DNA from: Pseudomonadota bacterium
GTDB taxonomy: Bacteria > Pseudomonadota > Gammaproteobacteria > Burkholderiales > Rhodocyclaceae
Assembly: GCA_018240785.1 (NCBI GenBank)
Contig: JAFEFC010000022.1
Span: 62,001-126,000, forward strand
Direction: 5' to 3'
Length of the DNA: 64,000 nucleotides
Position numbers and translations under genes: made by a program. Under the pieces are notes generated by a model. The model was given only the letters and a program-made list of their open reading frames with translations, was not told the origin of the DNA and searched no databases. Below are positions 1 through 64,000 of the stretch, in pieces (positions within the stretch are counted from its first letter, which is position 1; every line of letters begins with the position of its first letter).

Positions 1-332
1 AGGATCTCGATGCGAAGCGCCCCTGCCAGGTCTGCGAGGGCGCGCCCATGCGAGCGCGCGAGCTCGGCGGTGGTGCGTCCTCCGCCGTAGTAGGGAACCA
101 TGGCCCGCGCGAAAGCGGCACGAAGGGTGGACGGCAGGGCGTTCTGCAATGCCCCGGCGCGGGCGGCTTCGAAAGTCGCGTAGTTCAGGATGTTCTTGGC
201 GTGAAAGACGAGACCGGTCTGCATCATCGCCAGGGCGAGCATCATGAGGGTTGGCGCGATGACGACGAATTCCACCAGCGTGGCGCCGTCATGGACTGCA
301 CGACCTGATCGCAGCGCGAGCAACGGTCTCAT
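1..332 (-). CDS. TadE-like pseudopilin, truncated by the window edge
   Basis: The 110 visible residues run from the ATG at 332 to the left edge, and the 3' end is outside the window. Residues 16-22 read GATLVEF, the type IVb pattern of a Gly, four residues and then a Glu followed by an aromatic residue. A hydrophobic helix and an A/F-rich stretch ending in FEAARAGAL follow, which is typical of TadE-family minor pseudopilins. The start codon overlaps the stop of the DUF192 gene as ATGA (329-332), so translational coupling is likely. It is the most promoter-distal Tad gene visible. TadE versus TadG naming is uncertain because the C-terminus is missing. Confidence 0.8.
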   Translation of the reverse strand, partial: MRPLLALRSGRAVHDGATLVEFVVIAPTLMMLALAMMQTGLVFHAKNILNYATFEAARAGALQNALPSTLRAAFARAMVPYYGGGRTTAELARSHGRALADLAGALRIEI

Positions 333-688
333 CGGAGGACGCTCTCCAGTCCGGCCAGGCGGGTGCCGCGGTACAAGCCTGCTTCCGCCGCACCGCCAGC
401 GGCCATCTCGAGGACGGCGCGTGCGGCGGGAACAGCGGCGATTCGCCAGGGCTGCAGCCGCTCTATGACATCGACGACGTTTGCGCCGCGGTCGATAAAG
501 ACCGCGTCGATTGCATCGCGCATTCCGAAGGTGTGGATGCGGCAGCACGGCAGGATGAGCAACGCTTCCGCCGGCGGCAGCGGCGCGGAGAAGAGCAGTC
601 CGCATGCGCGCGCCATGAAGTCGGCCGCGATGCGAACCGTGATAGGCCCGCATTGGGTACGGATGTGGATGACTTTCGCACGGAGCAT
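329..688 (-). CDS. DUF192 family protein inside the Tad operon
   Basis: This 119-residue protein carries the DUF192 hallmarks: a FMARACGLLF segment near residues 24-33, the central CCRIHTFGMRDAIDAVFID block at 48-66, and a C-terminal EMAAG region with GLYRG. The long open frame continues upstream inside tadC. The ATG at 688 is preferred because it lies 2 bases after the tadC stop and gives the usual family length. DUF192 proteins have no established biochemical function and are usually exported, but no signal peptide is obvious here. It sits between tadC and a tadE-like gene and overlaps the latter by 4 bases, which suggests a Tad-related role. Confidence 0.85.
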   Translation of the reverse strand: MLRAKVIHIRTQCGPITVRIAADFMARACGLLFSAPLPPAEALLILPCCRIHTFGMRDAIDAVFIDRGANVVDVIERLQPWRIAAVPAARAVLEMAAGGAAEAGLYRGTRLAGLESVLR

Positions 689-690
689 CT

Positions 691-1581
691 TCACAAGCCC
701 ATGCGCATGAACTGCACCACGATCGGGAAGCCGATGACGAGGAAGGTGCAGGGGAAGATGAAGGCGATGAGCGGGAACAGCATCCTTACCGGCGCCTCCA
801 TCGCCGCCTTCTCCGCGCGTGCGAAGCGCTCGACGCGCCGCTGCTCGGCTTGTGCCCGGAGCAGGGGGCCGAGGTTCATGCCGAGGTTCTCGGCCTGGAT
901 GATGGCCGTGACGAGGTTTGTGATTGGCGGTTCGTTGAGGCGGTCGCCGAAGGTGCGCAGCGCATCGGCACGGGATTTGCCCGCCCGCACATCGCGCAGC
1001 ACGCGCTGGAGTTCGTCCCGCAGCGGCCCGGCCGGCCCCTTGGCTGCGGCCTGCTGCAACGCGCCGGTAAGATTGAGCCCGGCCTCGACACAGAGCGTGA
1101 TCAGATCGAGAAAGAAGGGCAGCGTCTTCAGCAGGTGCCGCCGGCGGGCGGCCACGCGGTCGGCAAACCACGCGCGTGCGAAGAGCCAGCCCGCGACCGC
1201 TCCTGCCGCCACGAAGAGCCGCGGCTGCGGACTTTGCCAGCCATGGGCGAGCAAGCCCCCAAGCCCGCCGGACAAGGCCGCGACCACGACACGATGCGCG
1301 ATGAGTTGCGCCGGCGAGACGGCGTAGTCGAGGCCGGCAACGCGCATCCGGGCCAGAAGGCGTTGGCGCAAGCCAATGGGCAGCGCCCCGCCCGCCCAGT
1401 GCGCCAGCACCAGTGTCGGCCACCACAGCCAGCGGATGAAGGCGGGGGGGCGATCGCGCCAGGTACGGTCCTCACGTGGAACCGCTACGATCGCGCGCAT
1501 TCCCACCCAGGTGAGGAGCGCGGCCGCGGCACCGGCGAGGCCGGCGACCAGGGCGGGTAGATATCGAGGGTCGATGGGCAT
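691..1581 (-). CDS. tadC: TadC-like inner-membrane platform protein
   Basis: This 296-residue GspF/TadC-family protein should form half of the inner-membrane platform of the Tad pilus machine together with TadB. An N-terminal membrane segment (about residues 8-32) precedes a central helical hairpin region. The T2SS-F domain begins near residue 150 (LKTLPFFLDLITLCVEAGLNL) and contains the family's E-GLN signature. Two hydrophobic segments close the protein. It follows tadB by 12 bases. The length and order after cpaF and tadB are standard for Tad loci, so the assignment is secure. Confidence 0.9.
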   Translation of the reverse strand: MPIDPRYLPALVAGLAGAAAALLTWVGMRAIVAVPREDRTWRDRPPAFIRWLWWPTLVLAHWAGGALPIGLRQRLLARMRVAGLDYAVSPAQLIAHRVVVAALSGGLGGLLAHGWQSPQPRLFVAAGAVAGWLFARAWFADRVAARRRHLLKTLPFFLDLITLCVEAGLNLTGALQQAAAKGPAGPLRDELQRVLRDVRAGKSRADALRTFGDRLNEPPITNLVTAIIQAENLGMNLGPLLRAQAEQRRVERFARAEKAAMEAPVRMLFPLIAFIFPCTFLVIGFPIVVQFMRMGL

Positions 1582-1593
1582 GATCGGTCTACC

Positions 1594-2448
1594 TCAAACG
1601 TCGATCGCGACCACACGCCTGATCAACAGCACGCCGAACAGCTCGAGCAAGGCGATCGTGCCCAGCGTCGCCCAGCCGAGCGGCGTGCTCCACATCAGGC
1701 CCATCGCCTGCGGCTCCATGCGTCCAAGGACCAGCAGCAAACCGATCGGGAGAAACCCGACGACGACGGCCTGCAGTTTTCCCTGCGCAGTCAGCGCGCG
1801 AATCTTCGCCTCCATCGCAAGTTGGCTGCGGATCGTCATCGCGGCGCGATCGAGCGCCTCGGCGAGGCTGCCACCGGTCTCGCTGGCGATGCGCATCGCG
1901 GAAACCACCAGAGTCACCGACTGCAAGGGCACGCGGCGCGCGAGATTTTCGAGCGCAGCATCGACGGCGACGCCCAGTCGCTGTTCGCGCAGCAGCAGCT
2001 CGAACTCCTGCGACACCGGCGGGCGGGATTCGCGCACCACCTGCTGCACGACCAGCATGAGCGACAGCCCTGCGCGTAGCCCCCCGGCGATCATGAGCAG
2101 GACGTCGGGCAACTGCTCCTGAAGGCTTGCGAGGCGCCGCCGTCTGAGCAGGGCGAACACCGCTCGCGGCGCGACCGCTGCGCCGACGGCGCCGGCTGCA
2201 CCCCAGGCCGGCACGCCACTGAGCAGCCACAAACCGGCGCCGATCAGCACCCCGGCCGCCAGGTTCGCCACGAAGAGATGACGCGGGTCGATGAAGAGAA
2301 ACAGCTCGCGCAGGCTGAAGCCGGCTTGCGCGGTGAAGCGCTCGCGATAGTGCGCAAGAGCGCGGCTTCCCAGCTCGATCGCCATCCACGCGAGCAGGCT
2401 TGCGGACACGCCGATCGCCAGCAGCCCGACGAGCATCGCTTTCGTCAT
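1594..2448 (-). CDS. tadB: TadB-like inner-membrane platform protein
   Basis: The 284 residues have an N-terminal transmembrane helix, a pair of hydrophobic segments around 60-95, a cytoplasmic T2SS-F domain (LPDVLLMIAGGLRAGLSL near 114-131; ASETGGSLAEALDRAA near 188-203) and two C-terminal transmembrane helices. TadB pairs with TadC and couples the CpaF ATPase to pilin polymerisation. Its ATG at 2448 overlaps the cpaF stop by 4 bases. Confidence 0.9.
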   Translation of the reverse strand: MTKAMLVGLLAIGVSASLLAWMAIELGSRALAHYRERFTAQAGFSLRELFLFIDPRHLFVANLAAGVLIGAGLWLLSGVPAWGAAGAVGAAVAPRAVFALLRRRRLASLQEQLPDVLLMIAGGLRAGLSLMLVVQQVVRESRPPVSQEFELLLREQRLGVAVDAALENLARRVPLQSVTLVVSAMRIASETGGSLAEALDRAAMTIRSQLAMEAKIRALTAQGKLQAVVVGFLPIGLLLVLGRMEPQAMGLMWSTPLGWATLGTIALLELFGVLLIRRVVAIDV

Positions 2449-4127
2449 GTTGCGGCCCTCGCGAAGAGACCCAGGTCCACGGCCGCGCCGCTGCGCCGGA
2501 GCTCTTCGTAAAAGACCGGGATAGTGTCGCAGGCGACGAACTGGCCTGTTGCCGCGTCACTGCCAAGACCGCCCCGCTCGAAGCGGAACAACTCCTGAAG
2601 CTGGATACGGCCTGCTTCCATGCCGGTCACCTCCGAGATGCTGGTGATCCGGCGCGTGCCACACGGGAACCGCGTCTGCTGCACGACGATGTCGATCGCG
2701 CTCGCGATCTGTTCGCGGATGGCTGCAAGCGGTAGCTCCATCCCGGCCATCAACACCAGCGTCTCGAGCCGGGCGAGGGCGTCGCGCGGGCTGTTCGCGT
2801 GCAGGGTGGTCAACGAGCCCTCATGCCCGGTGTTCATCGCCTGCAGCATGTCGAGCGCTTCGCCACCGCGGCATTCGCCGACGATGATGCGATCGGGGCG
2901 CATGCGAAGCGCGTTTCGCACCAGATCGCGGATGGACACCGCACCCCGCCCCTCGAGGTTTGCAGGCCTCGACTCCAGCGCGACCAGATGGCCATGATTG
3001 AGCTTCAGTTCGGCGGCGTCCTCGATGGTGATGATGCGCTCGCCGGCCGGGATGAAATTCGACAGCACATTCAGGCAGGTGGTCTTGCCGGATCCGGTGC
3101 CGCCGGCGACGACGATGTTGCGGCGCTGCTCGACGCAGATGCGCAGGAACTCGGCCATGCCGGCGGACAAGGTGCCGAAATCGAGCATGTCGGACACTTC
3201 CAGGTGACGCCGAGAGAATTTTCGGATGGTGAGTGTCGGACCTTTCAGCGCCAGCGGTGCGATGACTGCGTTGACCCGTGAGCCATCCTTCAGGCGCGCG
3301 TCGACCATCGGCGAGGAATCGTCGATGCGCCGCCCGAGGGGCGCAACGATGCGCTCGATGACCCCCAGCACCGCACGCTCGCTGGTAAAGCCGACCGGAT
3401 GCGGTTCGATGCGGCCGGCGCGCTCGACGAAGATCTCGTCATGCCGATTGACCATGATCTCGGTGATGCGGTCGTCCGCGAGCAGCGCCTCGAGCGGCCC
3501 CAGGCCGATCGCCTCGTCGAGGACCTCCTGCTGCAGGGCGGCACGGTCGAGCCCCGGTGGGAGCGCGGGCTCGGACTCGATGATGTCGGTGATCAAGTGC
3601 GAGGTTTCGTCGCGCAACTCTGCGTCGGACATGTGCGTGAGATCACGGCGGCGCAGGTCTATGGTTTCCAGCAGCCGCTCGTGGATGCGCTTCCGCCACT
3701 CGAAGCGCGAGGCACAGCACGCCTGGGCCACCATCGGCGGAGATGCTTTTGCGCCATGTCCTTCGCTCGAGAGGGCTTCGCGTTCTGCGGCAGAGTCGGT
3801 GAGGACGGGCTCGAGCTGTGCGGCGCCGGCGAGATCCCGCACCCGCAGTCGATAAGCGCCGACGACGATTTCGTCGGCGAATTCGAGCGGGCCGTGGCGG
3901 ACGACGCGGGTGCCATTCACCCAGGTGCCCGAAAAATGCCCCAGGTCTTCCAGAATGAGGCCGCGATCACCGCGGCGGATGCGGGCATGCTCCCGCCCGA
4001 GGCGCCAGCCGCCCAGCCGCACCGCAGCGGTGGCCGCCTTTCCGATCACCGCGTGACCGGCGTCGATGAGGACCTCGCGGCTTTCGCCATTGCCATCGCT
4101 GATCGTGATCGAAAACATGGCGCTCAC
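2445..4127 (-). CDS. cpaF: FHA domain-CpaF/TadA secretion ATPase fusion
   Basis: This 560-residue protein has two parts. Residues 5-100 form an FHA phosphothreonine-binding domain, with GREHARI at 44-50 and the NGTRV motif at 71-75. After a short linker, residues 150-540 are a CpaF/TadA hexameric ATPase of the GspE superfamily, with Walker A GGTGSGKTT at 342-350, Walker B RIIVGECRGGEA at 413-424, and HANSPRDA at 443-450. It should power Flp pilus assembly at the inner membrane. The FHA domain suggests control by Ser/Thr phosphorylation, but no kinase gene is visible nearby. The ATG overlaps the secretin stop (ATGA, 4124-4127). Confidence 0.93.
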   Translation of the reverse strand: MSAMFSITISDGNGESREVLIDAGHAVIGKAATAAVRLGGWRLGREHARIRRGDRGLILEDLGHFSGTWVNGTRVVRHGPLEFADEIVVGAYRLRVRDLAGAAQLEPVLTDSAAEREALSSEGHGAKASPPMVAQACCASRFEWRKRIHERLLETIDLRRRDLTHMSDAELRDETSHLITDIIESEPALPPGLDRAALQQEVLDEAIGLGPLEALLADDRITEIMVNRHDEIFVERAGRIEPHPVGFTSERAVLGVIERIVAPLGRRIDDSSPMVDARLKDGSRVNAVIAPLALKGPTLTIRKFSRRHLEVSDMLDFGTLSAGMAEFLRICVEQRRNIVVAGGTGSGKTTCLNVLSNFIPAGERIITIEDAAELKLNHGHLVALESRPANLEGRGAVSIRDLVRNALRMRPDRIIVGECRGGEALDMLQAMNTGHEGSLTTLHANSPRDALARLETLVLMAGMELPLAAIREQIASAIDIVVQQTRFPCGTRRITSISEVTGMEAGRIQLQELFRFERGGLGSDAATGQFVACDTIPVFYEELRRSGAAVDLGLFARAAT

Positions 4128-5515
4128 TCTCCGGCCGGGACGACCTGCGACCGCGGCGTCGATGCGCTCGCCGGCTCGGACTGCAAAGGCACGAGGCTGC
4201 GGTCGGCGCGTCGCTCGAGTTCGAGCGCGGCGGATCCGACCAGTCCCGGATCGTTGCGCAGCACGCGCGGCGTGAGGAACACCACCAGTTCGCTCTCGCG
4301 ATTCTGGAACCGCGTGGAGCGGAACAGGTTCCCCAGCACCGGCACTTCACCCAGGTATGGCACGGCGCTGACGTCCTTGGCCTGGTCGCGGCTGATCACG
4401 CCGGACAGGGCCAGCGTCTCGCCTTCGCGCAGGTTGAATTCGGTCTCGGTGCGGCGCGACAGCAGGCCGGGCACGCCCATCACGGCCACGCTGCGGTCCA
4501 GCGCGCTGACCTCGGTCTTGATGCGCGCGCGGATGGCGCCGGAGTCGTCGGCGACAGGAGCGAGGATCTCGAGGCGGATGCCGTACTCCTTGAAGCTGAC
4601 ACTGGGCGTTCCGGTGGCCGAGGCGGTGGCGACCGGGATCTCGCCGCCGGCAAGGAAGCTGGCGGTGCCGCGATTGCGGGCGGCGAGGCGCGGCTGAGCG
4701 AGGATGACCGCGTCGCCCTTCTGCGCCAGCAGGTTGAGCCGGCCGAACAGCGAGCCCACCACGCTCACCCGGGTGGTGAAGCGTCGCAGGCGATCGGCGG
4801 CGATCTCCACCTCGCTGCGCTGGTTGCCGTCGTCGAGTGCGGCGGAGACTGCCCGGCCTTCGCGATTATTGTGGTAGAGATCCCCCGCAATCTCGAAGCC
4901 AAGCAGCGGCTTGCCCTGCGTCGTCCAGTCGATGCCGAGATCCTCCAGCCCGCTGCGGGAGATCTCGACGAAGCGCACGTCGAACTCGAACATCCGGTCG
5001 AAGCCCACGCGGCTGGTGAAATCGATGACCTGCGGAAAGCGCTTGACGATCTCCGCGATGCGATCACGGTCTGCGTCGGCGATGTCGGCGCCCTCGATCA
5101 GGATGTTGTCGCCGATGCTGCGCGATCTGACGTTGGGGATGTCGCGGAAGAAGGACTCCAGATCACGTGCAACGCGGGCCATGTCGTTACCCTGCACGAC
5201 GATCTTCAACCGATGACTGCGCCCGCCGCGGGACCAAACATGCAGGGTGGTCTCGCCCGGTGCGTTTGCCATCAACAGGATTTCCCGGTCGTCGAGCACC
5301 GCGGCAGACAACACCTTGCCGTCACCCACGGCAAGCCGGCTGGCATTGCGCTGCGGGAGCACACGGCTTTCGCCGGCAAAGAGCTTCAATTCGGTGAACG
5401 TCGCCGCCTCCGCCGCCGCCTCGCCATCGAGGGGCACTGCGCGGCTTGCGTGCGCGCATGGATGGAGGGCGAGCAGGGCGCACAGGCTGAGGAGGCAGGT
5501 CGTTTTGCAGGACAT
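4124..5515 (-). CDS. cpaC: Tad pilus secretin (CpaC/RcpA)
   Basis: The 463 residues begin with a cleavable signal peptide (MSCKTTCLLSLCALLALHP, ending near HAS). A CpaC-type N-terminal domain follows, with the GESRVLP and DDREILLMANAPGETTLHVW blocks, then a BON-like segment and the secretin pore domain ending around LVVFLTPRVLRNDP. It forms the outer-membrane channel for the Flp pilus. The frame is open further upstream, but the ATG at 5515 is preferred because it begins directly with the signal peptide. No strong Shine-Dalgarno sequence precedes it. It lies 61 bases after cpaB. Confidence 0.9.
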   Translation of the reverse strand: MSCKTTCLLSLCALLALHPCAHASRAVPLDGEAAAEAATFTELKLFAGESRVLPQRNASRLAVGDGKVLSAAVLDDREILLMANAPGETTLHVWSRGGRSHRLKIVVQGNDMARVARDLESFFRDIPNVRSRSIGDNILIEGADIADADRDRIAEIVKRFPQVIDFTSRVGFDRMFEFDVRFVEISRSGLEDLGIDWTTQGKPLLGFEIAGDLYHNNREGRAVSAALDDGNQRSEVEIAADRLRRFTTRVSVVGSLFGRLNLLAQKGDAVILAQPRLAARNRGTASFLAGGEIPVATASATGTPSVSFKEYGIRLEILAPVADDSGAIRARIKTEVSALDRSVAVMGVPGLLSRRTETEFNLREGETLALSGVISRDQAKDVSAVPYLGEVPVLGNLFRSTRFQNRESELVVFLTPRVLRNDPGLVGSAALELERRADRSLVPLQSEPASASTPRSQVVPAGE

Positions 5516-5576
5516 GGTTGCATGAATGCGAGCGTGGAAAGGAAGGGGGAGGAGATGCGAACGGCGTGTGACCACG

Positions 5577-6497
5577 TCATCGCGCGGCTGGGCCGGCCGC
5601 CGGGCGCGAGGTTGAGCCGGAATTGACGGCGAGGGGGGAATCCGCTGTTGTCGTCGGGGAAGAGGCAGCGTTCCTGCCCGGTCGCGGAAAATCCTCGGGC
5701 ATCGGGGCGGGCATCGCCGCCGCCCCATTGCCACCGTAGATCACCGGCACGGGCGGAGCCGTCCGCACGAGCGGCTGTTCGAGCCCGAGCAGCGCGAAGG
5801 CATCGCGCCGCAGCGGCGGCAGCTTCGCGCGATCGCCCGGACCACGCAGGACGGCGGTGATCGTCCCGACGGTTCGCGCGGCGACGATGCGCTGCGCTTC
5901 CTCGGCGCTCGCGTCCAGTGTGACGGTCGAATAGCGGCGCTCGGCACCCTCGTGCCCCGCAGCGGCGACAGTACGTGCACCTGCAGCGAGCACCCCGACA
6001 TCCTGCAGGAGCAGGACGCTGAGGTTTTCCTGGTTGCGGCGCACGGTGAGCAGCAGATCGACGACGTCCCCCGGCTCGAGCAGCCCGGCAATCGAGCTGA
6101 TCTCATCCACCGAGAGGGTCACCGCCCGGCGGCCGGGCGCCAGGCGCGCCGACAGCGTGGGCGGCCGCCGGTCCTGCAGTTGCGACCACAGCAGCGGTTC
6201 CCCGCGGCGCGCCGGGAAACCCAGCACGGCACCGGCTGCGCGGTCGAACTGTTCGGGCGAGATTGCGCTGGAATGCAGCCACTCCACCGGGACCTCGCGC
6301 ACCGCGACGCGGTCATGCTCCAGTGGCTCGCCGGCGCCCATGTCGTCCTTCGCGACGACCACGCGCGCGGTGCGCTGCTCGACCCGGCGCTCGATGTCTG
6401 CGACGCGGTCATCCAGGTAACGCATGGCGGTCAGCGCTGCGCCGGCACCGATCACCAGGGCAGCAGCGAGGATGAGCCAGTTGCGATGCAATCTCAT
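5577..6497 (-). CDS. cpaB: CpaB/RcpC pilus assembly protein
   Basis: The 306-residue protein has one N-terminal transmembrane segment (LILAAALVIGAGAALTAMRYL), then an SAF/RcpC-like domain with VVVAKDDMGAGEPLEHDRVAVREVP, a family signature. The RcpC domain continues with RRAVTLSVDEISSIAGLLEPGDVVDLLLT, and the tail is Pro/Thr/Ser-rich. CpaB proteins sit in the periplasm and help the secretin. The start at 6497 is chosen because it opens on the membrane segment; the frame is open further upstream without homology. It follows the 65-residue peptide by 14 bases. Confidence 0.88.
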   Translation of the reverse strand: MRLHRNWLILAAALVIGAGAALTAMRYLDDRVADIERRVEQRTARVVVAKDDMGAGEPLEHDRVAVREVPVEWLHSSAISPEQFDRAAGAVLGFPARRGEPLLWSQLQDRRPPTLSARLAPGRRAVTLSVDEISSIAGLLEPGDVVDLLLTVRRNQENLSVLLLQDVGVLAAGARTVAAAGHEGAERRYSTVTLDASAEEAQRIVAARTVGTITAVLRGPGDRAKLPPLRRDAFALLGLEQPLVRTAPPVPVIYGGNGAAAMPAPMPEDFPRPGRNAASSPTTTADSPLAVNSGSTSRPAAGPAAR

Positions 6498-6511
6498 GGA
6501 CGGATTCCGGC

Positions 6512-6709
6512 TTATTGGGGGAGTGAGAGTGCGGCGAGGAAGCGATCGAACCCGATCCCGATTGCGTCGGTGAACATCTGCGCTAGGGACGCACTTCCGT
6601 CGTAGGGAAGCGCGAAGAGGCCAACCACGATGCCGAGGAGCACCAGCAACTCGACGGCCGACTGGCCGCGGGCCAACGCAGGAAGGATGCGGACGCGATG
6701 TCGTTGCAT
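6512..6709 (-). CDS. 65-residue type IVb pilin-like peptide
   Basis: The short protein has a basic leader, then GQSAVELLVLLGIVVGLFALPY. This fits the prepilin peptidase site pattern of G followed by four residues and E, with a hydrophobic stalk. The remaining 30 residues are a short amphipathic tail. It is shorter than the Flp pilin at 11150-11419 and lacks the EY pair, having EL instead. It may be a minor pilin or an initiator. Its ATG immediately follows the stop of the upstream gene (TGAATG), so it is probably co-translated. Length and operon position make it a real gene; the function is inferred. Confidence 0.7.
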   Translation of the reverse strand: MQRHRVRILPALARGQSAVELLVLLGIVVGLFALPYDGSASLAQMFTDAIGIGFDRFLAALSLPQ

Positions 6710-7435
6710 TCAGCGACCTCCCGGCTCGCCGGAGAGCAGGTTGAGCGTGATTGCCGTCGTGCCCGACTGCCCAGCGTCGCTGCCAAGCCGGGTGACGATC
6801 AACAGGGCATCGCCCCCGGTACTGCTGAACCAGAGGCTCCGCCACGCGGCCAGCCCGTTGCCGCCGCCGGTGTCATGCATCAGGCGATAGCCGCGCGCGT
6901 GCAGGGCGGAACGAAAATGGTCGACGTTCGCGCCGATCGACTGGCTGTTGAGAAAGGTATGCAGGCGGGAATGCCTGCCGGCATCGACGGTGGAGACCGT
7001 GCTTGCGACCCGCGTGCCGCTCGGCAGGGCGAATTCGTCGAAGCGTCGGTGCCGAATCGGCGACAGGGGAGCTTCGGAGATTGTGCCGGTAGTACCCGAT
7101 GCGCCATCGGGCCGCAAGCGCAGGGTGGTCAGGCTGTCTCCCTGTTTCCGGGCGAGCACCTTCCAACCCTGCACATCCTGCTCCACCCGTTGCGCGCCGA
7201 GCCAGTGCCTGCCCTGGGCAAGCACCTCGGCATAGGGGCGCGACACCTGCAACACCCGGATGCGCATCGGTGTGCCGTTGAACCTCAGCTCCGGTGCGAT
7301 CTCGGTGAATTCGGTTGCGGCGAACGGCATGCGTTCGTGTGGTGCAGCTTCGACAGCGCCGAACTGCGCAAGGAGCGCCGCCAGCGCGGCGGCATGAGCA
7401 CGCAGACGCGAGGGGAGTAAGTCGGCGGTCAGCAT
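6710..7435 (-). CDS. Uncharacterised exported protein of the Tad operon
   Basis: I do not recognise a family for these 241 residues. The N-terminus has a hydrophobic signal-like stretch (about residues 15-31, ending AVEAAPH). The rest is soluble, without Cys clusters or clear motifs; it has a GTRVASTVSTVDAGRHSR patch and a Gly-rich GGGNGLAAWRS segment near 196-206. The ATG at 7435 is chosen over one 7 codons upstream because a GGAGG lies 4 bases before it. It overlaps the tadE-like stop by 7 bases. Its place between pseudopilins and cpaB suggests a periplasmic role in Tad pilus biogenesis. Confidence 0.65.
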   Translation of the reverse strand: MLTADLLPSRLRAHAAALAALLAQFGAVEAAPHERMPFAATEFTEIAPELRFNGTPMRIRVLQVSRPYAEVLAQGRHWLGAQRVEQDVQGWKVLARKQGDSLTTLRLRPDGASGTTGTISEAPLSPIRHRRFDEFALPSGTRVASTVSTVDAGRHSRLHTFLNSQSIGANVDHFRSALHARGYRLMHDTGGGNGLAAWRSLWFSSTGGDALLIVTRLGSDAGQSGTTAITLNLLSGEPGGR

Positions 7436-8178
7436 CCGCCCTCCAGCCTGTCGCATGGCACCACGTCCGGCTTGATGTCCCCGACCTGCATGGCCGGATC
7501 GAGGACGAGCGGCGGCAGGCGCCCGACCGTGTCACCGAGCAATTTCAGCGGCGCAATCGGATAGACGAGCGCGCGCCCGCCTGCGATGCGATCTGCCAGG
7601 TCGTCGGCGCCCACCGCTGCCCAGCCGTGTGCAAGCAGCGCCTGATGGCGGCGGATTTCGAGGCCGAGAGCATCGAATGGCGGCAGGTTGGCGATGTCCC
7701 GCGGCCTGACCGTGACGACGCCCTCGTGCAGCTCGCTGTCGGGGAGGTCAAAGCCACTCGCGCCCAGGGTCAGGGCGGCCGGCTGCGACCCCGATCGCAG
7801 GGATCGAGTGTGCACAGCGACATCGGTCTCGAAGTGCACCAGCAGCGGCTGACCGCTGTGATGGACCCACAAGGGGTTGCGGTGCGTTGCGAAATCTCCT
7901 GCCACGTCGCTCGTCTTGATGGGCGCATCGCTGTTGCCGAAGAAGCGCCTGCGGACCTCATGTGCCAGTTCTGCATCGGTGCGCCGCCCACCGTCGGCGC
8001 GGGCCGTCGTGGCCTCGAAAGCCAGGTAGCGCGCCGCGCTCTCCGACATGTGTGCCAGGTCCTGATACTTGCCGAGAAGCGGAATGGCCAGGAAGAGCGG
8101 CACCAGGGCGAGCATCAGCACCGCAAACTCGGCCAAGGACTGACCGCACTGGGTGGAGGAGGAGCTTCGTCGCGTCAT
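7429..8178 (-). CDS. TadE-like pseudopilin, long form
   Basis: The 249-residue protein starts with a short leader and GQSLAEFAVLMLALVPLFLAIPLL, a TadE-type prepilin site (G, four residues, then EF) and stalk. ESAARYLAFEATTARADGG follows, the conserved post-helix segment of TadE/TadG proteins. The C-terminal 180 residues are unusually long for TadE and show no known domain. They contain a single Cys-spaced end (CDRLEGGC). It overlaps the TadG-like gene by 4 bases. It is probably a minor pseudopilin processed by the TadV peptidase, which is not in this window. Confidence 0.8.
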   Translation of the reverse strand: MTRRSSSSTQCGQSLAEFAVLMLALVPLFLAIPLLGKYQDLAHMSESAARYLAFEATTARADGGRRTDAELAHEVRRRFFGNSDAPIKTSDVAGDFATHRNPLWVHHSGQPLLVHFETDVAVHTRSLRSGSQPAALTLGASGFDLPDSELHEGVVTVRPRDIANLPPFDALGLEIRRHQALLAHGWAAVGADDLADRIAGGRALVYPIAPLKLLGDTVGRLPPLVLDPAMQVGDIKPDVVPCDRLEGGC

Positions 8179-9563
8179 GGCAGCAACGCGCCGTCCTGAC
8201 GTGCTGCTGCCCAGGCGCGATCGTCAGCCGTCGGACTCACCAGGCGCACCTCCCAATAGGGGCTATACAGGCTGGAATACTCGCGCCCGCCGTCCCGGCG
8301 TTCGTCGATGCGGTCGAAGAAGACTTCTGCGCGCGACAGCGCGGCCATCTCTTCGCCTGGCGGCGTTGCGTTGAATTGGCGCAGGCGCCCCGATGGCTGC
8401 ACGACGCTGCTGCCGCCGGACATCCGCAGGCTGCCACCTGGCTTGCTCACGCGCAGGCTGACTCCCGTCCTTGCCGATTGAGACGGCTCGAGCCGCGCGA
8501 GATCGCGTGTAGTGGGCAGGCCGCTGAATCGCGCGCCGAGTTCATCGAGATCCAGCATCGAGGGCTCGGCGTACATTTTCGTGGTGCGCCGGTTGTCGGC
8601 GTACGTGCCGCCGTGCAAACCGGTGCCCGACGCAACATCGTCGCTGTCCGCCTCGGCCGCTCCCCAGGCCAGGGAGGTGCGCCGCCAGCGCCAGCTGCCC
8701 TTGCGCAAGCGCTGACCCTGGTGCTCCAGCGTGTCGATCGCACGCCACTCGTCGTAGTTGATGAGATCGGTGCCACCACGCCGCTTCAACTCGACATTGC
8801 GCTGCAGGGGCCAGATATCGGGCCCGTCGATGGACCAGCGTCGCTCGGCGGTGAACGCGTCCCGCGAGCGAAGCACCGTTTCGGCGAGCCGACCGCGCCC
8901 GTCGCCATCGCGGTCGTCCTTCCGGTACGCCTTTGTGAAGGCATCGAAGCCGTGACTCGTCAAGATCAGCTCCGCCGACATCGCGGGGTCGATGCGATGC
9001 ACGATGTCGTTTGCCAGCGTGCGCTGCGCTGCGCCGGCGCTCAGCGCCGTGTGAATGATCGACTGCGATTGCGACAGCGCCTGCGAAACCAGGTCGTGCG
9101 CTGAGACGATGGCGGCAAGGCCTCCATCCAGGACACGCACCGCTCCATCCGTCACCCCGCCGGTGAGATGGTCGAGATAGGCGGTGCCGCCGAAACCGGC
9201 AACGATGCTTGCCAGCCGGGGATATTCCTCCGGGTCGTAGATCCAGCTCGATGCGACGTCCGCGAGGGCGTCCGCGTTGTCAACGCCAGTGTCGAAGTAA
9301 TGGATCCATGAAGCAAGACTCACTGCCTGGGCGATCGCGACCTGGTTCGCGACGATCGCGCGGTTGGAGTAGGCATCGAAGTTGAGCGCACGCGCCTCGA
9401 GGACGGCCACGCTGTAGGCCGCACTGTCGGCTGCGTTCGTGATGCGGAGCTTCTCATCGACGGCGCGGCCGCTGTTGAACATGAAGTACATCACCGCCGC
9501 CGAGCCGAGCATGAAGAAGAGGCCGAGCGGCAGCGCCTGCCCGGCATTTCGCGCACGAATCAT
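8175..9563 (-). CDS. TadG-like protein with N-terminal Flp-type anchor
   Basis: The 462 residues open with NAGQALPLGLFFMLGSAAVMYFMFNSG, a single hydrophobic anchor. The segment LRITNAADSAAYSVAVLEARALNFDAYSNRAIVANQVA follows, which is typical of the TadG-like (Tad_N / putative Flp pilus assembly TadE/G) family. The pattern lacks the acidic residue at +5, so processing by the prepilin peptidase is uncertain. The rest is a large extracytoplasmic domain without recognised motifs. It overlaps its neighbours on both sides by 4 bases (Lnt-like upstream, TadE-like downstream), so it is firmly within the operon. Confidence 0.8.
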   Translation of the reverse strand: MIRARNAGQALPLGLFFMLGSAAVMYFMFNSGRAVDEKLRITNAADSAAYSVAVLEARALNFDAYSNRAIVANQVAIAQAVSLASWIHYFDTGVDNADALADVASSWIYDPEEYPRLASIVAGFGGTAYLDHLTGGVTDGAVRVLDGGLAAIVSAHDLVSQALSQSQSIIHTALSAGAAQRTLANDIVHRIDPAMSAELILTSHGFDAFTKAYRKDDRDGDGRGRLAETVLRSRDAFTAERRWSIDGPDIWPLQRNVELKRRGGTDLINYDEWRAIDTLEHQGQRLRKGSWRWRRTSLAWGAAEADSDDVASGTGLHGGTYADNRRTTKMYAEPSMLDLDELGARFSGLPTTRDLARLEPSQSARTGVSLRVSKPGGSLRMSGGSSVVQPSGRLRQFNATPPGEEMAALSRAEVFFDRIDERRDGGREYSSLYSPYWEVRLVSPTADDRAWAAARQDGALLP

Positions 9564-11119
9564 GTCCGCTCCACGATGCGGGTGGCGCTGCCGCGGCTGG
9601 CAGGGCCGACACCCAGCGCCGCGAGCACGGCGGCAAGCGCGGCGAAGCCGACAGGGATTGCGTCGCCGTAACGCGTGTAGGGCGTCACGCCCTCGCGCGG
9701 CTGGACTGCGGCATCCAGCACTGCGGGTCGATTGGGAGGCGCTGCCGCGACGATGCGGCCTCGATGGTCGATCGACGCGCTCCAGCCGGTATTGGCCACC
9801 CGCAGCAGCGGCTTGCCCGCCTCGGCCGCACGCGCCTGCGCAACCTGCAGGTGCTGATGCATCGGTGCATCGCTGCCTTCCCAGCTATCGTTGGAGATGA
9901 CGACGAGGTAGCCGGCGGCGGCATCCTCCGACCTCAAGGCGCTCGCGAACAGATCCTCGAAACACAGCTTCAGCGCCACCCTGACGCCTCCCAGCACGAT
10001 GCTGTCCTGTTCGAGAAAGCCCGGGACGGTGTCGGTCATGTGCGTACCGGTCGGTCGGTCGGGCAACAGGCCCAGCAAGCCGGTGGCAGGGAGGTATTCA
10101 CCGAACGGAACGAGAAAGCGCTTGTCGCGCGTCTGCGCACCGGACACACCGATCACCCTCGCCGAGTTGAAGTAGCCACCTTTGTCCAGGCCCGACGGGC
10201 GAAAGAAGGAGATGAGCAGGTCACGCTTCTCCTCCGTCGCAGCACGCTCAAGAGAAGCGATGTAAGCCTCAGGCAACTGGTGCTCGAGCAGCGGCAGCGC
10301 GGTTTCGGGCAGCACGGTGACCGGAGCATCGCTCGCAAGCAACGCGCTGCGGTACTGGTCGAGCGCGCGCACCACTTGCGCACGATCGAATTTGTCGGTG
10401 GCCGGAAAATTGCCCTGCAGCAGGCGCACGCGAATCGGCTGAAGGACAGGCCGCGTCCACTCGATGGCCGTGCTTGCCAGGCCAAGGCCGACCAGCGCCG
10501 CAATGGCGGCCACCGCCGCAGGCCATTCGGGCCGGGCATGCCTGAGGCTGAGTAGCGCCAGCAAGCCACCGAGCATCACGACGACGAAGCTCAGGCCCAG
10601 TGCACCAACCACTGGGAACAAGGCGCTCAAGGGGCTTCCCGGGGCCTGCGTGTAGCCCAGTTGCCCCCAGGGAAAATGGAAGCGGCTGAAGTGGCGCGCC
10701 CACTCGCCCAAGGTCCACAGTCCGGGGATGAGCAGGCCGGCGACCGCGAGGCTGCTCGTTCCCCTGTGCCAGGCCGACATGGCAATCCACGCAATTAGGG
10801 CGGGCGCAGCCGAAAAGGCGAGGATGAGCACCGACGGCAGAGCATGAGCACGCAAGAGTGCATCCGATGCGGCAATGCCGGCGAAAAGCCAGCCCAGTGT
10901 CGCACCATGAAGACCGACCCCGAACAGACCGCCTGCGACCAGCGCGGCTGCGGGCACGGGTGCCCGGTCCGCGATCCGGGTCAACGCCAGCCCGGACAGC
11001 GGCGCCAGGTACCATGCACCATGGGGCGCGTGCGCGAAGCTCGTTGCAACACCACCGACCAGGGCCAGCGCGTGCAGGCGCAGGTTGCCGGACAGCGGCT
11101 TGAGGACAGGGCGCGACAT
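9560..11119 (-). CDS. Apolipoprotein N-acyltransferase-like protein in the Tad operon
   Basis: This 519-residue protein has an N-terminal bundle of membrane helices followed by a CN-hydrolase domain. The expected Lnt catalytic residues are visible: Glu in VTVLPETALP, Lys in RDKRFLVPFGEYLP, and Cys with a nearby Glu in LKLCFEDLF. Lnt N-acylates the diacylglyceryl-cysteine of lipoproteins at the periplasmic face of the inner membrane. Here it lies between the flp pilin and tadG and overlaps tadG by 4 bases, not next to corC/ybeX where housekeeping lnt is common. It may be a dedicated paralogue; the window cannot show whether another copy exists. Confidence 0.88.
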   Translation of the reverse strand: MSRPVLKPLSGNLRLHALALVGGVATSFAHAPHGAWYLAPLSGLALTRIADRAPVPAAALVAGGLFGVGLHGATLGWLFAGIAASDALLRAHALPSVLILAFSAAPALIAWIAMSAWHRGTSSLAVAGLLIPGLWTLGEWARHFSRFHFPWGQLGYTQAPGSPLSALFPVVGALGLSFVVVMLGGLLALLSLRHARPEWPAAVAAIAALVGLGLASTAIEWTRPVLQPIRVRLLQGNFPATDKFDRAQVVRALDQYRSALLASDAPVTVLPETALPLLEHQLPEAYIASLERAATEEKRDLLISFFRPSGLDKGGYFNSARVIGVSGAQTRDKRFLVPFGEYLPATGLLGLLPDRPTGTHMTDTVPGFLEQDSIVLGGVRVALKLCFEDLFASALRSEDAAAGYLVVISNDSWEGSDAPMHQHLQVAQARAAEAGKPLLRVANTGWSASIDHRGRIVAAAPPNRPAVLDAAVQPREGVTPYTRYGDAIPVGFAALAAVLAALGVGPASRGSATRIVERT

Positions 11120-11149
11120 CGGGACGACTTCTGAACGACCGGCGGAAAC

Positions 11150-11419
11150 TCAGCGCCCGGTATTCCCGACATAGTTGTCGAGCGTGCGCTTGGTGTCCGC
11201 CTGGCTCGCAGCGCTGGTTGCCGCGGCCTGCGCGCGCGATTTCGCCGAAGTTCCGTCGCTTCCCGCGATCTCCGTTGCGATCGCGGCCGTCTGATTCCGG
11301 ACCGCCTGGCCGAAATACTGGTACACCGCGATGGCCGCGACGGCGATGAGTGCAACGATGATGATGTACTCGGTCATTCCCTGGCCGTACTGGCCAGCCA
11401 ACCCGGGTTTGCGTGGCAT
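11150..11419 (-). CDS. flp: Flp/Fap-type major pilin
   Basis: The 89-residue prepilin has a 12-residue leader ending in Gly (YG/QGMTEY). It shows the type IVb signature of G, four residues and EY, then the hydrophobic stalk IIIVALIAVAAIAVYQYFG. The C-terminal half is Ala/Ser/Thr-rich and ends TLDNYVGNTGR. It is longer than the usual Flp1 of about 55-75 residues. A perfect GGAGGAGG at 11426-11433 precedes the ATG, consistent with high expression. It is the first gene of the Tad operon. Confidence 0.93.
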   Translation of the reverse strand: MPRKPGLAGQYGQGMTEYIIIVALIAVAAIAVYQYFGQAVRNQTAAIATEIAGSDGTSAKSRAQAAATSAASQADTKRTLDNYVGNTGR

Positions 11420-11452
11420 TTCGCGCCTCCTCCAGAAAATGCTATATGCATT

Positions 11453-11481
11453 AATATGGCGCGACTGGAAGCGTAACGCAA
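11453..11481 (-). promoter_or_regulatory. Candidate promoter of the Tad operon
   Basis: On the minus strand TTGCGT (11481-11476) and CATATT (11458-11453) are separated by 17 bases, about 33 bases before the flp ATG. The spacing is ideal; both hexamers differ from consensus at two positions. Confidence 0.5.
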
Positions 11482-11489
11482 TATGCGTT
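11475..11489. promoter_or_regulatory. Inverted repeat overlapping the -35 of the Tad promoter
   Basis: AACGCA-ATA-TGCGTT is a perfect 6-base inverted repeat with a 3-base spacer. It covers the proposed -35 hexamer, as expected for an operator. No regulator can be assigned. Confidence 0.4.
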
Positions 11490-11591
11490 GAGAATATTTT
11501 CGCAGACGAGGGGCCGCTTTTGAAAGCGAGACGCGATGCTGCATTGCAGCACTGCTAGAATCGCGCGCTCTGCTACATCAAGGGCTCAGCC

Positions 11592-12098
11592 ATGAAACGA
11601 CTCGAAAACGGATTCGAACATCTGCTCTTCTCCAGCCGCTGGCTCATGGCGCCGGTGTATTTCGGGCTGGTGCTGGCGATGCTCATCCTGCTCGTCAAGT
11701 TCGGCAAGGAGGTGTGGGGGCTGTTCGCCCACATCATGACTGCGACCGGCGGCGAGCTGATCATCGGCGTGCTGTCGCTGGTCGACATCGCGCTGATCAT
11801 GAACCTGCTGATCATCATCATGTTCAGCGGCTACGAGAACTTCGTCTCGAAGATGGAGGATCTGCACAGCCACCAGGATCGCCCCGACTGGATGGGGCAC
11901 ATCGGCTTCTCCGACCTCAAGATCAAGCTGATCGGCTCGATCGTCGCGATTTCGGGGATCGAACTGCTCAAGGCCTTCATGAACGTCGGCAATCTCAGCG
12001 ATCGTCATCTGGCGTGGATGGTGGGCATCCACATCACCTTCCTGTTCTCCGGCGTCCTGTACGCGGCGATGGACCGGATCTCAGACAAGGGGCACTGA
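11592..12098 (+). CDS. UPF0114 (YqhA family) membrane protein
   Basis: The 168-residue protein matches the YqhA/UPF0114 family across its length: LLFSSRWLMAPVYFGL at the N-terminus, then LVDIALIMNLLIIIMFSGYENFVS, and the GFSDLKIKLIGSIVAISGIELLKAFMN block. There are about four membrane segments. The molecular role is unknown. It is divergent from the Tad operon and convergent with glnD, whose stop is only 7 bases away. A TAGAAT at 11556-11561 could serve as a -10. Confidence 0.9.
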   Translation: MKRLENGFEHLLFSSRWLMAPVYFGLVLAMLILLVKFGKEVWGLFAHIMTATGGELIIGVLSLVDIALIMNLLIIIMFSGYENFVSKMEDLHSHQDRPDWMGHIGFSDLKIKLIGSIVAISGIELLKAFMNVGNLSDRHLAWMVGIHITFLFSGVLYAAMDRISDKGH

Positions 12099-12105
12099 TC
12101 GGCGA

Positions 12106-14682
12106 CTAGACCTGGAGCCGGTCGAGGATTTCGCGCTCCACCTTCAGTACCTGGGCGTCCTGCGACAAGCAGCCACCCGAGAGCAGGAACGTGTCCTCGA
12201 CGCGTTCGCCGAGGGTGTCGATTCGCGCCGTGTGCAGCCGAATGCCATGGCTCGCGAGCACCTCGGCCACGTCGAAGAGCAGCCCAGGGCGATCGGCCGC
12301 GGTGAGCGACAGGATGTAGTGCCGGCCTGCCTCGTCCGGACGCACACTGACCTCGGGTGTGATGGGGAAGTGTTTCACCTGGCGTGACAGTCGCCCGCGC
12401 GCCGGCCGCTCCGGCGCGCCAGGATGCTTCAGGCGCTCGGCCAGTTCGTGCTCGATCAGCGCGATGATGTCGCGATAGGGCATGTCATGCCCGGGATCCT
12501 GCAGCACGAAACTGTCGAGGGCGTATCCGTGGCGGGTGGTATGGACCTTGGCATCCAGGATGGTGAAACCCATGCGCCCGAAAAAGCCGGTCAGCCGAAC
12601 GAACAGGTCCTTCTGGTCCGGTACATAGACCATCACCTGGATGCCCGTCTCGTCGTCGACCACCCGCGCCTTGACCACCGGTTCATCCGCAGCGGGGCGA
12701 TGGTAGAGGACGCGCGCATGCCATGCGATCTCGTCTGGCGTCAGGCGCATGAAGTACACCGCGTCGAGCTGCGACCAGAGCGCATCTTCGACCCCCGGCC
12801 GCAGGCCGTGATAGCGCAACAGGCGTCGCGCGTCTTCCTGGCGGTCGTCCAGGCCGAGCGCCTTCGCCGGCGTCGCTCCGCGCAGCAGTCTCTGCGTGGC
12901 AAGAAAGAGATCTTCGAGCAGGCGCCCCTTCCAGCCATTCCAGACTTTCGGGCTGGTACCGCGGATATCGGCATGGGTCAGCAGGTAAAGCGCAATCAGG
13001 CGGCGTTCGGTGCCGACAACAGCGGCGAAGCGCTGGATCACATCCGGATCGGAGGTGTCTTCCTTCTGCGCGAACTGCGACATGGTGAGGTGCTGCCCGA
13101 CCAGCCAGACGACCAGTTCGACGTCCTCCGGCGGCAGGGCGTGTTGCGTGCAGAACTCGCGGGCGTCGTCCATGCCCAGCCGCGAGTGGTCGCCGCCGCG
13201 CCCCTTGGCGATGTCGTGGAAGAGGGCGGCGAGGTAGAGCAGCCAGTGTCTCGGAAAGCCAAGGACAAGGCGCGACATCAGCGGGTATTCGTGCGCGTGC
13301 TCACCCATCGTGAAACGGCGCACATTGCGCAGCACCATCAGGATGTGCTGGTCGACCGTATAAACATGGAAGAGGTCGTGCTGCATCTGGCCGACGATCT
13401 TGCGCCAGGCCGGCAGGTAGCGCGACAGGATGCCGTACTGGTTCATGCGCCGGAACGCATGCACGATGCCGCGCTTCTGCTGCACGATCTGCATGAACAG
13501 CGCACGATGTGCCGGATCGGCGCGGAACTCCGCGTTGATTCGGTTCCGGTTCAGCCACAGGGCGCGGAGCGTACGCGCCGTCATCCCCTTCAGCTCGGAG
13601 CGCTGCTGCAGGATCAGGAAGCATTCGAGCAAGGCCGCCGGATGGCGCTCGAAGGTGTCCTCGTGGCGGATGTCGAGCAGCTCGCGAACCGCCTGGAATC
13701 GCTCGCTGATGACGATGGCCGCACCGCGATCGGGAAACATCACGCTGCCGTAGTTCTGCAGCAGGATGGTATTCAGTTGCGTCACCATCTTCGCCGTCAG
13801 GTAGTAGCGCTGCATGAACACTTCGGATGCGCGCTTGCTGCCCGCGGCTTCGAGCCCCATCAGCCTGGCGAGTTTTTCCTGATGGTCGAACAGCACACGG
13901 TCTTCCGCGCGGCCGGTCAGCAGGTGCAGGCGGATGCGGACATGCTGCAGGAAGCGCTCGATGTTGCGAAGGTCGCTCGCCTCGCTGCCGGTGATCAGGC
14001 GATGCCGCGCAAGATCGCGCCAGTTGCCGCCCAGGCGCGCGGCGCGGGCGATCCAGCCCAGCATCTGCAGGTCGCGCAGGCCGCCCGGACTTTCCTTGCA
14101 ATTGGGCTCGAGCGCGTAGGGCGTGTCGTTGTAGCGCGCGTAGCGCTGTTCCTGCTCGAGCCGCTTCGCCTTGAAGAAGGCGCGCGAATCCATTGCCTGG
14201 TCGTAGCGCCGCACCAGTTCGCCGAAGAGCGCCCGATCGCCGGTGATCAGCCGTGCCTCGAGCAAGTTGGTCTGCACGGTGATGTCCGCTTCCGACGCCT
14301 CCAGGCAGTCGCCTACGGTACGAACCGAATGGCCGATTTCCAGGCCGATGTCCCACAGCGCGCCGACCAGCGCCGACAACCTGGTTCTCAGCGCCTCGTC
14401 GGGCGCCTCAGGAAGCAGGAAGAGCAGATCGACATCGGAATGAGGGAACAGCTCGCCCCGTCCGTAGCCGCCCACCGCGACCAATGCAGCCTCGGCCGGC
14501 ATGCCGCAGGCGCACCAAAGGCGCGTGAGCACGCGATCGACCACCTTGGCGCGCCCCTCGAGATACGCCCGGGTGCGAGGCTGGCCCTCGTACGCTGCAC
14601 GCAGCCCTGCGCATTCGGACGCCAGTTCGCTGCGCAGCGCAGCGATGATGTCTTGCAGGGCTGCTTCGCCGGCTTGGCTCAT
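12106..14682 (-). CDS. glnD: Bifunctional [protein-PII] uridylyltransferase/uridylyl-removing enzyme
   Basis: The 858-residue protein senses glutamine and adds or removes UMP on PII proteins. Its nucleotidyltransferase domain shows GGYGRGELFPHSDVDLLFL at residues 71-89, with the catalytic Asp pair. Next come the GlnD helical region and an HD domain (LAALFHDIAKGRGGDHS), which removes UMP. Two C-terminal ACT domains follow, the first with VYVPDQKDLFVRLTGFFGRMGF and the second with LTAADRPGLLFDVAEVLASHGI. The length matches the family. It follows map, with its start 22 bases downstream of the map stop. Confidence 0.97.
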   Translation of the reverse strand: MSQAGEAALQDIIAALRSELASECAGLRAAYEGQPRTRAYLEGRAKVVDRVLTRLWCACGMPAEAALVAVGGYGRGELFPHSDVDLLFLLPEAPDEALRTRLSALVGALWDIGLEIGHSVRTVGDCLEASEADITVQTNLLEARLITGDRALFGELVRRYDQAMDSRAFFKAKRLEQEQRYARYNDTPYALEPNCKESPGGLRDLQMLGWIARAARLGGNWRDLARHRLITGSEASDLRNIERFLQHVRIRLHLLTGRAEDRVLFDHQEKLARLMGLEAAGSKRASEVFMQRYYLTAKMVTQLNTILLQNYGSVMFPDRGAAIVISERFQAVRELLDIRHEDTFERHPAALLECFLILQQRSELKGMTARTLRALWLNRNRINAEFRADPAHRALFMQIVQQKRGIVHAFRRMNQYGILSRYLPAWRKIVGQMQHDLFHVYTVDQHILMVLRNVRRFTMGEHAHEYPLMSRLVLGFPRHWLLYLAALFHDIAKGRGGDHSRLGMDDAREFCTQHALPPEDVELVVWLVGQHLTMSQFAQKEDTSDPDVIQRFAAVVGTERRLIALYLLTHADIRGTSPKVWNGWKGRLLEDLFLATQRLLRGATPAKALGLDDRQEDARRLLRYHGLRPGVEDALWSQLDAVYFMRLTPDEIAWHARVLYHRPAADEPVVKARVVDDETGIQVMVYVPDQKDLFVRLTGFFGRMGFTILDAKVHTTRHGYALDSFVLQDPGHDMPYRDIIALIEHELAERLKHPGAPERPARGRLSRQVKHFPITPEVSVRPDEAGRHYILSLTAADRPGLLFDVAEVLASHGIRLHTARIDTLGERVEDTFLLSGGCLSQDAQVLKVEREILDRLQV

Positions 14683-14704
14683 GGCGAGGGGGCGGGTGGC
14701 CGGG

Positions 14705-15520
14705 TCAGGAGAAGCGATCCGCGACCAGCGCCGGCGCGGGCGGCGTCTTCCCTGACACGGTGAGCACCTCGACGCCCGTCTCGGTGACGAGCACGGTGTG
14801 CTCGAACTGCGCCGACAGGCTACGGTCCTTGGTGACGATCGTCCAGCCGTCCGGCAGTTCCGAAATGGCTGCCTTGCCGGCGTTGATCATCGGTTCGATG
14901 GTGAAGATCATGCCGGGCTTCAATTCGACGCCGGTTCCCGCCTTGCCGTAGTGCAGCACTTGCGGCTCCTCGTGGAACTTGCGCCCGATGCCGTGGCCAC
15001 AGAACTCGCGCACTACCGAGAAGCCGCTGCCTTCCGCATGCTTCTGGATCGCGGCGCCGATATCGCCGAGATGGCCGCCCGGCCTGACCGCGGCAATGCC
15101 CAGCCACATGCACTCGTAGGTGACCTGCGTCAGGCGCTTGGCGATGATGCTGGCGTCGCTGCCGACGATGAAGGTGCGGCTGGTGTCACCGTGGTACTCG
15201 TCCTTGATGACGGTGATGTCGAGATTGACGATGTCGCCCTTCTTGAGCACCTTGTCGCCCGGAATTCCATGGCAGACCTGATGGTTGATCGAGGTGCAGA
15301 TCGACTTCGGGAAAGGTGTGTAGCCGGGTGGGGCATAGTGCAGCGGCGCGGGGATCACCTGCTGCACATTGACCATGTATTCGTGGCAGAGGCGGTCGAG
15401 TTCGCCGGTGGTGACACCGGGCTTGACGTAGGGATCGATGTAATCGAGGACTTCGGCTGCCAGACGGCAGGCCACCCGCATCTTTTCGATTTCTTCGGGC
15501 GTCTTGATGGTGATGCTCAT
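14705..15520 (-). CDS. map: Type I methionine aminopeptidase
   Basis: The 271-residue cytosolic enzyme removes the initiator methionine. The di-metal ligands are visible: Asp in NLDITVIKDEYHGDTSRTF, His in CGHGIGRKFHEEP, Glu in FTIEPMI and Glu in FEHTVLVTETG. The N-terminal KTPEEIEKMRVACRLAAEVLDYI is typical. It is divergent from rpsB, a conserved map/rpsB arrangement. No clear Shine-Dalgarno sequence precedes the ATG. Confidence 0.97.
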   Translation of the reverse strand: MSITIKTPEEIEKMRVACRLAAEVLDYIDPYVKPGVTTGELDRLCHEYMVNVQQVIPAPLHYAPPGYTPFPKSICTSINHQVCHGIPGDKVLKKGDIVNLDITVIKDEYHGDTSRTFIVGSDASIIAKRLTQVTYECMWLGIAAVRPGGHLGDIGAAIQKHAEGSGFSVVREFCGHGIGRKFHEEPQVLHYGKAGTGVELKPGMIFTIEPMINAGKAAISELPDGWTIVTKDRSLSAQFEHTVLVTETGVEVLTVSGKTPPAPALVADRFS

Positions 15521-15608
15521 GTCGGGGTCGGGGGTTCCGGTGAAGCGTACAGGGTTGATAGGCTATCGCATGCGCCCCCGCCGGGCAAACCGGCACCATC
15601 GCCTGCCT

Positions 15609-15638
15609 TGAGCCGGCCAACCCGCGCGTGCTAATATC
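15609..15638 (+). promoter_or_regulatory. Promoter of the rpsB-tsf operon
   Basis: TTGAGC (15609-15614) and TAATAT (15633-15638) are 18 bases apart, and TGC directly before the -10 gives an extended -10. Transcription would start near 15645, leaving a leader of about 115 bases before the rpsB ATG. Confidence 0.6.
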
Positions 15639-15690
15639 GCCGGCTTGTCTGCCAAGGCAGGCAAAATCCACACGCCCGACAATCCGGGGT

Positions 15691-15718
15691 CCGCTGCTGC
15701 AAGCACCTTGCGCAGCGG
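15691..15718 (+). promoter_or_regulatory. Hairpin in the rpsB leader
   Basis: CCGCTGC pairs with GCAGCGG and, after one unpaired T, GCAAG pairs with CTTGC around a CAC loop. This gives 12 base pairs with a single bulge. It lies 42 bases before the rpsB ATG in the untranslated leader. Ribosomal protein S2 is known to autoregulate rpsB leaders in other proteobacteria, and this is a candidate element for that. Confidence 0.55.
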
Positions 15719-15760
15719 CGATGGCGGGCGGCGGTCCAACCCTTGATACTGGAGCAACAC

Positions 15761-16516
15761 ATGTCCGTCACTATGCGTCAGATGCTCGAAGCGGGCGTCC
15801 ATTTCGGTCACCAGACCCGTTTCTGGAACCCGCGCATGGCCCCCTACATCTTCGGCCAGCGCAACAAGATCCACATCGTCAACCTCGAAAAGACGATGGC
15901 GAAGTACACCGAAGCGATGAGCTTCGTGCGCAAGCTCGCGTCCAACCGTGGCAACATCCTCTTCGTCAGCACCAAGCGCCAGGCGCGCGAGATCATTGCC
16001 GAAGAAGCGCGCCGTGCCGGCATGCCCTTCGTTGACGAGCGCTGGCTCGGCGGCATGCTGACCAACTTCAAGACGGTCAAGCAGTCGATCAAGCGCCTGA
16101 AGGAAGTCGAGGCGATGATGGAAGACGGCTCGATCGATCGCCTGTCCAAGCGCGAGGCGCTGACCGTGCGCCGTGAGCTCGAGAAGCTGCAGAAGTCCAT
16201 CGGCGGCATCAAGGACATGGGCGGCCTGCCGGACGCGCTGTTCGTGATCGACGTGGGTTACCACAAGATCGCCATCACCGAAGCGCAGAAGCTGGGCATC
16301 CCGGTCGTCGCCGTGGTCGACACGAACCACTCGCCGGAAGGCGTTGACTACGTGATCCCGGGTAACGACGACTCGTCGCGCGCGATCCGCCTGTACGCCC
16401 GTGGCGTGGCCGACGCCGTGCTCGAGGGCCGCAGCCAGGTGCTGCAGGAAATCGTCGCCGCCGGTGGTGACGAGTTCGTCGAAGTCGAGGAAGAAGGTTC
16501 GCAGGGTCAGGCCTGA
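15761..16516 (+). CDS. rpsB: 30S ribosomal protein S2
   Basis: The 251-residue S2 begins [24 protein letters not shown] and contains [13 protein letters not shown]-type and [14 protein letters not shown] motifs and [19 protein letters not shown], all diagnostic. An open frame exists 6 codons upstream from a TTG. The ATG at 15761 is preferred because GGAG lies at 15751-15754, 6 bases before it, and the N-terminus then matches the family. It is followed by tsf in the usual operon. Confidence 0.97.
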
Positions 16517-16524
16517 TGAATCCC

Positions 16525-16549
16525 GGCCGGCGTCCTGCGGGTGCCGGCC
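16525..16549 (+). other. Hairpin between rpsB and tsf
   Basis: GGCCGGC (16525-16531) and GCCGGCC (16543-16549) form a perfect 7-base-pair stem with an 11-base loop just after the rpsB stop. It has no U-tract, so mRNA stabilisation or partial attenuation is more likely than full termination. Confidence 0.5.
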
Positions 16550-16593
16550 TGCAATGGATTTCTCGGTTCTGTTGCCAAACGGAATTCCGATCG

Positions 16594-16614
16594 CGGCGGG
16601 CGCTTTGTCCGCCG
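16594..16614 (+). terminator. Possible attenuator before tsf
   Basis: CGGCGG (16594-16599) and CCGCCG (16609-16614) enclose a 9-base loop and are followed by TTT. The short T-run makes it a weak intrinsic terminator or attenuator 30 bases upstream of the tsf ATG. It could set the rpsB:tsf ratio. Confidence 0.35.
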
Positions 16615-16644
16615 TTTGCAATATAGAGACATTCAGGAGCTAGC

Positions 16645-17550
16645 ATGGCGGAAATCACCGCAAGCATGGTCAAGGAACTGCGCGAGAAGACCGACGCGCC
16701 GATGATGGAATGCAAGAAGGCGCTCGCCGAAGCCGCCGGCGATATGGCCAAGGCTGAGGAAATCCTGCGCGTCAAGCTGGGCAACAAGGCCTCCAAGGCG
16801 GCTGCCCGCATCGCCGCCGAAGGCATCGTCTGCGTCAACGTCTCCGCCGACGGCAAGCTCGGCTCGATCATCGAAGTCAACTGCGAGACCGACTTCGTCG
16901 CCAAGAACGACGACTTCCTGGCCCTTGTCAAGAACTGCGCCGAACTGGTCTCGACCAAGAACCCTGTCGACGTCGCCGCGCTGTCGGCGCTGTCGCTGGG
17001 CGAAGGCACGGTCGAGTCGACCCGCGCCGCGCTGGTCGGCAAGATCGGCGAGAACATGTCGCTCCGCCGTTTCGTCCGCGTCGAGGCGAAGGGCCAGCTC
17101 TACTCGTACATCCACGGCGGTGCCAAGATCGGCGTGCTGCTGGACCTGGTCGGTGGCGACGAGCAACTCGGCCGTGACATCGCAATGCACATCGCTGCCT
17201 CCAAGCCCAAGGCGCTGGACGCCTCGGGCGTGTCGCAGGACCTGATCGATGCCGAGCGTCGCATTGCCATCGAGAAGGCTCGTGCCGACAACAAGCCGGA
17301 AGCGATGCTCGAGAAGATTGCTGATGGCACCGTGCAGAAATTCCTCAAGGAAGTGACGCTGCTGGCCCAGGTGTTCGTCAAGGCCGAGGACGGCAAGCAG
17401 ACGATCGAGCAACTGCTGAAGGTCAAGGGCGCTTCGGTGGCCGGCTTCACCCTGTATATCGTTGGCGAAGGCATCGAGAAGAAGGTTTCCGACTTCGCCG
17501 CGGAAGTGGCCGAGCAGGCCGCCGCCGCTGCCGCAGCCGCGCAGAAGTAA
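16645..17550 (+). CDS. tsf: Elongation factor Ts
   Basis: The 301-residue EF-Ts is the guanine-nucleotide exchange factor for EF-Tu. Its N-terminal UBA-like domain has [21 protein letters not shown], followed by the conserved CETDFVAKN segment. The C-terminus ends in an Ala-rich tail ([12 protein letters not shown]). CAGGAG precedes the ATG. The pyrH GTG starts 10 bases after the stop, so tsf and pyrH are co-transcribed. Confidence 0.97.
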
Positions 17551-17560
17551 GGAGTCCGAT

Positions 17561-18274
17561 GTGTCCGCCGCCTATAAGCGCATCCTGCTGAAGCTCTCGG
17601 GTGAAGCCCTGATGGGCGACGACCCTTACGGCATCAACGAGGAGGTCGTCACCCGCATCGTTTCCGAGGTCGCCGAGATCACCCGTCTCGGCGTTCAGGT
17701 GGGTGTGGTGATCGGCGGCGGAAACATCTTCCGTGGCATGAAGGGCGCTGCGTCCGGGATGGACCGCGCCACCGCGGACTACATGGGCATGCTGGCAACG
17801 GTCATGAACGCGATGGCGCTGGCCGACGCGATGCGCCGCATGGACGTCGAGGCGCGCGTGCAGTCGGCGCTGCGCATCGACCAGGTCGTCGAGCCTTACA
17901 TCCGCGGCCGCGCGATCCGGCACCTCGAGGAAGGGCGTGTCGTCATCTTCGCTGCCGGCACCGGCAATCCCTTCTTCACCACCGACACCGCAGCCGCGCT
18001 GCGCGGCGCCGAAATCGGTGCCCAGATCGTGCTGAAGGCGACCAAGGTGGATGGCGTCTACACTGCGGATCCGAAGAAGGACCCCAGCGCCAAGCGTTAT
18101 CATCGCATCAGCTTCGACGAGGCCATCGGTCGCAATCTTGCGGTCTTGGATGCGACGGCCTTTGCCTTGTGCCGTGACCAGAAGCTGCCGATCAACGTGT
18201 TCTCGATCTTCAAGCCGGGCGCGCTCAAGCGCGTCGTACTGGGCGAGGACGAGGGCACGCTGGTGCATTCCTGA
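17561..18274 (+). CDS. pyrH: UMP kinase
   Basis: The 237-residue amino-acid-kinase-family enzyme phosphorylates UMP to [24 protein letters not shown] opens the protein, with [11 protein letters not shown] and [19 protein letters not shown] later; all are typical of PyrH. The GTG at 17561 is the start: AAGGAG lies at 17549-17554, and the ORF upstream of it overlaps tsf without homology. It belongs to the rpsB-tsf-pyrH-frr run. Confidence 0.96.
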
Positions 18275-18307
18275 GCCGCCCGTCGAACCCAATTCGAGGA
18301 AGCACGC

Positions 18308-18865
18308 ATGATTTCCGAACTCAAGAAAACGGCCGAGCAGAAGATGCAGAAGTCGATCGAGGCGCTGAAGGCGGATCTCGCCAAGGTGCGCACGGGTCGC
18401 GCGCACACCGGTCTGCTCGACCACGTCATGGTGGAGTATTACGGCTCGATGGTGCCGGTCAACCAGGTGGCGAACATCACCCTGATCGACGCCCGCACCC
18501 TGGGTGTCCAGGCCTGGGAAAAGAACATGATGGGCAAGGTCGAGCGTGCGATCCGCGACAGCGACCTCGGCCTCAACCCGGCCAACATGGGTGAAATTCT
18601 TCGTGTGCCGATGCCGGCGCTCACCGAAGAACGCCGCCGCGACCTCACCAAGATCGTTCGCCACGAAGGCGAGACGGCCAAGGTGGCCGTGCGCAATCTG
18701 CGCCGCGACGCCAACCAGCACCTGAAGGATGCGGTGAAGGACAAGGCGATCTCCGAGGACGACGAGCGTCGTGCCCAGGACGACATCCAGAAGTTGACCG
18801 ACAAGGCGGTTGCCGAAATCGACAAGCTGCTGGCGCAGAAAGAACAGGAACTGATGCAGATCTGA
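18308..18865 (+). CDS. frr: Ribosome recycling factor
   Basis: The 185-residue RRF splits post-termination ribosomes with EF-G. The family signature [22 protein letters not shown] lies near residues 26-47, followed by [21 protein letters not shown]. The length is the exact family norm. It lies 33 bases after pyrH with a GAGGAAG before the ATG. Confidence 0.97.
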
Positions 18866-18912
18866 TCCCTCCGGATCGGCTGTTCCCATTGGGGCACGCG
18901 AGGAGGCGAATC

Positions 18913-19710
18913 GTGGCAAAAGCAGGCTTCACCAGCTCGACGCGGGATATTCCAGCGGTTTCAGGCATCCCGTCTCACATCGCCGTCATCATGGATGGAA
19001 ACGGCAGGTGGGCACGCAAGCGCTTCCTGCCGCGCGTGGCCGGGCACAGCCGCGGAGTGGATGCACTGCGTGAAGTGATCCGCGCCTGCATGGATCGCGG
19101 CGTGGCCTATCTGACGGTGTTCGCGTTCAGTTCCGAGAACTGGCGCCGGCCGGTGGAGGAGGTGTCCTTCCTGATGCAGCTCTTCATGAAGTCGCTGCAA
19201 AAGGAAGTCGAGCGCCTGCACCAGAACGGTATCCGGTTCCGCGTTGTCGGCGACCTGTCGCGTTTCGATCCCTCGCTGGTGACGATGATCCGCGACGCTG
19301 AAACGCTGACCGCCGGCAACACCCGCTTCAATCTCACCGTAGCCGCCAACTATGGCGGGCGTTGGGAGATTATCGACGCGGTGAACAAGATGCTCGAGCG
19401 CAACCCCGACAAGCGCTCGGGTTTCACCGAGGATGACCTCGCGGCGGGGCTGTCGACCCATTTTGCGCCGGAGCCCGATCTTTTCATCCGCACCGGCGGC
19501 GAGAAGCGCATCAGCAACTTCCTGTTGTGGCAGCTCGCCTACGCCGAACTCTATTTCACCGACACCCTGTGGCCCGATTTCGGCGCCGAGGCGCTGGACA
19601 AGGCCATCGAGTCCTATCGGACGCGCGAACGCCGCTTCGGGCGCACCAGCGAGCAACTGACCGAGCAGGGCGGCGCCGGTGGCGCAACGCCCGCGGGGCG
19701 TCATGCTTAA
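18913..19710 (+). CDS. uppS: Undecaprenyl diphosphate synthase
   Basis: The 265-residue cis-prenyltransferase makes the C55 lipid carrier for peptidoglycan and O-antigen. [16 protein letters not shown] carries the catalytic Asp. [11 protein letters not shown] and [25 protein letters not shown] are also diagnostic. The start is a GTG at 18913, chosen because a perfect AGGAGG (18901-18906) lies 6 bases before it; a TTG 8 codons upstream overlaps this Shine-Dalgarno sequence. Its end overlaps cdsA by 8 bases. Confidence 0.95.
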
Positions 19711-20524
19711 GGCGCGCGTCCTCACCGCGATCGTCCTCCTTGCCGGGCTCCTGTCCGCCTTGCTGCTGTTGCCGGCAGCAGGCTGGCTCGGCCTCTGCGC
19801 GCTCGTGTGCGGCGGGGCAGCTTGGGAATGGGGCGGGCTCGCAGGTTTCGGCACGCGCCCGCGCGCAATCCTCGCGCTGAGCTTCGGCCTGATCTGCCTT
19901 TCTGCCGGCTTCTGGCTCGGACTGGCGGCCGATCGCCCGCTGGCGACCTCGCAACTCGGCGGGTTCTATCTCGTCAGCGCGATCTTCTGGATTGCAGTGA
20001 TCCCGCTCTGGCTCACACGCAAATGGAAGCTGGCCAGCCCACTCGCGGCGATCCTCATCGGCGCGGTCGTGCTGCTGCCGCCCGCGCTCGCCCTCGCGCA
20101 CCTGCGCATGATCGATCCACGGGTGCTGCTTGCCGCCATGGCAATCGTCTGGGTGGCCGACATCGCCGCCTATTTCTCCGGGCGAGCTTTCGGCCGCCAC
20201 AAGCTCGCGCCTGCAATCAGCCCGGGCAAGACCTGGGAAGGCGCCGTCGGCGCGGCCGTGGGCGTGCTGATCTTCGGATTTGCACTGTCGGTTTCCCTGA
20301 ACGTGCCGGCGCCGGCAGGGTGGGGCGGTTTCGCCTTCGTGCTGGTCGGTTACACCGCAGTGAGCATCATCGGTGACTTGTTCGAATCGCTGCTCAAGCG
20401 GCAAGCCGGCCTCAAGGACAGCGGCAACCTGCTGCCCGGGCACGGCGGCATCCTCGATCGCATCGACAGTCTCACGTCCACCTTACCCATCGCCGGCCTG
20501 GCGGCCCTGTGGTGGGCACGCTGA
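19703..20524 (+). CDS. cdsA: Phosphatidate cytidylyltransferase
   Basis: The 273-residue multi-spanning membrane enzyme makes CDP-diacylglycerol from phosphatidate and CTP. The C-terminal CDS signature [36 protein letters not shown] is clear, preceded by [12 protein letters not shown]. The ATG at 19703 opens on the first membrane helix ([17 protein letters not shown]). An in-frame start 8 codons earlier would overlap uppS further. Confidence 0.95.
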
Positions 20525-20544
20525 ATCCTGCCGGGCTTCACCTC

Positions 20545-21738
20545 ATGTCAGACACTCCTCACCAGCGCATCACCGTCCTGGGCGCAACGGGCTCGATCGG
20601 TCTCAGCACGCTGGACGTGATCGCGCGTCATCCCGAGCGGTTTTCCGTCTTCGCGCTGACCGCGCAGCGCCAGGTCGACAAGCTGCTCGAGCAATGCCTG
20701 CAGTTTTCGCCGCGCTATGCGGTGCTCGGCGACGAGAACGGCGTCGCCGCGCTGCAGGCTGCGCTGGCTGCGGCGGGGAGCCGGACCGAGGTGCTCACCG
20801 GTGTGGACGGGCTCGAATATGTGTCTGCGCACTCCGACGCCGACGCGGTGATGGCCGCCATCGTGGGTGCCGCCGGGCTGCGGCCGGCGCTCGCGGCCGC
20901 GCGCGCAGGCAAGAAACTCATGCTGGCCAACAAGGAAGCGCTGGTGCTCTCCGGCCAGCTCTTCATCGATGCGGTGAGCGCGAGCGGCGCGGCGTTGTTC
21001 CCGATCGACAGCGAACACAATGCCATCTTCCAGTCCTTGCCTGCTGGCTATGGGCGTGATCCACGCGCGGCGGGGGTGCGAAGGGTGTTGCTGACCGCCT
21101 CGGGCGGACCGTTCCGCACGACGCCGGTCGAGCAACTCGCGGAGGTCACGCCGGAGCAGGCCTGCGCGCACCCCAACTGGGTCATGGGGCGCAAGATTTC
21201 GGTCGATTCGGCGACGATGATGAACAAGGGGCTCGAAGTGATCGAGGCTCACTGGCTGTTTGGCGCGCGCGCCGATCAGATCCAGGTCGTCGTGCATCCG
21301 CAGAGCGTGATCCACTCCATGGTCGACTACGTCGATGGCTCGGTCATCGCGCAACTCGGCAATCCGGACATGCGCACGCCGATCGCCCACGCGCTCGCCT
21401 GGCCGCAGCGCATCGATGCCGGAGTGCGTGCGCTCGACCTGTTCGAGATCGCGCGGCTCGACTTCGAACGCCCTGATTTCGAACGTTTCCCCTGCCTGGC
21501 GCTGGCCTATCAGGCGCTGCGGGCGGGCGGCAGCGCCCCTGCGGTCCTGAACGCCGCCAACGAGGAAGCCGTGGCCGCCTTCCTCGACGGCGGCATCGGC
21601 TTCCGCCAGATCGCAGAGGTCATCGAGAGCACGCTGGAACAAGTGCCGTCCTTGCCGGTCGATTCGCTGGATGCGGTGCTCGCGACCGATCTGCGGGCGC
21701 GAGAGCATGCCCGCGTCGAGATCCGCCAGCGGCAATGA
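20545..21738 (+). CDS. dxr: 1-deoxy-D-xylulose 5-phosphate reductoisomerase
   Basis: The 397-residue NADPH enzyme makes MEP, the committed step of the non-mevalonate isoprenoid route that feeds UppS and HpnCD here. The nucleotide-binding motif [18 protein letters not shown] is at the N-terminus. [21 protein letters not shown] and LTASGGPFR are typical substrate and metal blocks. The ATG at 20545 matches the family start; an upstream GTG in the same frame lies inside cdsA. Confidence 0.96.
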
Positions 21739-21742
21739 CACG

Positions 21743-23110
21743 ATGAACCTGTTCGACTACCTGATTCCCTTCGCGCTCGCCCTCGGCGTCCTGATTCTTG
21801 TCCATGAGCTGGGACATTACCTGGTGGCACGCGCCTGCGGGGTGAAGGTGCTGCGCTTCTCCATCGGCTTCGGCAAGGCGCTGCTGGTCCGCCGGGCCGG
21901 CCGCGACGGGACCGAATGGGCGATCGGAGCCTTCCCGCTGGGTGGCTACGTCAAGATGCTCGACGAGCGCGAAGGCGAGGTCGCGAGCGAGGAGCTGCAC
22001 CGCGCGTTCAACCGCCAGACCGTCTGGAAGCGGTTCGCCATCGTGGCTGCGGGCCCGATTGCCAACTTCCTGCTCGCGATCGCGCTCTACTGGGGAATGT
22101 TCGCAGTCGGCACGGCCGAACTGAGGCCGCGCATCGCGCTCGGCGATATGACGACGATCGCCGCTGCTGCGGGCCTGCGCGACGGTGATCTCGTCGTCGC
22201 AGTCGACGATGAACCCATCCGTAGCTGGCAGGAGCTGCGCTGGGCTTTGCTGAAATACGCCGTCGATGGCCGCAGCGTCGTACTGCATGTCAGGACGCTC
22301 GAGGACGTCGACGCCTTCCGTACCCTCGACCTGCGGGACGTCGACATCGACGACGGACGCAGCGATCCGATCGGCCGCATCGGTCTGCGCCCATGGAGAC
22401 CCCAGATCCCGGCCGTGATCGGCCGGCTGGTGGCCGGCGGTGCCGCGGAGCGTGCCGGAATCAGGGTGGGCGACGAAGTCAAGGCCATCGACGGCGAGGC
22501 GCTCGCCGGCTGGACTCAACTCGTCGACCGCGTGCGGCATGCCGCAGGGCGCGAGCTGCGCCTCGACGTCGAGCGTGCGGGCGAAAGGCTCACCTTCAAT
22601 CTCATGCCAGACCTGGAAACCGACAACGGCCACCAGGTCGGCCGCATCGGCGTGGGTGTTGCAGATCCCGGCATCACCGGCGGCCCCGAGCTTTTCGCCA
22701 CCGTGCGCTATGGCGTAGTCGAGGGGTTGACCAAGGCGGTGCGGCAGACTTGGGAAACCAGCGTGCTCAGCCTGCAGATGATTGGCAGGATGCTGCTTGG
22801 TGAGATTTCGTGGAAGAACCTATCCGGACCGGTCACGATTGCAGATTACGCGGGCCAGACGGCCCAGCTCGGCCTGGCCCATTACCTCAAGTTCGTGGCG
22901 ATGATCAGCATCAGCCTGGGCGTCCTGAACCTGCTGCCCATCCCGGTGCTGGATGGGGGGCATTTACTGTATTATGTTGTGGAAATCATCAAAGGCGGGC
23001 CCATTCCGGAGCGCATCATGGAGATCGGTCAGCAGATCGGCCTCGCGCTCCTCATCATGCTCATGGCATTCGCCTTCTACAACGACATCAACCGACTAAT
23101 TTCCGGCTGA
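21743..23110 (+). CDS. rseP: RseP site-2 zinc metalloprotease
   Basis: The 455-residue inner-membrane protease cleaves anti-sigma factor RseA and remnant signal peptides. The zinc motif HELGH lies in the first membrane segment (VLILVHELGHYLVARACG). PDZ-type regions occupy the periplasmic middle, and LNLLPIPVLDGGHLLYYVVE supplies the third zinc ligand. The ATG at 21743 is 4 bases after the dxr stop. It is followed by bamA at 8 bases, a conserved pairing in proteobacteria. Confidence 0.95.
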   Translation: MNLFDYLIPFALALGVLILVHELGHYLVARACGVKVLRFSIGFGKALLVRRAGRDGTEWAIGAFPLGGYVKMLDEREGEVASEELHRAFNRQTVWKRFAIVAAGPIANFLLAIALYWGMFAVGTAELRPRIALGDMTTIAAAAGLRDGDLVVAVDDEPIRSWQELRWALLKYAVDGRSVVLHVRTLEDVDAFRTLDLRDVDIDDGRSDPIGRIGLRPWRPQIPAVIGRLVAGGAAERAGIRVGDEVKAIDGEALAGWTQLVDRVRHAAGRELRLDVERAGERLTFNLMPDLETDNGHQVGRIGVGVADPGITGGPELFATVRYGVVEGLTKAVRQTWETSVLSLQMIGRMLLGEISWKNLSGPVTIADYAGQTAQLGLAHYLKFVAMISISLGVLNLLPIPVLDGGHLLYYVVEIIKGGPIPERIMEIGQQIGLALLIMLMAFAFYNDINRLISG

Positions 23111-23118
23111 ATACCCGA

Positions 23119-25482
23119 ATGAATCGCAAGCTCCTGCCCGGGCTCGTCATGGCCCTGTTTGCCGCTGCGCCGGCGTTCGCTTTCGAGCCCTTCGTCGTCA
23201 AGGACATCCGGGTCGAGGGCATCCAGCGCACGGAAGCGGGCACGGTCTTCAATTACCTCCCGGTGCGGGTCGGCGATCGCTTCGATGAATCCCAGGCTGC
23301 CGACGCGATCCGGGCGCTCTTTGCCACCGGTTTTTTCAGCGATGTTCGCATCGAGGCAGAAAACGACGTCATCGTTGTCGTCGTGGACGAGCGACCTGCC
23401 ATTGCGCAGATCGATTTCGTCGGCGTCAAGGAGTTCGACAAGGACGCGCTGAAGAAGGGCCTGCGAGACGTGGGTCTCGCCGAGTCGCGTATCTTCGACC
23501 GCTCGCTGCTCGAGAAGGCCGAGCAGGAACTCAAGCGCCAATACCTGTCGCGTGGCAAATATTCGGCGACGATCACCACCACCGTGACGCCGCTCGAGCG
23601 CAACCGTGTCGGCATCAACTTCGCAGTGGACGAGGGCGACGTCGCCAAGATCCGCGAGATCAGGATCGTCGGCGCCAAGGCGTTCGACGAGGACGACCTC
23701 ATCGCTCAGATGCAGCTCACCACCCCGGGCTGGCTCACCTGGTACACGAAGAACGACCAGTATTCGCGCCAGAAGCTGTCTGCCGACCTGGAAACGCTGC
23801 GCTCCTATTACCTGAACCGCGGTTATCTCGACTTCAACATCGATTCGACCCAGGTCTCGATCACGCCGGACAAGAAGGACATTTTCATCACCCTGAACAT
23901 CACCGAGGGTGAGAAGTACAAGGTGACGGGCGTGCGCTTCACCGGCGACCTCATCCTGCCCGAGTCGGAATACCTCGCCATGGCGAAGATCAAGCCGGGC
24001 GAGACCTTCTCGCGTGAGAAACTCACCGAAACCACCAAGGCGATCACCGACCGCCTCGGCAACGAAGGCTACGCATTCGCAAACGTCAATGCGTCGCCCG
24101 AGGTCGACAAGGAAAAGCACGAAGTCGCCTTTACCGTCTTCGTCGACCCGGGCCGGCGCGTGTACGTGCGGCGCATCAACGTCGGCGGCAACACCAAGTC
24201 GCGCGACGAAGTCGTCCGTCGCGAAATGCGTCAGATGGAGGGCGCCTGGTACGACGCCGCCGCGATCAACAAGTCGCGTACCCGCGTCGACCGCCTGGGC
24301 TACTTCGACGAAGTGACCGTCGAGACGCCAGCGGTGCCGGGAACGACCGATCAGGTGGACGTCAATTTCAACGTCAAGGAACGTCCGACCGGCAACCTGA
24401 TGCTCGGTGCGGGCTTCTCCAGCGCCGACAAAGTCGTGCTGTCGGCCTCAATTTCGCAGCAGAACCTCTTCGGTAGCGGCAACGCGCTCACCCTCGGCTT
24501 GAACACGAGCAAGATCGGCCGCACGCTCGCGCTGTCCTTCACGAACCCGTACTACACTGTCGATGGCGTCAGCCTGGGCTGGGATCTGTACCACCGGACC
24601 TACGATCCGACGCAAAGTTACAATATCTCGCCATACAAGACCGTGTCGCAGGGCGCCGGCCTGCGCCTTGGTTATCCGATCGCCGAAGACGATCAGATCA
24701 ACTTTGGCCTCACCGTCGATCGCACGCGCGTCACGACCTACACCACCAGCCCGCGACGGTACAAGCAATTCTGTGCCGATTTCGGATGCTCCGCGGGCAG
24801 TTTGGATCCGTTGAGCGCCGATTACGGCGTTGGCGACGTCTCGGTCAATAGCCTCCTGTTCAGTGCCGGTTGGGCGCGTGATACGCGCGACAGCGTCATT
24901 TACCCGCGCAAGGGCTCATATCAGCGAGTGTATGGCGAGGCGGCGATCCCGCCGGGCACGCTCAAGTACACCAAGCTGAGCTACCAGTACCAGCAATGGT
25001 TCCCGTTCGGTCGTGATTACGCGCTGATGCTGAACGGCGACGTCGGCTGGGCAAAAGGTTTCGACGGCAAACCCGTGCCGTTCTACAAGAACTTCTACGT
25101 GGGCGGTATCGGCTCCGTCCGCGGCTACGCGCAGAGCTCGATCGGTACCAAGTTCATCGACACGAATGGCGATCGCACGTCGACGGGTGGTACGCGCAAG
25201 CTCGTCGGCAACGCGGAGTTCTACTTCCCGCTGCCCGGCTCGGGCACGGATCGGTCCTTCCGTGTGTCCACTTTCTTTGACGCTGGCTATGTGTGGGGTA
25301 ACGATCCGGAAACGGGAGAGCAGGAGAAGATCAAGCTGAGCGACTTGCGCTACAGTACAGGCCTTGCCTTCTCCTGGAGTTCTCCGGTGGGCCCGCTGAA
25401 GTTCAGCCTGGGTTTCCCGCTCAAGAAAGAGAAGGACGACAGGACGCAGCGCTTCCAGTTCCAGTTGGGCAGCGTGTTCTGA
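23119..25482 (+). CDS. bamA: Outer-membrane protein assembly factor BamA
   Basis: The 787-residue Omp85 protein starts with a signal peptide (LLPGLVMALFAAAPAFA). Five POTRA domains follow, the first beginning FEPFVVKDIRVEGIQRTEAGTVF. The C-terminal 16-strand barrel has the GSVRGYAQ loop-6 motif and ends in a terminal Phe (QFQLGSVF). It is the core insertase of the BAM complex. The open frame upstream of 23119 overlaps rseP without homology, so the ATG giving the signal peptide is used. Confidence 0.97.
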   Translation: MNRKLLPGLVMALFAAAPAFAFEPFVVKDIRVEGIQRTEAGTVFNYLPVRVGDRFDESQAADAIRALFATGFFSDVRIEAENDVIVVVVDERPAIAQIDFVGVKEFDKDALKKGLRDVGLAESRIFDRSLLEKAEQELKRQYLSRGKYSATITTTVTPLERNRVGINFAVDEGDVAKIREIRIVGAKAFDEDDLIAQMQLTTPGWLTWYTKNDQYSRQKLSADLETLRSYYLNRGYLDFNIDSTQVSITPDKKDIFITLNITEGEKYKVTGVRFTGDLILPESEYLAMAKIKPGETFSREKLTETTKAITDRLGNEGYAFANVNASPEVDKEKHEVAFTVFVDPGRRVYVRRINVGGNTKSRDEVVRREMRQMEGAWYDAAAINKSRTRVDRLGYFDEVTVETPAVPGTTDQVDVNFNVKERPTGNLMLGAGFSSADKVVLSASISQQNLFGSGNALTLGLNTSKIGRTLALSFTNPYYTVDGVSLGWDLYHRTYDPTQSYNISPYKTVSQGAGLRLGYPIAEDDQINFGLTVDRTRVTTYTTSPRRYKQFCADFGCSAGSLDPLSADYGVGDVSVNSLLFSAGWARDTRDSVIYPRKGSYQRVYGEAAIPPGTLKYTKLSYQYQQWFPFGRDYALMLNGDVGWAKGFDGKPVPFYKNFYVGGIGSVRGYAQSSIGTKFIDTNGDRTSTGGTRKLVGNAEFYFPLPGSGTDRSFRVSTFFDAGYVWGNDPETGEQEKIKLSDLRYSTGLAFSWSSPVGPLKFSLGFPLKKEKDDRTQRFQFQLGSVF

Positions 25483-25517
25483 TTGCGTCATCGAAAGCGT
25501 AATTTCTGGAGGTTTTT

Positions 25518-26018
25518 GTGAAAGTCAGCACCCTCACCCTGGTCGCAGCAGCACTGCTTGGCATTTCTCAGGCTGCCACCGCGGAAACCAAGATCGGTTT
25601 CGTCAATTCGGATCGCGTGATGCGTGAGGCCGGGCCGGCGGTGCGCGCCCAGCAGAGGCTGGAGAAGGAATTCGAGAAGCGCGATCAGGAACTGCAGCGC
25701 ATGGCCAAGGATCTGCAAGCCATGCAGGAAGATCTCGAGCGCAATGGCTCGAGCATGGCCGAGAACGACCGTCGCACCAAGGAGCGCGCGCTCAACGACC
25801 TCAACCGTGATTTCCAGCGCAAGCAACGCGAGTTCCGCGAGGACCTCAATCAACGTCGCAACGAGGAACTCGCTTCCGTGCTGGAGCGCGCCAACCGCTC
25901 GGTGAAGCAGATCGCCGAATCCGAGAAGTTCGACATCATCTTCCAGGAAGCGGTGTACGCGAGCCCCCGTATCGACATCACCGACAAGGTCATCAAGGCC
26001 CTGTCCGAAACCAAGTAA
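25518..26018 (+). CDS. skp: OmpH/Skp periplasmic chaperone
   Basis: The 166-residue protein has a signal peptide (VSTLTLVAAALLGISQAATA), then TKIGFVNSDRVMREAGPA and a long charged coiled coil through about residue 120, as in Skp/OmpH. It escorts outer-membrane proteins from SecYEG to BAM. The start is GTG at 25518 with GGAGG at 25508-25512. It sits between bamA and lpxD, the standard order. Confidence 0.95.
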   Translation: MKVSTLTLVAAALLGISQAATAETKIGFVNSDRVMREAGPAVRAQQRLEKEFEKRDQELQRMAKDLQAMQEDLERNGSSMAENDRRTKERALNDLNRDFQRKQREFREDLNQRRNEELASVLERANRSVKQIAESEKFDIIFQEAVYASPRIDITDKVIKALSETK

Positions 26019-26033
26019 GCATCGGTCGCGGGC

Positions 26034-27068
26034 ATGTTCCGGCTCGACGAACTGGTTGCACGACTCGGAGGTGAGCTCGTCGGTGACGGCGCACTGGTCG
26101 TTCGCCGCGTGGCGACGCTCGATCAGGCCGGGGAGGGCGACCTCGCCTTCCTCGCCAACCCGAAATACCTGTCCCGCCTCAAGACGAGCACGGCGGCGGC
26201 GGTGATCGTCGGCCAAAAGTCGCGCGATGCGGTCACCGATCGTCCGCGCATCGTCACCGACGATCCCTATCTGTACTACGCGCGGGTCGCGTCCCTCTTC
26301 AACCCACCGCCCGCGGCGGTGCCCGGTGCACATCCGCTTGCGTCGGTGTCCTCGACCGTACCGTCTTCCGTTCAGATCGATGCGGGTACGGTGGTGGAGG
26401 CGGACGTCCAGATCGGTGAGGGCGTGGTAATCGGCGCCGGGTGCAGCATCGGCCGCGGTAGCCGCATCGGTGCCGGCACCCGACTGGCGCCGCGTGTCGT
26501 CGTGTATGCGGGGACGGTCATCGGCGCCAACTGCATCCTGCACTCGGGCGCCGTCATCGGTTCGGACGGTTTCGGTTTCGCACGCGAGAAGGATGGACGC
26601 TGGGTCAAGATCCCCCAGATGGGCCGGGTCGTGATCGGTGACGACGTCGAGATCGGCGCCAACACCACCATCGATCGTGGCGCGCTAGACGACACCGTGA
26701 TCGCCCGCGGCGCCAAGCTCGACAACCAGATCCAGATCGCCCACAACGTGCAGATCGGCGAGGACACGGCCATCGCCGGCTGTGTCGGCATCGCCGGCAG
26801 CACGACCATCGGTGCGCGCTGCATGATCGCGGGCGGGGTCGGCATCGCCGGCCACCTGACGATCACCGACGACGTCGTGGTGTCGGCTGCCACCGTGGTC
26901 GTCAAATCCATCCACAAACCCGGGGTGTATACCTCGACGCTGCCGCTCCAGGCTCATGCGGACTGGGTGAAGAACTTTTCGCACCTGCGCCATCTCGACG
27001 CCCTGGCCGAGCGCATCCGTGCGCTGGAACAGGACGTGCAGCGCCTTTCAGACAAGAATCCAGGCTGA
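26034..27068 (+). CDS. lpxD: UDP-3-O-acylglucosamine N-acyltransferase
   Basis: The 344-residue enzyme performs the third step of lipid A synthesis, N-acylating UDP-3-O-acyl-GlcN. The N-terminal uridine-binding domain has [17 protein letters not shown]. The middle is a left-handed beta-helix with many hexapeptide repeats. The C-terminal helix ends in ALEQDVQRL. Its neighbours, fabZ, lpxA and lpxB, share the pathway. Confidence 0.96.
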
Positions 27069-27073
27069 ACATC

Positions 27074-27508
27074 ATGGATATCAACGAGATTCTCCAGTAC
27101 CTGCCGCACCGCTATCCCTTCCTGCTGGTGGATCGCGTGCTGGAGATCGAGCCCGGCAGCCGCATCCTGGCGCTCAAGAACGTGACGATGAACGAGCCCT
27201 TCTTCCCGGGGCATTTCCCGCACCACCCGGTGATGCCTGGTGTGCTGATCATCGAGGCGATGGCGCAGGCTGCTGCCTTGTTGTCGTTCAAGAGCACTGG
27301 CGTGAAGCCGGACGAGAACAGCGTGGTGTATTTCGCAGGCATCGACAACGTGCGCTTCAAGCGCCCGGTGGTGCCCGGCGACCAGTTGCTTTTCGAGATG
27401 ACCATCACCCACGCCAAGCGCAATATCTACAAGTACAAGGGCGTTGCGCGGGTCGGCGACGAGGTCGCCACCGAAGCCGAACTGATGTGCGCGATCAAGA
27501 ACCTATGA
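27074..27508 (+). CDS. fabZ: 3-hydroxyacyl-ACP dehydratase FabZ
   Basis: The 144-residue hot-dog protein dehydrates 3-hydroxyacyl-ACP in fatty acid synthesis and so competes with LpxA for substrate. [15 protein letters not shown] and the active-site region [22 protein letters not shown] (catalytic His and Glu) are complete. The stop overlaps the lpxA start (ATGA, 27505-27508), suggesting coupling. Confidence 0.97.
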
Positions 27509-28275
27509 TCCACCCGACAGCCATCGTCCATCCCGGTGCCCGGCTCGGCGCGAATGTCGAGGTCGGCGCATATTCGATCATCGGTGAGCATGTCGAGATC
27601 GGCGAGGGCACGCGCATCGGGCCGCATGTCGTGGTCGAGGGGCACACCCGCATCGGCCGCGACAACGAGATCTTCCAGTTCTGCTCCATCGGCGCCCAGC
27701 CGCAGGACAAGAAGTACGATGCCGAGCCGACACGCCTGGAGATCGGTGACCGTAACACGATTCGCGAATTCTGCTCGTTCAACGTCGGCACCAGCCAGGA
27801 CGCGAAGGTCACGCGCATCGGTAACGACAACTGGATCATGGCCTACGTGCACGTCGCGCACGACTGCCAGGTGGGCGACCACACGATCTTCGCCAACAAC
27901 GCGACGCTGGCCGGCCACGTGCATGTCGGCGACTGGGCGATCCTCGGCGGTTTCACTGGCGTGCATCAGTTCTGCCGCGTCGGCGCGCACAGCTTCTGCG
28001 GCGTCGGCACGGTGCTGCTGCAGGATCTGCCGCCCTTCGTGACCGTCTCCGGCAACCCGGCCAAACCGCACGGCATCAACAGCGAAGGGCTGCGGCGCAG
28101 GGGTTTCTCCGCCGACGGCATTGCCGCCATCAAGCGTGCCTACCGCGCGCTGTACCGCTCGGGCTTGTCGCTGGACGAAGCGCGTCTGCGCGTGGCCGAG
28201 ATCGCGTCGGAGCAGCCTGAAGTGGCTTCATTCGCGGAATTCATCGCCGAATCCGGCCGCGGCATCGTCCGCTGA
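27505..28275 (+). CDS. lpxA: UDP-N-acetylglucosamine acyltransferase
   Basis: The 256-residue first enzyme of lipid A synthesis begins [21 protein letters not shown]. It has the hexapeptide left-handed helix, and the catalytic His lies in [15 protein letters not shown]. The Gly gate region [21 protein letters not shown] is typical. The C-terminal helical domain ends [12 protein letters not shown]. The start overlaps fabZ by 4 bases. Confidence 0.97.
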
Positions 28276-28279
28276 CACC

Positions 28280-29455
28280 ATGGCAGTGCGGATCGCCATG
28301 GTTGCCGGGGAGGCCTCCGGCGACCTTCTCGCCAGCCATCTGATCCGCGCGATCAAGCGTCACCTGCCGGATGCCGAGTTCTTCGGCATCGGCGGCCCCA
28401 AGATGCAGGCCGAGGGCTTCGAGGTGCGCTGGCCGTGCGAGCTGCTCGCTGTCCATGGCTACGTTGACGCCCTGAAGCGCTATCGCGAGCTCTCCGGCAT
28501 CCGCAAGACGCTGTTGTCGCAGATCCGCCGCGAGCGGCCTTCCGCCTTCATCGGCGTCGACGCACCCGATTTCAACCTGTGGCTGGAAGGCAAGGTGAGG
28601 CGGGCGGGGATCCCGGCGATCCATTTCGTCAGTCCGTCGATCTGGGCGTGGCGCGGCGGCCGCATCAAGCGCATCGCGCAGTCGGTGACGCGCATGCTGT
28701 GCTTGTTCCCGTTCGAGCCGCAAATCTACGAACGCGCAGGGGTACCGGTCAGCTACGTCGGCCATCCGCTCGCGGATGTGTTCCCGTTGCATCCGGATCG
28801 CGCCGCGGCGCGCGAGCGGCTGGGCCTCAGTGCGGGTCGCAAGGTGATTGCGCTGCTGCCTGGCAGCCGCCAGTCCGAAGTGCGCAATCTTGCCGACACC
28901 TTCATCACCACCGCCAAGCTGCTCCTCGCGCGCCGGTCCGACATCACCTTCCTGGTGCCGCTGGCAACACGTGAGACGCGCGCGCTTTTTGAAGAGGCGA
29001 TACATCGCAATGACGTCGGCGAGTTGCCGATCCGCATGCTGTTCGGCCACGCCGTCGAGGCGATGACCGCTGCCGACGCCGTGCTGGTGGCCAGCGGCAC
29101 GGCAAGCCTGGAGGCCGCGCTGCTGAAACGCCCGATGGTGATCACCTACCGCATCGGCAAGTGGCAGTACCGCCTGATGAAGCGCCTGGCCTACCTGCCT
29201 TGGGTGGGGCTGCCGAACATTCTGTGCAACGAGACGATGGTGCCGGAGTTGCTGCAGGACGACGCCTCGCCGGACAAGCTCGCCGACGCCCTCGAAGCCT
29301 GGCTGGTGGATGCCGCTGCCGTGGCGCACGTGGTGGAGCGCTTCACCGAGCTGCATCTCACCTTGCGCCAGAACACCGCAGAGAAGGCGGCGGCGGCCAT
29401 CCTGCCCTACCTCACCGGAAGCGACGAATGGAAGTTGTCCCGGCAGCCAGCCTGA
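28280..29455 (+). CDS. lpxB: Lipid-A-disaccharide synthase
   Basis: The 391-residue GT19 enzyme joins UDP-diacyl-GlcN to lipid X. It starts [20 protein letters not shown] and contains [31 protein letters not shown] and [20 protein letters not shown], all family blocks. The ATG at 28280 is 4 bases after lpxA. Its last 28 bases overlap rnhB. Confidence 0.96.
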
Positions 29456-30015
29456 TCTGCGGAGTCGATGAAGCAGGCCGCGGGCCGTTGTGCGGTCCGG
29501 TGGTCGCGGCGGCCGTCATTCTCGACCCGGCGCGACCGATCGAAGGGCTGGCCGATTCCAAGAAGCTGACGGAGCGCGCCCGCGAGCGGCTTGCACCGCT
29601 GATCCGCGAACGCGCGCTGGCCTGGGCGGTCGCGGAGGCGACGGTCGAGGAGATCGATCGGCTGAACATCCTGCATGCGACGATGCTGGCGATGCGGCGC
29701 GCCGTCACTGCCCTGAACCTCGCCCCGCACGAGGTGCGCATCGACGGCAACCGCTGCCCGGACTTGCCCTATCCGGCGCGCGCCATCGTCAAGGGCGACG
29801 CCACCGAGCCATCGATCTCGGCAGCCTCGATCCTCGCCAAGACGGCGCGCGACGAAGCCATGCGCACCCTCGACGCTGCCTTCCCGCATTACGGGCTCGC
29901 CGCGCACAAGGGCTATCCCACCGCAGCGCACCTCGCTGCCATCGAACGCCACGGCGTGGCCGACTTCTACCGCCGCAGTTTCGCGCCGGTGCGGCGCATC
30001 GTCGAATCTCGATGA
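29428..30015 (+). CDS. rnhB: Ribonuclease HII
   Basis: The 195-residue RNase HII incises at ribonucleotides in [24 protein letters not shown] carries the first catalytic Asp-Glu pair, with [13 protein letters not shown] and [22 protein letters not shown] following. The ATG at 29428 lies within the lpxB 3' end and is preceded by GGAAG. A longer upstream frame has no homology. Its stop overlaps the methyltransferase start (ATGA). Confidence 0.94.
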
Positions 30016-30821
30016 GGCCGATCAGCTCGCGCGACAATCCGCTCGTCAAGCACCTGCACGCGCTTGCCACATCCGCGCGCGAGCGGCGCAAGGCTGGCGA
30101 AACCCTGCTCGACGGTGCGCACCTGATTGCCGCCGCACTGGATCACGGCTTTCCGCTGAAGCGGATCGTGCTGTCCGACAGCGCAGCGCAGCGCACCGAA
30201 GCGGCCGACCTGCTCACGCGCGTACCGGCCGGCATCGATTGCGTGAGCCTGAGCGACACGCTTTTCGCACATGTCAGTCCGGTCGACTCGCCCTCCGGCA
30301 TCCTGGCCCTGATCGACGTCCCGGCCCACGCTCAGAGTGCGGAGCAGCCCCCCGGCAATGTCATCGTGCTCGATGGCGTACAGGATCCCGGCAACCTGGG
30401 CACCATCCTGCGCACCGCCGCGGCAGCCGGGGTCGCCGATGTGCTGCTCACCGAAGGTTGTGCGCAGGCATGGTCACCCAGAGTGTTGCGCGCCGGCATG
30501 GGAGCGCATTTCGTCGTCCGCATCCGCGAGCACGCCGACGTGCTGGGCGTGCTCCGTGCCTTTCCCGGTGTCAGGCTCGCCACGGCGCTGGCGCCGCGAG
30601 CGCGCTCGCTGTACGAACTCGACCTCGCCGGCCCGGTGGCGTGGATGTTCGGCGCGGAAGGGCAGGGGCTGTCACCCGCCTTGCTGCAGGCAGCCGACGC
30701 GCTGCTGACGATCCCGATGCACGAAGGCATCGAATCGCTCAACGTCGGCGCCGCTGCCGCAATCTGCCTGTTCGAGCAGCGCCGCCAGATCCTTGCCGAA
30801 CGCACCCCCGCCGCCCGGTGA
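30012..30821 (+). CDS. TrmH/SpoU-family RNA 2'-O-methyltransferase
   Basis: The 269-residue protein has an N-terminal L30e-like substrate-binding domain ([31 protein letters not shown]) and a C-terminal SPOUT domain. The three SpoU motifs are [30 protein letters not shown] and [22 protein letters not shown]. The exact RNA target cannot be read from sequence. It is coupled to rnhB by a 4-base overlap. Confidence 0.92.
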
Positions 30822-30884
30822 TGGGCCGCAGCGGCCGTTTTGCTACCATCGCAGCCACACCCCGTCCCTAGATCGTCCGAGCCC

Positions 30885-31670
30885 ATGATCCTCGTCATTT
30901 CCCCTGCCAAGGCGCTCGATTTCGAGACCGCGCCCACGACCGCCGTCCATACCCAGCCCGATTTCCTCGACGACGCGCAAGCGCTGATCGAGATCCTGCG
31001 AGAGCGTTCTCCTGCGGAGATCGCCGAACTGATGTCGCTGTCGGACCCGCTCGCGACGCTGAACGTGGCGCGCTACGCGAGCTGGTCGCGCCCTTTCGAT
31101 CGGGAAAACGCCAAGCAGGCGGTGCTCGCCTTCAACGGCGACGTGTACGAAGGCCTGTCAGCGACCACCTTGAGCGATACCGATCTCGCCTGGGCGCAGG
31201 ATCACCTGCGCATCCTGTCCGGCCTGTACGGCGTGCTGCGCCCGCTCGATCTGATGCAGCCCTACCGCCTCGAGATGGGAACACGGCTCGCCAATCCGCG
31301 CGGCAAGGATCTGTACGCCTTCTGGGGCGAGCGCATCACCGCCGAACTCAACGGCTTGCTTGCCCGTGAGGCTGAGGATGGCGGCGAGCCGGTGCTGCTC
31401 AACCTCGCCTCCGACGAGTACTTCAAGTCGGTGAAGGCGAAGGCGATCAAAGGCCGCATCGTCACGCCGGTGTTCGAGGACTGGAAGGCCGGCCGCTACA
31501 AGATCATCAGCTTCTACGCCAAGCGCGCGCGCGGCCTGATGAGCCGTTTCGTGATCGAGCGCCGCATCGGCGACGTCGATGCGCTGAAGGCGTTCGACAG
31601 CGAAGGCTACGCTTTTGCCGCTGACGCCTCGCACGCCGACAAGCTCGTCTTCCGCCGTCGTCTGGACTGA
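30885..31670 (+). CDS. yaaA: YaaA family (DUF328) protein
   Basis: The 261-residue YaaA/UPF0246 protein starts [17 protein letters not shown] and contains [23 protein letters not shown] and [13 protein letters not shown], the typical blocks. E. coli YaaA lowers intracellular free iron and protects against peroxide. The ATG at 30885 gives the conserved N-terminus; the frame upstream is not conserved. Confidence 0.94.
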
Positions 31671-31678
31671 GGCTTGTC

Positions 31679-32809
31679 ATGCGCATCAGCTCAAATTTCG
31701 ATTCCGGTGCCATCGAGGTCGTCCGCCTGGACGACGCACAGGACATCCGCCTGCGCCTGCGCGCCGACAACGCTGCCGATTTCCGCCAGTGGTTCCACTT
31801 CCGTCTGCATGGTGGCGGCGGGATTGCGTTGCGCATGGTGTTCGAGAACGCGGGCGAGGCCGCCTACCCCGACGGCTGGCCCGGGTACCGCTGCGTGGCC
31901 TCGTACGATCGCCGCAACTGGTTCCGCGTCCCGTCAACCCGCTATGAAGACGGCAAGCTGATCGTCGAGCACAGGCCGGAGCGGGACACGGTCTACTACG
32001 CGTATTTCGAGCCATACTCCTTCGAGCGCCACCTCGAGCTCCTTGGCCGCGCCGACGCATCGCCCTACGCCCGCCTGCGCAATCTGGGCGCGACCGTGGA
32101 AGGCCGCGACCTGGACATGATCGTGGTTGGCCACCCGGCTCCAGAACGCAAGCCGGTGTGGATCACCGCCCGCCAGCATCCCGGCGAGACCATGGCGGAA
32201 TGGTTCGTGGAGGGCCTGCTGGAACGGCTGCTCGATCCGGCGGACGCGGTCGCGCGCAGGATTCGCGAGCACGCGGTGCTCTACATCGTGCCGAACATGA
32301 ATCCCGACGGCGCGGTGCTTGGCAACCTGCGTACCAATGCCGCCGGGCGCAACCTGAACCGCGAGTGGCGCGAACCTGATCCGGTGGCGAGCCCCGAGGT
32401 CTTCCTGGTGCGCGAGGAGATGCAGCGCACCGGCTGCGACCTCTTCCTCGACATCCATGGCGACGAGGCGCTGCCCTACGTGTTTTTCTCGACCGCGGAG
32501 GAGGTGCCCGGCTTCACCGCGGACGCAGCGATCCGCCAGGCGCGCTTTATCGAGTGCTTCGCGACAGTGTGCCCGGACTTCCAGACCGAAGAAGGCTACA
32601 AGCCCGGGCGTTTCGGCGAGGAGCTGCTGACATTGGCCAGCAAGTGGGTGGCGAACCACTTCGGCTGCGTGTCGCTGACGCTGGAGATGCCCTTCAAGGA
32701 CAACGCCAATCTGCCCGACGAGGAGACCGGCTGGAGCGGCGCGCGCAGCAAGCTGATGGGCGCGGCGATGCTCAATCCGGTGCTGCGACACCTGTGCGAC
32801 GATCGCTGA
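31679..32809 (+). CDS. M14 cytosolic carboxypeptidase-like protein
   Basis: The 376-residue protein resembles bacterial members of the AGTPBP1/CCP branch of M14 zinc carboxypeptidases. An N-terminal beta domain (residues 1-125) precedes the catalytic domain. Zinc ligands are His167 and Glu170 in RQHPGETMAEW and His260 in DIHGDE. GRNLNREW (223-230) holds the carboxylate-binding Arg/Asn, and LTLEMPF supplies a likely catalytic Glu. No signal peptide is seen, so it is cytoplasmic. The substrate is unknown. It follows yaaA by 8 bases. Confidence 0.88.
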   Translation: MRISSNFDSGAIEVVRLDDAQDIRLRLRADNAADFRQWFHFRLHGGGGIALRMVFENAGEAAYPDGWPGYRCVASYDRRNWFRVPSTRYEDGKLIVEHRPERDTVYYAYFEPYSFERHLELLGRADASPYARLRNLGATVEGRDLDMIVVGHPAPERKPVWITARQHPGETMAEWFVEGLLERLLDPADAVARRIREHAVLYIVPNMNPDGAVLGNLRTNAAGRNLNREWREPDPVASPEVFLVREEMQRTGCDLFLDIHGDEALPYVFFSTAEEVPGFTADAAIRQARFIECFATVCPDFQTEEGYKPGRFGEELLTLASKWVANHFGCVSLTLEMPFKDNANLPDEETGWSGARSKLMGAAMLNPVLRHLCDDR

Positions 32810-32867
32810 GGCGGCGGGCGGGTGTCACGCCGCGTAGGAGCGGGGCTTCCGTCCGATCCGCAGGTCC

Positions 32868-34190
32868 TCAGGACGCAACGGCGCCGCCGCCGAAGATCGC
32901 CTGCGCACAGGCAACGCCGGAGCGCACTGCGGACTCCAGCGTTGCCGGGTAGTCGGAGTCGACGTAATCGCCGGCCAGCCAAAGGCCGGGCAGCGGGGTG
33001 CGCATGCCGGGACGGAAGATGCCCGGCCGGCAGGCGATGGTGGCGCGTTTCTCGACGATGACCTGCGACCATTCCGGCGCCGGCAGGCGACGCCCAAGCT
33101 GGCGTTCGAGCTGCCCATGGGTGGCCAGGATCAGCTCGTCGCGCGCCAGTTGCTCGTGCGGACCGCTGGCGCTGATCACGCAGGCGATGAGGCCTTCCGG
33201 ACCACCCAGCCGGCCGCGGTCGAAGGCCCATTGCGCCGGCCCGGCGGTGCTGCCACTCACCAGCCCGATCATCGCATAGGGAAGGTGCTGGCCTCGGCCG
33301 AGGGCCAGATACACCGTCACGATCGGCTCGTGAGGCAGGGCGTCGATCTGTGCCGCGAGCCGGTCGCAGGCTCCGGTCGAGGCCAGCAGCGGCGCGGCAT
33401 GGTAGGGCGCGGTGGCCAGCACCACCTGCTGCCAGGGCTGGCTGCCGGGGTCGCCTTCGAGGCGGAAACCGCCGTCGACCGGCTGGATCGCGGTGATGGC
33501 GTTGCCGGTGCGCAGCCTGCCACGGCGGGTGGCGAGAAAACGCGCAGCCGGGACGGGGAACAGCTCCGAAAGATCGACGCGCGGAATCAGCAGCTCGCTC
33601 GCGGCCGCGCTGGAGGCGAGGCTGTCGCGCAGCACGTTGGCGAAGACCTGCGCGCAGGCCTCAGCGATCGGCGTGTTGAGCGCCGCTACGCACAGCGGCT
33701 CCCACACGAGCTGGATCAGGTTGGCCGTCTGGCCGGTCGTGCGCAACAGATCCGCCACCGTGGCGCCCGGCGCGACACGAAAAGCATCGCGCATCAGGCC
33801 GCGCATCAGGCGCAGCATCGCCAGCCGGTCGCCCCAGCTCAGTCCCTGTGCCCGCAACAGGCCGAGCGCGAGATGGAAGGGCGCGGGGAGTGCCGCAGCC
33901 CGTAGATGCATCCGACCGGGCACATGCAGGGTGAGCGGCAGATGTTCGAGCTGACGCGGCGAGCCGCCGGTGAGCCGCAGCAGACGGGTCAGCTCGGCAT
34001 AGGCGCCGAGCAGGATGTGCTGTCCGTTGTCGACGCGCCAATGCGGGTCCTTGTGCACCACGCGCGCGCGCCCGCCCAGCGTATGCGAGCGCTCGAACAC
34101 GGTGACATGCACGCCGCGGCGCGCGAGCTCGACCGCGCAGGCCAGCCCGGCATAACCGCCCCCGATGACCGCGACCGCCGGCACGCTCAC
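32868..34190 (-). CDS. hpnE: Hydroxysqualene dehydroxylase HpnE
   Basis: The 440-residue FAD-dependent amine-oxidase-fold protein starts with the dinucleotide-binding motif VAVIGGGYAGLACAVELARRG, followed by LGGRARV and DNGQHILLGAY, typical of HpnE. It reduces hydroxysqualene to squalene, the last step of the three-enzyme HpnCDE route. It is 4 bases downstream of hpnD. The squalene-hopene cyclase needed for hopanoids is not in the window. Confidence 0.92.
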   Translation of the reverse strand: MSVPAVAVIGGGYAGLACAVELARRGVHVTVFERSHTLGGRARVVHKDPHWRVDNGQHILLGAYAELTRLLRLTGGSPRQLEHLPLTLHVPGRMHLRAAALPAPFHLALGLLRAQGLSWGDRLAMLRLMRGLMRDAFRVAPGATVADLLRTTGQTANLIQLVWEPLCVAALNTPIAEACAQVFANVLRDSLASSAAASELLIPRVDLSELFPVPAARFLATRRGRLRTGNAITAIQPVDGGFRLEGDPGSQPWQQVVLATAPYHAAPLLASTGACDRLAAQIDALPHEPIVTVYLALGRGQHLPYAMIGLVSGSTAGPAQWAFDRGRLGGPEGLIACVISASGPHEQLARDELILATHGQLERQLGRRLPAPEWSQVIVEKRATIACRPGIFRPGMRTPLPGLWLAGDYVDSDYPATLESAVRSGVACAQAIFGGGAVAS

Positions 34191-34194
34191 CGGC

Positions 34195-35028
34195 TCAGCC
34201 CTTGAACCAGGTCGTGCCCGCCAGCCAGACCTTGCGCAGCGGCGTCAGCGAGGTGCGCCGGTCCAGCACCTGGAAACCGTCGGCGGCGATCTCGCGCAGC
34301 AGCGTGCGGTAGATGGCCGCCATCACCAGGCCGGGGCGCTGCGCCTTGCGGTCGATGGCCGGCAGATAGGCGAAGGCCTGCTCGTAGAACTGCTCGGCAC
34401 GCTGTGCCTGGAATTCCATCAACTGGCGGAAGGCGTCGGAATGGCGCGCCTCCAGGATGTCCCTGGCGGGCACGTTGAAGCGTTGCAGATCCTCCATGGG
34501 CAGGTAGATGCGGCCCCGGCGGGCGTCCTCGCCAACGTCGCGGATGATGTTGGTGAGCTGGAAGGCAAGCCCGAGGTCATGCGCATACTTCAGCGTCTGG
34601 CGATCCTGATAGCCGAAGATTTCGGCCGCCAGCAGCCCCACCACGCTCGCGACCCGGTAGCAATAGAGCTGCAGGCCCTTGAAGTCGAGGTAGCGCGTCT
34701 GCGACAGGTCCATCGCCATGCCGTCGATGATCTCGAGCAGTTGCTCCTGCGGCAGGTTGAACGCGGGCGCGACGTCCTTGAGCGCGTGGCCGACCGGGTG
34801 GGTCGGTGTGCCGCCATACACGCGCGCGACTTCCTGGCGCCACCATTCGAGCTTGGCCTGCGCGATCGACGGGTCGTGGCATTCGTCGACCACGTCGTCC
34901 ACTTCGCGGCAGAATGCATACAGCGCGGTGATCGCCTGCCGGCGATCGGGCGGCAGGAACATGAAGCTGTAGTAGAAGCTGGAGCCGCTCTTGGCGGCCT
35001 TCTGCTGACAGTAGTCGTGGGGATTCAT
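34195..35028 (-). CDS. hpnD: Presqualene diphosphate synthase HpnD
   Basis: The 277-residue squalene/phytoene-synthase-fold enzyme condenses two farnesyl diphosphates to presqualene diphosphate. Two Asp-rich motifs are visible: FCREVDDVVDECHD and NIIRDVGEDARRGRIYLP. The ATG at 35028 overlaps the hpnC stop (ATGA). The frame upstream lies inside hpnC and is ignored. The order HpnC-HpnD-HpnE in the direction of transcription is the classical one. Confidence 0.92.
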   Translation of the reverse strand: MNPHDYCQQKAAKSGSSFYYSFMFLPPDRRQAITALYAFCREVDDVVDECHDPSIAQAKLEWWRQEVARVYGGTPTHPVGHALKDVAPAFNLPQEQLLEIIDGMAMDLSQTRYLDFKGLQLYCYRVASVVGLLAAEIFGYQDRQTLKYAHDLGLAFQLTNIIRDVGEDARRGRIYLPMEDLQRFNVPARDILEARHSDAFRQLMEFQAQRAEQFYEQAFAYLPAIDRKAQRPGLVMAAIYRTLLREIAADGFQVLDRRTSLTPLRKVWLAGTTWFKG

Positions 35029-35870
35029 GCCAATTTCCAGTTGAGGGCCCGCCAGCCCAGGCGCAGCCAGTCGCGCCTGCCCAGCGCCGGCCGCTGCCGG
35101 AAGACGTCGTAGCCCACCGCTTCGATGCGTTCGAGGATGCGCAGCCCGCCCAGCACCACCAGCCGCAGCTCCCAGCCGATGCGCCCGGGCAGGCGGGTCG
35201 CCAGCGGTGCGCCTTCCAGCATCATCGCGCGCGCGCGTTGCACCTCGAAGGCAAGCACCGCGCGCCAGTTCGCGTTGATGGCGACGTCGCCTGCGCACAG
35301 CGCCGCGATCGCCGCATCGTCCACACCGAAGCGCGCCAGGTCATCCTGCGGCAGATAGATGCGGTTCTTGCGCCAGTCGAGGGCGACATCCTGCCAGAAG
35401 TTGATCAGTTGCAGGCTGGTGCAGATGCGGTCGGAAAGCAGCAGGTTGTCGGGCGTCGCCGCCTTGTAGAGATGCAGCAGCAGCCTGCCCACCGGATCGG
35501 CCGAGCGCCGGCAGTAGTCGCGCAGTTCGGCGAAGTCGGCATAGCGCGTCTTGCCCACGTCCTGGCTGAAGGCGTCGAGCAGGTCGCGCAGCAATTGCAC
35601 CGGCAGCCGGTATTCGCGCACCGCGCGTCCCAGGCGGTCGAACATCGGCGCCAGGCTGGCGTCTCGCACCGCCTCGCCGCGTTCCATGGCGTTGAGCGCA
35701 ATCAGGTAGTCATGCAACCGGGCCAGCCTCGCCATCGGCTGCGCATCGCCCTCGTCGGCCACATCGTCGGCGCTGCGCGCAAAGCGATAGATCGCCTCCA
35801 CCGGCTCGCGCAGCGAAGACGGCAGCAACATTGAGGCGACAGGAAAGTTCTCGTAGTGGTCGACGGGCAT
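35025..35870 (-). CDS. hpnC: Hydroxysqualene synthase HpnC
   Basis: The 281-residue synthase has the two metal-binding motifs FARSADDVADEGD and LINFWQDVALDWRKNRIYLP and starts VDHYENFPVASMLLP, the HpnC signature. It converts presqualene diphosphate to hydroxysqualene. The ATG at 35870 is chosen for the conserved N-terminus although no Shine-Dalgarno sequence is clear. It is divergent from the ABC operon, with 117 bases between. Confidence 0.92.
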   Translation of the reverse strand: MPVDHYENFPVASMLLPSSLREPVEAIYRFARSADDVADEGDAQPMARLARLHDYLIALNAMERGEAVRDASLAPMFDRLGRAVREYRLPVQLLRDLLDAFSQDVGKTRYADFAELRDYCRRSADPVGRLLLHLYKAATPDNLLLSDRICTSLQLINFWQDVALDWRKNRIYLPQDDLARFGVDDAAIAALCAGDVAINANWRAVLAFEVQRARAMMLEGAPLATRLPGRIGWELRLVVLGGLRILERIEAVGYDVFRQRPALGRRDWLRLGWRALNWKLA

Positions 35871-35987
35871 GGGGCAGCGGCAGGCCGGCCGACACGGGCC
35901 AGGAGGTTTGGCGCGTGCAGGGCGCGCGGAGTATAAGCGAAGAACCCGTTCGGGCACTTTTCGCTGGATGAAGCGGTCCTTGCTGCC

Positions 35988-36665
35988 ATGTTGCGTATCC
36001 ATTCACTCATCAAGACGCTGCCGGGCAAGCCGCCTCGCACCCTGTTCGACCGCCTTTCGCTGCAAGTCGAAGGCGGCGAGTGTGTCGCCATCGTCGGCGA
36101 GTCGGGCGCCGGCAAGTCCACGCTGCTCAACTGCATCGCCGGGCTGGACCTGGCCGACGGCGGCAGCATCGTGGTCGGCACGCAGGAGGTGTGCGGCCTC
36201 GACGATGACCGCCTCGCGCGCCTGCGGCGAGTGCACTTCGGCTTCGTGTTCCAGGCCTTTCACGTGCTGCCGCACCTGAGCGTGCTGCACAACGTGGCGC
36301 TGCCCCTGTGGCTGCTGCGCGTCGCCGACGACGAAGCCGATGCACGTGCGCGGGCGATGCTGGAGCGCGTCGGCCTTGGCGGACGCGGCGCCGACGCGCC
36401 CCAGGTGCTGTCGGGCGGCGAGCTTCAGCGCGTCGCCATCGCCCGCGCGCTGGTACACAAACCGTCCGTCGTGCTCGCCGACGAGCCCACCGGCAATCTC
36501 GATCCGGAGCGCGCCGCCGGCGTCCTCGGGCTGCTGCTGGAGCAGATCCGTGAGGGCGGTGCGGCCGGCATCCTGGTCACGCATTCGCGCACCGCCGCGG
36601 CGCGGACCGACCGGGTGCTGGAGTTGCGCAGCGGCCTGCTCGCGGATGTCGGCTCGACAGCATGA
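35988..36665 (+). CDS. ABC transporter ATPase (LolD/MacB-like family)
   Basis: The 225-residue ATPase has Walker A GESGAGKSTLLN, the LSGGELQRVAIARAL signature and Walker B VVLADEPTGNLD. It belongs to the LolD/FtsE/MacB family, which energises FtsX-type permeases rather than classic translocation. It overlaps the permease gene by 4 bases. With the permease and the AttH-like protein it matches the AttEFGH-type layout, but the substrate is unknown. Confidence 0.9.
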   Translation: MLRIHSLIKTLPGKPPRTLFDRLSLQVEGGECVAIVGESGAGKSTLLNCIAGLDLADGGSIVVGTQEVCGLDDDRLARLRRVHFGFVFQAFHVLPHLSVLHNVALPLWLLRVADDEADARARAMLERVGLGGRGADAPQVLSGGELQRVAIARALVHKPSVVLADEPTGNLDPERAAGVLGLLLEQIREGGAAGILVTHSRTAAARTDRVLELRSGLLADVGSTA

Positions 36666-39199
36666 GGAGCGTGCTGCGCCGCATCTTCGTCGCCAGCCTG
36701 CTCAAGCGCAGGCTGGCGAGCGTGCTGTCGCTGCTGTCGATCGCGCTCGGTGTCGCGCTCGGCCTGGCGGTGCAGATCATCCACGGCGCGGCATTGGCCG
36801 AGTTCGGCCAGGGCGTGCGGCGCATGTCCGGGGTTGCCGACCTGCAGGTAGTCGGGCCACGCGAAGGATTCGACGAGGCGCTCTATGTCCGCCTGGCGCA
36901 GCGACCGGAAGTTGCCGAGGCGAGCCCGGTGGTGGAGGTCGACGCGCTCGTGCCGGGCCGCAGCGCGCCCTTGCGCATCCTGGGTGTCGACCTGTTCCGC
37001 GTCGCCGCCGTGCAGCCGCAACTGCTGCCGGTCGCCGACGACCGGGCCGGGGCTGGCTCCAACCGGCTGGCTGCGCTGCGGCAGGATGCGGTGTTCCTGT
37101 CGGCCGAGGCGGAGGCCGCCCTGTTTGACGACCGTGACCGCTCCGGGTCATCGGCGCCCCGGCGGCTCACCGTGCAGTCCGGCTTGCGGCTTCACGAATT
37201 CGTGGTCGCGGGCAGGCTGCCCGGCGCACGCGAGCGCATCGGCGTGATGGACATCGCCGCGGCGCAGGACAGCTTCGACCGCGCCGGGCTGCTCACCCGC
37301 ATCGACCTGCGTCTGGCGACCGACGTGACGCCCGTGCAGGCCCTGGCTGCCCTGACGCCGCTGTTGCCTGCAGGCGTGGTGCTGCGCACGGTGGACGAGG
37401 CCACCACTGAAGCGGCAAACCTGTCGCGTGCCTATCGCGTCAACCTCAACATGCTGGCGGCGATCGCGCTGCTGACCGGCGGCTTCCTCGTCTTTTCGGC
37501 GCAGTGGCTCGCCGTCGTGCGGCGGCGGCGCGAGTTCGCCGTGCTCCGTGCCCTGGGGCTCGAGCGGCGGCAACTCATGAGCGGCCTGCTCGCCGAGGGC
37601 GCCACGCTCGGCTGCGCCGGAGGACTGCTCGGCGTGGCCCTGGGTCATGGACTCGCCGCGCTGGCCTTCCGCTTTGCAGGCGCCGATCTGGGCGCGGGCT
37701 TCTTCCAGGGCGTGGTGCCGGCGCTGCATTTCGATGCGGTTTCATCGGCAGCCTACCTCCTGCTCGGGGTCGCCGCGGGGGTCGGCGGCACCTGGGCGCC
37801 CGCACGCGAAGCGGCGCGCGTGGTGCCGGCCCGCGCCCTGCACGCCGCCGGGCTGCCCGCAAGCGGCAGCAGATCCGCGCGGGGCAGGGCGCTTGCGTCG
37901 CTGGTGGTCGCAGCCGTGGCGGTGGCGGCCAGCCTGCTGCCGGCCATCGGCGGCATCCCGGTGGGTGGTTACGGGTCAGTCGTGCTCATCCTGGCAGCAG
38001 CCATTCTTGCGCTGCCGCCGCTGACGATGCTCGCATCGCGATTGCTCGCCGCCGGTCGCTGGCCGGTCTGGCGCGTGGCGCGGGCGCGTTTCGTCGCCGC
38101 GCCGCAGCAGGTCGTCGTGGTAGCGGCAGGCGTGGTGGCGAGCGTCGCACTGGCATCGGCGATGTCGATCATGGTCAATTCCTTCCGCCTGTCGGTGGAC
38201 GACTGGCTGACGCAGGTGCTGCCAGCCGACCTCTATCTACGCGCCTCGCCGGCCTCGGCCAGCGGCTACCTGGATGACGCGGCGCTGCAAGGCATTCGCG
38301 CGCTGCCAGGTGTGGCCGGCGTGGATGCGGTACGCGCGATCAACCTCAGGCTGGATGCAGACAGCACGCCGGTGACGCTGCTGGCGCGACCGGTGGCGCA
38401 GGGCTGGGGACTGCCGCTGGTCGCTGGCACGCGCACGCCAGCGCACGATGCGACCCGCCCGCCCGCCTGGATTTCGGAAGCGATCGCCGACGGACGGGCG
38501 CTGAAGCCGGGCGACCGGCTGGATCTGCCGATTGCCGGCAAATTGCACGCATTCACCGTCGCCGGCATCTGGCGCGACTACGCCCGCCAGCATGGCGCGG
38601 TGGTCATCGAGCGCGCCGACTATGTCGCGCTGAGCGCCGACGGGCGCATAAACGACATCTCGCTCCGGCTTGCCGACGTGGGTGACGCCGATCGCGTCGC
38701 TTCCGAGCTCAGGGCGCTTTTCGGCAGCGACAGGGTGGAGATTGCCCGGCCGGGGGAAATCCGCGCCGTCACGCTGCAGATCTTCGACCGGACTTTCCTC
38801 ATCACCTATCTCATGGAGGCAGTTGCGGTGGCGATCGGCCTGTTCGGGATCGCCACGACCTTCGCCGCGCAGGCGGCGACACGAAAAGGCGAGTTCGGCA
38901 TGTTGCGGCACCTGGGCTTCACCCGGCGCGACGTCGGCCGCCTACTGGCGCTGGAGGGCAGCCTGGCATGCCTGATGGGAGTGCTGGCGGGGCTGCTGGG
39001 CGGGGGCGGCGTGTCGGTGGTGCTGGTCGAGGTCATCAATCGTCAGAGCTTCCACTGGAGCATGGACTATGCCGTGCCATGGCGCGCGCTGGGGCTGTTC
39101 GCGCTCGGGCTCGTGGTGCTTGCCGGGGTGGTGGCCCGGCTTGCCGGCGCGCATGCGATGCGGCGCTCGGCAGTGCTGGCGGTGAAGGAGGACTGGTGA
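36662..39199 (+). CDS. FtsX-family ABC permease, large fused form
   Basis: The 845-residue protein has an N-terminal membrane helix (SVLSLLSIALGVALGLAVQII), a periplasmic MacB-like region and a first FtsX domain near 245-390. A middle membrane region (VVIL...ILALPPLTM) and a second periplasmic domain follow, with a final FtsX block at the C-terminus. This is effectively two permease units fused in one chain, replacing the separate AttF/AttG proteins. It overlaps the ATPase by 4 bases and the next gene by 1 base. Confidence 0.87.
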   Translation: MRSVLRRIFVASLLKRRLASVLSLLSIALGVALGLAVQIIHGAALAEFGQGVRRMSGVADLQVVGPREGFDEALYVRLAQRPEVAEASPVVEVDALVPGRSAPLRILGVDLFRVAAVQPQLLPVADDRAGAGSNRLAALRQDAVFLSAEAEAALFDDRDRSGSSAPRRLTVQSGLRLHEFVVAGRLPGARERIGVMDIAAAQDSFDRAGLLTRIDLRLATDVTPVQALAALTPLLPAGVVLRTVDEATTEAANLSRAYRVNLNMLAAIALLTGGFLVFSAQWLAVVRRRREFAVLRALGLERRQLMSGLLAEGATLGCAGGLLGVALGHGLAALAFRFAGADLGAGFFQGVVPALHFDAVSSAAYLLLGVAAGVGGTWAPAREAARVVPARALHAAGLPASGSRSARGRALASLVVAAVAVAASLLPAIGGIPVGGYGSVVLILAAAILALPPLTMLASRLLAAGRWPVWRVARARFVAAPQQVVVVAAGVVASVALASAMSIMVNSFRLSVDDWLTQVLPADLYLRASPASASGYLDDAALQGIRALPGVAGVDAVRAINLRLDADSTPVTLLARPVAQGWGLPLVAGTRTPAHDATRPPAWISEAIADGRALKPGDRLDLPIAGKLHAFTVAGIWRDYARQHGAVVIERADYVALSADGRINDISLRLADVGDADRVASELRALFGSDRVEIARPGEIRAVTLQIFDRTFLITYLMEAVAVAIGLFGIATTFAAQAATRKGEFGMLRHLGFTRRDVGRLLALEGSLACLMGVLAGLLGGGGVSVVLVEVINRQSFHWSMDYAVPWRALGLFALGLVVLAGVVARLAGAHAMRRSAVLAVKEDW

Positions 39200-40392
39200 T
39201 GCGACACGCACCATCGCCCGGATGGATGGGGCAGGGGAGCGGCGGCTTCGTCCACGCCATCCTGCATCGGCTGCAAGTCTTGGTCTTCCCCTTCTTTGCC
39301 ACGCTTGCCGCGCTGGCGCCGGCAGCGGCAGCAGACTTTGCCCCCGTGCGACCGGATGTAGCGCTCGCCTTTCCGCGCGATCTGGGGGCCCACCCCGCGT
39401 TTCGCACCGAATGGTGGTACGTCACCGGCTGGATCACCGACGAAAGCGGGGCCGATCGCGGCTTCCAGGTGACCTTCTTTCGCGTGCGCACCGGCATCGG
39501 GGAGCGCAGCGCAAGCCACTTCGCGCCGACGCAGCTGGTGCTCGCCCATGCCGCCATCGCCGACCCTGCGGCGGGCAGGTTGCAGCATGGCGAACGCGCC
39601 GAGCGCGCGCTGCCTCCGCTGGCGGGTGCCGAGGAAGGGCGAACCCATGCGTGGATACGCGACTGGTTGCTGGAGTGGGATGGCACCCGTTACCGCGCAC
39701 GCGCGTCGAACGGCGCCTTTTCGTTCGAACTCGACTTCGTGCCCGGTGACCCCCCCCTGCTGAATGGGCGCGGCGGTTTCAGCCGCAAGGCACCGGATCC
39801 CCGCCATGCCAGCCACTACTACAGCCGCCCGCAACTGAAGGTGGACGGCACCCTGACGCTCGATGGCAGGCGTCATGCGGTTCGGGGCTCGGCGTGGCTG
39901 GATCACGAGTGGTCCAGCGAGCTGATGCCGGAGCGTGCGAAAGGCTGGGACTGGATCGGCATCAACCTGCACGAAGGCGGCTCGCTGATGGCCTTTCGCA
40001 TGCGCGACGCCGATGGTCGCCCCATGTGGACGGCGCTGACGCTGGTCGAAGGAGGCCGTGCGCAGCGCGCGGAAGGACCGGACGTGGTGCGTTTCGTGCC
40101 GCTGCGCACATGGCGGTCGCCGCGCACCGGCGCTGACTATCCGGTGGCGTGGGAACTGGAACTGCCCGCCGCTGCACCGGATGGCCCTATGCGACGCCTG
40201 CGCCTCGTGCCGCTGATGGACGATCAGGAACTCGACAGCTCGCGTTCGACCGGCGCGATCTACTGGGAAGGCGCGGTGCGCGCGCTGGAACTCGGCGACG
40301 CGCCGGCAACGCAGGCGATCGACGGCAAGCCGCGCGAGATCGGCCGTGGGTATCTCGAGATGACCGGATACGCCAACCGGCCGCAGATGTGA
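39199..40392 (+). CDS. AttH/CrtC-like lipocalin-type secreted hydrolase
   Basis: The 397-residue protein has a late N-terminal hydrophobic signal (LQVLVFPFFATLAALAPAAAA, about residues 25-45). Two lipocalin-like halves of the AttH/hydroxyneurosporene synthase family follow, with HPAFRTEWWYVTGWI, HYYSRPQLKVDGTL, AWLDHEWSS and DWIGINLHEGGSLMAFR. Such proteins are often annotated as carotenoid 1,2-hydratase, but no carotenoid genes are present. AAGGAGG precedes the ATG, which overlaps the permease stop. A periplasmic lipid- or isoprenoid-handling role is inferred. Confidence 0.85.
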   Translation: MRHAPSPGWMGQGSGGFVHAILHRLQVLVFPFFATLAALAPAAAADFAPVRPDVALAFPRDLGAHPAFRTEWWYVTGWITDESGADRGFQVTFFRVRTGIGERSASHFAPTQLVLAHAAIADPAAGRLQHGERAERALPPLAGAEEGRTHAWIRDWLLEWDGTRYRARASNGAFSFELDFVPGDPPLLNGRGGFSRKAPDPRHASHYYSRPQLKVDGTLTLDGRRHAVRGSAWLDHEWSSELMPERAKGWDWIGINLHEGGSLMAFRMRDADGRPMWTALTLVEGGRAQRAEGPDVVRFVPLRTWRSPRTGADYPVAWELELPAAAPDGPMRRLRLVPLMDDQELDSSRSTGAIYWEGAVRALELGDAPATQAIDGKPREIGRGYLEMTGYANRPQM

Positions 40393-40405
40393 GCCTCGAC
40401 GCCGT

Positions 40406-40675
40406 CTACAGGTACTTCGTGATTTCCTTGAACTCGCGGATCGTTTCGTCCGCATTGTCTCCGCCTGCGCGCACCGCCCCTTCCAGGCAGTGCTCGATAT
40501 GGTCATGAACGAGCGTGCGCTTAGCGCTGCCGATGGCCTTCTCGACGGCCTGGAGCTGCTGGGCGATCTCCAGACAGCCTCGGGCCTCCTCCAGCATGGC
40601 GAGAATGCTCTTCAAGTGGCCTTGAGCGCGCTTGAGGCGTTTGATCACATCCGGGTGAGTTGTGTGCGTTGTCAT
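40406..40675 (-). CDS. CsoR/RcnR-family metal-sensing repressor
   Basis: The 89-residue all-helical DUF156 protein contains HPDVIKRLKRAQGHLKSI at the N-terminus. The metal-site positions read Cys34, His59 and Cys63 (ARGCLEIAQQLQAVEKA and LVHDHIEHCLEG). A C-H-C set matches Cu(I)-binding CsoR more than RcnR or FrmR. A perfect inverted repeat lies just upstream of its start, so autoregulation is likely. It is convergent with the AttH-like gene, 13 bases away. No metal-efflux gene follows the divergent promoter. Confidence 0.9.
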   Translation of the reverse strand: MTTHTTHPDVIKRLKRAQGHLKSILAMLEEARGCLEIAQQLQAVEKAIGSAKRTLVHDHIEHCLEGAVRAGGDNADETIREFKEITKYL

Positions 40676-40688
40676 AGTGCCGTCATCC

Positions 40689-40707
40689 TATCCCCCCGGA
40701 GGGGATA
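40689..40707. promoter_or_regulatory. CsoR-type operator
   Basis: TATCCCC-N5-GGGGATA is a perfect 7-base inverted repeat with G/C tracts, the style of CsoR/RcnR-family operators. It lies 14 bases upstream of the repressor start and directly abuts a rightward promoter. Confidence 0.7.
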
Positions 40708-40736
40708 TTGGCAGCTATTCCAAGGCGGGTTACAAT
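40708..40736 (+). promoter_or_regulatory. Rightward promoter next to the CsoR operator
   Basis: TTGGCA (40708-40713) and TACAAT (40731-40736) are 17 bases apart, a near-consensus housekeeping promoter. No intact gene starts downstream before mgtA at 41477, so its original target appears lost. Confidence 0.65.
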
Positions 40737-40979
40737 TTCCTTGGGTTCAACTTCGGAGTTCCTCCTGTGGACAGTCCTAGTAGTCGATCTTGTATCGATC
40801 AATCACAGGCAAGGTAATCGCGAGGTCCTCATCTCGCCACTGCCTTGCCGACTTGGCGGGTAGTGGAATCAGGCGGCCGGTTCTCGGTCGCTTTCAGCTA
40901 CTTCCCTTTTGATCGTGAGCGTGTCGCCGCACCTGCGGCGGCACAGAATCAGCCGTGCCTTCTTGCGCATCGGCCGGGG
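40737..40979. other. Gene-free stretch left of the porin remnant
   Basis: Downstream of the rightward promoter I see no open frame with recognisable coding features on either strand. A short minus-strand frame (about 40872-40966, starting MRKKARLILC) has no known match to me. The stretch is probably junk DNA at the junction of the accessory patch. Confidence 0.4.
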
Positions 40980-41401
40980 GTATCGTGTGTGCCTTGCTGA
41001 TGACGCACGGGGCCTACGACTACGCTGCCGATGCGCGCGGCTATTCGTGGGGCGCTGCACTGGAGTCGTATCACGACGACTGGGTGGTCCGCGCGGGGCG
41101 CTTCATCCAGCCCAAGGAGCCCAACCAGCAGGCACTCGATCCGCACATCTTCCAGCATCGGCGTCGCTATGGCGCGCAATGGGCTTTCCAAGGTGCACCG
41201 CGACTATCTCGCCGCAGGCGGGCTTGGCTTCTTCATCGGCGATGGCCGCCTGAACTACCGCCCCGAAACCGTGTTCGAGGCGTTCTACAACCTGAACCTG
41301 ACCAAGGCGGCGTGGATCACGCTGGATTGGCAGCACATCCGCAACCCCGCGTACAACGCCGACCGAGGCCCTCTTCGGTGCGGCTGCATACGGAGTCTTG
41401 A
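40980..41401 (+). pseudogene. Carbohydrate-porin (OprB-like) remnant, deleted and frameshifted
   Basis: One frame reads AYDYAADARGYSWGAALESY and DDWVVRAGRFIQPKEPNQQALDPHIFQH up to about 41160. Homologous reading then jumps to another frame with VAMARNGLSK, RDYLAAGGLGFFIGDGRLNY and WQHIRNPAYNADRGP. It returns to the first frame for the C-terminal RLHTE ending at 41401. The N-terminal signal peptide and a large central part (perhaps 200 residues, by comparison with family length) are missing. The remnant resembles outer-membrane carbohydrate-selective porins. It is non-functional. Confidence 0.7.
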
Positions 41402-41476
41402 GCCAACACCATGGACTGTCCGTCTCGACGGCCACCCTCCTGATGCGTTCGGGATGGTGGCGACCAGGAGAAAAAC

Positions 41477-44242
41477 TTGAATCTCACCATCCTGAAAGAA
41501 CTCTTCGCGGGCTTCATTCGCACTCGTCACGTCGCCCGGCACTTCCGCCGTCTGGCGCTGCTCGACACCCTGGCCCAGACCGGCGTGAGCCGGGAGGTGC
41601 CCTCAACGCTGACCCAGGCGCTGGTCACTGCGGCCACTGCCGAACCCGACGCGCTGCTCAAGCAGCTTGACAGCCATAGCGATGGCCTGACCGAGGCCCA
41701 GGCCGAGGCCATCCGCGAGCGGGTGGGCCTCAATGAGGTCGAACACGAGAAGCCGCTGCCGTGGTGGATGCACCTGTGGCACTGCTACCGTAACCCGTTC
41801 AATCTGCTGTTGACGCTGTTGGCGGTGGTGTCCTACGTCACCGACGACATCAAGGCGACCATCGTCATCAGCTCCATGGTGGTGCTCTCCACCCTGCTGC
41901 GCTTCTGGCAGGAAGGCAAGTCCAACAAGGCCGCCGATGCGCTCAAGGCGATGGTCAGCAACACGGCCACCGTCATTCGTCGTGACCTGTCGGAGGACGC
42001 AGCGCCCGAGGCCGAAAACTTCTTCGGTGTTCACCTGCACATCAAGGCGGCGCAGCGGGTGGAGCTGCCGATCAAACTGTTGGTGCCCGGCGATCTGATC
42101 GTGCTGTCGGCCGGCGACATGATCCCGGCTGACTGCCGTGTGCTGACCGCCAAAGACCTGTTCATGGCACAAGCGGCGATGACCGGGGAGTCGATGCCAG
42201 TGGAGAAGTTCGCCGTGCAGCGGGACGCCAAGGCGATCAACCCGCTGGAGCTGGACAACATCCTCTTCATGGGCACCAACGTGGTATCCGGTTCAGCCAC
42301 GGCCGCGGTACTCGGCACCGGCAACCAGACCTACTTCGGTGCGCTGGCCAGCCGCGTCACCGCCACCGACCGCGCCCCGACCTCGTTCCAGTCGGGGGTC
42401 AATAGGGTGAGCTGGCTGCTGATCCGCTTCATGTTCGTGATGGCCCCGCTGGTGCTCCTCATCAACGGCCTCACCAAGGGCGACTGGACCGAGGCGCTGC
42501 TGTTCGCGCTGTCCATCGCCGTGGGCCTGACACCCGAGATGCTGCCGATGATCGTCACCTCGACGCTGGCCAAGGGCGCGGTGTTCCTGTCGCGCAAGAA
42601 GGTCATCGTCAAGCGGCTCGATGCCATCCAGAATTTTGGTGCGATGGACGTGCTGTGCACCGACAAGACCGGCACGCTGACCCAGGACAGGATTTTCCTG
42701 GCACGGCACGTCGATGTGTGGGGCGAAGAATCCGACGACGTATTGGAGATGGCCTATCTCAACAGCTACTACCAGACCGGACTGAAGAACCTGCTCGATG
42801 TGGCGGTGCTGGAGCACGCTGAGGTGCATCGTGAACTGGAGCCCGCCAAGAACTATCGCAAGGTCGATGAAATCCCCTTCGACTTCAATCGCCGCCGCAT
42901 GTCGGTGGTGGTCGCCGAGCACGACGAACATCACCTGCTCATCACCAAGGGCGCAGTCGAGGAAATCCTGGCCGTCTGCACCCAGGTGCGCCATGGCGAG
43001 GCGGTCGAACCGCTTACCGACGAGCTGCTGACCCGCATCCGCACGGTGACGGCCGACCTGAACGAGGAAGGGCTGCGCGTGGTCGCCGTTGCTGCCAGGG
43101 AGTTGCCGCCCATTCAGGAGACCTATGGGCTGGCCGACGAGCGCGAGCTGACCCTGATCGGCTACGTCGCCTTCCTCGACCCGCCGAAGGAGTCCACTGC
43201 GCCGGCCTTGAAGGCGCTGGCCGAGCATGGCGTGGCGGTCAAGGTGCTCACCGGCGACAACGAGCTGGTGACGGCCAAAATCTGCCGCGAGGTAGGCCTG
43301 GCGCAGCAGGGCGTGCTGCTGGGCAGCGACATCGAGCGCATGAGCGACAAGGTGCTGGCCGAGACCGTGGAGAGCCACAACCTCTTTGCCAAATTGACCC
43401 CTGCCCACAAGGAACGCATCGTGCGTCTCCTGAAGGCCAATGGCCATGTGGTCGGCTTCATGGGCGACGGCATCAATGATGCGCCGGCACTGCGCACCGC
43501 GGATATCGGCATTTCGGTCGACACCGCGGTGGACATCGCCAAGGAGGCAGCCGACATCATCCTGCTGGAGAAGAGCCTGATGGTGCTGGAGGAGGGCGTT
43601 CTGGAGGGCCGCCGGACGTTTGCCAACATGCTCAAGTACATCAAGATGACGGCGAGCTCCAACTTCGGCAACGTCTTCTCGGTGCTGGTGGCCTCGGCCT
43701 TCATCCCGTTCCTGCCGATGCTGCCGATGCATCTGCTGGTGCAGAACCTGCTGTACGACATCTCGCAGATCGCCATCCCGTTCGATGATGTGGACGACGA
43801 ACTGCTGCGTCAGCCGCAGCGCTGGCAGCCGGGTGACATCGGCCGCTTCATGGTGTTCTTCGGGCCGATCAGCTCGGTGTTCGACATCACGACTTTCGCG
43901 ATGATGTGGTTCGTGTTCGGCGCGCAGACGCCGGAGCAGCAAACGCTGTTCCAGTCCGGCTGGTTCATCGTCGGCCTGCTGACGCAGACCCTGATCGTGC
44001 ACATGATTCGCACGGCCAAGCTGCCATTCATCCAGAGCCGGGCGGCGATGCCGCTGATGGTGATGACTGGCGTCATCATGGCCATCGGCATCTTCCTGCC
44101 GATGGGACCGCTGGCGCACTACTTCAAGTTGCAGGCGCTGCCGCCGCTGTACTTCGCGTTCCTGCCATTGATCCTGCTGGCCTACATGGGGCTGACGCAG
44201 GCCATGAAGGGAATCTACCGCCGCCGCTACGGTTGGCAATGA
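41477..44242 (+). CDS. mgtA: Magnesium-transporting P-type ATPase MgtA/MgtB
   Basis: The 921-residue P3B ATPase imports Mg2+ across the inner membrane. Visible are TGESMPVEKF (actuator), DKTGTLTQDRIF with phosphorylated Asp396, KGAVEEILAVCTQVRHG, and MGDGINDAPALRTADIGISVDTAVDIAKEAADIILLEKSL. About ten membrane helices end in PLMVMTGVIMAIGIFLPMG and the C-terminal helix. AGGAG precedes the ATG. It is 75 bases after the porin remnant, too short for a classic Mg2+ riboswitch leader. mgtC follows after 9 bases. Confidence 0.96.
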   Translation: MNLTILKELFAGFIRTRHVARHFRRLALLDTLAQTGVSREVPSTLTQALVTAATAEPDALLKQLDSHSDGLTEAQAEAIRERVGLNEVEHEKPLPWWMHLWHCYRNPFNLLLTLLAVVSYVTDDIKATIVISSMVVLSTLLRFWQEGKSNKAADALKAMVSNTATVIRRDLSEDAAPEAENFFGVHLHIKAAQRVELPIKLLVPGDLIVLSAGDMIPADCRVLTAKDLFMAQAAMTGESMPVEKFAVQRDAKAINPLELDNILFMGTNVVSGSATAAVLGTGNQTYFGALASRVTATDRAPTSFQSGVNRVSWLLIRFMFVMAPLVLLINGLTKGDWTEALLFALSIAVGLTPEMLPMIVTSTLAKGAVFLSRKKVIVKRLDAIQNFGAMDVLCTDKTGTLTQDRIFLARHVDVWGEESDDVLEMAYLNSYYQTGLKNLLDVAVLEHAEVHRELEPAKNYRKVDEIPFDFNRRRMSVVVAEHDEHHLLITKGAVEEILAVCTQVRHGEAVEPLTDELLTRIRTVTADLNEEGLRVVAVAARELPPIQETYGLADERELTLIGYVAFLDPPKESTAPALKALAEHGVAVKVLTGDNELVTAKICREVGLAQQGVLLGSDIERMSDKVLAETVESHNLFAKLTPAHKERIVRLLKANGHVVGFMGDGINDAPALRTADIGISVDTAVDIAKEAADIILLEKSLMVLEEGVLEGRRTFANMLKYIKMTASSNFGNVFSVLVASAFIPFLPMLPMHLLVQNLLYDISQIAIPFDDVDDELLRQPQRWQPGDIGRFMVFFGPISSVFDITTFAMMWFVFGAQTPEQQTLFQSGWFIVGLLTQTLIVHMIRTAKLPFIQSRAAMPLMVMTGVIMAIGIFLPMGPLAHYFKLQALPPLYFAFLPLILLAYMGLTQAMKGIYRRRYGWQ

Positions 44243-44251
44243 GGAGGAGCC

Positions 44252-44968
44252 ATGACGGCGTTGCAGAACATCAACCTGGCCTCGCTGCTCGACACACTGC
44301 TCAGCCTGGCCACGGCCTTCGTGCTGGGCGGCCTGATCGGCCTGGAGCGCCAGTACCGCCAGCGCACGGCCGGGCTGCGCACCAACGTGCTGGTGGCGCT
44401 CGGCGCGGCCGTATTCGTGGACATGGCTAACCGGCTGCATGGCCATGAAGGCGCGGTGCATGTCGTGGCCTATGTGGTGTCAGGCATCGGCTTCCTCGGC
44501 GCTGGCGTCATCATGCGCGAAGAGGGCAATGTGCGCGGCCTCAACACGGCCGCCACCTTGTGGGGTTCTGCCGCCGTGGGCGCGGCTGCCGGAGCCGACC
44601 TGATCCTCGAAGCGGTGCTCGCGACGGTGTTCGTGCTGGCCGCCAACACCTTGCTGAGGCCCATCGTCAACGCGATCAACCGCAAGCCGCTGGACGTGGA
44701 GTCAGTCGAAGTTACCAACACGGTCTACGTAATTGCCGAGCGCGCGCACCAGAAGATGGTGATGGCCCAGCTCGAAGAGGAACTGGAGCGCAGCAGCTAC
44801 CCGACTCACGACCTTGACATCCACGCCTTTGGGCAAAACGACGTGGAAATCGAAGCGACCTTGGCTGCCACTTCGATTGACGGTGAAAAGCTCGATGCCC
44901 TGGTGCAGCGACTGGCCGCTTTGCCATCGGTGCGGCAAGCGTTCTGGAGTCCTAGCACAACCGAGTAA
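44252..44968 (+). CDS. mgtC: MgtC/SapB family protein
   Basis: The 238-residue membrane protein starts with a helix bundle containing ATAFVLGGLIGLERQYRQRTAGLRTNVLVALGAA, the MgtC signature, then SGIGFLGAGVIMREEGNVRGLNTAATLWGSAAVGAAAG. A C-terminal cytoplasmic ACT-like domain (residues 150-238) is present, as in true MgtC rather than short SapB forms. MgtC modulates the F1Fo-ATPase or Mg2+ homeostasis in other bacteria. AGGAGG precedes the ATG. The transposase remnant begins immediately after its stop. Confidence 0.94.
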   Translation: MTALQNINLASLLDTLLSLATAFVLGGLIGLERQYRQRTAGLRTNVLVALGAAVFVDMANRLHGHEGAVHVVAYVVSGIGFLGAGVIMREEGNVRGLNTAATLWGSAAVGAAAGADLILEAVLATVFVLAANTLLRPIVNAINRKPLDVESVEVTNTVYVIAERAHQKMVMAQLEEELERSSYPTHDLDIHAFGQNDVEIEATLAATSIDGEKLDALVQRLAALPSVRQAFWSPSTTE

Positions 44969-45595
44969 TCCAAGCTCTACGTTCCGAAGGGCAACACCGC
45001 CCAAGAAACGCTCACGCTGATGAACAGTAACGACCGGCTGAACATCAAGGCGATTCGCGCCCATTGGGACGACATCCGGCGTCTGGCCACCTCGATCAAG
45101 CAAGGCACGGTGACGGCCTCGCTGATGCTGCGCAAACTCGGCCGCTATCCGCGCCAGAATGGCTTGGCCGTGGCGCTGCGCGAGATGGGCCGCATTGAGC
45201 GCACGCTGTTCATCGTCGACTGGCTGCAAAGCGCTGAACTGCGCCGCCGGCGTGCATGCCGGGCTGAACAAGGGCGAGGCCCGAAACGCGCTGGCCCGCG
45301 CCGTGTTCTTCAACCGGCTGGGCGAAATCCGCGACCGCAGTTTCGAGCAGCAGCGCTACCGGGCCAGCGGCCTCAACTCGGTGACGGCGGCCATCGTGCT
45401 CTGGAATACGGTTTACCTAGTACGGGCCGCCAATGCCCTGCGCGGCCAAGGCCAAGCCGTCGATGACACCCTGCTGCAGCACCTATCGCCGCTGGGCTGG
45501 AACACATCAATCTGACCGGCGATTACCTCTGGCGCAACAGTGTCAAGATCGGCGCGGGCAAGTTCAGGCCGCTTCGAACGCTGCAACCGGCCTGA
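44969..45595 (+). pseudogene. tnpA: Tn3-family transposase, C-terminal remnant with frameshifts
   Basis: Only the C-terminal third of a Tn3 TnpA remains. It reads [20 protein letters not shown] from 44972, continues through [21 protein letters not shown] to about 45250, shifts frame at [29 protein letters not shown], and shifts again near 45510 before [22 protein letters not shown] and the stop at 45593-45595. The N-terminus and catalytic Asp residues are missing, so it is dead. No terminal inverted repeat is recognisable on either side. It begins directly at the mgtC stop. Confidence 0.9.
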
Positions 45596-45664
45596 CATGC
45601 GTCATGTCACGACCCCCATCTGCAGACAGGCCGGCAGCATTGCACGCCTTGTCGGCTGCGCCGA

Positions 45665-45673
45665 TGCGATAAT
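45665..45673 (+). promoter_or_regulatory. Extended -10 element upstream of rfbD
   Basis: TGCGATAAT is a TGn extended -10, 38 bases before the rfbD ATG. No well-spaced -35 is visible, so the call is tentative. It would give rfbD-manC its own promoter just after the transposon remnant. Confidence 0.4.
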
Positions 45674-45711
45674 CCGGCGGCCGCAATTTGCGCGATGTGA
45701 AGGCATGGGTC

Positions 45712-46602
45712 ATGAAGGTTCTGCTGCTGGGCAGTGAAGGGCAGGTGGGTTGGGAGCTGCAGCGCTCGCTTGCACCGCTGGGTGAAGTCGTGGCGCTCGG
45801 CCGCAGGCGTGACGACGGCCTGTGCGGCGACTTGTCCCGTCCGGACGAGCTCATTGCCAGCGTGCGTTGTCTGATGCCGGACGTGATCGTCAATGCCGCC
45901 GCCTATACCGCGGTGGACAAGGCCGAAAGCGAACCCGAGCTCGCGCGGGCGATCAACGCCGAGGCGGTTCGCCGGCTGGCCGTCGAAGCGGCTGTTTCGC
46001 GCACCTGGTTGCTGCATTACTCCACCGACTACGTCTTCGACGGTAGCGGCGACCGGCCGTGGCGCGAGGACGATGCCACCGCGCCGATATCGGTCTACGG
46101 CAGCACCAAGCTGGCGGGCGAGGAGGCGATCCGCGCCAGCGGCTGCCGTCACCTGATCCTGCGCACCTCCTGGGTGTATGCGGCGCGCGGCGGCAATTTC
46201 GCGCGCACGATGCTGCGGCTGGCCGCCGAGCGTGACCGCCTCACCGTGATCGACGACCAGGTCGGCGCGCCCACCGGCGCCGAGCTGATCGCCGACGTCA
46301 GCGCCCATGCCCTGCGCAGCGCACTGCGCGAGCCCGGCCTGTCGGGCACATATCACCTGGCGGCGGCCGGCGAGACGAGCTGGCACGGCTATGCACGCTT
46401 CGTCATCGACGAGGCGTGCGCGCTGGGCCTTGCGCTGAAGGTGACGGACATCGCACCCATCCCCACCACGGATTACCCCACACCCGCGCGGCGACCGCTG
46501 AATTCGCGGCTCGACACCTCGCGCCTGCGCGAGCGCTTCGGCCTCGCGCTGCCCGACTGGCAGGCCGGCGTGCGACGCATGCTGCGCGAAGTGCTGCAGT
46601 AG
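45712..46602 (+). CDS. rfbD: dTDP-4-dehydrorhamnose reductase
   Basis: The 296-residue SDR enzyme makes dTDP-L-rhamnose for surface polysaccharide. It has MKVLLLGSEGQVGWELQRSL, VNAAAYTAVDKAESEPE, YSTDYVFDGSGDRPWREDDAT and the catalytic YGSTKLAGE. The ATG at 45712 gives the canonical N-terminus; an in-frame start lies 8 codons upstream. The usual partners rfbB, rfbA and rfbC are not adjacent. The region before it is a transposon remnant, and manC follows. Confidence 0.94.
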   Translation: MKVLLLGSEGQVGWELQRSLAPLGEVVALGRRRDDGLCGDLSRPDELIASVRCLMPDVIVNAAAYTAVDKAESEPELARAINAEAVRRLAVEAAVSRTWLLHYSTDYVFDGSGDRPWREDDATAPISVYGSTKLAGEEAIRASGCRHLILRTSWVYAARGGNFARTMLRLAAERDRLTVIDDQVGAPTGAELIADVSAHALRSALREPGLSGTYHLAAAGETSWHGYARFVIDEACALGLALKVTDIAPIPTTDYPTPARRPLNSRLDTSRLRERFGLALPDWQAGVRRMLREVLQ

Positions 46603-46661
46603 CGCGGGTATCAGCCCGTACCTGCAGCACATTTTCGACGATTCCACACGAGACCCAGCAG

Positions 46662-48110
46662 ATGACGATCAAGAGCGTAATTCTTTCCGGCGGTTCGGGA
46701 ACCCGCCTGTGGCCGGCCTCGCGCGAAACCTATCCGAAGCAGTTGCTGCCGCTGACCGGCGAGAACTCGCTGCTGCAGGAAACCGCGTTGCGGCTGAAGG
46801 GCTTCGAGGCGATGGACGTCGACCCGCGCCCCATCGTCGTGAGCAACGAGGAATACCGTTTCATCATCGCCGAGCAGTTGCGCCAGATCGGCGTGCGTTC
46901 ACCGCAGATCGTGCTCGAACCGGTTGGCCGCAACACGGCGCCGGCGCTGACGCTGGCTGCGCATGTGGCGAGCGAGGAGGGCGATCCGGTGCTGCTGGTG
47001 ATGCCGGCCGACCACGTCATCGCCGATCTTGGCGCATTCCAGCGCGGCATCGCCGAGGGCGCACGGCTCGCGGCCGCGGGCGCGCTCGTGACCTTTGGCA
47101 TCGTGCCCGACCGCCCCGAGACCGGCTACGGCTACATTCGCGCCGGAGATGTGCCGGCGGACGCCGAGACCGCCCGCAGCCTGCTCGAATTCGTCGAGAA
47201 GCCCGACGCGCAGACCGCCCAGGCCTATGTTGACAGCGGCCAGTTCTTCTGGAACAGCGGCATCTTCATGATGAAGGCGTCGGTGTGGCTGCGCGCCATC
47301 GCGCAATGCAATCCTGCGATGGCCTCCGCCTGTTCCGAGGCCGCGGCAGCATCGGCGCGCGACGCCGACTTCCTGCGCGTGGATCGCGCCGCATTCGAGC
47401 GCTGCCCGTCGGATTCGATCGACTACGCGGTGATGGAGCGGATGCCGTCCGCGCCGGAGCTGGGGGCAGGCGTCGTCGTGCCCTTGTCCGCAGGCTGGTC
47501 GGATGTCGGCGCGTGGGACGCGCTGTGGGCGGTGTCCGACAAGGACGCGCAGGGCAACAGCGCGCGCGGCGAGGTGATGTTCGAAGCGAGCCGCAACACC
47601 CTGGTGCATGCCAGCAACCGCCTGGTGGCGGCGATCGGCTGCGAGGACATGGTGGTGGTCGAGACGCCCGACGCGGTGATGGTCGCCCACAAGAGCCACA
47701 CGCAGGACGTCAAGAAGGTGGTCGCACGGCTCAAGGCGGAAGGCCGCAGCCTTGCCCAGAGCCACCGCAAGGTTTATCGGCCATGGGGCTGGTACGACTC
47801 GATCGACGCGGGCGAGCGCTTCCAGGTCAAGCGCATCGTCGTCAATCCTGGCGCCAAGCTGAGCCTGCAGATGCATCATCACCGCGCCGAACACTGGATC
47901 GTCGTGCGCGGCACTGCCGAGGTGACCTGCGGAGAAAAGGTCTTCCTGCTGGCGGAGAACGAATCGACCTACATCCCGCTCGGCCACACGCACCGCCTGG
48001 CCAACCCGGGCCGGCTGCCGCTGGAGATCATCGAAGTGCAGTCGGGCGGCTATCTCGGCGAGGACGACATCGTGCGCTTCGAGGACAACTACGGCCGCAT
48101 TGGCCATTGA
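46662..48110 (+). CDS. manC: Mannose-1-phosphate guanylyltransferase/mannose-6-phosphate isomerase
   Basis: The 482-residue bifunctional type II enzyme has an N-terminal nucleotidyltransferase (SVILSGGSGTRLWPASRETYPKQLLPL, VMPADHVI, FVEKPD, FFWNSGIFMMKAS). Its C-terminal cupin isomerase has YRPWGWYDSIDAGERFQVKRI and LSLQMHHHRAEHWIVV. It supplies GDP-mannose for polysaccharide synthesis. The ATG at 46662 matches the family start. It ends just before tRNA-Leu. Confidence 0.96.
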   Translation: MTIKSVILSGGSGTRLWPASRETYPKQLLPLTGENSLLQETALRLKGFEAMDVDPRPIVVSNEEYRFIIAEQLRQIGVRSPQIVLEPVGRNTAPALTLAAHVASEEGDPVLLVMPADHVIADLGAFQRGIAEGARLAAAGALVTFGIVPDRPETGYGYIRAGDVPADAETARSLLEFVEKPDAQTAQAYVDSGQFFWNSGIFMMKASVWLRAIAQCNPAMASACSEAAAASARDADFLRVDRAAFERCPSDSIDYAVMERMPSAPELGAGVVVPLSAGWSDVGAWDALWAVSDKDAQGNSARGEVMFEASRNTLVHASNRLVAAIGCEDMVVVETPDAVMVAHKSHTQDVKKVVARLKAEGRSLAQSHRKVYRPWGWYDSIDAGERFQVKRIVVNPGAKLSLQMHHHRAEHWIVVRGTAEVTCGEKVFLLAENESTYIPLGHTHRLANPGRLPLEIIEVQSGGYLGEDDIVRFEDNYGRIGH

Positions 48111-48112
48111 CG

Positions 48113-48126
48113 GGCGAGCGCTCGCC
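48113..48126. repeat. Perfect palindrome after manC
   Basis: GGCGAGCGCTCGCC is a perfect 14-base palindrome 2 bases after the manC stop. It could form a short hairpin at the mRNA end, but there is no U-tract. Confidence 0.4.
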
Positions 48127-48184
48127 ACCGATAGGCGACCGCTACCGGCCGGCTCGCACAGGACGTGGGGCCGGTCGGCGCGTG

Positions 48185-48190
48185 TATAAT
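48185..48190 (+). promoter_or_regulatory. -10 element of tRNA-Leu
   Basis: A consensus TATAAT lies 28 bases before the mature tRNA 5' end. A GC-rich discriminator (GCGCGCGC) follows, as at stringently controlled stable-RNA promoters. The -35 is not obvious. Confidence 0.6.
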
Positions 48191-48217
48191 GCGCGCGCTT
48201 CAAGCACGGCCGGTGAC

Positions 48218-48302
48218 GCGGGGATGGCGGAATTGGTAGACGCACTGGATTTAGGTTCCAGCGCCGCAAGGCGTGAGAGTTCGAGTCTCTTTCCCCGCAC
48301 CA
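48218..48302 (+). tRNA. tRNA-Leu (anticodon UAG)
   Basis: The 85-base gene folds as a type II tRNA. The acceptor arm GCGGGGA pairs with TCCCCGC, the D-arm has AATTGGTAGACGC, and the anticodon stem CTGGA/TCCAG encloses TTTAGGT, giving anticodon UAG for Leu codon CUA. A long variable arm and the TTCGAGTCT T-loop follow, and CCA is encoded. The U at position 33 and G18-G19 are present. Confidence 0.97.
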
Positions 48303-48568
48303 TTCACTGACCGTGGTATTCCCATAACAGCGATAATGTGCATTATGTAAACTTTAATGGCCGGGCGAGGGTCAGCCAGCAAGCGTTCGGGCGGTATCGC
48401 GCTCCGCTACTCCGGCAACGATGCACCCGCGAGCACTTCTCGAAAACAGGCGTTGTCCCGTTCGACGCAGCCTTGCAGTGCGGCGATAGCGAGAAGATCT
48501 TGCCGCCTTCGCCATTCGCCGGCAGAGCCAACCCGGCTCGATCCCATTCATTGCTCGGTCACGCGGGC
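48303..48568. other. Intergenic stretch after tRNA-Leu
   Basis: These 266 bases carry no recognisable gene. The first 55 bases are unusually AT-rich for the window and contain an inverted repeat, ATAATG-TG-CATTAT (48333-48346). The remainder is GC-rich with short frames only and no duplicated tRNA 3' end. Confidence 0.5.
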
Positions 48569-50551
48569 TCAGGAGCCTCGCTTGTCCGCGTGTCCGCCGG
48601 TCAGCGCATCGGCCACCAGTTCGGCGATGTCGAACACCTTGCGCTCGGGGCCTTCACGCGATGCGCTCGAGCTCAGCATCAGCAGGCAGAACGAGCATGA
48701 GGTCGCGATCTTGCCGGCGCCGGTGTCGAGCGCTTCGCGGGTGCGCACGTCGTTGATCCGCGCCGTGCCGGTCTTGCCCGCGCTCCAGTAGTTGCAGCCG
48801 CCTGCACCGCAGCACATGCTGTCCTTGCGGCTACGCGACATCTCGATCAGCTTGCCGACCGAGGACAGGACGCGCCGGGGCTCTTCGACGATGTCGTTGT
48901 GGCGCGCCAGATAACAGGGATCGTGGAACGTGATGAGATCGTCCTCGTCGCGCTCGACCTGCAGGCGGCCTGCGGCGATGAGCTCCTCGATCAGGACCGA
49001 GTGCGGAATCGTCACCCAGTCGGCGCCCAGTTCGGGGTAGTAGCGGTCGAAGCTGTTGAAGCAGTGCGCGCACATGGTGACGACCTTCTGGATCCCGCGT
49101 TCGCGGAAGGTCTCGATGTTGTCCTGCGCCATCTCGACGAACTGGATCTCGTTGCCGGCCATCTTCGCCGGGTCCCCGGTGCAGCGCGCCTCGCCCAGCA
49201 CGCCCCACGACACGCCAGCGGCATCGAGGATGCGCACCATGGCGCGCGCCACTTCCTGCGCCCGCTCCTCGTAGGTGACTGCGCAGCCCAACCATAGCAG
49301 GTACTCGGTCGTGCCTGCCTCGAACAGCGGGACGTCGAGTCCCTTGCACCAGTCGTCGGGATTGGCGGCCGTGCCGGTGAACGGATGGCCGCGCGACTCC
49401 AGGTTGCGGTTCACCATCGCCAGGCTGTCCGGCATCTCGGAGCGGTCCATCACCAGATTGCGGCGCAGCTCCAGGATGATTTCCGCCGGCGCGTTGCTCA
49501 CCGGGCATTCCTCGATGCAGGCGGCGCAGGTCGTGCAATCGAAGATGGCCTCGCTGCCGATGTCGTCGATCAGTTGTGGATCGTCCGCCCTGCCCTGCGC
49601 AAGATAGTCGGCGCAGGTCAGCATGACTACCTTGGGCGACAGCGCCTTGCCGGTCTGCGCCGCCGGGCAGACCTCCTGGCAACGCCCGCAGCCGACGCAG
49701 GCGGACGCATCGAACAGGCTCTTTTGCGGCAGGTCCGCCAGGCGCGCGGCCCCCAGGCGCAGCTCGCCCTCCTCGGCGTCGAAATCGATCGGCGCGAGCT
49801 GGATGCCGGGGCGCTTGCGCGCCAGTGCCGAATTGAGCGGGCCCAGCAGCATGTGCGACAGCGGCGTGTACGCGATCAGCGCGATGAACCCCACGCCCAG
49901 CAGGCCGTGCCCCCACCACATGAGCAGGTCGCCCCGCGCGACCGCGCCGGCCCCCAGTCCGCTCAGGCCGGATGCAAGGGCATTGCCGACGAACTCTCCG
50001 TTCGACGGCTGCGACAACGCCGCCAGCCGGAACGCCTCGGCAGTGAAACCGGCGACCGCCGTCAGCAGCAGCAGCACCTCCATCGCCAGAAAGCCCTTGC
50101 GCTCGCCCCCCTTGACCAGCCGTTCGTAGCGGCCAAGACGACGCACCAGAAAGAACGTCACGCCCAGCACCATCGCCAGCCCTGCCAGTTCGCGCCCCCA
50201 GCGCATCACCACGGTGCCGAACCAGCCTCCGTAGACGTCGGCGCCGACGAAGCTGATCGCGAAGCTGCCATGCCCGAGAATCTCGATCACTGCGCCGCCG
50301 AGCAGCAAGGTGTGCGCAAGACCGGCCAACGGGCGCTTCCACAGCCGCTCGGTGAGCAGTGCGCGATGGGCGAAGGCGTCCGGATTGAGTTCCCGTCCAA
50401 AGAGCCGCTTCGCGCCCCCATCACCAGCCCCTTCGGCACGCCCCTGTGCGGCGCGCAGGCGATGCCGGCGCATGCCGACGAACAGCGCGGCCAAGGCGGC
50501 GCTCAACAGGACCGCGAGGATGGTGTATTCGATCACCGACGGAGAAGACAT
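48569..50551 (-). CDS. Membrane-bound HdrD-like Fe-S oxidoreductase (ETF-linked)
   Basis: The 660-residue protein has an N-terminal NarI-like membrane domain (about residues 8-245, five to six helices with spaced His). A ferredoxin domain follows with two [4Fe-4S] motifs, CVGCGRCQEVCP and CTTCAACIEECP. The C-terminal half contains two CCG cysteine-rich domains, the second with HDPCYLARHNDIVEEPR and CCGAGGCNYW. This layout matches (Fe-S)-binding oxidoreductases that take electrons from ETF to the quinone pool. It lies downstream of etfA, which supports that role. The exact acceptor is inferred. Confidence 0.85.
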   Translation of the reverse strand: MSSPSVIEYTILAVLLSAALAALFVGMRRHRLRAAQGRAEGAGDGGAKRLFGRELNPDAFAHRALLTERLWKRPLAGLAHTLLLGGAVIEILGHGSFAISFVGADVYGGWFGTVVMRWGRELAGLAMVLGVTFFLVRRLGRYERLVKGGERKGFLAMEVLLLLTAVAGFTAEAFRLAALSQPSNGEFVGNALASGLSGLGAGAVARGDLLMWWGHGLLGVGFIALIAYTPLSHMLLGPLNSALARKRPGIQLAPIDFDAEEGELRLGAARLADLPQKSLFDASACVGCGRCQEVCPAAQTGKALSPKVVMLTCADYLAQGRADDPQLIDDIGSEAIFDCTTCAACIEECPVSNAPAEIILELRRNLVMDRSEMPDSLAMVNRNLESRGHPFTGTAANPDDWCKGLDVPLFEAGTTEYLLWLGCAVTYEERAQEVARAMVRILDAAGVSWGVLGEARCTGDPAKMAGNEIQFVEMAQDNIETFRERGIQKVVTMCAHCFNSFDRYYPELGADWVTIPHSVLIEELIAAGRLQVERDEDDLITFHDPCYLARHNDIVEEPRRVLSSVGKLIEMSRSRKDSMCCGAGGCNYWSAGKTGTARINDVRTREALDTGAGKIATSCSFCLLMLSSSASREGPERKVFDIAELVADALTGGHADKRGS

Positions 50552-50605
50552 GGACGGGTCTCCCTGCTCAGTTTGCGTTCGGGCGCTGCAGTCGTTGCTG
50601 CGGGA

Positions 50606-51799
50606 TCAGCGCTTGAGGATGGCCGCCGTGGCGTTGCCGCCAAGGCCGTTCGTCTGGGCCAGACCGACGCGTGCGCCAGGCACCTGGCGCGCGCCGGCCT
50701 CGCCGCGCAACTGCCAGGTGAGTTCCGCAATCTGGAACACGCCCATGGCGGTGGTCGCCTCGCCGAAGGACACGAAGCCGCCGGAGGGATTGATCGGCAT
50801 GCGGCCGCTAGGCGCGGTCTCGCCGGCCTCGACGAGATGTTCCGCCTCGCCCGGCTCGCACAGGCCCCACTCCTCGGGGAAGGCGAGCTCGTAATAGCAG
50901 GTGTTGTCCTGCAGCTCGGTGAAACTGACTTCGCGCGGGCCGATGCCGGCACGCTCGAAGGCTCGCATCACCGCTGCCTTGGCCTCGGTGTGAAAGCTCG
51001 CCCCTGAAGGCACCGGCCCGGCCAGGCTGCGCGGCAGCGCATCGTCGAAGCCGATCGTGGCCACGGTGCTCGTCGCCACCGTGACGGGCTTGCGGGTGAA
51101 GCGCCGCGCCATCGCCGCCGAACAGATCACCGCCGCGGCCGCCCCGTTGGAGACCGGACAGATCTCGAACAGGCGCAGCGGGTCGCTGACATAGGGCGAG
51201 GCGAGCACCTCGTCGATGCTCACTTCCTTCTGGAAGCGGGCATACGGGTTGCCGACGGCGCACTTGCGCGCCTTGACGGTGACCCTGGCCAACTGCGCCT
51301 CGGTGGTACCGTGGTCGTGCATGCGCCGGCGTGCGAGCGTGGCCCAGAACGCCGGCCCGGGCATGCCCACGCAGCGCTGGCGCAGGAACTCCGGATCGTT
51401 GATGTCTTCCACGCCGGAGGTCTGGATCATGCCCTTGGGCATCACCTCGCCGCCGACCACCAGAACCATGTCGTACATGCCCCCGGCAACCATCGAGTAA
51501 CCGACGTTGAAGGCGTTGCCGCCCGCCGCGCAGCCGGCCGACAGGTTGAAGACCGGAATCCCGGTGCAGCCCAGATCCTCGACGATGTCGTTGCCGTTCA
51601 GGCCCCAGCCCTTGCCGCCCGAGAAACGCGAGCTGGCGGCCGATACCGCCTCGATCTGGCGCCACGAGACACCCGCGTCCTTCAATGCCATGTCGACCGC
51701 GGCACGGCACAACTCGGTGACCGACTTGTTGCCGACGATCGCATCACCGGTCTTGCCGAACCGGTGCATGCCCACACCCAGCACCACGACTTCCTGCAT
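50606..51799 (-). CDS. SCPx/Ltp-like thiolase-family protein lacking the GHP histidine
   Basis: The 397-residue protein has a thiolase fold with the nucleophile Cys90 in NLSAGCAAGGNAFNVG. The C-terminal half keeps INPSGGF and LRGEAGARQVPGARVGL, as in lipid-transfer-protein (SCPx-type) thiolases. The usual GHPxGA segment is GEATTAMG (about 346-353), so the catalytic His is missing, and the late CxG is TNG. It may act as a retro-aldolase or an atypical thiolase. GGAG precedes the ATG at 51799. A DUF35 partner gene lies 13 bases upstream. Confidence 0.85.
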   Translation of the reverse strand: MQEVVVLGVGMHRFGKTGDAIVGNKSVTELCRAAVDMALKDAGVSWRQIEAVSAASSRFSGGKGWGLNGNDIVEDLGCTGIPVFNLSAGCAAGGNAFNVGYSMVAGGMYDMVLVVGGEVMPKGMIQTSGVEDINDPEFLRQRCVGMPGPAFWATLARRRMHDHGTTEAQLARVTVKARKCAVGNPYARFQKEVSIDEVLASPYVSDPLRLFEICPVSNGAAAAVICSAAMARRFTRKPVTVATSTVATIGFDDALPRSLAGPVPSGASFHTEAKAAVMRAFERAGIGPREVSFTELQDNTCYYELAFPEEWGLCEPGEAEHLVEAGETAPSGRMPINPSGGFVSFGEATTAMGVFQIAELTWQLRGEAGARQVPGARVGLAQTNGLGGNATAAILKR

Positions 51800-51812
51800 C
51801 TTCTTCGCTCCT

Positions 51813-52226
51813 TCAGGCAAGCCTGAACTTCCAGGACGTGAAAGCCTTCCCGTCCTCGTGAGAGATCGGATCGATGACCAGCTCGACGCGCGCGCCCACG
51901 CGCATCTCCGACGCCGCACCCAGCATCTGCCCCACGACGCGCAAACCCGCGTCCAGATCGACGACGCCGATCACGTAGGGCCGGAACGGCGCATCGAACT
52001 TGTGCGGCGCCGGCGGCGCGAAGTTCGCCACCGAATAGCTCCACAGGGTGCCCGCACCGCCAAAGGCCTCCGCCACGAGTTCCGATCCGGCGCACGCCGG
52101 GTTGCGGCAATGCGACGGCGCCGGGAAATACGGCGTGCCGCAACTGCGGCAGCGGGCGCCCAGCAGGCGACCGCCCTCCTCCTCGGTGAACAGGCCGGGG
52201 ACGCAGGGTTCGCGCAATTCGCTCAT
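51813..52226 (-). CDS. DUF35 (Zn-ribbon/OB-fold) acyl-CoA-associated protein
   Basis: The 137-residue protein has an N-terminal rubredoxin-like zinc ribbon with Cys pairs CRSC and CRNPAC, then an OB fold (LWSYSVANFAPPAPHKFDAPFRPYVIGVVDL). Such proteins bind acyl-CoA and pair with SCPx-type thiolases, hydratases or aldolases. The ATG at 52226 is preferred over one 2 codons upstream because TGAGGGG sits at a usable distance only from the later one. It lies 10 bases after etfA and 13 before the thiolase. Confidence 0.87.
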   Translation of the reverse strand: MSELREPCVPGLFTEEEGGRLLGARCRSCGTPYFPAPSHCRNPACAGSELVAEAFGGAGTLWSYSVANFAPPAPHKFDAPFRPYVIGVVDLDAGLRVVGQMLGAASEMRVGARVELVIDPISHEDGKAFTSWKFRLA

Positions 52227-52236
52227 CGCCATCCCC

Positions 52237-53184
52237 TCAGTTCCGGGCTGCGCGGATCAGCTCCGGCAGCAGCTCGACGCAGTCACCCACCACGCCGTAG
52301 CGGGCATAGCGGAAGATCGAGGCGTCCGGGTCCTTGTTGATGGCGATGATGGTCTTCGCCGCCGAGCAGCCGGCCATGTGCTGGCTCGCCCCCGAAATCC
52401 CGACGGCGATGTAGAGCCCCGGGCGCGTGATCTTGCCGGTGAGGCCGACCTGATGCGACGAGTCGATCCAGCCGTCGTCGACGATGGCGCGCGATCCGCC
52501 CCACATCCCGCCCAGGGCGTCGGCCATCTGCTTGACCAGCTCGAAGTTCTCGCGCCGGCCCAGGCCGCGCCCGCCGGAAACGATGATCTCCGCATCCTCC
52601 AGGCGTTGCGCCTGCACGCTCGGCGACGACACGACGTCGAAGCCGGCGGTGGTCGCGCCGGCGTCCACCGCGACGTGCTCGACCTCCACCTGGCATGCTT
52701 CGGCCGCCCTGCGGGCGACGATCGAGGTCGTCACCACCGACAGGACGTTCCTGGGCGCGGTCAGCAGGTACTCGGCGCGGGTGTCACCGCCGTATGCGGT
52801 GGCCTCAACCCGGAGCCCCTCGGCCGCGATCGACACCGCCACCACGTTGGCCAGCACCGGCAGGCCGATGCGCCCGGCCACCCGCGCGGCGACGACACGG
52901 CCTTCGACCGTCTGATTGAACAACAGCACGCCGGGCGCCCTCGCCCGGCAATACGCCGCAAACACCGTGACACAGGCATCCACGCCGCGCGGCGAGGCGT
53001 CGATCACGTCGAGCCGGCTCACGTCATGCAGCGCGGCGAGCGCGCGGGCCTCCTGTTCCAGCGCGGACGTCACCACCCAGCGCACTTGCGTGCCACGGCC
53101 GGCGGCGATCCCGGCCGCCAGGGTCAGCGCCTCTGCCGTGCCACCCTCGATCTTTTCACCCCAGGAAAACAGAACGACAGTCAT
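52237..53184 (-). CDS. etfA: Electron transfer flavoprotein alpha subunit, without adjacent beta
   Basis: The 315-residue ETF-alpha has domain I (residues 1-180) and the FAD-binding C-terminal domain with [55 protein letters not shown] and [20 protein letters not shown], all diagnostic. It should carry electrons from acyl-CoA dehydrogenases to the membrane oxidoreductase encoded downstream. The ATG at 53184 is chosen because GGAG lies at 53193-53196. No etfB lies beside it, which is unusual. Confidence 0.92.
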
Positions 53185-53576
53185 CTCATCCGCTCCTTGC
53201 ATCAATTTCATTCGATCCGGAACCGATCGCCGTGTCGCTGGCGCGATTCCACAACACCCGGATCGAAGTCTAGTGCAGCGATTTCCGCTGAAATGAATAC
53301 CGTCGAATCGGATGGGGCCTTTGCCAATTCATTTGCGGCCAGCAATCCGGCTTCGTCGAAGACGCCCGGAATCCGGCAATCCGGCCCGCATTTCCCCATT
53401 TCGCTGATTGCGCGCGCGGATGCGAAAGCTGTCCGCATCTGCCATTACTCCGGCCACTTCCGAAACCCGGCCGCAAGATTCGCGAATTAGCCGCTCGCTA
53501 GAATGGATTCACCAATCAGGGGGCGCGATTCGAAAAACGCGAACCGTCTTTTTCAGGAATTACCCAGAGGAAAACC
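53185..53576. other. Divergent intergenic region of the catabolic cluster
   Basis: These 392 bases separate etfA from the first acyl-CoA dehydrogenase gene and should hold both promoters. No well-spaced -35/-10 pair is clear on either strand, though GCTAGAAT near 53497-53504 could be a plus-strand -10. TTCG-AAAAACG-CGAA (about 53531-53545) is a loose dyad. AGAGG precedes the plus-strand ATG. No regulator gene is in the cluster. Confidence 0.45.
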
Positions 53577-54758
53577 ATGGATTTCGAGTTTTCGGAACAG
53601 GAGTGCGAATTTCTCCGCGAGGTCGATCGCTTCCTCGCCGACAATCACGACCCCCGAGTGATGGACGTGACGCGCGAGAACATGGCCCAGGTGTGCGACA
53701 CGCCCGAGCGCCGCGCCTTCATGAAGAAACTCGCGGCACGCGGCTGGCTGGGCATCACCTGGCCCAAGGAATGCGGAGGCCAGGACGGCGGAGGATTCTA
53801 CGAATATCTCCTGAATGAAAAGCTGTCTTCCGTCGGTGCGCCGCAAATCGGCAAAGGCGTGGGCATCATCGGAAAGACGCTGATCCGGGTAGGTTCGGAA
53901 AAGCTCAAGCGCGAATTCCTGCCGAAAATCCTCGATGCATCGATCGAATTCGCCGTCGGCTATTCGGAGCCGAGCGCCGGATCCGATTCCGCCGCGATGC
54001 GTCTGAAGGCCGAACGCAAGGGCGACGGCTGGGTGCTCAACGGACAGAAGGTCTTCACCACTTCCGCGCATTTCGCCGACTGGTACTGGGTCGGCGCGCG
54101 CACCGATCCGGACGCGCCCAAACATCACGGCATCTCGCTGTTCCTGGTGCCGATGAATGACCCGGGACTCACCATCCATCCGATGTACACGATGGGCAAC
54201 GAGCGTACCAACGCGGTCTTCTTCGACAACGTCTTCGTTCATGACGATTACCGCGTGGGCGAACTCAACAAGGGTTTCCAGTACATCGCCGAAGCGCTGG
54301 ACATCGAGCGCTTCACGATGTTCACCCTGTCGCCGATCCGCGGCCGCATGGAACTGCTGTGCGACCACGTGCGCACGGCGAGCCGCGACGGCAAGCCGCT
54401 GCGCGACGATGCAGTGATCCGTCAGCGCATCGCCCAGCTCGCCACCGAGTGCGAGGTGGCGCGGGTGCTGAGCATCAGGTTCGTCGACGCGGCGCTGAAC
54501 AGCGACAAGACGCCGACCAACGAAGCGTCCCAGTACAAGCTCTTCGCCACTGAACTGTCGCGCCGCATTGCCGATGCCACCATGGACATCGTCGGCCCGG
54601 GCGCCCAGCTCGCCCTCGGTACGGACGACGCGCCGCTGCGGGGGCGTGCCGAGAGCTGCTACACGTACACGGTGATCGACACGATCGGCGGCGGCTCGTC
54701 CGAAGTGCAGAAGAACATCATCGCCAAGCGCAAGCTCGGCCTGCCGAAGAACTTCTGA
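53577..54758 (+). CDS. Acyl-CoA dehydrogenase, first subunit type
   Basis: The 393-residue FAD enzyme has the family blocks EFAVGYSEPSAGSD and GWVLNGQKVFTTSAHFADW and the C-terminal DTIGGGSSEVQKNIIAKRKLGLP. The MCAD-type Glu site (usually in YEGT) is Gly here. A Glu in the helix-G position, ALDIERFTMF, could be the base, as in isovaleryl-CoA dehydrogenase. It opens the plus-strand operon. With the second dehydrogenase at 57050 it may form a heteromer. Confidence 0.93.
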   Translation: MDFEFSEQECEFLREVDRFLADNHDPRVMDVTRENMAQVCDTPERRAFMKKLAARGWLGITWPKECGGQDGGGFYEYLLNEKLSSVGAPQIGKGVGIIGKTLIRVGSEKLKREFLPKILDASIEFAVGYSEPSAGSDSAAMRLKAERKGDGWVLNGQKVFTTSAHFADWYWVGARTDPDAPKHHGISLFLVPMNDPGLTIHPMYTMGNERTNAVFFDNVFVHDDYRVGELNKGFQYIAEALDIERFTMFTLSPIRGRMELLCDHVRTASRDGKPLRDDAVIRQRIAQLATECEVARVLSIRFVDAALNSDKTPTNEASQYKLFATELSRRIADATMDIVGPGAQLALGTDDAPLRGRAESCYTYTVIDTIGGGSSEVQKNIIAKRKLGLPKNF

Positions 54759-54772
54759 GCCGGGCGAAGGAC

Positions 54773-55933
54773 ATGGCCTCGATGAAGGATCTCATCGTCC
54801 TCGACCTCGCCAGTGTCGGCCCGGCCGCCCGCGCCTCGCGTGTGCTCGCCGATTTCGGCATGCAGGTCATCAAGGTGGCGCCGGTGAGCGCCAAGGGCGG
54901 CAAGCAGGTGGACCCGGTTTTCCACGCCTACGGGGCCGGCCGCGGCATGCGCCGCATGCGCGTCGACCTCAAGGCGCCCAAGGGGCGCACGCTGATCCGC
55001 CACCTCGCCTCCTGCGTCGATGTCGTCATCGAGAGCTTCCGCCCCGGCGTCGCCGCGAGACTTGGAATCGGGCACGAGGACCTGCGCGCGCAGAACCCGC
55101 GCCTGGTGTACTGCTCCACCAGTGGCTACGGTCAGGACGGGCCCTACTCCGGCTGGGTCGGGCATGACATCAACTACCAGGCGCTCAGCGGCTATCTCGC
55201 CTGCAGTGCGCGGGACGCACGGGACATCCCGGCGCTTCCCGGCGCAACCATCGCCGACGGCGCCGGCGGCGGCATGCATGCCGCCTTGTCCATCCTCGCC
55301 GCCCTCCTCGAGCGCACGCACACCGGGCAGGGCAAATACCTCGACGTCTCGGTCACCGACGGCATGCTCAACCTCATGTCGCTCTACGTGGACCAGTTCC
55401 TCGCCACCGGCGAGGACACCGGCCCCGGTTCGGGCGTGCTCACCGGCAAGTACGCCTGGTACGACATCTATGCGACAAGCGACGGCAGGTTCGTGTCGGT
55501 TGGCGCGATCGAGAACCACTTCTTCCGCAATCTCTGCAGGCTGCTGGAGCTCGAGCATTTCGCCGACCGCCAGTACGACGCGGCGGCGCAGGAACAGATG
55601 CGCGACGCCTTCCGCGCCCGCTTTCTCACCCGCACCCGCGACGAATGGGTGACGCTGCTCGCGGCAGCCGACACCTGTGTGGCACCGGTGCTGTCCGTGC
55701 CGGAGGTATGCGCCGACGCGCACCTGCGCGCGCGGGGCGATTTCACCACCGCGGTTCATCCCGAGCGCGGCGAGTTCGAGCAGCTCGCCCCCCTGCTGGC
55801 CGGCAGCCCCCGTGACGCAAGGCCTCACGTGGTGCAGCCACCCGCGCACACGGACACCGACGAGATCCTGCGCGCGGCTGCGCTGAGCGCGGCCGAGATT
55901 GCCAGCCTGCGCGCAGAAGGATGCATCGAATGA
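54773..55933 (+). CDS. Class III (CaiB/BaiF) CoA-transferase 1
   Basis: The 386-residue family III CoA-transferase begins KDLIVLDLASVGPAARASRVLADFGMQVIKV. It has VVIESFRPGVAARLGIG and ATIADGAGGGMHAALSILAAL, where the Asp is the family's acyl-anhydride-forming residue. Compared with CoA-transferases 2 and 3 here, its N-terminus is shortened. It lies 14 bases after the dehydrogenase. It probably activates or transfers CoA to a pathway acid; the substrate is unknown. Confidence 0.9.
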   Translation: MASMKDLIVLDLASVGPAARASRVLADFGMQVIKVAPVSAKGGKQVDPVFHAYGAGRGMRRMRVDLKAPKGRTLIRHLASCVDVVIESFRPGVAARLGIGHEDLRAQNPRLVYCSTSGYGQDGPYSGWVGHDINYQALSGYLACSARDARDIPALPGATIADGAGGGMHAALSILAALLERTHTGQGKYLDVSVTDGMLNLMSLYVDQFLATGEDTGPGSGVLTGKYAWYDIYATSDGRFVSVGAIENHFFRNLCRLLELEHFADRQYDAAAQEQMRDAFRARFLTRTRDEWVTLLAAADTCVAPVLSVPEVCADAHLRARGDFTTAVHPERGEFEQLAPLLAGSPRDARPHVVQPPAHTDTDEILRAAALSAAEIASLRAEGCIE

Positions 55934-55988
55934 GCATCGGCGCAAGGACCGGAGCCTTACGCGAGACCCACCGGAGCAAGGCCACCCC

Positions 55989-56510
55989 ATGAGCGAAGCG
56001 GACACCCTGCCGGACGTCGTCCGGAAACTGATCGACGTGCCGCAGTACGAGGAGCGCAGCGAGTTCCCGATCGAGATCGGCTACGTCTGCAACACCTGCG
56101 CAGCGGTGCAGAACGGCAACCCGGTCTTCTGGGACGACGATGCCGCGCAGGCGATCACCGGCGGGCGCATCGCGCCGCCCACCATGCTGTCGGTGTGGTT
56201 CAGGCCGCACTACTGGGCGCCGGGCGCGAGCGGCGAGCGCAAGGCCATGCAGGCGCATTTCGACCTGAAGGAACTGCTCGAGCTTCCCGAAGCGGTGGTC
56301 GCAACCAACGAAGCCGTTTTCGGTGAGCCCGTCCGCATGGGGGACGTGCTCACCACCTGCCAGATCGTGCGCTCGGTGGGCCCCATCAAGCACACCCGGC
56401 TTGGCACCGGCCGCTTCTGGACCGTCGATGTGCGCACGACCAACCAGCATGGCGACTGGGTCGGCACCGAAAGCTACACCTTCCTCGCCTACAGGAAGCC
56501 TGAGAGATGA
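55989..56510 (+). CDS. MaoC-like hydratase, non-catalytic-type half
   Basis: The 173-residue single hot-dog protein resembles FAS1-DH/MaoC N-terminal domain proteins, with ITGGRIAPPTMLSVWFRPHYW and a C-terminal WTVDVRTTNQHGDWVGTESYTF. The position of the hydratase D-x-N-P-x-H motif reads NGNPVFWDD, lacking the His. It probably pairs with the next gene as a heterodimer. GGAG lies 11 bases before the ATG at 55989. It overlaps its partner by 4 bases. Confidence 0.85.
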   Translation: MSEADTLPDVVRKLIDVPQYEERSEFPIEIGYVCNTCAAVQNGNPVFWDDDAAQAITGGRIAPPTMLSVWFRPHYWAPGASGERKAMQAHFDLKELLELPEAVVATNEAVFGEPVRMGDVLTTCQIVRSVGPIKHTRLGTGRFWTVDVRTTNQHGDWVGTESYTFLAYRKPER

Positions 56511-56995
56511 GCACAAGCTACACGCCCAAGCTGCTGTTCGGCGATGTCAGGGTCGGCGACCGCCTGCCCGAACTGGTCCATGCGGTCACGCCAACCACCG
56601 TGGTGCTCGGCGCGCTCGCCAGCCGCGACTGGCGGCCGATGCACCACGACAAGGACTTCGCCACCACGCGTAACGGTACGCGCGACATCTTCATCAACAC
56701 GCCCAACAACGCTGCCTGGTTCGAACGCTACATCACCGACTGGAGCGGTCCGTTCGGGCGCCTCGGGCGACTCAGCTTCCAGATGAAGACACCCGTGTTT
56801 CCGGGTGACGAGATCCACTTCGGTGGCGAGGTGAAATCCCTCGCGACCGACGACAGCGGATGTCACTGGGTCGATCTCGACCTGAGCATCGAGGTCGGCG
56901 GCGAGCCGCGTACCGTGGGCAAGGCCCGCGTCGCACTCCCCGGCGACATCGCCGACAACCCCTGGCAGCGCAAGGGTGCGCGCTGGCAGCCCTGA
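56507..56995 (+). CDS. MaoC-like (R)-hydratase, catalytic half
   Basis: The 162-residue hot-dog protein carries the hydratase 2 motif as SRDWRPMHHDKDFA, with catalytic Asp and His. INTPNNAAWFERYITDWSGPFGRLGRLSFQMKTPVFPGDEI is the remaining family core. It should hydrate an enoyl-CoA. Its ATG overlaps the preceding half-hydratase (ATGA, 56507-56510), which supports a heterodimer. Confidence 0.88.
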   Translation: MSTSYTPKLLFGDVRVGDRLPELVHAVTPTTVVLGALASRDWRPMHHDKDFATTRNGTRDIFINTPNNAAWFERYITDWSGPFGRLGRLSFQMKTPVFPGDEIHFGGEVKSLATDDSGCHWVDLDLSIEVGGEPRTVGKARVALPGDIADNPWQRKGARWQP

Positions 56996-57049
56996 TGCCG
57001 CTCCCGCGACGGCTGCCCGGACCATTCACGAAAACGATAGAGGCCTCAC

Positions 57050-58210
57050 ATGGATCTGAAGTTCACCGACGAGCAGAACATGCTGCGCGACATGACCCGC
57101 AACCTGTGCAGCGATTACAGCGGCATCGACGTCGTGCGCAGGATGGAGAACGACCCGATCGGCGTCCCCGCCCAACTGTGGGCGCAGATGCAGCAGACCG
57201 GACTGCTCGGCATGCGCATCCCCGAAGCGCACGGCGGCATGGGCCTGAGCCTGCTCGACTGCGCGGTGATCTATGAACAGTTCGGCCGGGCGCTGACGCC
57301 GGGACCCTACTTCGACAGCACCATCATGAGTGCCGGCGCGCTCGTGCATTCGGGCGACAGGGCGTGGCAGGCCGACCTGCTCCCGGGCATCGCCGCCGGC
57401 GAGTGCATCGTCGTCCCGGCCTGGCTCGAGCCGGACGGCGGCTTCGGCCCCGCAGGCGTGCAATTGCGCGCCACCCGCGACGGTGATCACTACGTGTTGC
57501 AAGGCGTGAAGCGCCACGTGTTCCATGCGCGCGCCGCGCACAAGCTGCTGGTGCTGGCGCGCACGGGTGATGAGCCGGAGTCGATCTCGCTCTTCGTGGT
57601 CGACGCCGACAGCCCTGGACTGCATTACGAACAGCAGCGCTCGATGGCCTCGGACACCCAGTACAAGCTGGTGTTCGACGGGCTGCGCGTGCCGCAGTCG
57701 GCCCGCATCGGCGCCGAACACGCAGGCTGGACGGCGTGGAACGCCGCCCTGCACGAAGGCATCGTGCTGCTGGCCGCCTGGGCCGCCGGCGGCGCCGAGC
57801 GCGCGCTCGAGATCACCGTCCAGTACAGCAAGGATCGCGAGCAGTTCGGCAAGCCGATCGGCGCCTTCCAGGCGCTGGCGCACGACATGGCCGACGCCAG
57901 CACCGTCGTCGAGGGAGCGAAGGCGCTCGTCCTGGAGGCGGCGTGGGCGCACGCAGCCGGAAAGCCGATCGACCGCCTGGCGCCGATGGCCAAGCTTTTC
58001 GCCTGCAAGACCTTCCGCGACGTCACAGCGATGGCGCAGCAGGTCCATGGCGGCATCGGCTTCACCCTCGACTACGACATCCAGCTCTACTACCGCCGCG
58101 CCAAGCAGTTGCAGATGAACTGGTGGGATTCGCGCCATCTCGAGCAGCTCGTCGCAGCCGAGGTGCTCGACGGCAGCGGCCGCTGCATCGACGACCCCTT
58201 CACCGTCTAG
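57050..58210 (+). CDS. Acyl-CoA dehydrogenase, second subunit type
   Basis: The 386-residue protein has an acyl-CoA dehydrogenase fold with GLLGMRIPEAHGGMGLSLLD, VQYSKDREQFGKPIGAFQALAHDMAD and VHGGIGFTLDYDIQLYYRRAKQ. Its middle domain is divergent. No Glu is obvious at the helix-G or YEGT sites, so it may be the structural partner of the first dehydrogenase, as in FadE28/FadE29-type heteromers. It begins 54 bases after the MaoC pair. Confidence 0.9.
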   Translation: MDLKFTDEQNMLRDMTRNLCSDYSGIDVVRRMENDPIGVPAQLWAQMQQTGLLGMRIPEAHGGMGLSLLDCAVIYEQFGRALTPGPYFDSTIMSAGALVHSGDRAWQADLLPGIAAGECIVVPAWLEPDGGFGPAGVQLRATRDGDHYVLQGVKRHVFHARAAHKLLVLARTGDEPESISLFVVDADSPGLHYEQQRSMASDTQYKLVFDGLRVPQSARIGAEHAGWTAWNAALHEGIVLLAAWAAGGAERALEITVQYSKDREQFGKPIGAFQALAHDMADASTVVEGAKALVLEAAWAHAAGKPIDRLAPMAKLFACKTFRDVTAMAQQVHGGIGFTLDYDIQLYYRRAKQLQMNWWDSRHLEQLVAAEVLDGSGRCIDDPFTV

Positions 58211-58246
58211 CCGCCGACAGCGGCGCGAACCGAGGCGACAGCCATC

Positions 58247-58999
58247 ATGTCCAGACCCAATCCCGACTACGGCACGGGAATCTTCCGCAGGCGCATCCAC
58301 CTGCGTGCCGGCGAGGCGTCCGTCGGCGTCGAGCTGGAGGACGGCAATCACGGCTTTCGCCTCGAACTGCGCCATGACGGCGAGCAGGTGACGGCCATCG
58401 CCGTCGATGCGCTCCGGCATCCCTTCGACACCTGCCCCGAAGCGGTCTCCGTCCTGCAGCGCATCGTCGGCCACCGGCTCGCCAGCCCGCTGCAGGAACT
58501 GCGCAATCGCCTGGTGCCGGGCGACAACTGCACCCACATGCTCGACATGGCGGCGCTGGCCGTGTGCCATGCGGCGCGCAACGGCGCGGTGCTCGAATAC
58601 GACATGGCGGTCGAGGACGCGGGCGATCGGCCATCGCTGGTCGAAATCACCGGCAACGGACGCGTGATGCACGCGTGGCGGGTCAGCGAGCATCGCATCG
58701 TGGCGCCGCAGCCGCTGGCCGGCAAGCCGATGATGCGGGGCTTTCACGCCTGGGCATCGCAGGCGTTCGACGGCGCCGAACTCGAAGCCGCCATCGCGCT
58801 GCAGCGCGCGTACTTCGTGGCACAGAGCCGCCGCTTCAGCTTCGATCCGCCCGAGGCCAACCCGGCGCTTGCCGATGGCATGCCCCAGGGCAGTTGCTAC
58901 TCGTACAACACCGGCGTGGTGGAACGCGCCGTCCGCCACACCGTCACGATGCGCGACTTCACGCGCAGCCCCGAAAAACTGCTTCGCTTCGAACCCTGA
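58247..58999 (+). CDS. DUF2889 family protein
   Basis: The 250-residue soluble protein fits DUF2889: YGTGIFRRRIHLRAGEASVGVELEDGNHGFRL, FDTCPEAVSVLQRIVG, NCTHMLDMAALAVCHAARN and the C-terminal VERAVRHTVTMRDFTRSPEKL. The function is unknown. The conserved Cys/His set (DTCPEA, NCTHMLD) could bind metal or act in catalysis. It sits between acyl-CoA dehydrogenase and CoA-transferase genes, so a role in acyl-CoA catabolism is inferred. Confidence 0.8.
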   Translation: MSRPNPDYGTGIFRRRIHLRAGEASVGVELEDGNHGFRLELRHDGEQVTAIAVDALRHPFDTCPEAVSVLQRIVGHRLASPLQELRNRLVPGDNCTHMLDMAALAVCHAARNGAVLEYDMAVEDAGDRPSLVEITGNGRVMHAWRVSEHRIVAPQPLAGKPMMRGFHAWASQAFDGAELEAAIALQRAYFVAQSRRFSFDPPEANPALADGMPQGSCYSYNTGVVERAVRHTVTMRDFTRSPEKLLRFEP

Positions 59000-59014
59000 G
59001 CGGGGAGCTCCGTC

Positions 59015-60247
59015 ATGAACAAGGACATGAATCCAGCGCAGTCGGGTGCGCTCGCCGGCCTGCGGGTGATCGACTTCGGCCAGGGCGTTTCGGCGCCGCA
59101 CTGTGCGCGCCTGTTCGCGGACTACGGCGCCGACGTGATCAAGGTCGAGCCGCCGGAAGGCGATGCCGCACGCAGGAGCGGCCCCTACCCCGGCGACATC
59201 GCCGACGGCGAGCGCAGCGGCCTGTACTTCTTTCACAACACCAACAAGCGCGGCGTCACCTGCAAGGTCGAGCATCCTGAAGGCCGCCGCCTGTTCCTCG
59301 ACCTGGTGAAGCAGGCCGACGTGCTGATCGAGAACAACCTCCCACGCCAGATGCGGCACTGGAAACTCGATTACGCCACGCTCGCCGAACTCAACCCGCA
59401 ACTGGTGATGATCTCGATCACGCCCTTCGGCCAGACCGGCCCCTACAGCGAGTGGAACGGCTACGACCTCAACGCCTACCACCTCACCGGGGCGAGCGCG
59501 CGCTATTGCGGCCGCCCCGGCGAGATGCCGCTCGAGCACGGCACCTTCTCGGCCGACTATTTCGGCTCGGTCACCGCAGCCGCCTGGGGGCTTGCTGCCG
59601 TGTTCGGCCGCGATATGGCCGGCGGCGGCCAGCAGGTCGACGTCTCCTGCGCGGAGGCGATCGCCGCGGCTTTCGTGGGCGGACAGAACATCGGCGGCCT
59701 CGCCCAGGACGGGCGCTGGGATTCGCGCACCGGGGTCGGCATGCCGCTCGGCGCCCCGGCCACCATCCTGCCGTGCAAGGACGGCCACGTCTGGATGCTC
59801 GCGCTGGAGGTTGGCCAGTGGAGAGGGCTGCGCAAGGCGATGGGCGATCCGGAATGGGCCGCGCTCGACATGTTCGACGACATGTACAGCCGGGCACAGA
59901 ACGCCGATCTCATCTACGAACTGATGCGCGACTGGCTGATGTCCCACGGCAAGATGGAGATCATGGAGATCTGCCAGGCCGCCGGCTGCCCGGTCACGGC
60001 CGTGTTCACGATCGATGAGGCGGTGCACCACCCGCATCTGCAGGCGCGCGACTACTTCGTCGACATCGAGCACCCAGCCCTGGGCCGTCTGTCCTGCCTT
60101 GGCGCACCTTTCAAGCTGCCGGCCTGTCCCGGCGGGCCGCGCGCGCCGGCTCCGCTGCTGGGCCAGCACAACCACGACGTCTACGGCGGGCTGCTCGGCC
60201 TGCCGGCGGCCGAGATCGAGCGCCTGCATGCGCTCGGCATCCTCTGA
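59015..60247 (+). CDS. Class III (CaiB/BaiF) CoA-transferase 2
   Basis: The 410-residue protein starts GLRVIDFGQGVSAPHCARLFADYGADVIKVEPPEGD and has FFHNTNKRGVTCKV, VLIENNLPRQMRHWKLDY and FSADYFGSVTAAAWGLAAVFG, with the catalytic-position Asp. The N-terminus is full-length, unlike CoA-transferase 1. It lies 15 bases after the DUF2889 gene, with GGGGAG before the ATG. Substrate unknown. Confidence 0.91.
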   Translation: MNKDMNPAQSGALAGLRVIDFGQGVSAPHCARLFADYGADVIKVEPPEGDAARRSGPYPGDIADGERSGLYFFHNTNKRGVTCKVEHPEGRRLFLDLVKQADVLIENNLPRQMRHWKLDYATLAELNPQLVMISITPFGQTGPYSEWNGYDLNAYHLTGASARYCGRPGEMPLEHGTFSADYFGSVTAAAWGLAAVFGRDMAGGGQQVDVSCAEAIAAAFVGGQNIGGLAQDGRWDSRTGVGMPLGAPATILPCKDGHVWMLALEVGQWRGLRKAMGDPEWAALDMFDDMYSRAQNADLIYELMRDWLMSHGKMEIMEICQAAGCPVTAVFTIDEAVHHPHLQARDYFVDIEHPALGRLSCLGAPFKLPACPGGPRAPAPLLGQHNHDVYGGLLGLPAAEIERLHALGIL

Positions 60248-60269
60248 CAACGCAAGCGGGGCCAGGACC

Positions 60270-61490
60270 ATGACCAGCAAGCTTCCCCTGCAAGGCATTC
60301 GCGTCATCAACTTCGGCTGGGTGTGGGCCGGCCCGGTGGTGGGCCAGACGCTCGGTTTTCTCGGTGCGGAGGTGCTCAAGATCGAGTCGCGCGCGCGCAT
60401 CGACATGACGCGCAACCTGCCGCCCTTCGCCGAAGGCGTGCCCGGCCCCGACCGCAGCCTGTCGAACCACGCATGCTGGGCCGGCAACGGCTCGGTGACG
60501 GTCGACCTGAAGCGCGCCGCAGGCCGTGACCTGGTGATGAAGCTGATCGCCGAAGCCGATGTCGTGATCGAGAACTTCGGCCCGGGCGTCATGGAGCGCA
60601 TGGGCTTTGGCTACGCGGCGCTGCGCGCGGTCAGACCCGACATCATCCTGTTCTCCATGCCGGCGGCCGGCCTGTACGGCCCTCTCGACCACGTCCGCAC
60701 CTACGGCCTCAGCCTGACTTCGCTCACCGGGCTGGACAGCCTGGTGGGCTACAAGGACGGGCCGCCCATCCCGGTCGAAAACGCCTATTCGGATCCGTTT
60801 GCCGGCATCTTCGGCGGCTTCGCCATCCTCACCGCCCTCCACCACAGGCGCCGCACCGGCGAAGGCCAGCACATCGACTTCTCGCAGCAGGAAGCGGTGA
60901 TGCAGATGGTCGGCCCGGCCTACATGGACCATGCGCTGAACGGTCGCGTCGGCGGGCCCAGGGGCAACGAGCATCCCACTGCGGCGCTTGCGCCCCACGG
61001 GGTGTTTCCGTGCCGGGGAGACGACCGCTGGATCGCGATCGCCACCGGCAGCGATGCGGAATGGAAGGCCCTGGTGCACGCCATGGGCACGCCGCAGTGG
61101 GCGACTGATCCGGCCTTCTCCACGGTGGCCGGACGGCTGCAGGCGATCGACCGCATCCATGCCGAACTGGGGCGCTGGACGCAAGACCACGACGACCGCG
61201 CCCTGGCCGCCCGTCTGCAGGAAGCCGGCGTCGCGGCGACGCCGGTGCTCAAGGTGGCCGACCTGCTCGACGATCCGCACTACCGCGCGCGCGGAACCTT
61301 CATCGAGGTCCGCCACCCGCTCGGTTTTCGCGAAACCATCTACGGCGCCTACGTGAAGCTGAGCCGCACGCCCGCCGAGGTGAGGCCGGGCCCGGTGATG
61401 GGCCAGGACAACGACCGCGCCTTCCTCGAGATCCTGAAGTTGCCCCCTGAGGAATATCAACGCCTGAAGGAAGACCGGGTGATCTACTGA
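60270..61490 (+). CDS. Class III (CaiB/BaiF) CoA-transferase 3
   Basis: The 406-residue family III transferase begins GIRVINFGWVWAGPVVGQTLGFLGAEVLKIESRARID and has VVIENFGPGVMERMGFGYAAL and NAYSDPFAGIFGGFAILTAL, with the expected Asp. The ATG at 60270 is preferred over a longer frame that overlaps CoA-transferase 2. Three such enzymes in one operon suggest CoA recycling between several acids or between chain ends. Confidence 0.91.
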   Translation: MTSKLPLQGIRVINFGWVWAGPVVGQTLGFLGAEVLKIESRARIDMTRNLPPFAEGVPGPDRSLSNHACWAGNGSVTVDLKRAAGRDLVMKLIAEADVVIENFGPGVMERMGFGYAALRAVRPDIILFSMPAAGLYGPLDHVRTYGLSLTSLTGLDSLVGYKDGPPIPVENAYSDPFAGIFGGFAILTALHHRRRTGEGQHIDFSQQEAVMQMVGPAYMDHALNGRVGGPRGNEHPTAALAPHGVFPCRGDDRWIAIATGSDAEWKALVHAMGTPQWATDPAFSTVAGRLQAIDRIHAELGRWTQDHDDRALAARLQEAGVAATPVLKVADLLDDPHYRARGTFIEVRHPLGFRETIYGAYVKLSRTPAEVRPGPVMGQDNDRAFLEILKLPPEEYQRLKEDRVIY

Positions 61491-61557
61491 GCACCCTCCC
61501 GCGCCGGCAGGCGCGACCCCCAATGCCGGACCGAGATCGACACGGAGACTCAAGATC

Positions 61558-62481
61558 ATGAAATTCGCACTGGCAACGCCCGCCCTCAACACCTATCCGG
61601 CCGCGATGGCACCCTGGGAGCCGAAAGCCGGCGGCGCCGAGATCCTGCGCTACGCGCGCAAGGCGGATGCGCTGAGCTGGGACTGGCTGACCCTTCCCGA
61701 GCACATCGTGATGCCCACCGAGATGAAGGAGATGATGGGGCCGCGCTGGGCCGAAAGCATCGTCGCGGCGGCCACGCTGATGGGGGCGACGCAGCGCATC
61801 CACATGCTCACCTACATCCTTCCCCTGCCCTACCGGCACCCGCTGCTGCTGGCCAAGCAGATCGGCACCATGGAATTCCTGGCCGGCGGCCGCTTCACGC
61901 TCGGTACCGCGGTCGGACATCTGGAAAAGGAGTTCGAGGCGCTCGGCATCCCCTTCCACAAGCGCGGTGCGATGACGGACGAATACCTCGCAGCCCTGAA
62001 GGAAGCGTGGACGTCCGACAACCCGCGCTTCGAAGGCGACTTCGTCAGCTTCAAGGACGTCACCATCGAGCCCAAGCCGGTGCAGAAGCCGCATCCGCCG
62101 ATCTTCATCGGTGGCAACTCGCAACCGGCGATGCGCCGTGCCGCCGAGCACGGCGACGGCTGGATTCCCTGGCTCGTCACCAGCGAGGATCTGCCCGGCT
62201 GCATCGCCTACATGAAGAGCCTGCCGGCCTACGAGGCCAAGGCCGACCGCTTCGAGATCCTGGTCACGACGACTGCCTACAAGGTGGAGGACTACTCCCA
62301 CGCCGAGGTCGGCAGTACGCAGATCGCGAGCGACCGCGACGGCGTGCTGCGCGAGATCGAGGCCCTGAGCAAGGCCGGCGCGACCTCGGTACAGGTCATG
62401 CCGCCGCGTTTCGAGACGCTCGACCAGAGCCTCGAGTGGATCGAATGGTACGACCAGGAAATCATCCCCCAATTCCGTTGA
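61558..62481 (+). CDS. Luciferase-like (LLM class) oxidoreductase
   Basis: The 307-residue TIM-barrel protein shows LLM-class motifs: LTLPEHIVMP, LPYRHPLLLAKQIGTMEFLAGGRFTLGTAVGHLEKEFEALG, and KPVQKPHPPIFIGGNSQPAMRRAAEHGDGW. Homologues are labelled F420-dependent, but FMN is more plausible in a betaproteobacterium. It could be a monooxygenase or a reductase acting on the pathway substrate. It lies 67 bases after CoA-transferase 3. Confidence 0.87.
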   Translation: MKFALATPALNTYPAAMAPWEPKAGGAEILRYARKADALSWDWLTLPEHIVMPTEMKEMMGPRWAESIVAAATLMGATQRIHMLTYILPLPYRHPLLLAKQIGTMEFLAGGRFTLGTAVGHLEKEFEALGIPFHKRGAMTDEYLAALKEAWTSDNPRFEGDFVSFKDVTIEPKPVQKPHPPIFIGGNSQPAMRRAAEHGDGWIPWLVTSEDLPGCIAYMKSLPAYEAKADRFEILVTTTAYKVEDYSHAEVGSTQIASDRDGVLREIEALSKAGATSVQVMPPRFETLDQSLEWIEWYDQEIIPQFR

Positions 62482-62535
62482 AGAGCCCGCGCCGCAGCTT
62501 CGCGGCGCCGCACTCCGCTGCCCGAGGAAGGACGC

Positions 62536-63366
62536 ATGACCGAAGAACTGCGCTACCTGCAATTCCGCATCGAGGACAACGTCGGAATCATCACCCTCGA
62601 CCGCCCAGAAAAACTCAACGCACTGAGCTGGGAACTGGTCGAGGAACTTGCCGCCCTGCTGCGGCGCCTGCGCTACGACGACGAGGTGCGCTGCATCCTG
62701 CTGCACGGCGCGGGCCGCTCCTTCTGCGCCGGCGGCGACGTCGACTGGATTTCGGGCGAGAGCGACCGCCCGATGCCCGGCACCTCCGACCCTTCGCGGC
62801 CCATCCCGCGCTCCCAGCGCATGACGCCAGGCGGCCCGTTCATGGACGTGACGCGCCAGATGATGGCGGCCGACAAGCCGATCATCGCGGCCATCCACGG
62901 TCACGCGGTGGGCGCCGGCCTGGCCTATGCGATCGCCTGCGACCGCCGCTTCGGTGACAGCACGACGAAGATGTCGGCGATCTTCACCAACGTCGGCGTG
63001 GCGCCCGATTGCGGCCTGTCCTGGTTCCTGCCGCGGGTGGTCGGCCTGCCCACGGCGCTGATGATGGTCGAGACCGGGCGCATGATCCGCGCCGAAGAAT
63101 GCAAGGCGCTCGGCCTGATCGACGAGCTGGTGCCCGAAGGCAAGAGTTTCGAGGCCGCCCTCGACTACGCCCGCAACCTGGCGTGCCGCGCGACGGTGGC
63201 GGTGTCGATGGCCCGCCGGATGATCCTGATGGGGCAGACCGCAACGCTCGAGCAGGTCCTCGACTACGAGGGCATCGCCGGCGTCATCGTCGCCTCCACC
63301 TTCGACGCCAGGGAAGGGACGCAGTCCTTCCTCGAGAGCCGCAAACCGGTTTACCGCGGCATCTAG
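62536..63366 (+). CDS. Enoyl-CoA hydratase/isomerase (crotonase) family protein
   Basis: The 276-residue crotonase has VGIITLDRPEKLNALSWEL, the oxyanion-hole block GAGRSFCAGGDVDWI, and a second block IHGHAVGAGLAYAIACDRRFG. The catalytic loop reads FTNVGVAPDCGLSWFLPRVVG, not the classic PE...E pattern, so ring cleavage, isomerase or hydrolase activity is possible. It is the last of the plus-strand enzymes before the exported SnoaL-like protein. Confidence 0.9.
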   Translation: MTEELRYLQFRIEDNVGIITLDRPEKLNALSWELVEELAALLRRLRYDDEVRCILLHGAGRSFCAGGDVDWISGESDRPMPGTSDPSRPIPRSQRMTPGGPFMDVTRQMMAADKPIIAAIHGHAVGAGLAYAIACDRRFGDSTTKMSAIFTNVGVAPDCGLSWFLPRVVGLPTALMMVETGRMIRAEECKALGLIDELVPEGKSFEAALDYARNLACRATVAVSMARRMILMGQTATLEQVLDYEGIAGVIVASTFDAREGTQSFLESRKPVYRGI

Positions 63367-63434
63367 ATCCCCCTCCGGGCCGGCCGCATCCGGTTCCGGC
63401 CGGCCGACGGAGAACCGTTTCAGGAAGCATTCCG

Positions 63435-64000
63435 ATGAAGGCGATCCCACTGCGCGTCTGCGCAATCCTGGCCAGTTGCTGCACCCTGCTGCTGGCTCCC
63501 TCTTCTGCACTCGCGGACACCGCGGCACCCTCCCTGGCGGAACTGCAGCGCCAGGTTCGTGAACTGCGGGACATCGAATCCATCAAGCGCGTCAAGCATG
63601 CCTATTTCCGCGCCATCGACAGTGCCGACCTGGGCCTGCTGGCCAGCCTGCTCACGCCCGACGTGGAGGTGCGCTTCATCGGTGGAGACTACGACTGGAA
63701 GCTCAAGGGGCGCGCCGAGTACGTCGAGGCCGTGGGGCGCAATTTCAACTCGCAGGTCATCGCCGAGCACAACGGCCACCACCCCGAGATCACCGTGCTG
63801 AGCGACACCGAGGCGGAAGGCGTCTGGTACCTCCACGACAACTTCTACAACCTGCGCACCCGGCTGTTCACGACCGGAAGCGCGTTCTACCACGACCGCT
63901 ACCGCAAGGTGGACGGCCAGTGGCGCATTGCCAGCACCCGCTACGAGCGTCACTACGAGATCGACACCCCGCTCGAGAAGCTTCCCGACATCGCCGTGCA
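63435..64000 (+). CDS. Exported SnoaL/NTF2-like protein, truncated by the window edge
   Basis: 188 residues are visible. A signal peptide (LASCCTLLLAPSSALA, cleavage before DTAAP) is followed by a helix ELQRQVRELRDIESIKRVKHAYFRAIDSADLGLLASLLTPDVEVRF and a SnoaL_4-type barrel ending RKVDGQWRIASTRYERHYEI. Most relatives are cytoplasmic, so export to the periplasm is unusual. AGGAAG precedes the ATG. The 3' end is outside the window. Confidence 0.83.
   Translation, partial: MKAIPLRVCAILASCCTLLLAPSSALADTAAPSLAELQRQVRELRDIESIKRVKHAYFRAIDSADLGLLASLLTPDVEVRFIGGDYDWKLKGRAEYVEAVGRNFNSQVIAEHNGHHPEITVLSDTEAEGVWYLHDNFYNLRTRLFTTGSAFYHDRYRKVDGQWRIASTRYERHYEIDTPLEKLPDIAV

Follow-up and report, generated by a model that had tools for sequence, protein, structure and literature searches.

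The anaerobic androgen (2,3-seco) pathway has AtcABC as its molybdoenzyme, and in the sections of the published 2,3-seco work that bear on this route AtcABC is assigned, with CoA activation, the ring-A hydrolase and the ring-B steps being called unknown (PMC9980454, PMC5554518, PMC6678751). For the stage after ring-A opening, the corresponding part of a review describes activation to the CoA ester, a desaturation, a hydration and a retro-aldol cleavage that frees acetyl-CoA, steps that are impaired by acyl-CoA dehydrogenase inhibitors and for which it names no enzymes; the relevant review passages also leave open which enzymes are responsible, in the absence of oxygen, for activating the acid formed by ring-A opening, for the hydrolysis of ring A and for the opening of ring B. 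Release of acetyl-CoA is described for the bile-acid aldolase Sal, which in the part of the report that deals with its motifs carries YDC[FY] and a Gly replacing the thiolase Cys (PMC12329534).

Here we describe a gene cluster at one end of the window, the 64,000-nucleotide stretch of contig C14 that was analysed. Almost certainly, this is the anaerobic androgen (2,3-seco) locus of a denitrifier resembling Thauera, of which the cluster makes up the upstream half. The paired half-enzymes of the cluster are good candidates for steps still missing from the trimming of the steroid ring after its opening. We found no assignment of these genes among the listed matches and in the examined passages of the open-licence literature, and a search of that literature for the 3-seco pathway together with a CoA-transferase returned nothing.

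Organization of the cluster and its adjacency to atcABC

The cluster extends beyond position 64000 and lies directly upstream of atcB-atcC-atcA: a SnoaL-like gene (63435..64000, plus strand, running on to C14:126073 past the window edge; Pfam SnoaL_4 for the in-window part) is followed by atcB and atcC, the FAD and 2Fe-2S subunit genes, and then by atcA. The published degenerate atcA primers match there, in locus L009, at 1738-1760 with one mismatch and at 2884-2910 with none, facing each other; the predicted product of 1173 bases falls within L009:1636-4080 and agrees with the published size of about 1100-1200 bases, and neither primer found a match in 200 shuffles. Pfam analysis of the L009 open reading frames revealed a three-subunit xanthine-oxidase-type enzyme with Mo, FAD and 2Fe-2S subunits. 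The locus is also carried by T. terpenica 58Eu (L013) and Azoarcus sp. Aa7 (L028), both reported users of the 2,3-seco route. A steroid-like substrate, suggested by the sequence-only reading, is thus supported because the cluster adjoins atcABC.

Two pairs of half-enzymes

The core of the cluster consists of five genes on the plus strand: ACAD1 (53577..54758), the class III CoA-transferase CaiB1 (54773..55933; Pfam CoA_transf_3), MaoCA (55989..56510), MaoCB (56507..56995) and ACAD2 (57050..58210). Among solved chains, ACAD1 is nearest to 6wy8_B (Tcur3483) and 4x28_A, entries that we take to be heteromeric steroid enzymes. The putative partner subunit ACAD2 is nearest to 4l1f, an ordinary dehydrogenase, with 6wy8_A second. 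ACAD1 has Glu244 in 81/81 sequences, with Gly372 at the place of the MCAD-type Glu in all 81; ACAD2 has G, A or N at the place of Glu244 in 56/56 sequences, and E or D one residue before it in 51 of them. The two proteins thereby follow the ChsE-type pattern, in which one subunit bears the helix-G Glu and the partner lacks it.

A similar division is seen in the MaoC proteins. MaoCB is nearest to the short chain of ChsH1-ChsH2 (4w78/4wnb; E 1e-17), and MaoCA to the long chain (E 4e-4), which is also the best match of a single-chain model of MaoCA, with a TM of 0.75. As the names ChsH1 and ChsH2 are swapped between these two PDB entries, we follow 4wnb and PMC11321319, by which MaoCA is the ChsH2-like and MaoCB the ChsH1-like half. 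MaoCB has Asp41 and His46 in 62/62 aligned sequences, including that of the window; aligned on a shared Pro, MaoCA has N, M or Y for the Asp and F or Y for the His in 62/62. The earlier observation that only one MaoC half keeps the Asp/His motif therefore extends to the whole alignment, with the motif in 62/62 MaoCB and 0/62 MaoCA sequences.

By sequence, one half of each pair keeps the catalytic residues. Together with the nearest solved chains and a natural MaoCA-MaoCB fusion in locus L129, this one-sidedness supports, though it does not prove, the heteromeric dehydrogenase and MaoC pairs that had been proposed.

A separate propanoyl side-chain module in the same genome

From these pairs and the thiolase with its DUF35 partner, the sequence-only reading had likened the cluster to the propanoyl (C17) side-chain module ChsE1E2-ChsH1H2-Ltp2, in keeping with the ChsE/ChsH-type enzymes that are the nearest solved chains of ACAD1, MaoCA and MaoCB. 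That module, however, sits on another contig of the genome, C55. The C55 Ltp2 matches 6ok1_A with an E of 4e-163 and has both YDHF and Tyr344, and the fused ChsH2 of C55 matches 6ok1_B (E 2e-39) and 4wnb_A (E 5e-22); among the genes examined, solved Ltp2 and ChsH2 are matched far better by C55 genes than by window genes. In addition, the window thiolase lacks YDHF, and strain ES2-1 holds genes of both kinds, five (RS20250-20270) best matching the C55 set and four (RS20315-20325 and RS20345) the window set, so this strain possesses both sets as well. The window genes are paralogous to the C55 module, and a propanoyl side-chain role for them is extremely improbable.

The thiolase-like protein and the Sal-type aldolase

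On the minus strand, an SCPx-fold thiolase-like gene (50606..51799) lies beside a gene for a DUF35/OB_ChsH2_C zinc-ribbon protein (51813..52232; Pfam OB_ChsH2_C and zf-ChsH2), as the sequence-only reading had noted in treating the pair as a hallmark of an Ltp2-type step. The window thiolase keeps the Cys of SAGCAAGG, but in 15/15 sequences, its own included, QDNT replaces the YD[CH][FY] of the aldolases and GEA the GHP of the thiolases, with loss of both the HDCF His and the GHP His of canonical SCP2 thiolases. No Tyr falls at the place of Tyr344 in either alignment. Since the aldolase motif of Ltp2 and Sal is missing from the window thiolase, the thiolase/DUF35 pair is no evidence for an Ltp2 role; we rejected it as an Ltp2 equivalent after the motif comparison and the discovery of a second protein on C14.

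This protein, a Sal-type aldolase (C14:135062-136225), is encoded outside the window, ~15 kb downstream, beside a DUF35 gene of its own (C14:134619-135041). It has YDCF and a Gly for the thiolase Cys, as read in the protein of this genome only. In locus L022, an operon of the same gene content, an Ltp2-like gene included, lies directly upstream of ACAD1 and shares its strand; in most of the fetched loci, which reach no further than 10 kb to either side, the aldolase is out of reach of the core. The thiolase next to the core varies, having all thiolase motifs in L053 and L058 (Acidimicrobiia) and being Ltp2-like in L040 and L046.

The window pair might instead be the cleaving enzyme of the module in place of the Sal-type protein, a reading of this one step that is compatible with the other readings. 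In L013-L018, L020, L021, L028 and L039 the pair adjoins the core and is transcribed divergently from it. Moreover, close orthologues of the window thiolase (at least 84% identity) occur in 6 of 101 relatives, the same six that have those of AtcA (at least 74%), MaoCB (at least 66%) and the C14 aldolase (at least 79%), a co-occurrence that holds even in G055, where the orthologues lie far apart. Against this stand the motif replacements described above, and we consider cleavage by the window pair unlikely.

Electron path and accessory genes

The minus strand also encodes EtfA (52237..53211; Pfam ETF_alpha) and an Fe-S/CCG oxidoreductase (48569..50551; Pfam CCG and Fer4 families). The proposal that the cluster has its own ETF-linked electron path holds for EtfA; an EtfB gene is found on the same contig but ~44 kb away (C14:159019-159807). 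This EtfB is probably the partner of EtfA; in relatives, an EtfB gene adjoins that of EtfA (L089) or is separated from it by one gene (L027). The Fe-S/CCG oxidoreductase, which keeps a conserved order beside EtfA-DUF35-thiolase in denitrifier loci, is perhaps the quinone-side acceptor for ETF.

Downstream of the core, the plus strand carries CaiB2 (59015..60247) and CaiB3 (about 60270..61490, start approximate), both class III CoA-transferases by Pfam, an LLM-type (luciferase-like) oxidoreductase (61558..62481; Pfam Bac_luciferase) and the crotonase-family protein ECH1 (62536..63366; Pfam ECH_1). The two unlike acyl-CoA dehydrogenases, three class III CoA-transferases, crotonase and LLM oxidoreductase listed from sequence alone were all recovered as open reading frames with Pfam assignments. 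The solved relatives of ECH1 are mostly named enoyl-CoA hydratases among the best 60 of 207 matches; as no 6-oxocamphor hydrolase is named among them, we do not claim a ring-cleaving role for ECH1. A further crotonase, ECH3 (C14:136228-137181), has MenB as its best match and is only a candidate.

A DUF2889 gene (58247..58999, plus strand; Pfam DUF2889, E 1e-7), absent from the earlier list, follows ACAD2. Its product has 15 homologues with 46-74% identity; its model (pLDDT 76.7) gave no usable fold match among the 50 Foldseek matches listed (TM 0.14-0.42, rmsd ~10 or more), and a literature search gave no function.

Proposed mechanism

We somewhat favor a mechanism in which the ring-A-opened acid, as its CoA ester, is desaturated and hydrated by the core enzymes, after which the Sal-type aldolase releases acetyl-CoA. 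CaiB1 is a candidate for activating the 2,3-seco acid with CoA, a suggestion based on its operon position; contig C14 also encodes an AMP-ligase and at least seven further CoA-transferases. The ACAD1-ACAD2 heteromer would introduce the C4-C5 double bond at a tertiary ring carbon, and the MaoCA-MaoCB heteromer would hydrate it to the C5 tertiary alcohol, with MaoCA holding the rings and MaoCB providing the Asp/His pair. The Sal-type aldolase, with its DUF35 neighbour, would then take off acetyl-CoA to leave a 5-ketone, and EtfA/EtfB and the Fe-S protein would carry off the electrons. If so, the core and aldolase would work like ChsE1E2-ChsH1H2-Ltp2, acting on the ring-A-derived arm rather than the C17 side chain. 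We infer the carbon acted on from published intermediates, and the similarity of ACAD2 to an ordinary dehydrogenase, its nearest solved chain, is a point against the proposal.

Conservation and co-occurrence of the core

The order and strand of ACAD1-CaiB1-MaoCA-MaoCB-ACAD2 are kept in 59 of the best 80 loci, so this arrangement is not a matter of chance. The shared occurrence of close MaoCB, AtcA, window thiolase and C14 aldolase orthologues in the same six of 101 relatives likewise speaks for a place of the cluster in the 2,3-seco locus. IpdA, which we take to be a steroid ring-C enzyme, is found at 50% identity or more in 45/48 core-bearing genomes, compared to 12/101 relatives. A non-steroid bulky acid, terpenoid or alicyclic, could be considered as the substrate, given that T. 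terpenica and A. diolicum came from terpene enrichments; the IpdA distribution and the adjoining atcABC make it very unlikely.

The core is not strictly bound to the 2,3-seco route, since 12 of the 48 genomes have it without a close AtcA, all 12 with IpdA. It might accordingly act one stage later, after ring-B opening, removing the acyl arm at C9 to give the 5-ketone of HIP, at which the routes for androgens, estrogens and cholesterol converge. Homologues of ACAD1, MaoCA, MaoCB and ACAD2 also occur in estrogen-type clusters, where a late cycle would have to leave the C9 ketone; as these homologues must act on another acyl arm, the ring-B/C9 step remains a rival. Among the 101 relatives, however, the core is distributed like AtcA (6/6) rather than like IpdA, with which it is found in 6 of the 12 relatives that carry IpdA at 71% or more, even though HIP has to be formed on every route; we rate the later step as considerably less probable than action on the ring-A-derived arm.

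In eight of the 48 genomes the core and IpdA occur with no close AtcA and no HsaC-type match; these genomes perhaps use a third route. Tentatively, the core may even be a general device that removes acyl arms from ring carbons of the opened steroid nucleus, common to anaerobic androgen degradation, aerobic estrogen degradation and an undescribed third way of opening the nucleus in uncultured Acidimicrobiia, Frankiales and Myxococcota/Deltaproteobacteria, where the core and IpdA are found in the absence of both a close AtcA and an HsaC-type dioxygenase.

Comparison with known systems

The locus offers testable candidates for several of the steps left without an enzyme in the reviews, including the Sal-type aldolase and the MenB-like crotonase of the same contig, and its core is an operon by which steroid degraders can be recognised in little-studied phyla. 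It also warns that ChsE/ChsH-like pairs alone do not imply side-chain degradation.

The closest known locus, the 2,3-seco locus described for T. terpenica 58Eu, Thauera sp. GDN1, Steroidobacter and Sterolibacterium (PMC9980454, PMC5554518, PMC6678751), shares the neighbouring atcABC with the window, and the gene order of the T. terpenica contig (L013) is identical. The igr locus of M. tuberculosis and ORF40-44 of C. testosteroni TA441 (PMC12502768) likewise have a two-subunit dehydrogenase, a MaoC pair with a silent half and a DUF35-linked thiolase-fold protein. Compared to them, the window set is paralogous, with DUF35 unfused and CaiB within the operon, whereas the canonical set lies on C55. 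Sal shares the YDC[FY] motif and the Gly for the thiolase Cys with the C14 aldolase, but its substrate, in the passages concerned, is the C5 side chain of bile acids, and the window thiolase itself lacks the Sal motif (PMC12329534).

The estrogen 4,5-seco cluster (edc, PMC7793797; ES2-1 p3 and R. equi DSSKP-R-001 plas2) has in common with the window the tandem ACAD1-MaoCA-MaoCB and ACAD2-like, Ltp2-like, DUF35 and crotonase genes. The four core proteins share 36-55% identity with their homologues on the ES2-1 and R. equi plasmids, respectively 55% and 52% for ACAD1, 36% and 40% for MaoCA, 38% and 36% for MaoCB, and 37% and 40% for ACAD2; the MaoC halves are fused in R. equi. The second lipid-transfer protein of ES2-1, RS20380, is closer to the C55 Ltp2 (43%, 308 bits) than to the C14 aldolase (41%, 221 bits). 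The two clusters differ in activation, as in the estrogen cluster an EdcC-type oxidoreductase or perhaps a ligase, and not CaiB, makes the CoA ester.

The window locus and its setting

The window lies on contig C14 (165,696 bases; window C14:62001-126000) of a 4.7-Mb genome, which was examined by sequence search and through stretches of C14 and of three further contigs, C18, C35 and C55. Labels such as IpdA, IpdC, EchA20, FbiC and BadI were assigned by family or neighbourhood. Every gene named by the sequence-only reading was found in the window, including the five-gene core ACAD1-CaiB1-MaoCA-MaoCB-ACAD2 (two acyl-CoA dehydrogenases, a CoA-transferase and two MaoC halves). The cluster runs past the window end with a SnoaL-like gene, atcB (FAD), atcC (2Fe-2S) and atcA (Mo), which encode the subunits of the molybdoenzyme of the anaerobic androgen (2,3-seco) pathway, a further CoA-transferase gene and an MFS gene, followed by a minus-strand run of CaiB6-CaiB5-ECH3-aldolase-DUF35-ECH2-amidohydrolase. 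Further on, C14 encodes DUF1302, an OYE-family reductase, XdhC, CoxG, an AMP-ligase, EtfB and F420 genes.

The degenerate atcA primers taken from an excerpt of PMC5554518 match L009, a stretch of C14 past the window, with one mismatch at 1738-1760 and none at 2884-2910; both sites lie inside the Mo-subunit gene and face each other, giving a product of 1173 bases. In part of PMC9980454, atcABC is reported in strain GDN1, T. terpenica and T. butanivorans, and also in Azoarcus and Aromatoleum. The nearest ACAD1 among the named loci found is that of T. butanivorans NBRC 103042 (95%), followed at 91-92% by MAGs and T. terpenica 58Eu. The gene order from the Fe-S gene to AtcB is as here in T. terpenica (L013) and two MAGs (L014, L015), and likewise in A. 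anaerobium (L016), A. toluclasticum (L017), A. evansii (L021) and Azoarcus sp. Aa7 (L028). The locus is of a known kind; as far as searches of the open-access literature show, the proposed enzyme assignments are new.

C14 also encodes a Radical-SAM/CofH_C protein (L010:16831-19245), FbiC-like, a protein of an F420 oxidoreductase family (L010:15355-16107) and one of the F420H2-quinone-reductase family (L009:19293-19877), and the LLM protein at window 61558-62481 shares the contig with them. Together, the F420-related genes and LLM proteins on C14 suggest F420-dependent steps, and F420 genes also appear in the legend of the Sterolibacterium cluster. C14 carries eight or more class III CoA-transferase genes, between window 54773 and L010:11486, well beyond what a single activation step would require. 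The DUF2889 gene (window 58247-58999) adjoins the core in 16 of 80 loci, from denitrifiers, related MAGs and two Halieaceae; its model has two sheet-and-helix halves, for which the fold search gave no match.

Paired half-enzymes of the core

All 81 ACAD1 sequences carry Glu244 at the helix-G position; Gly372 stands where the C35 control carries the MCAD-type Glu, and several C55 and C18 dehydrogenases have the same ER motif as ACAD1. ACAD2 lacks a Glu at the place of ACAD1 Glu244 (56/56), the preceding residue being E in 20 and D in 31 of these sequences.

The Asp/His motif proposed for just one MaoC half was confirmed: MaoCB has both residues and MaoCA neither, each in 62 of 62 sequences. The AlphaFold model of MaoCA (pLDDT 86.8) best matches five long chains of ChsH1-ChsH2, with a TM of up to 0.75. 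According to an excerpt of PMC11321319, ChsH1-ChsH2 split the labour in the same way and ChsH2 has a Tyr for the His, at which place MaoCA has Phe or Tyr. On the plasmid of R. equi DSSKP-R-001, a single 341-residue protein combines the two halves, MaoCA (40%) ahead of MaoCB (36%); no comparable ACAD1-ACAD2 fusion was seen.

A Sal-type aldolase outside the window

As described in part of PMC12329534, Sal catalysis resides in Y302-D-C304-Y, with Gly in place of the thiolase Cys, and that of Ltp2 in YDHF plus Tyr344. The window thiolase (50606..51799, minus strand), read from sequence as an SCPx-like protein that forms an Ltp2-type hallmark with its DUF35 partner, has QDNT rather than the YD motif of Ltp2 and Sal, retains the Cys and has GEA for GHP (15/15 sequences). 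Outside the window, between ECH2 and a MenB-like crotonase, lie a Sal-type aldolase gene (C14:135062-136225, L009:9062-10225, minus strand) and an adjoining DUF35 gene (C14:134619-135041, L009:8619-9041, minus strand). This aldolase has YDCF, Gly for Cys and His at the place of Tyr344. Because of these motifs and the DUF35 neighbour, the retro-aldol step is putatively assigned to the C14 aldolase, leaving the window thiolase without a firm role.

The thiolase-type partners of the core differ in other phyla. An HMG-CoA-synthase-like protein, a label partly derived from an excerpt of PMC7793797, occurs at L040:3729-5210, L046:16286-17743, L053:8347-9897 and L128:3578-4981, with a thiolase as partner, close to the core or within the estrogen-type cluster; three of the four have an OB or zinc-ribbon tail (Pfam). 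This protein could conceivably carry out reverse aldol reactions on tertiary alcohols.

Side-chain and aerobic genes on other contigs

The window cluster resembles a steroid propanoyl side-chain module but is very probably not that module, as the set matching Ltp2, ChsH2 and ChsH1 sits on C55. It comprises a thiolase-fold protein (E 4e-163 against Ltp2 of 6ok1), a fused MaoC-DUF35 protein matching ChsH2, a ChsH1-like MaoC and four acyl-CoA dehydrogenases; a 3-ketosteroid-dehydrogenase-like gene (584 bits, under the cut-off of 789) lies ~15 kb further along. C18 carries IpdA/B/C-like genes, an EchA20-like gene (NF005925, above cut-off), KshA_C and an HsaC-like gene (270 bits, under the cut-off of 450). 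With these side-chain and aerobic-type genes in addition to the window locus, the organism probably possesses an aerobic route as well as an anaerobic one.

Co-occurrence and spread of the core

Among 101 relatives, MaoCB orthologues (at least 66%) and AtcA orthologues (at least 74%) occur in exactly the same six genomes (G000, G006, G009, G013, G018 and G055); weaker relatives included, MaoCB is found in 18 genomes (E 0.001) and AtcA in 31 (E 1e-50). At E 1e-80 the window thiolase (at least 84%) is found in all six of these genomes and nowhere else. The six also carry the C14 aldolase (at least 79%), of which G055 has an additional copy at 60%; outside them it was matched in two genomes, at 54% and 48%. 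As five of the six are members of a single genus, they do not amount to six independent events; in G055, from a different genus, the MaoCB, AtcA, thiolase and aldolase genes lie far apart. Since IpdA (at least 71%) is present in 12 of the 101, in this group the core tracks AtcA rather than steroid degradation in general.

When named genomes were scanned with ACAD1, 213 stretches encoding relatives were found, and the best 80 of these were kept as loci. The complete one-strand core was found in 59; several of the remaining 21 stop at a contig edge, and L049, L088 and L089 are arranged otherwise. L036, L037, L041 and the partly covered L038 hold lone ACAD1 paralogues (76-78%), the rest of the core being absent from the stretch examined. 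In a Frankiales locus (L073), genes with 45-50% identity to the IpdC-, IpdA- and EchA20-like genes of C18 lie ~6-9 kb away from the core.

Genome-level searches covered 48 genomes, which account for 50 of the 80 loci. AtcA is present at 57% or above in 36 and at 35-38% in three more (including G145, 35%), with none at E 1e-50 in nine. IpdA (at least 50%) occurs in 45 and was not found in G119, G126 and G148; KshA_C exceeds its cut-off in 30. The HsaC model matches 17 at E 1e-20, none above the curated cut-off, and the Thauera protein 16 at E 1e-30. IpdA is present in each of the 12 genomes that lack a close AtcA. Of these, eight (G134, G135, G137, G138, G139, G141, G143 and G145) gave no HsaC match, and G137, G138 and G139 no KshA_C either, absences that are weak evidence as genome completeness is not reported. 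T. terpenica 58Eu (G102) has KshA_C at E 1e-57 and an HsaC-like gene (90% identity); an excerpt of PMC9980454 lists it as atcABC only, under kshAB criteria that differ from ours.

Comparison with known systems

In Steroidobacter, as described in part of PMC6678751, the 2,3-seco acid undergoes CoA activation, introduction of a double bond, hydration and retro-aldol loss of acetyl-CoA to yield a 2,5-seco-3,4-dinor diketone, and inhibitors of acyl-CoA dehydrogenase impair these steps. That portion names no enzyme as the synthetase or the ring-A hydrolase or for the ring-B steps, and an excerpt of PMC8399759 likewise names none for the rings. The core enzymes would here act on a ring carbon; the local chemistry, with the acyl arm attached to a tertiary carbon of the ring, is similar to that of the C17 propanoyl arm on which ChsE/ChsH/Ltp2 act.

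In the estrogen-type edc cluster, the gene list in part of PMC7793797 gives EdcC, presumed to form the CoA ester, followed by a single acyl-CoA dehydrogenase gene and two genes for MaoC proteins; within the window core, CaiB1 would take the place of EdcC. The edc strain was compared through this partial description, and sequence comparison with the estrogen type was made against ES2-1 and R. equi. Plasmid p3 of Novosphingobium sp. ES2-1 encodes RS20250, 20255, 20260, 20265 and 20270, which best match the C55 set, and RS20315, 20320, 20325 and 20345, which best match the window set; the lipid-transfer protein RS20380 is closer to C55 than to C14, which counts against a clean split of the sets. 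ES2-1, an estrogen degrader, carries a C55-like and a window-like set, the same pairing as in the present genome.
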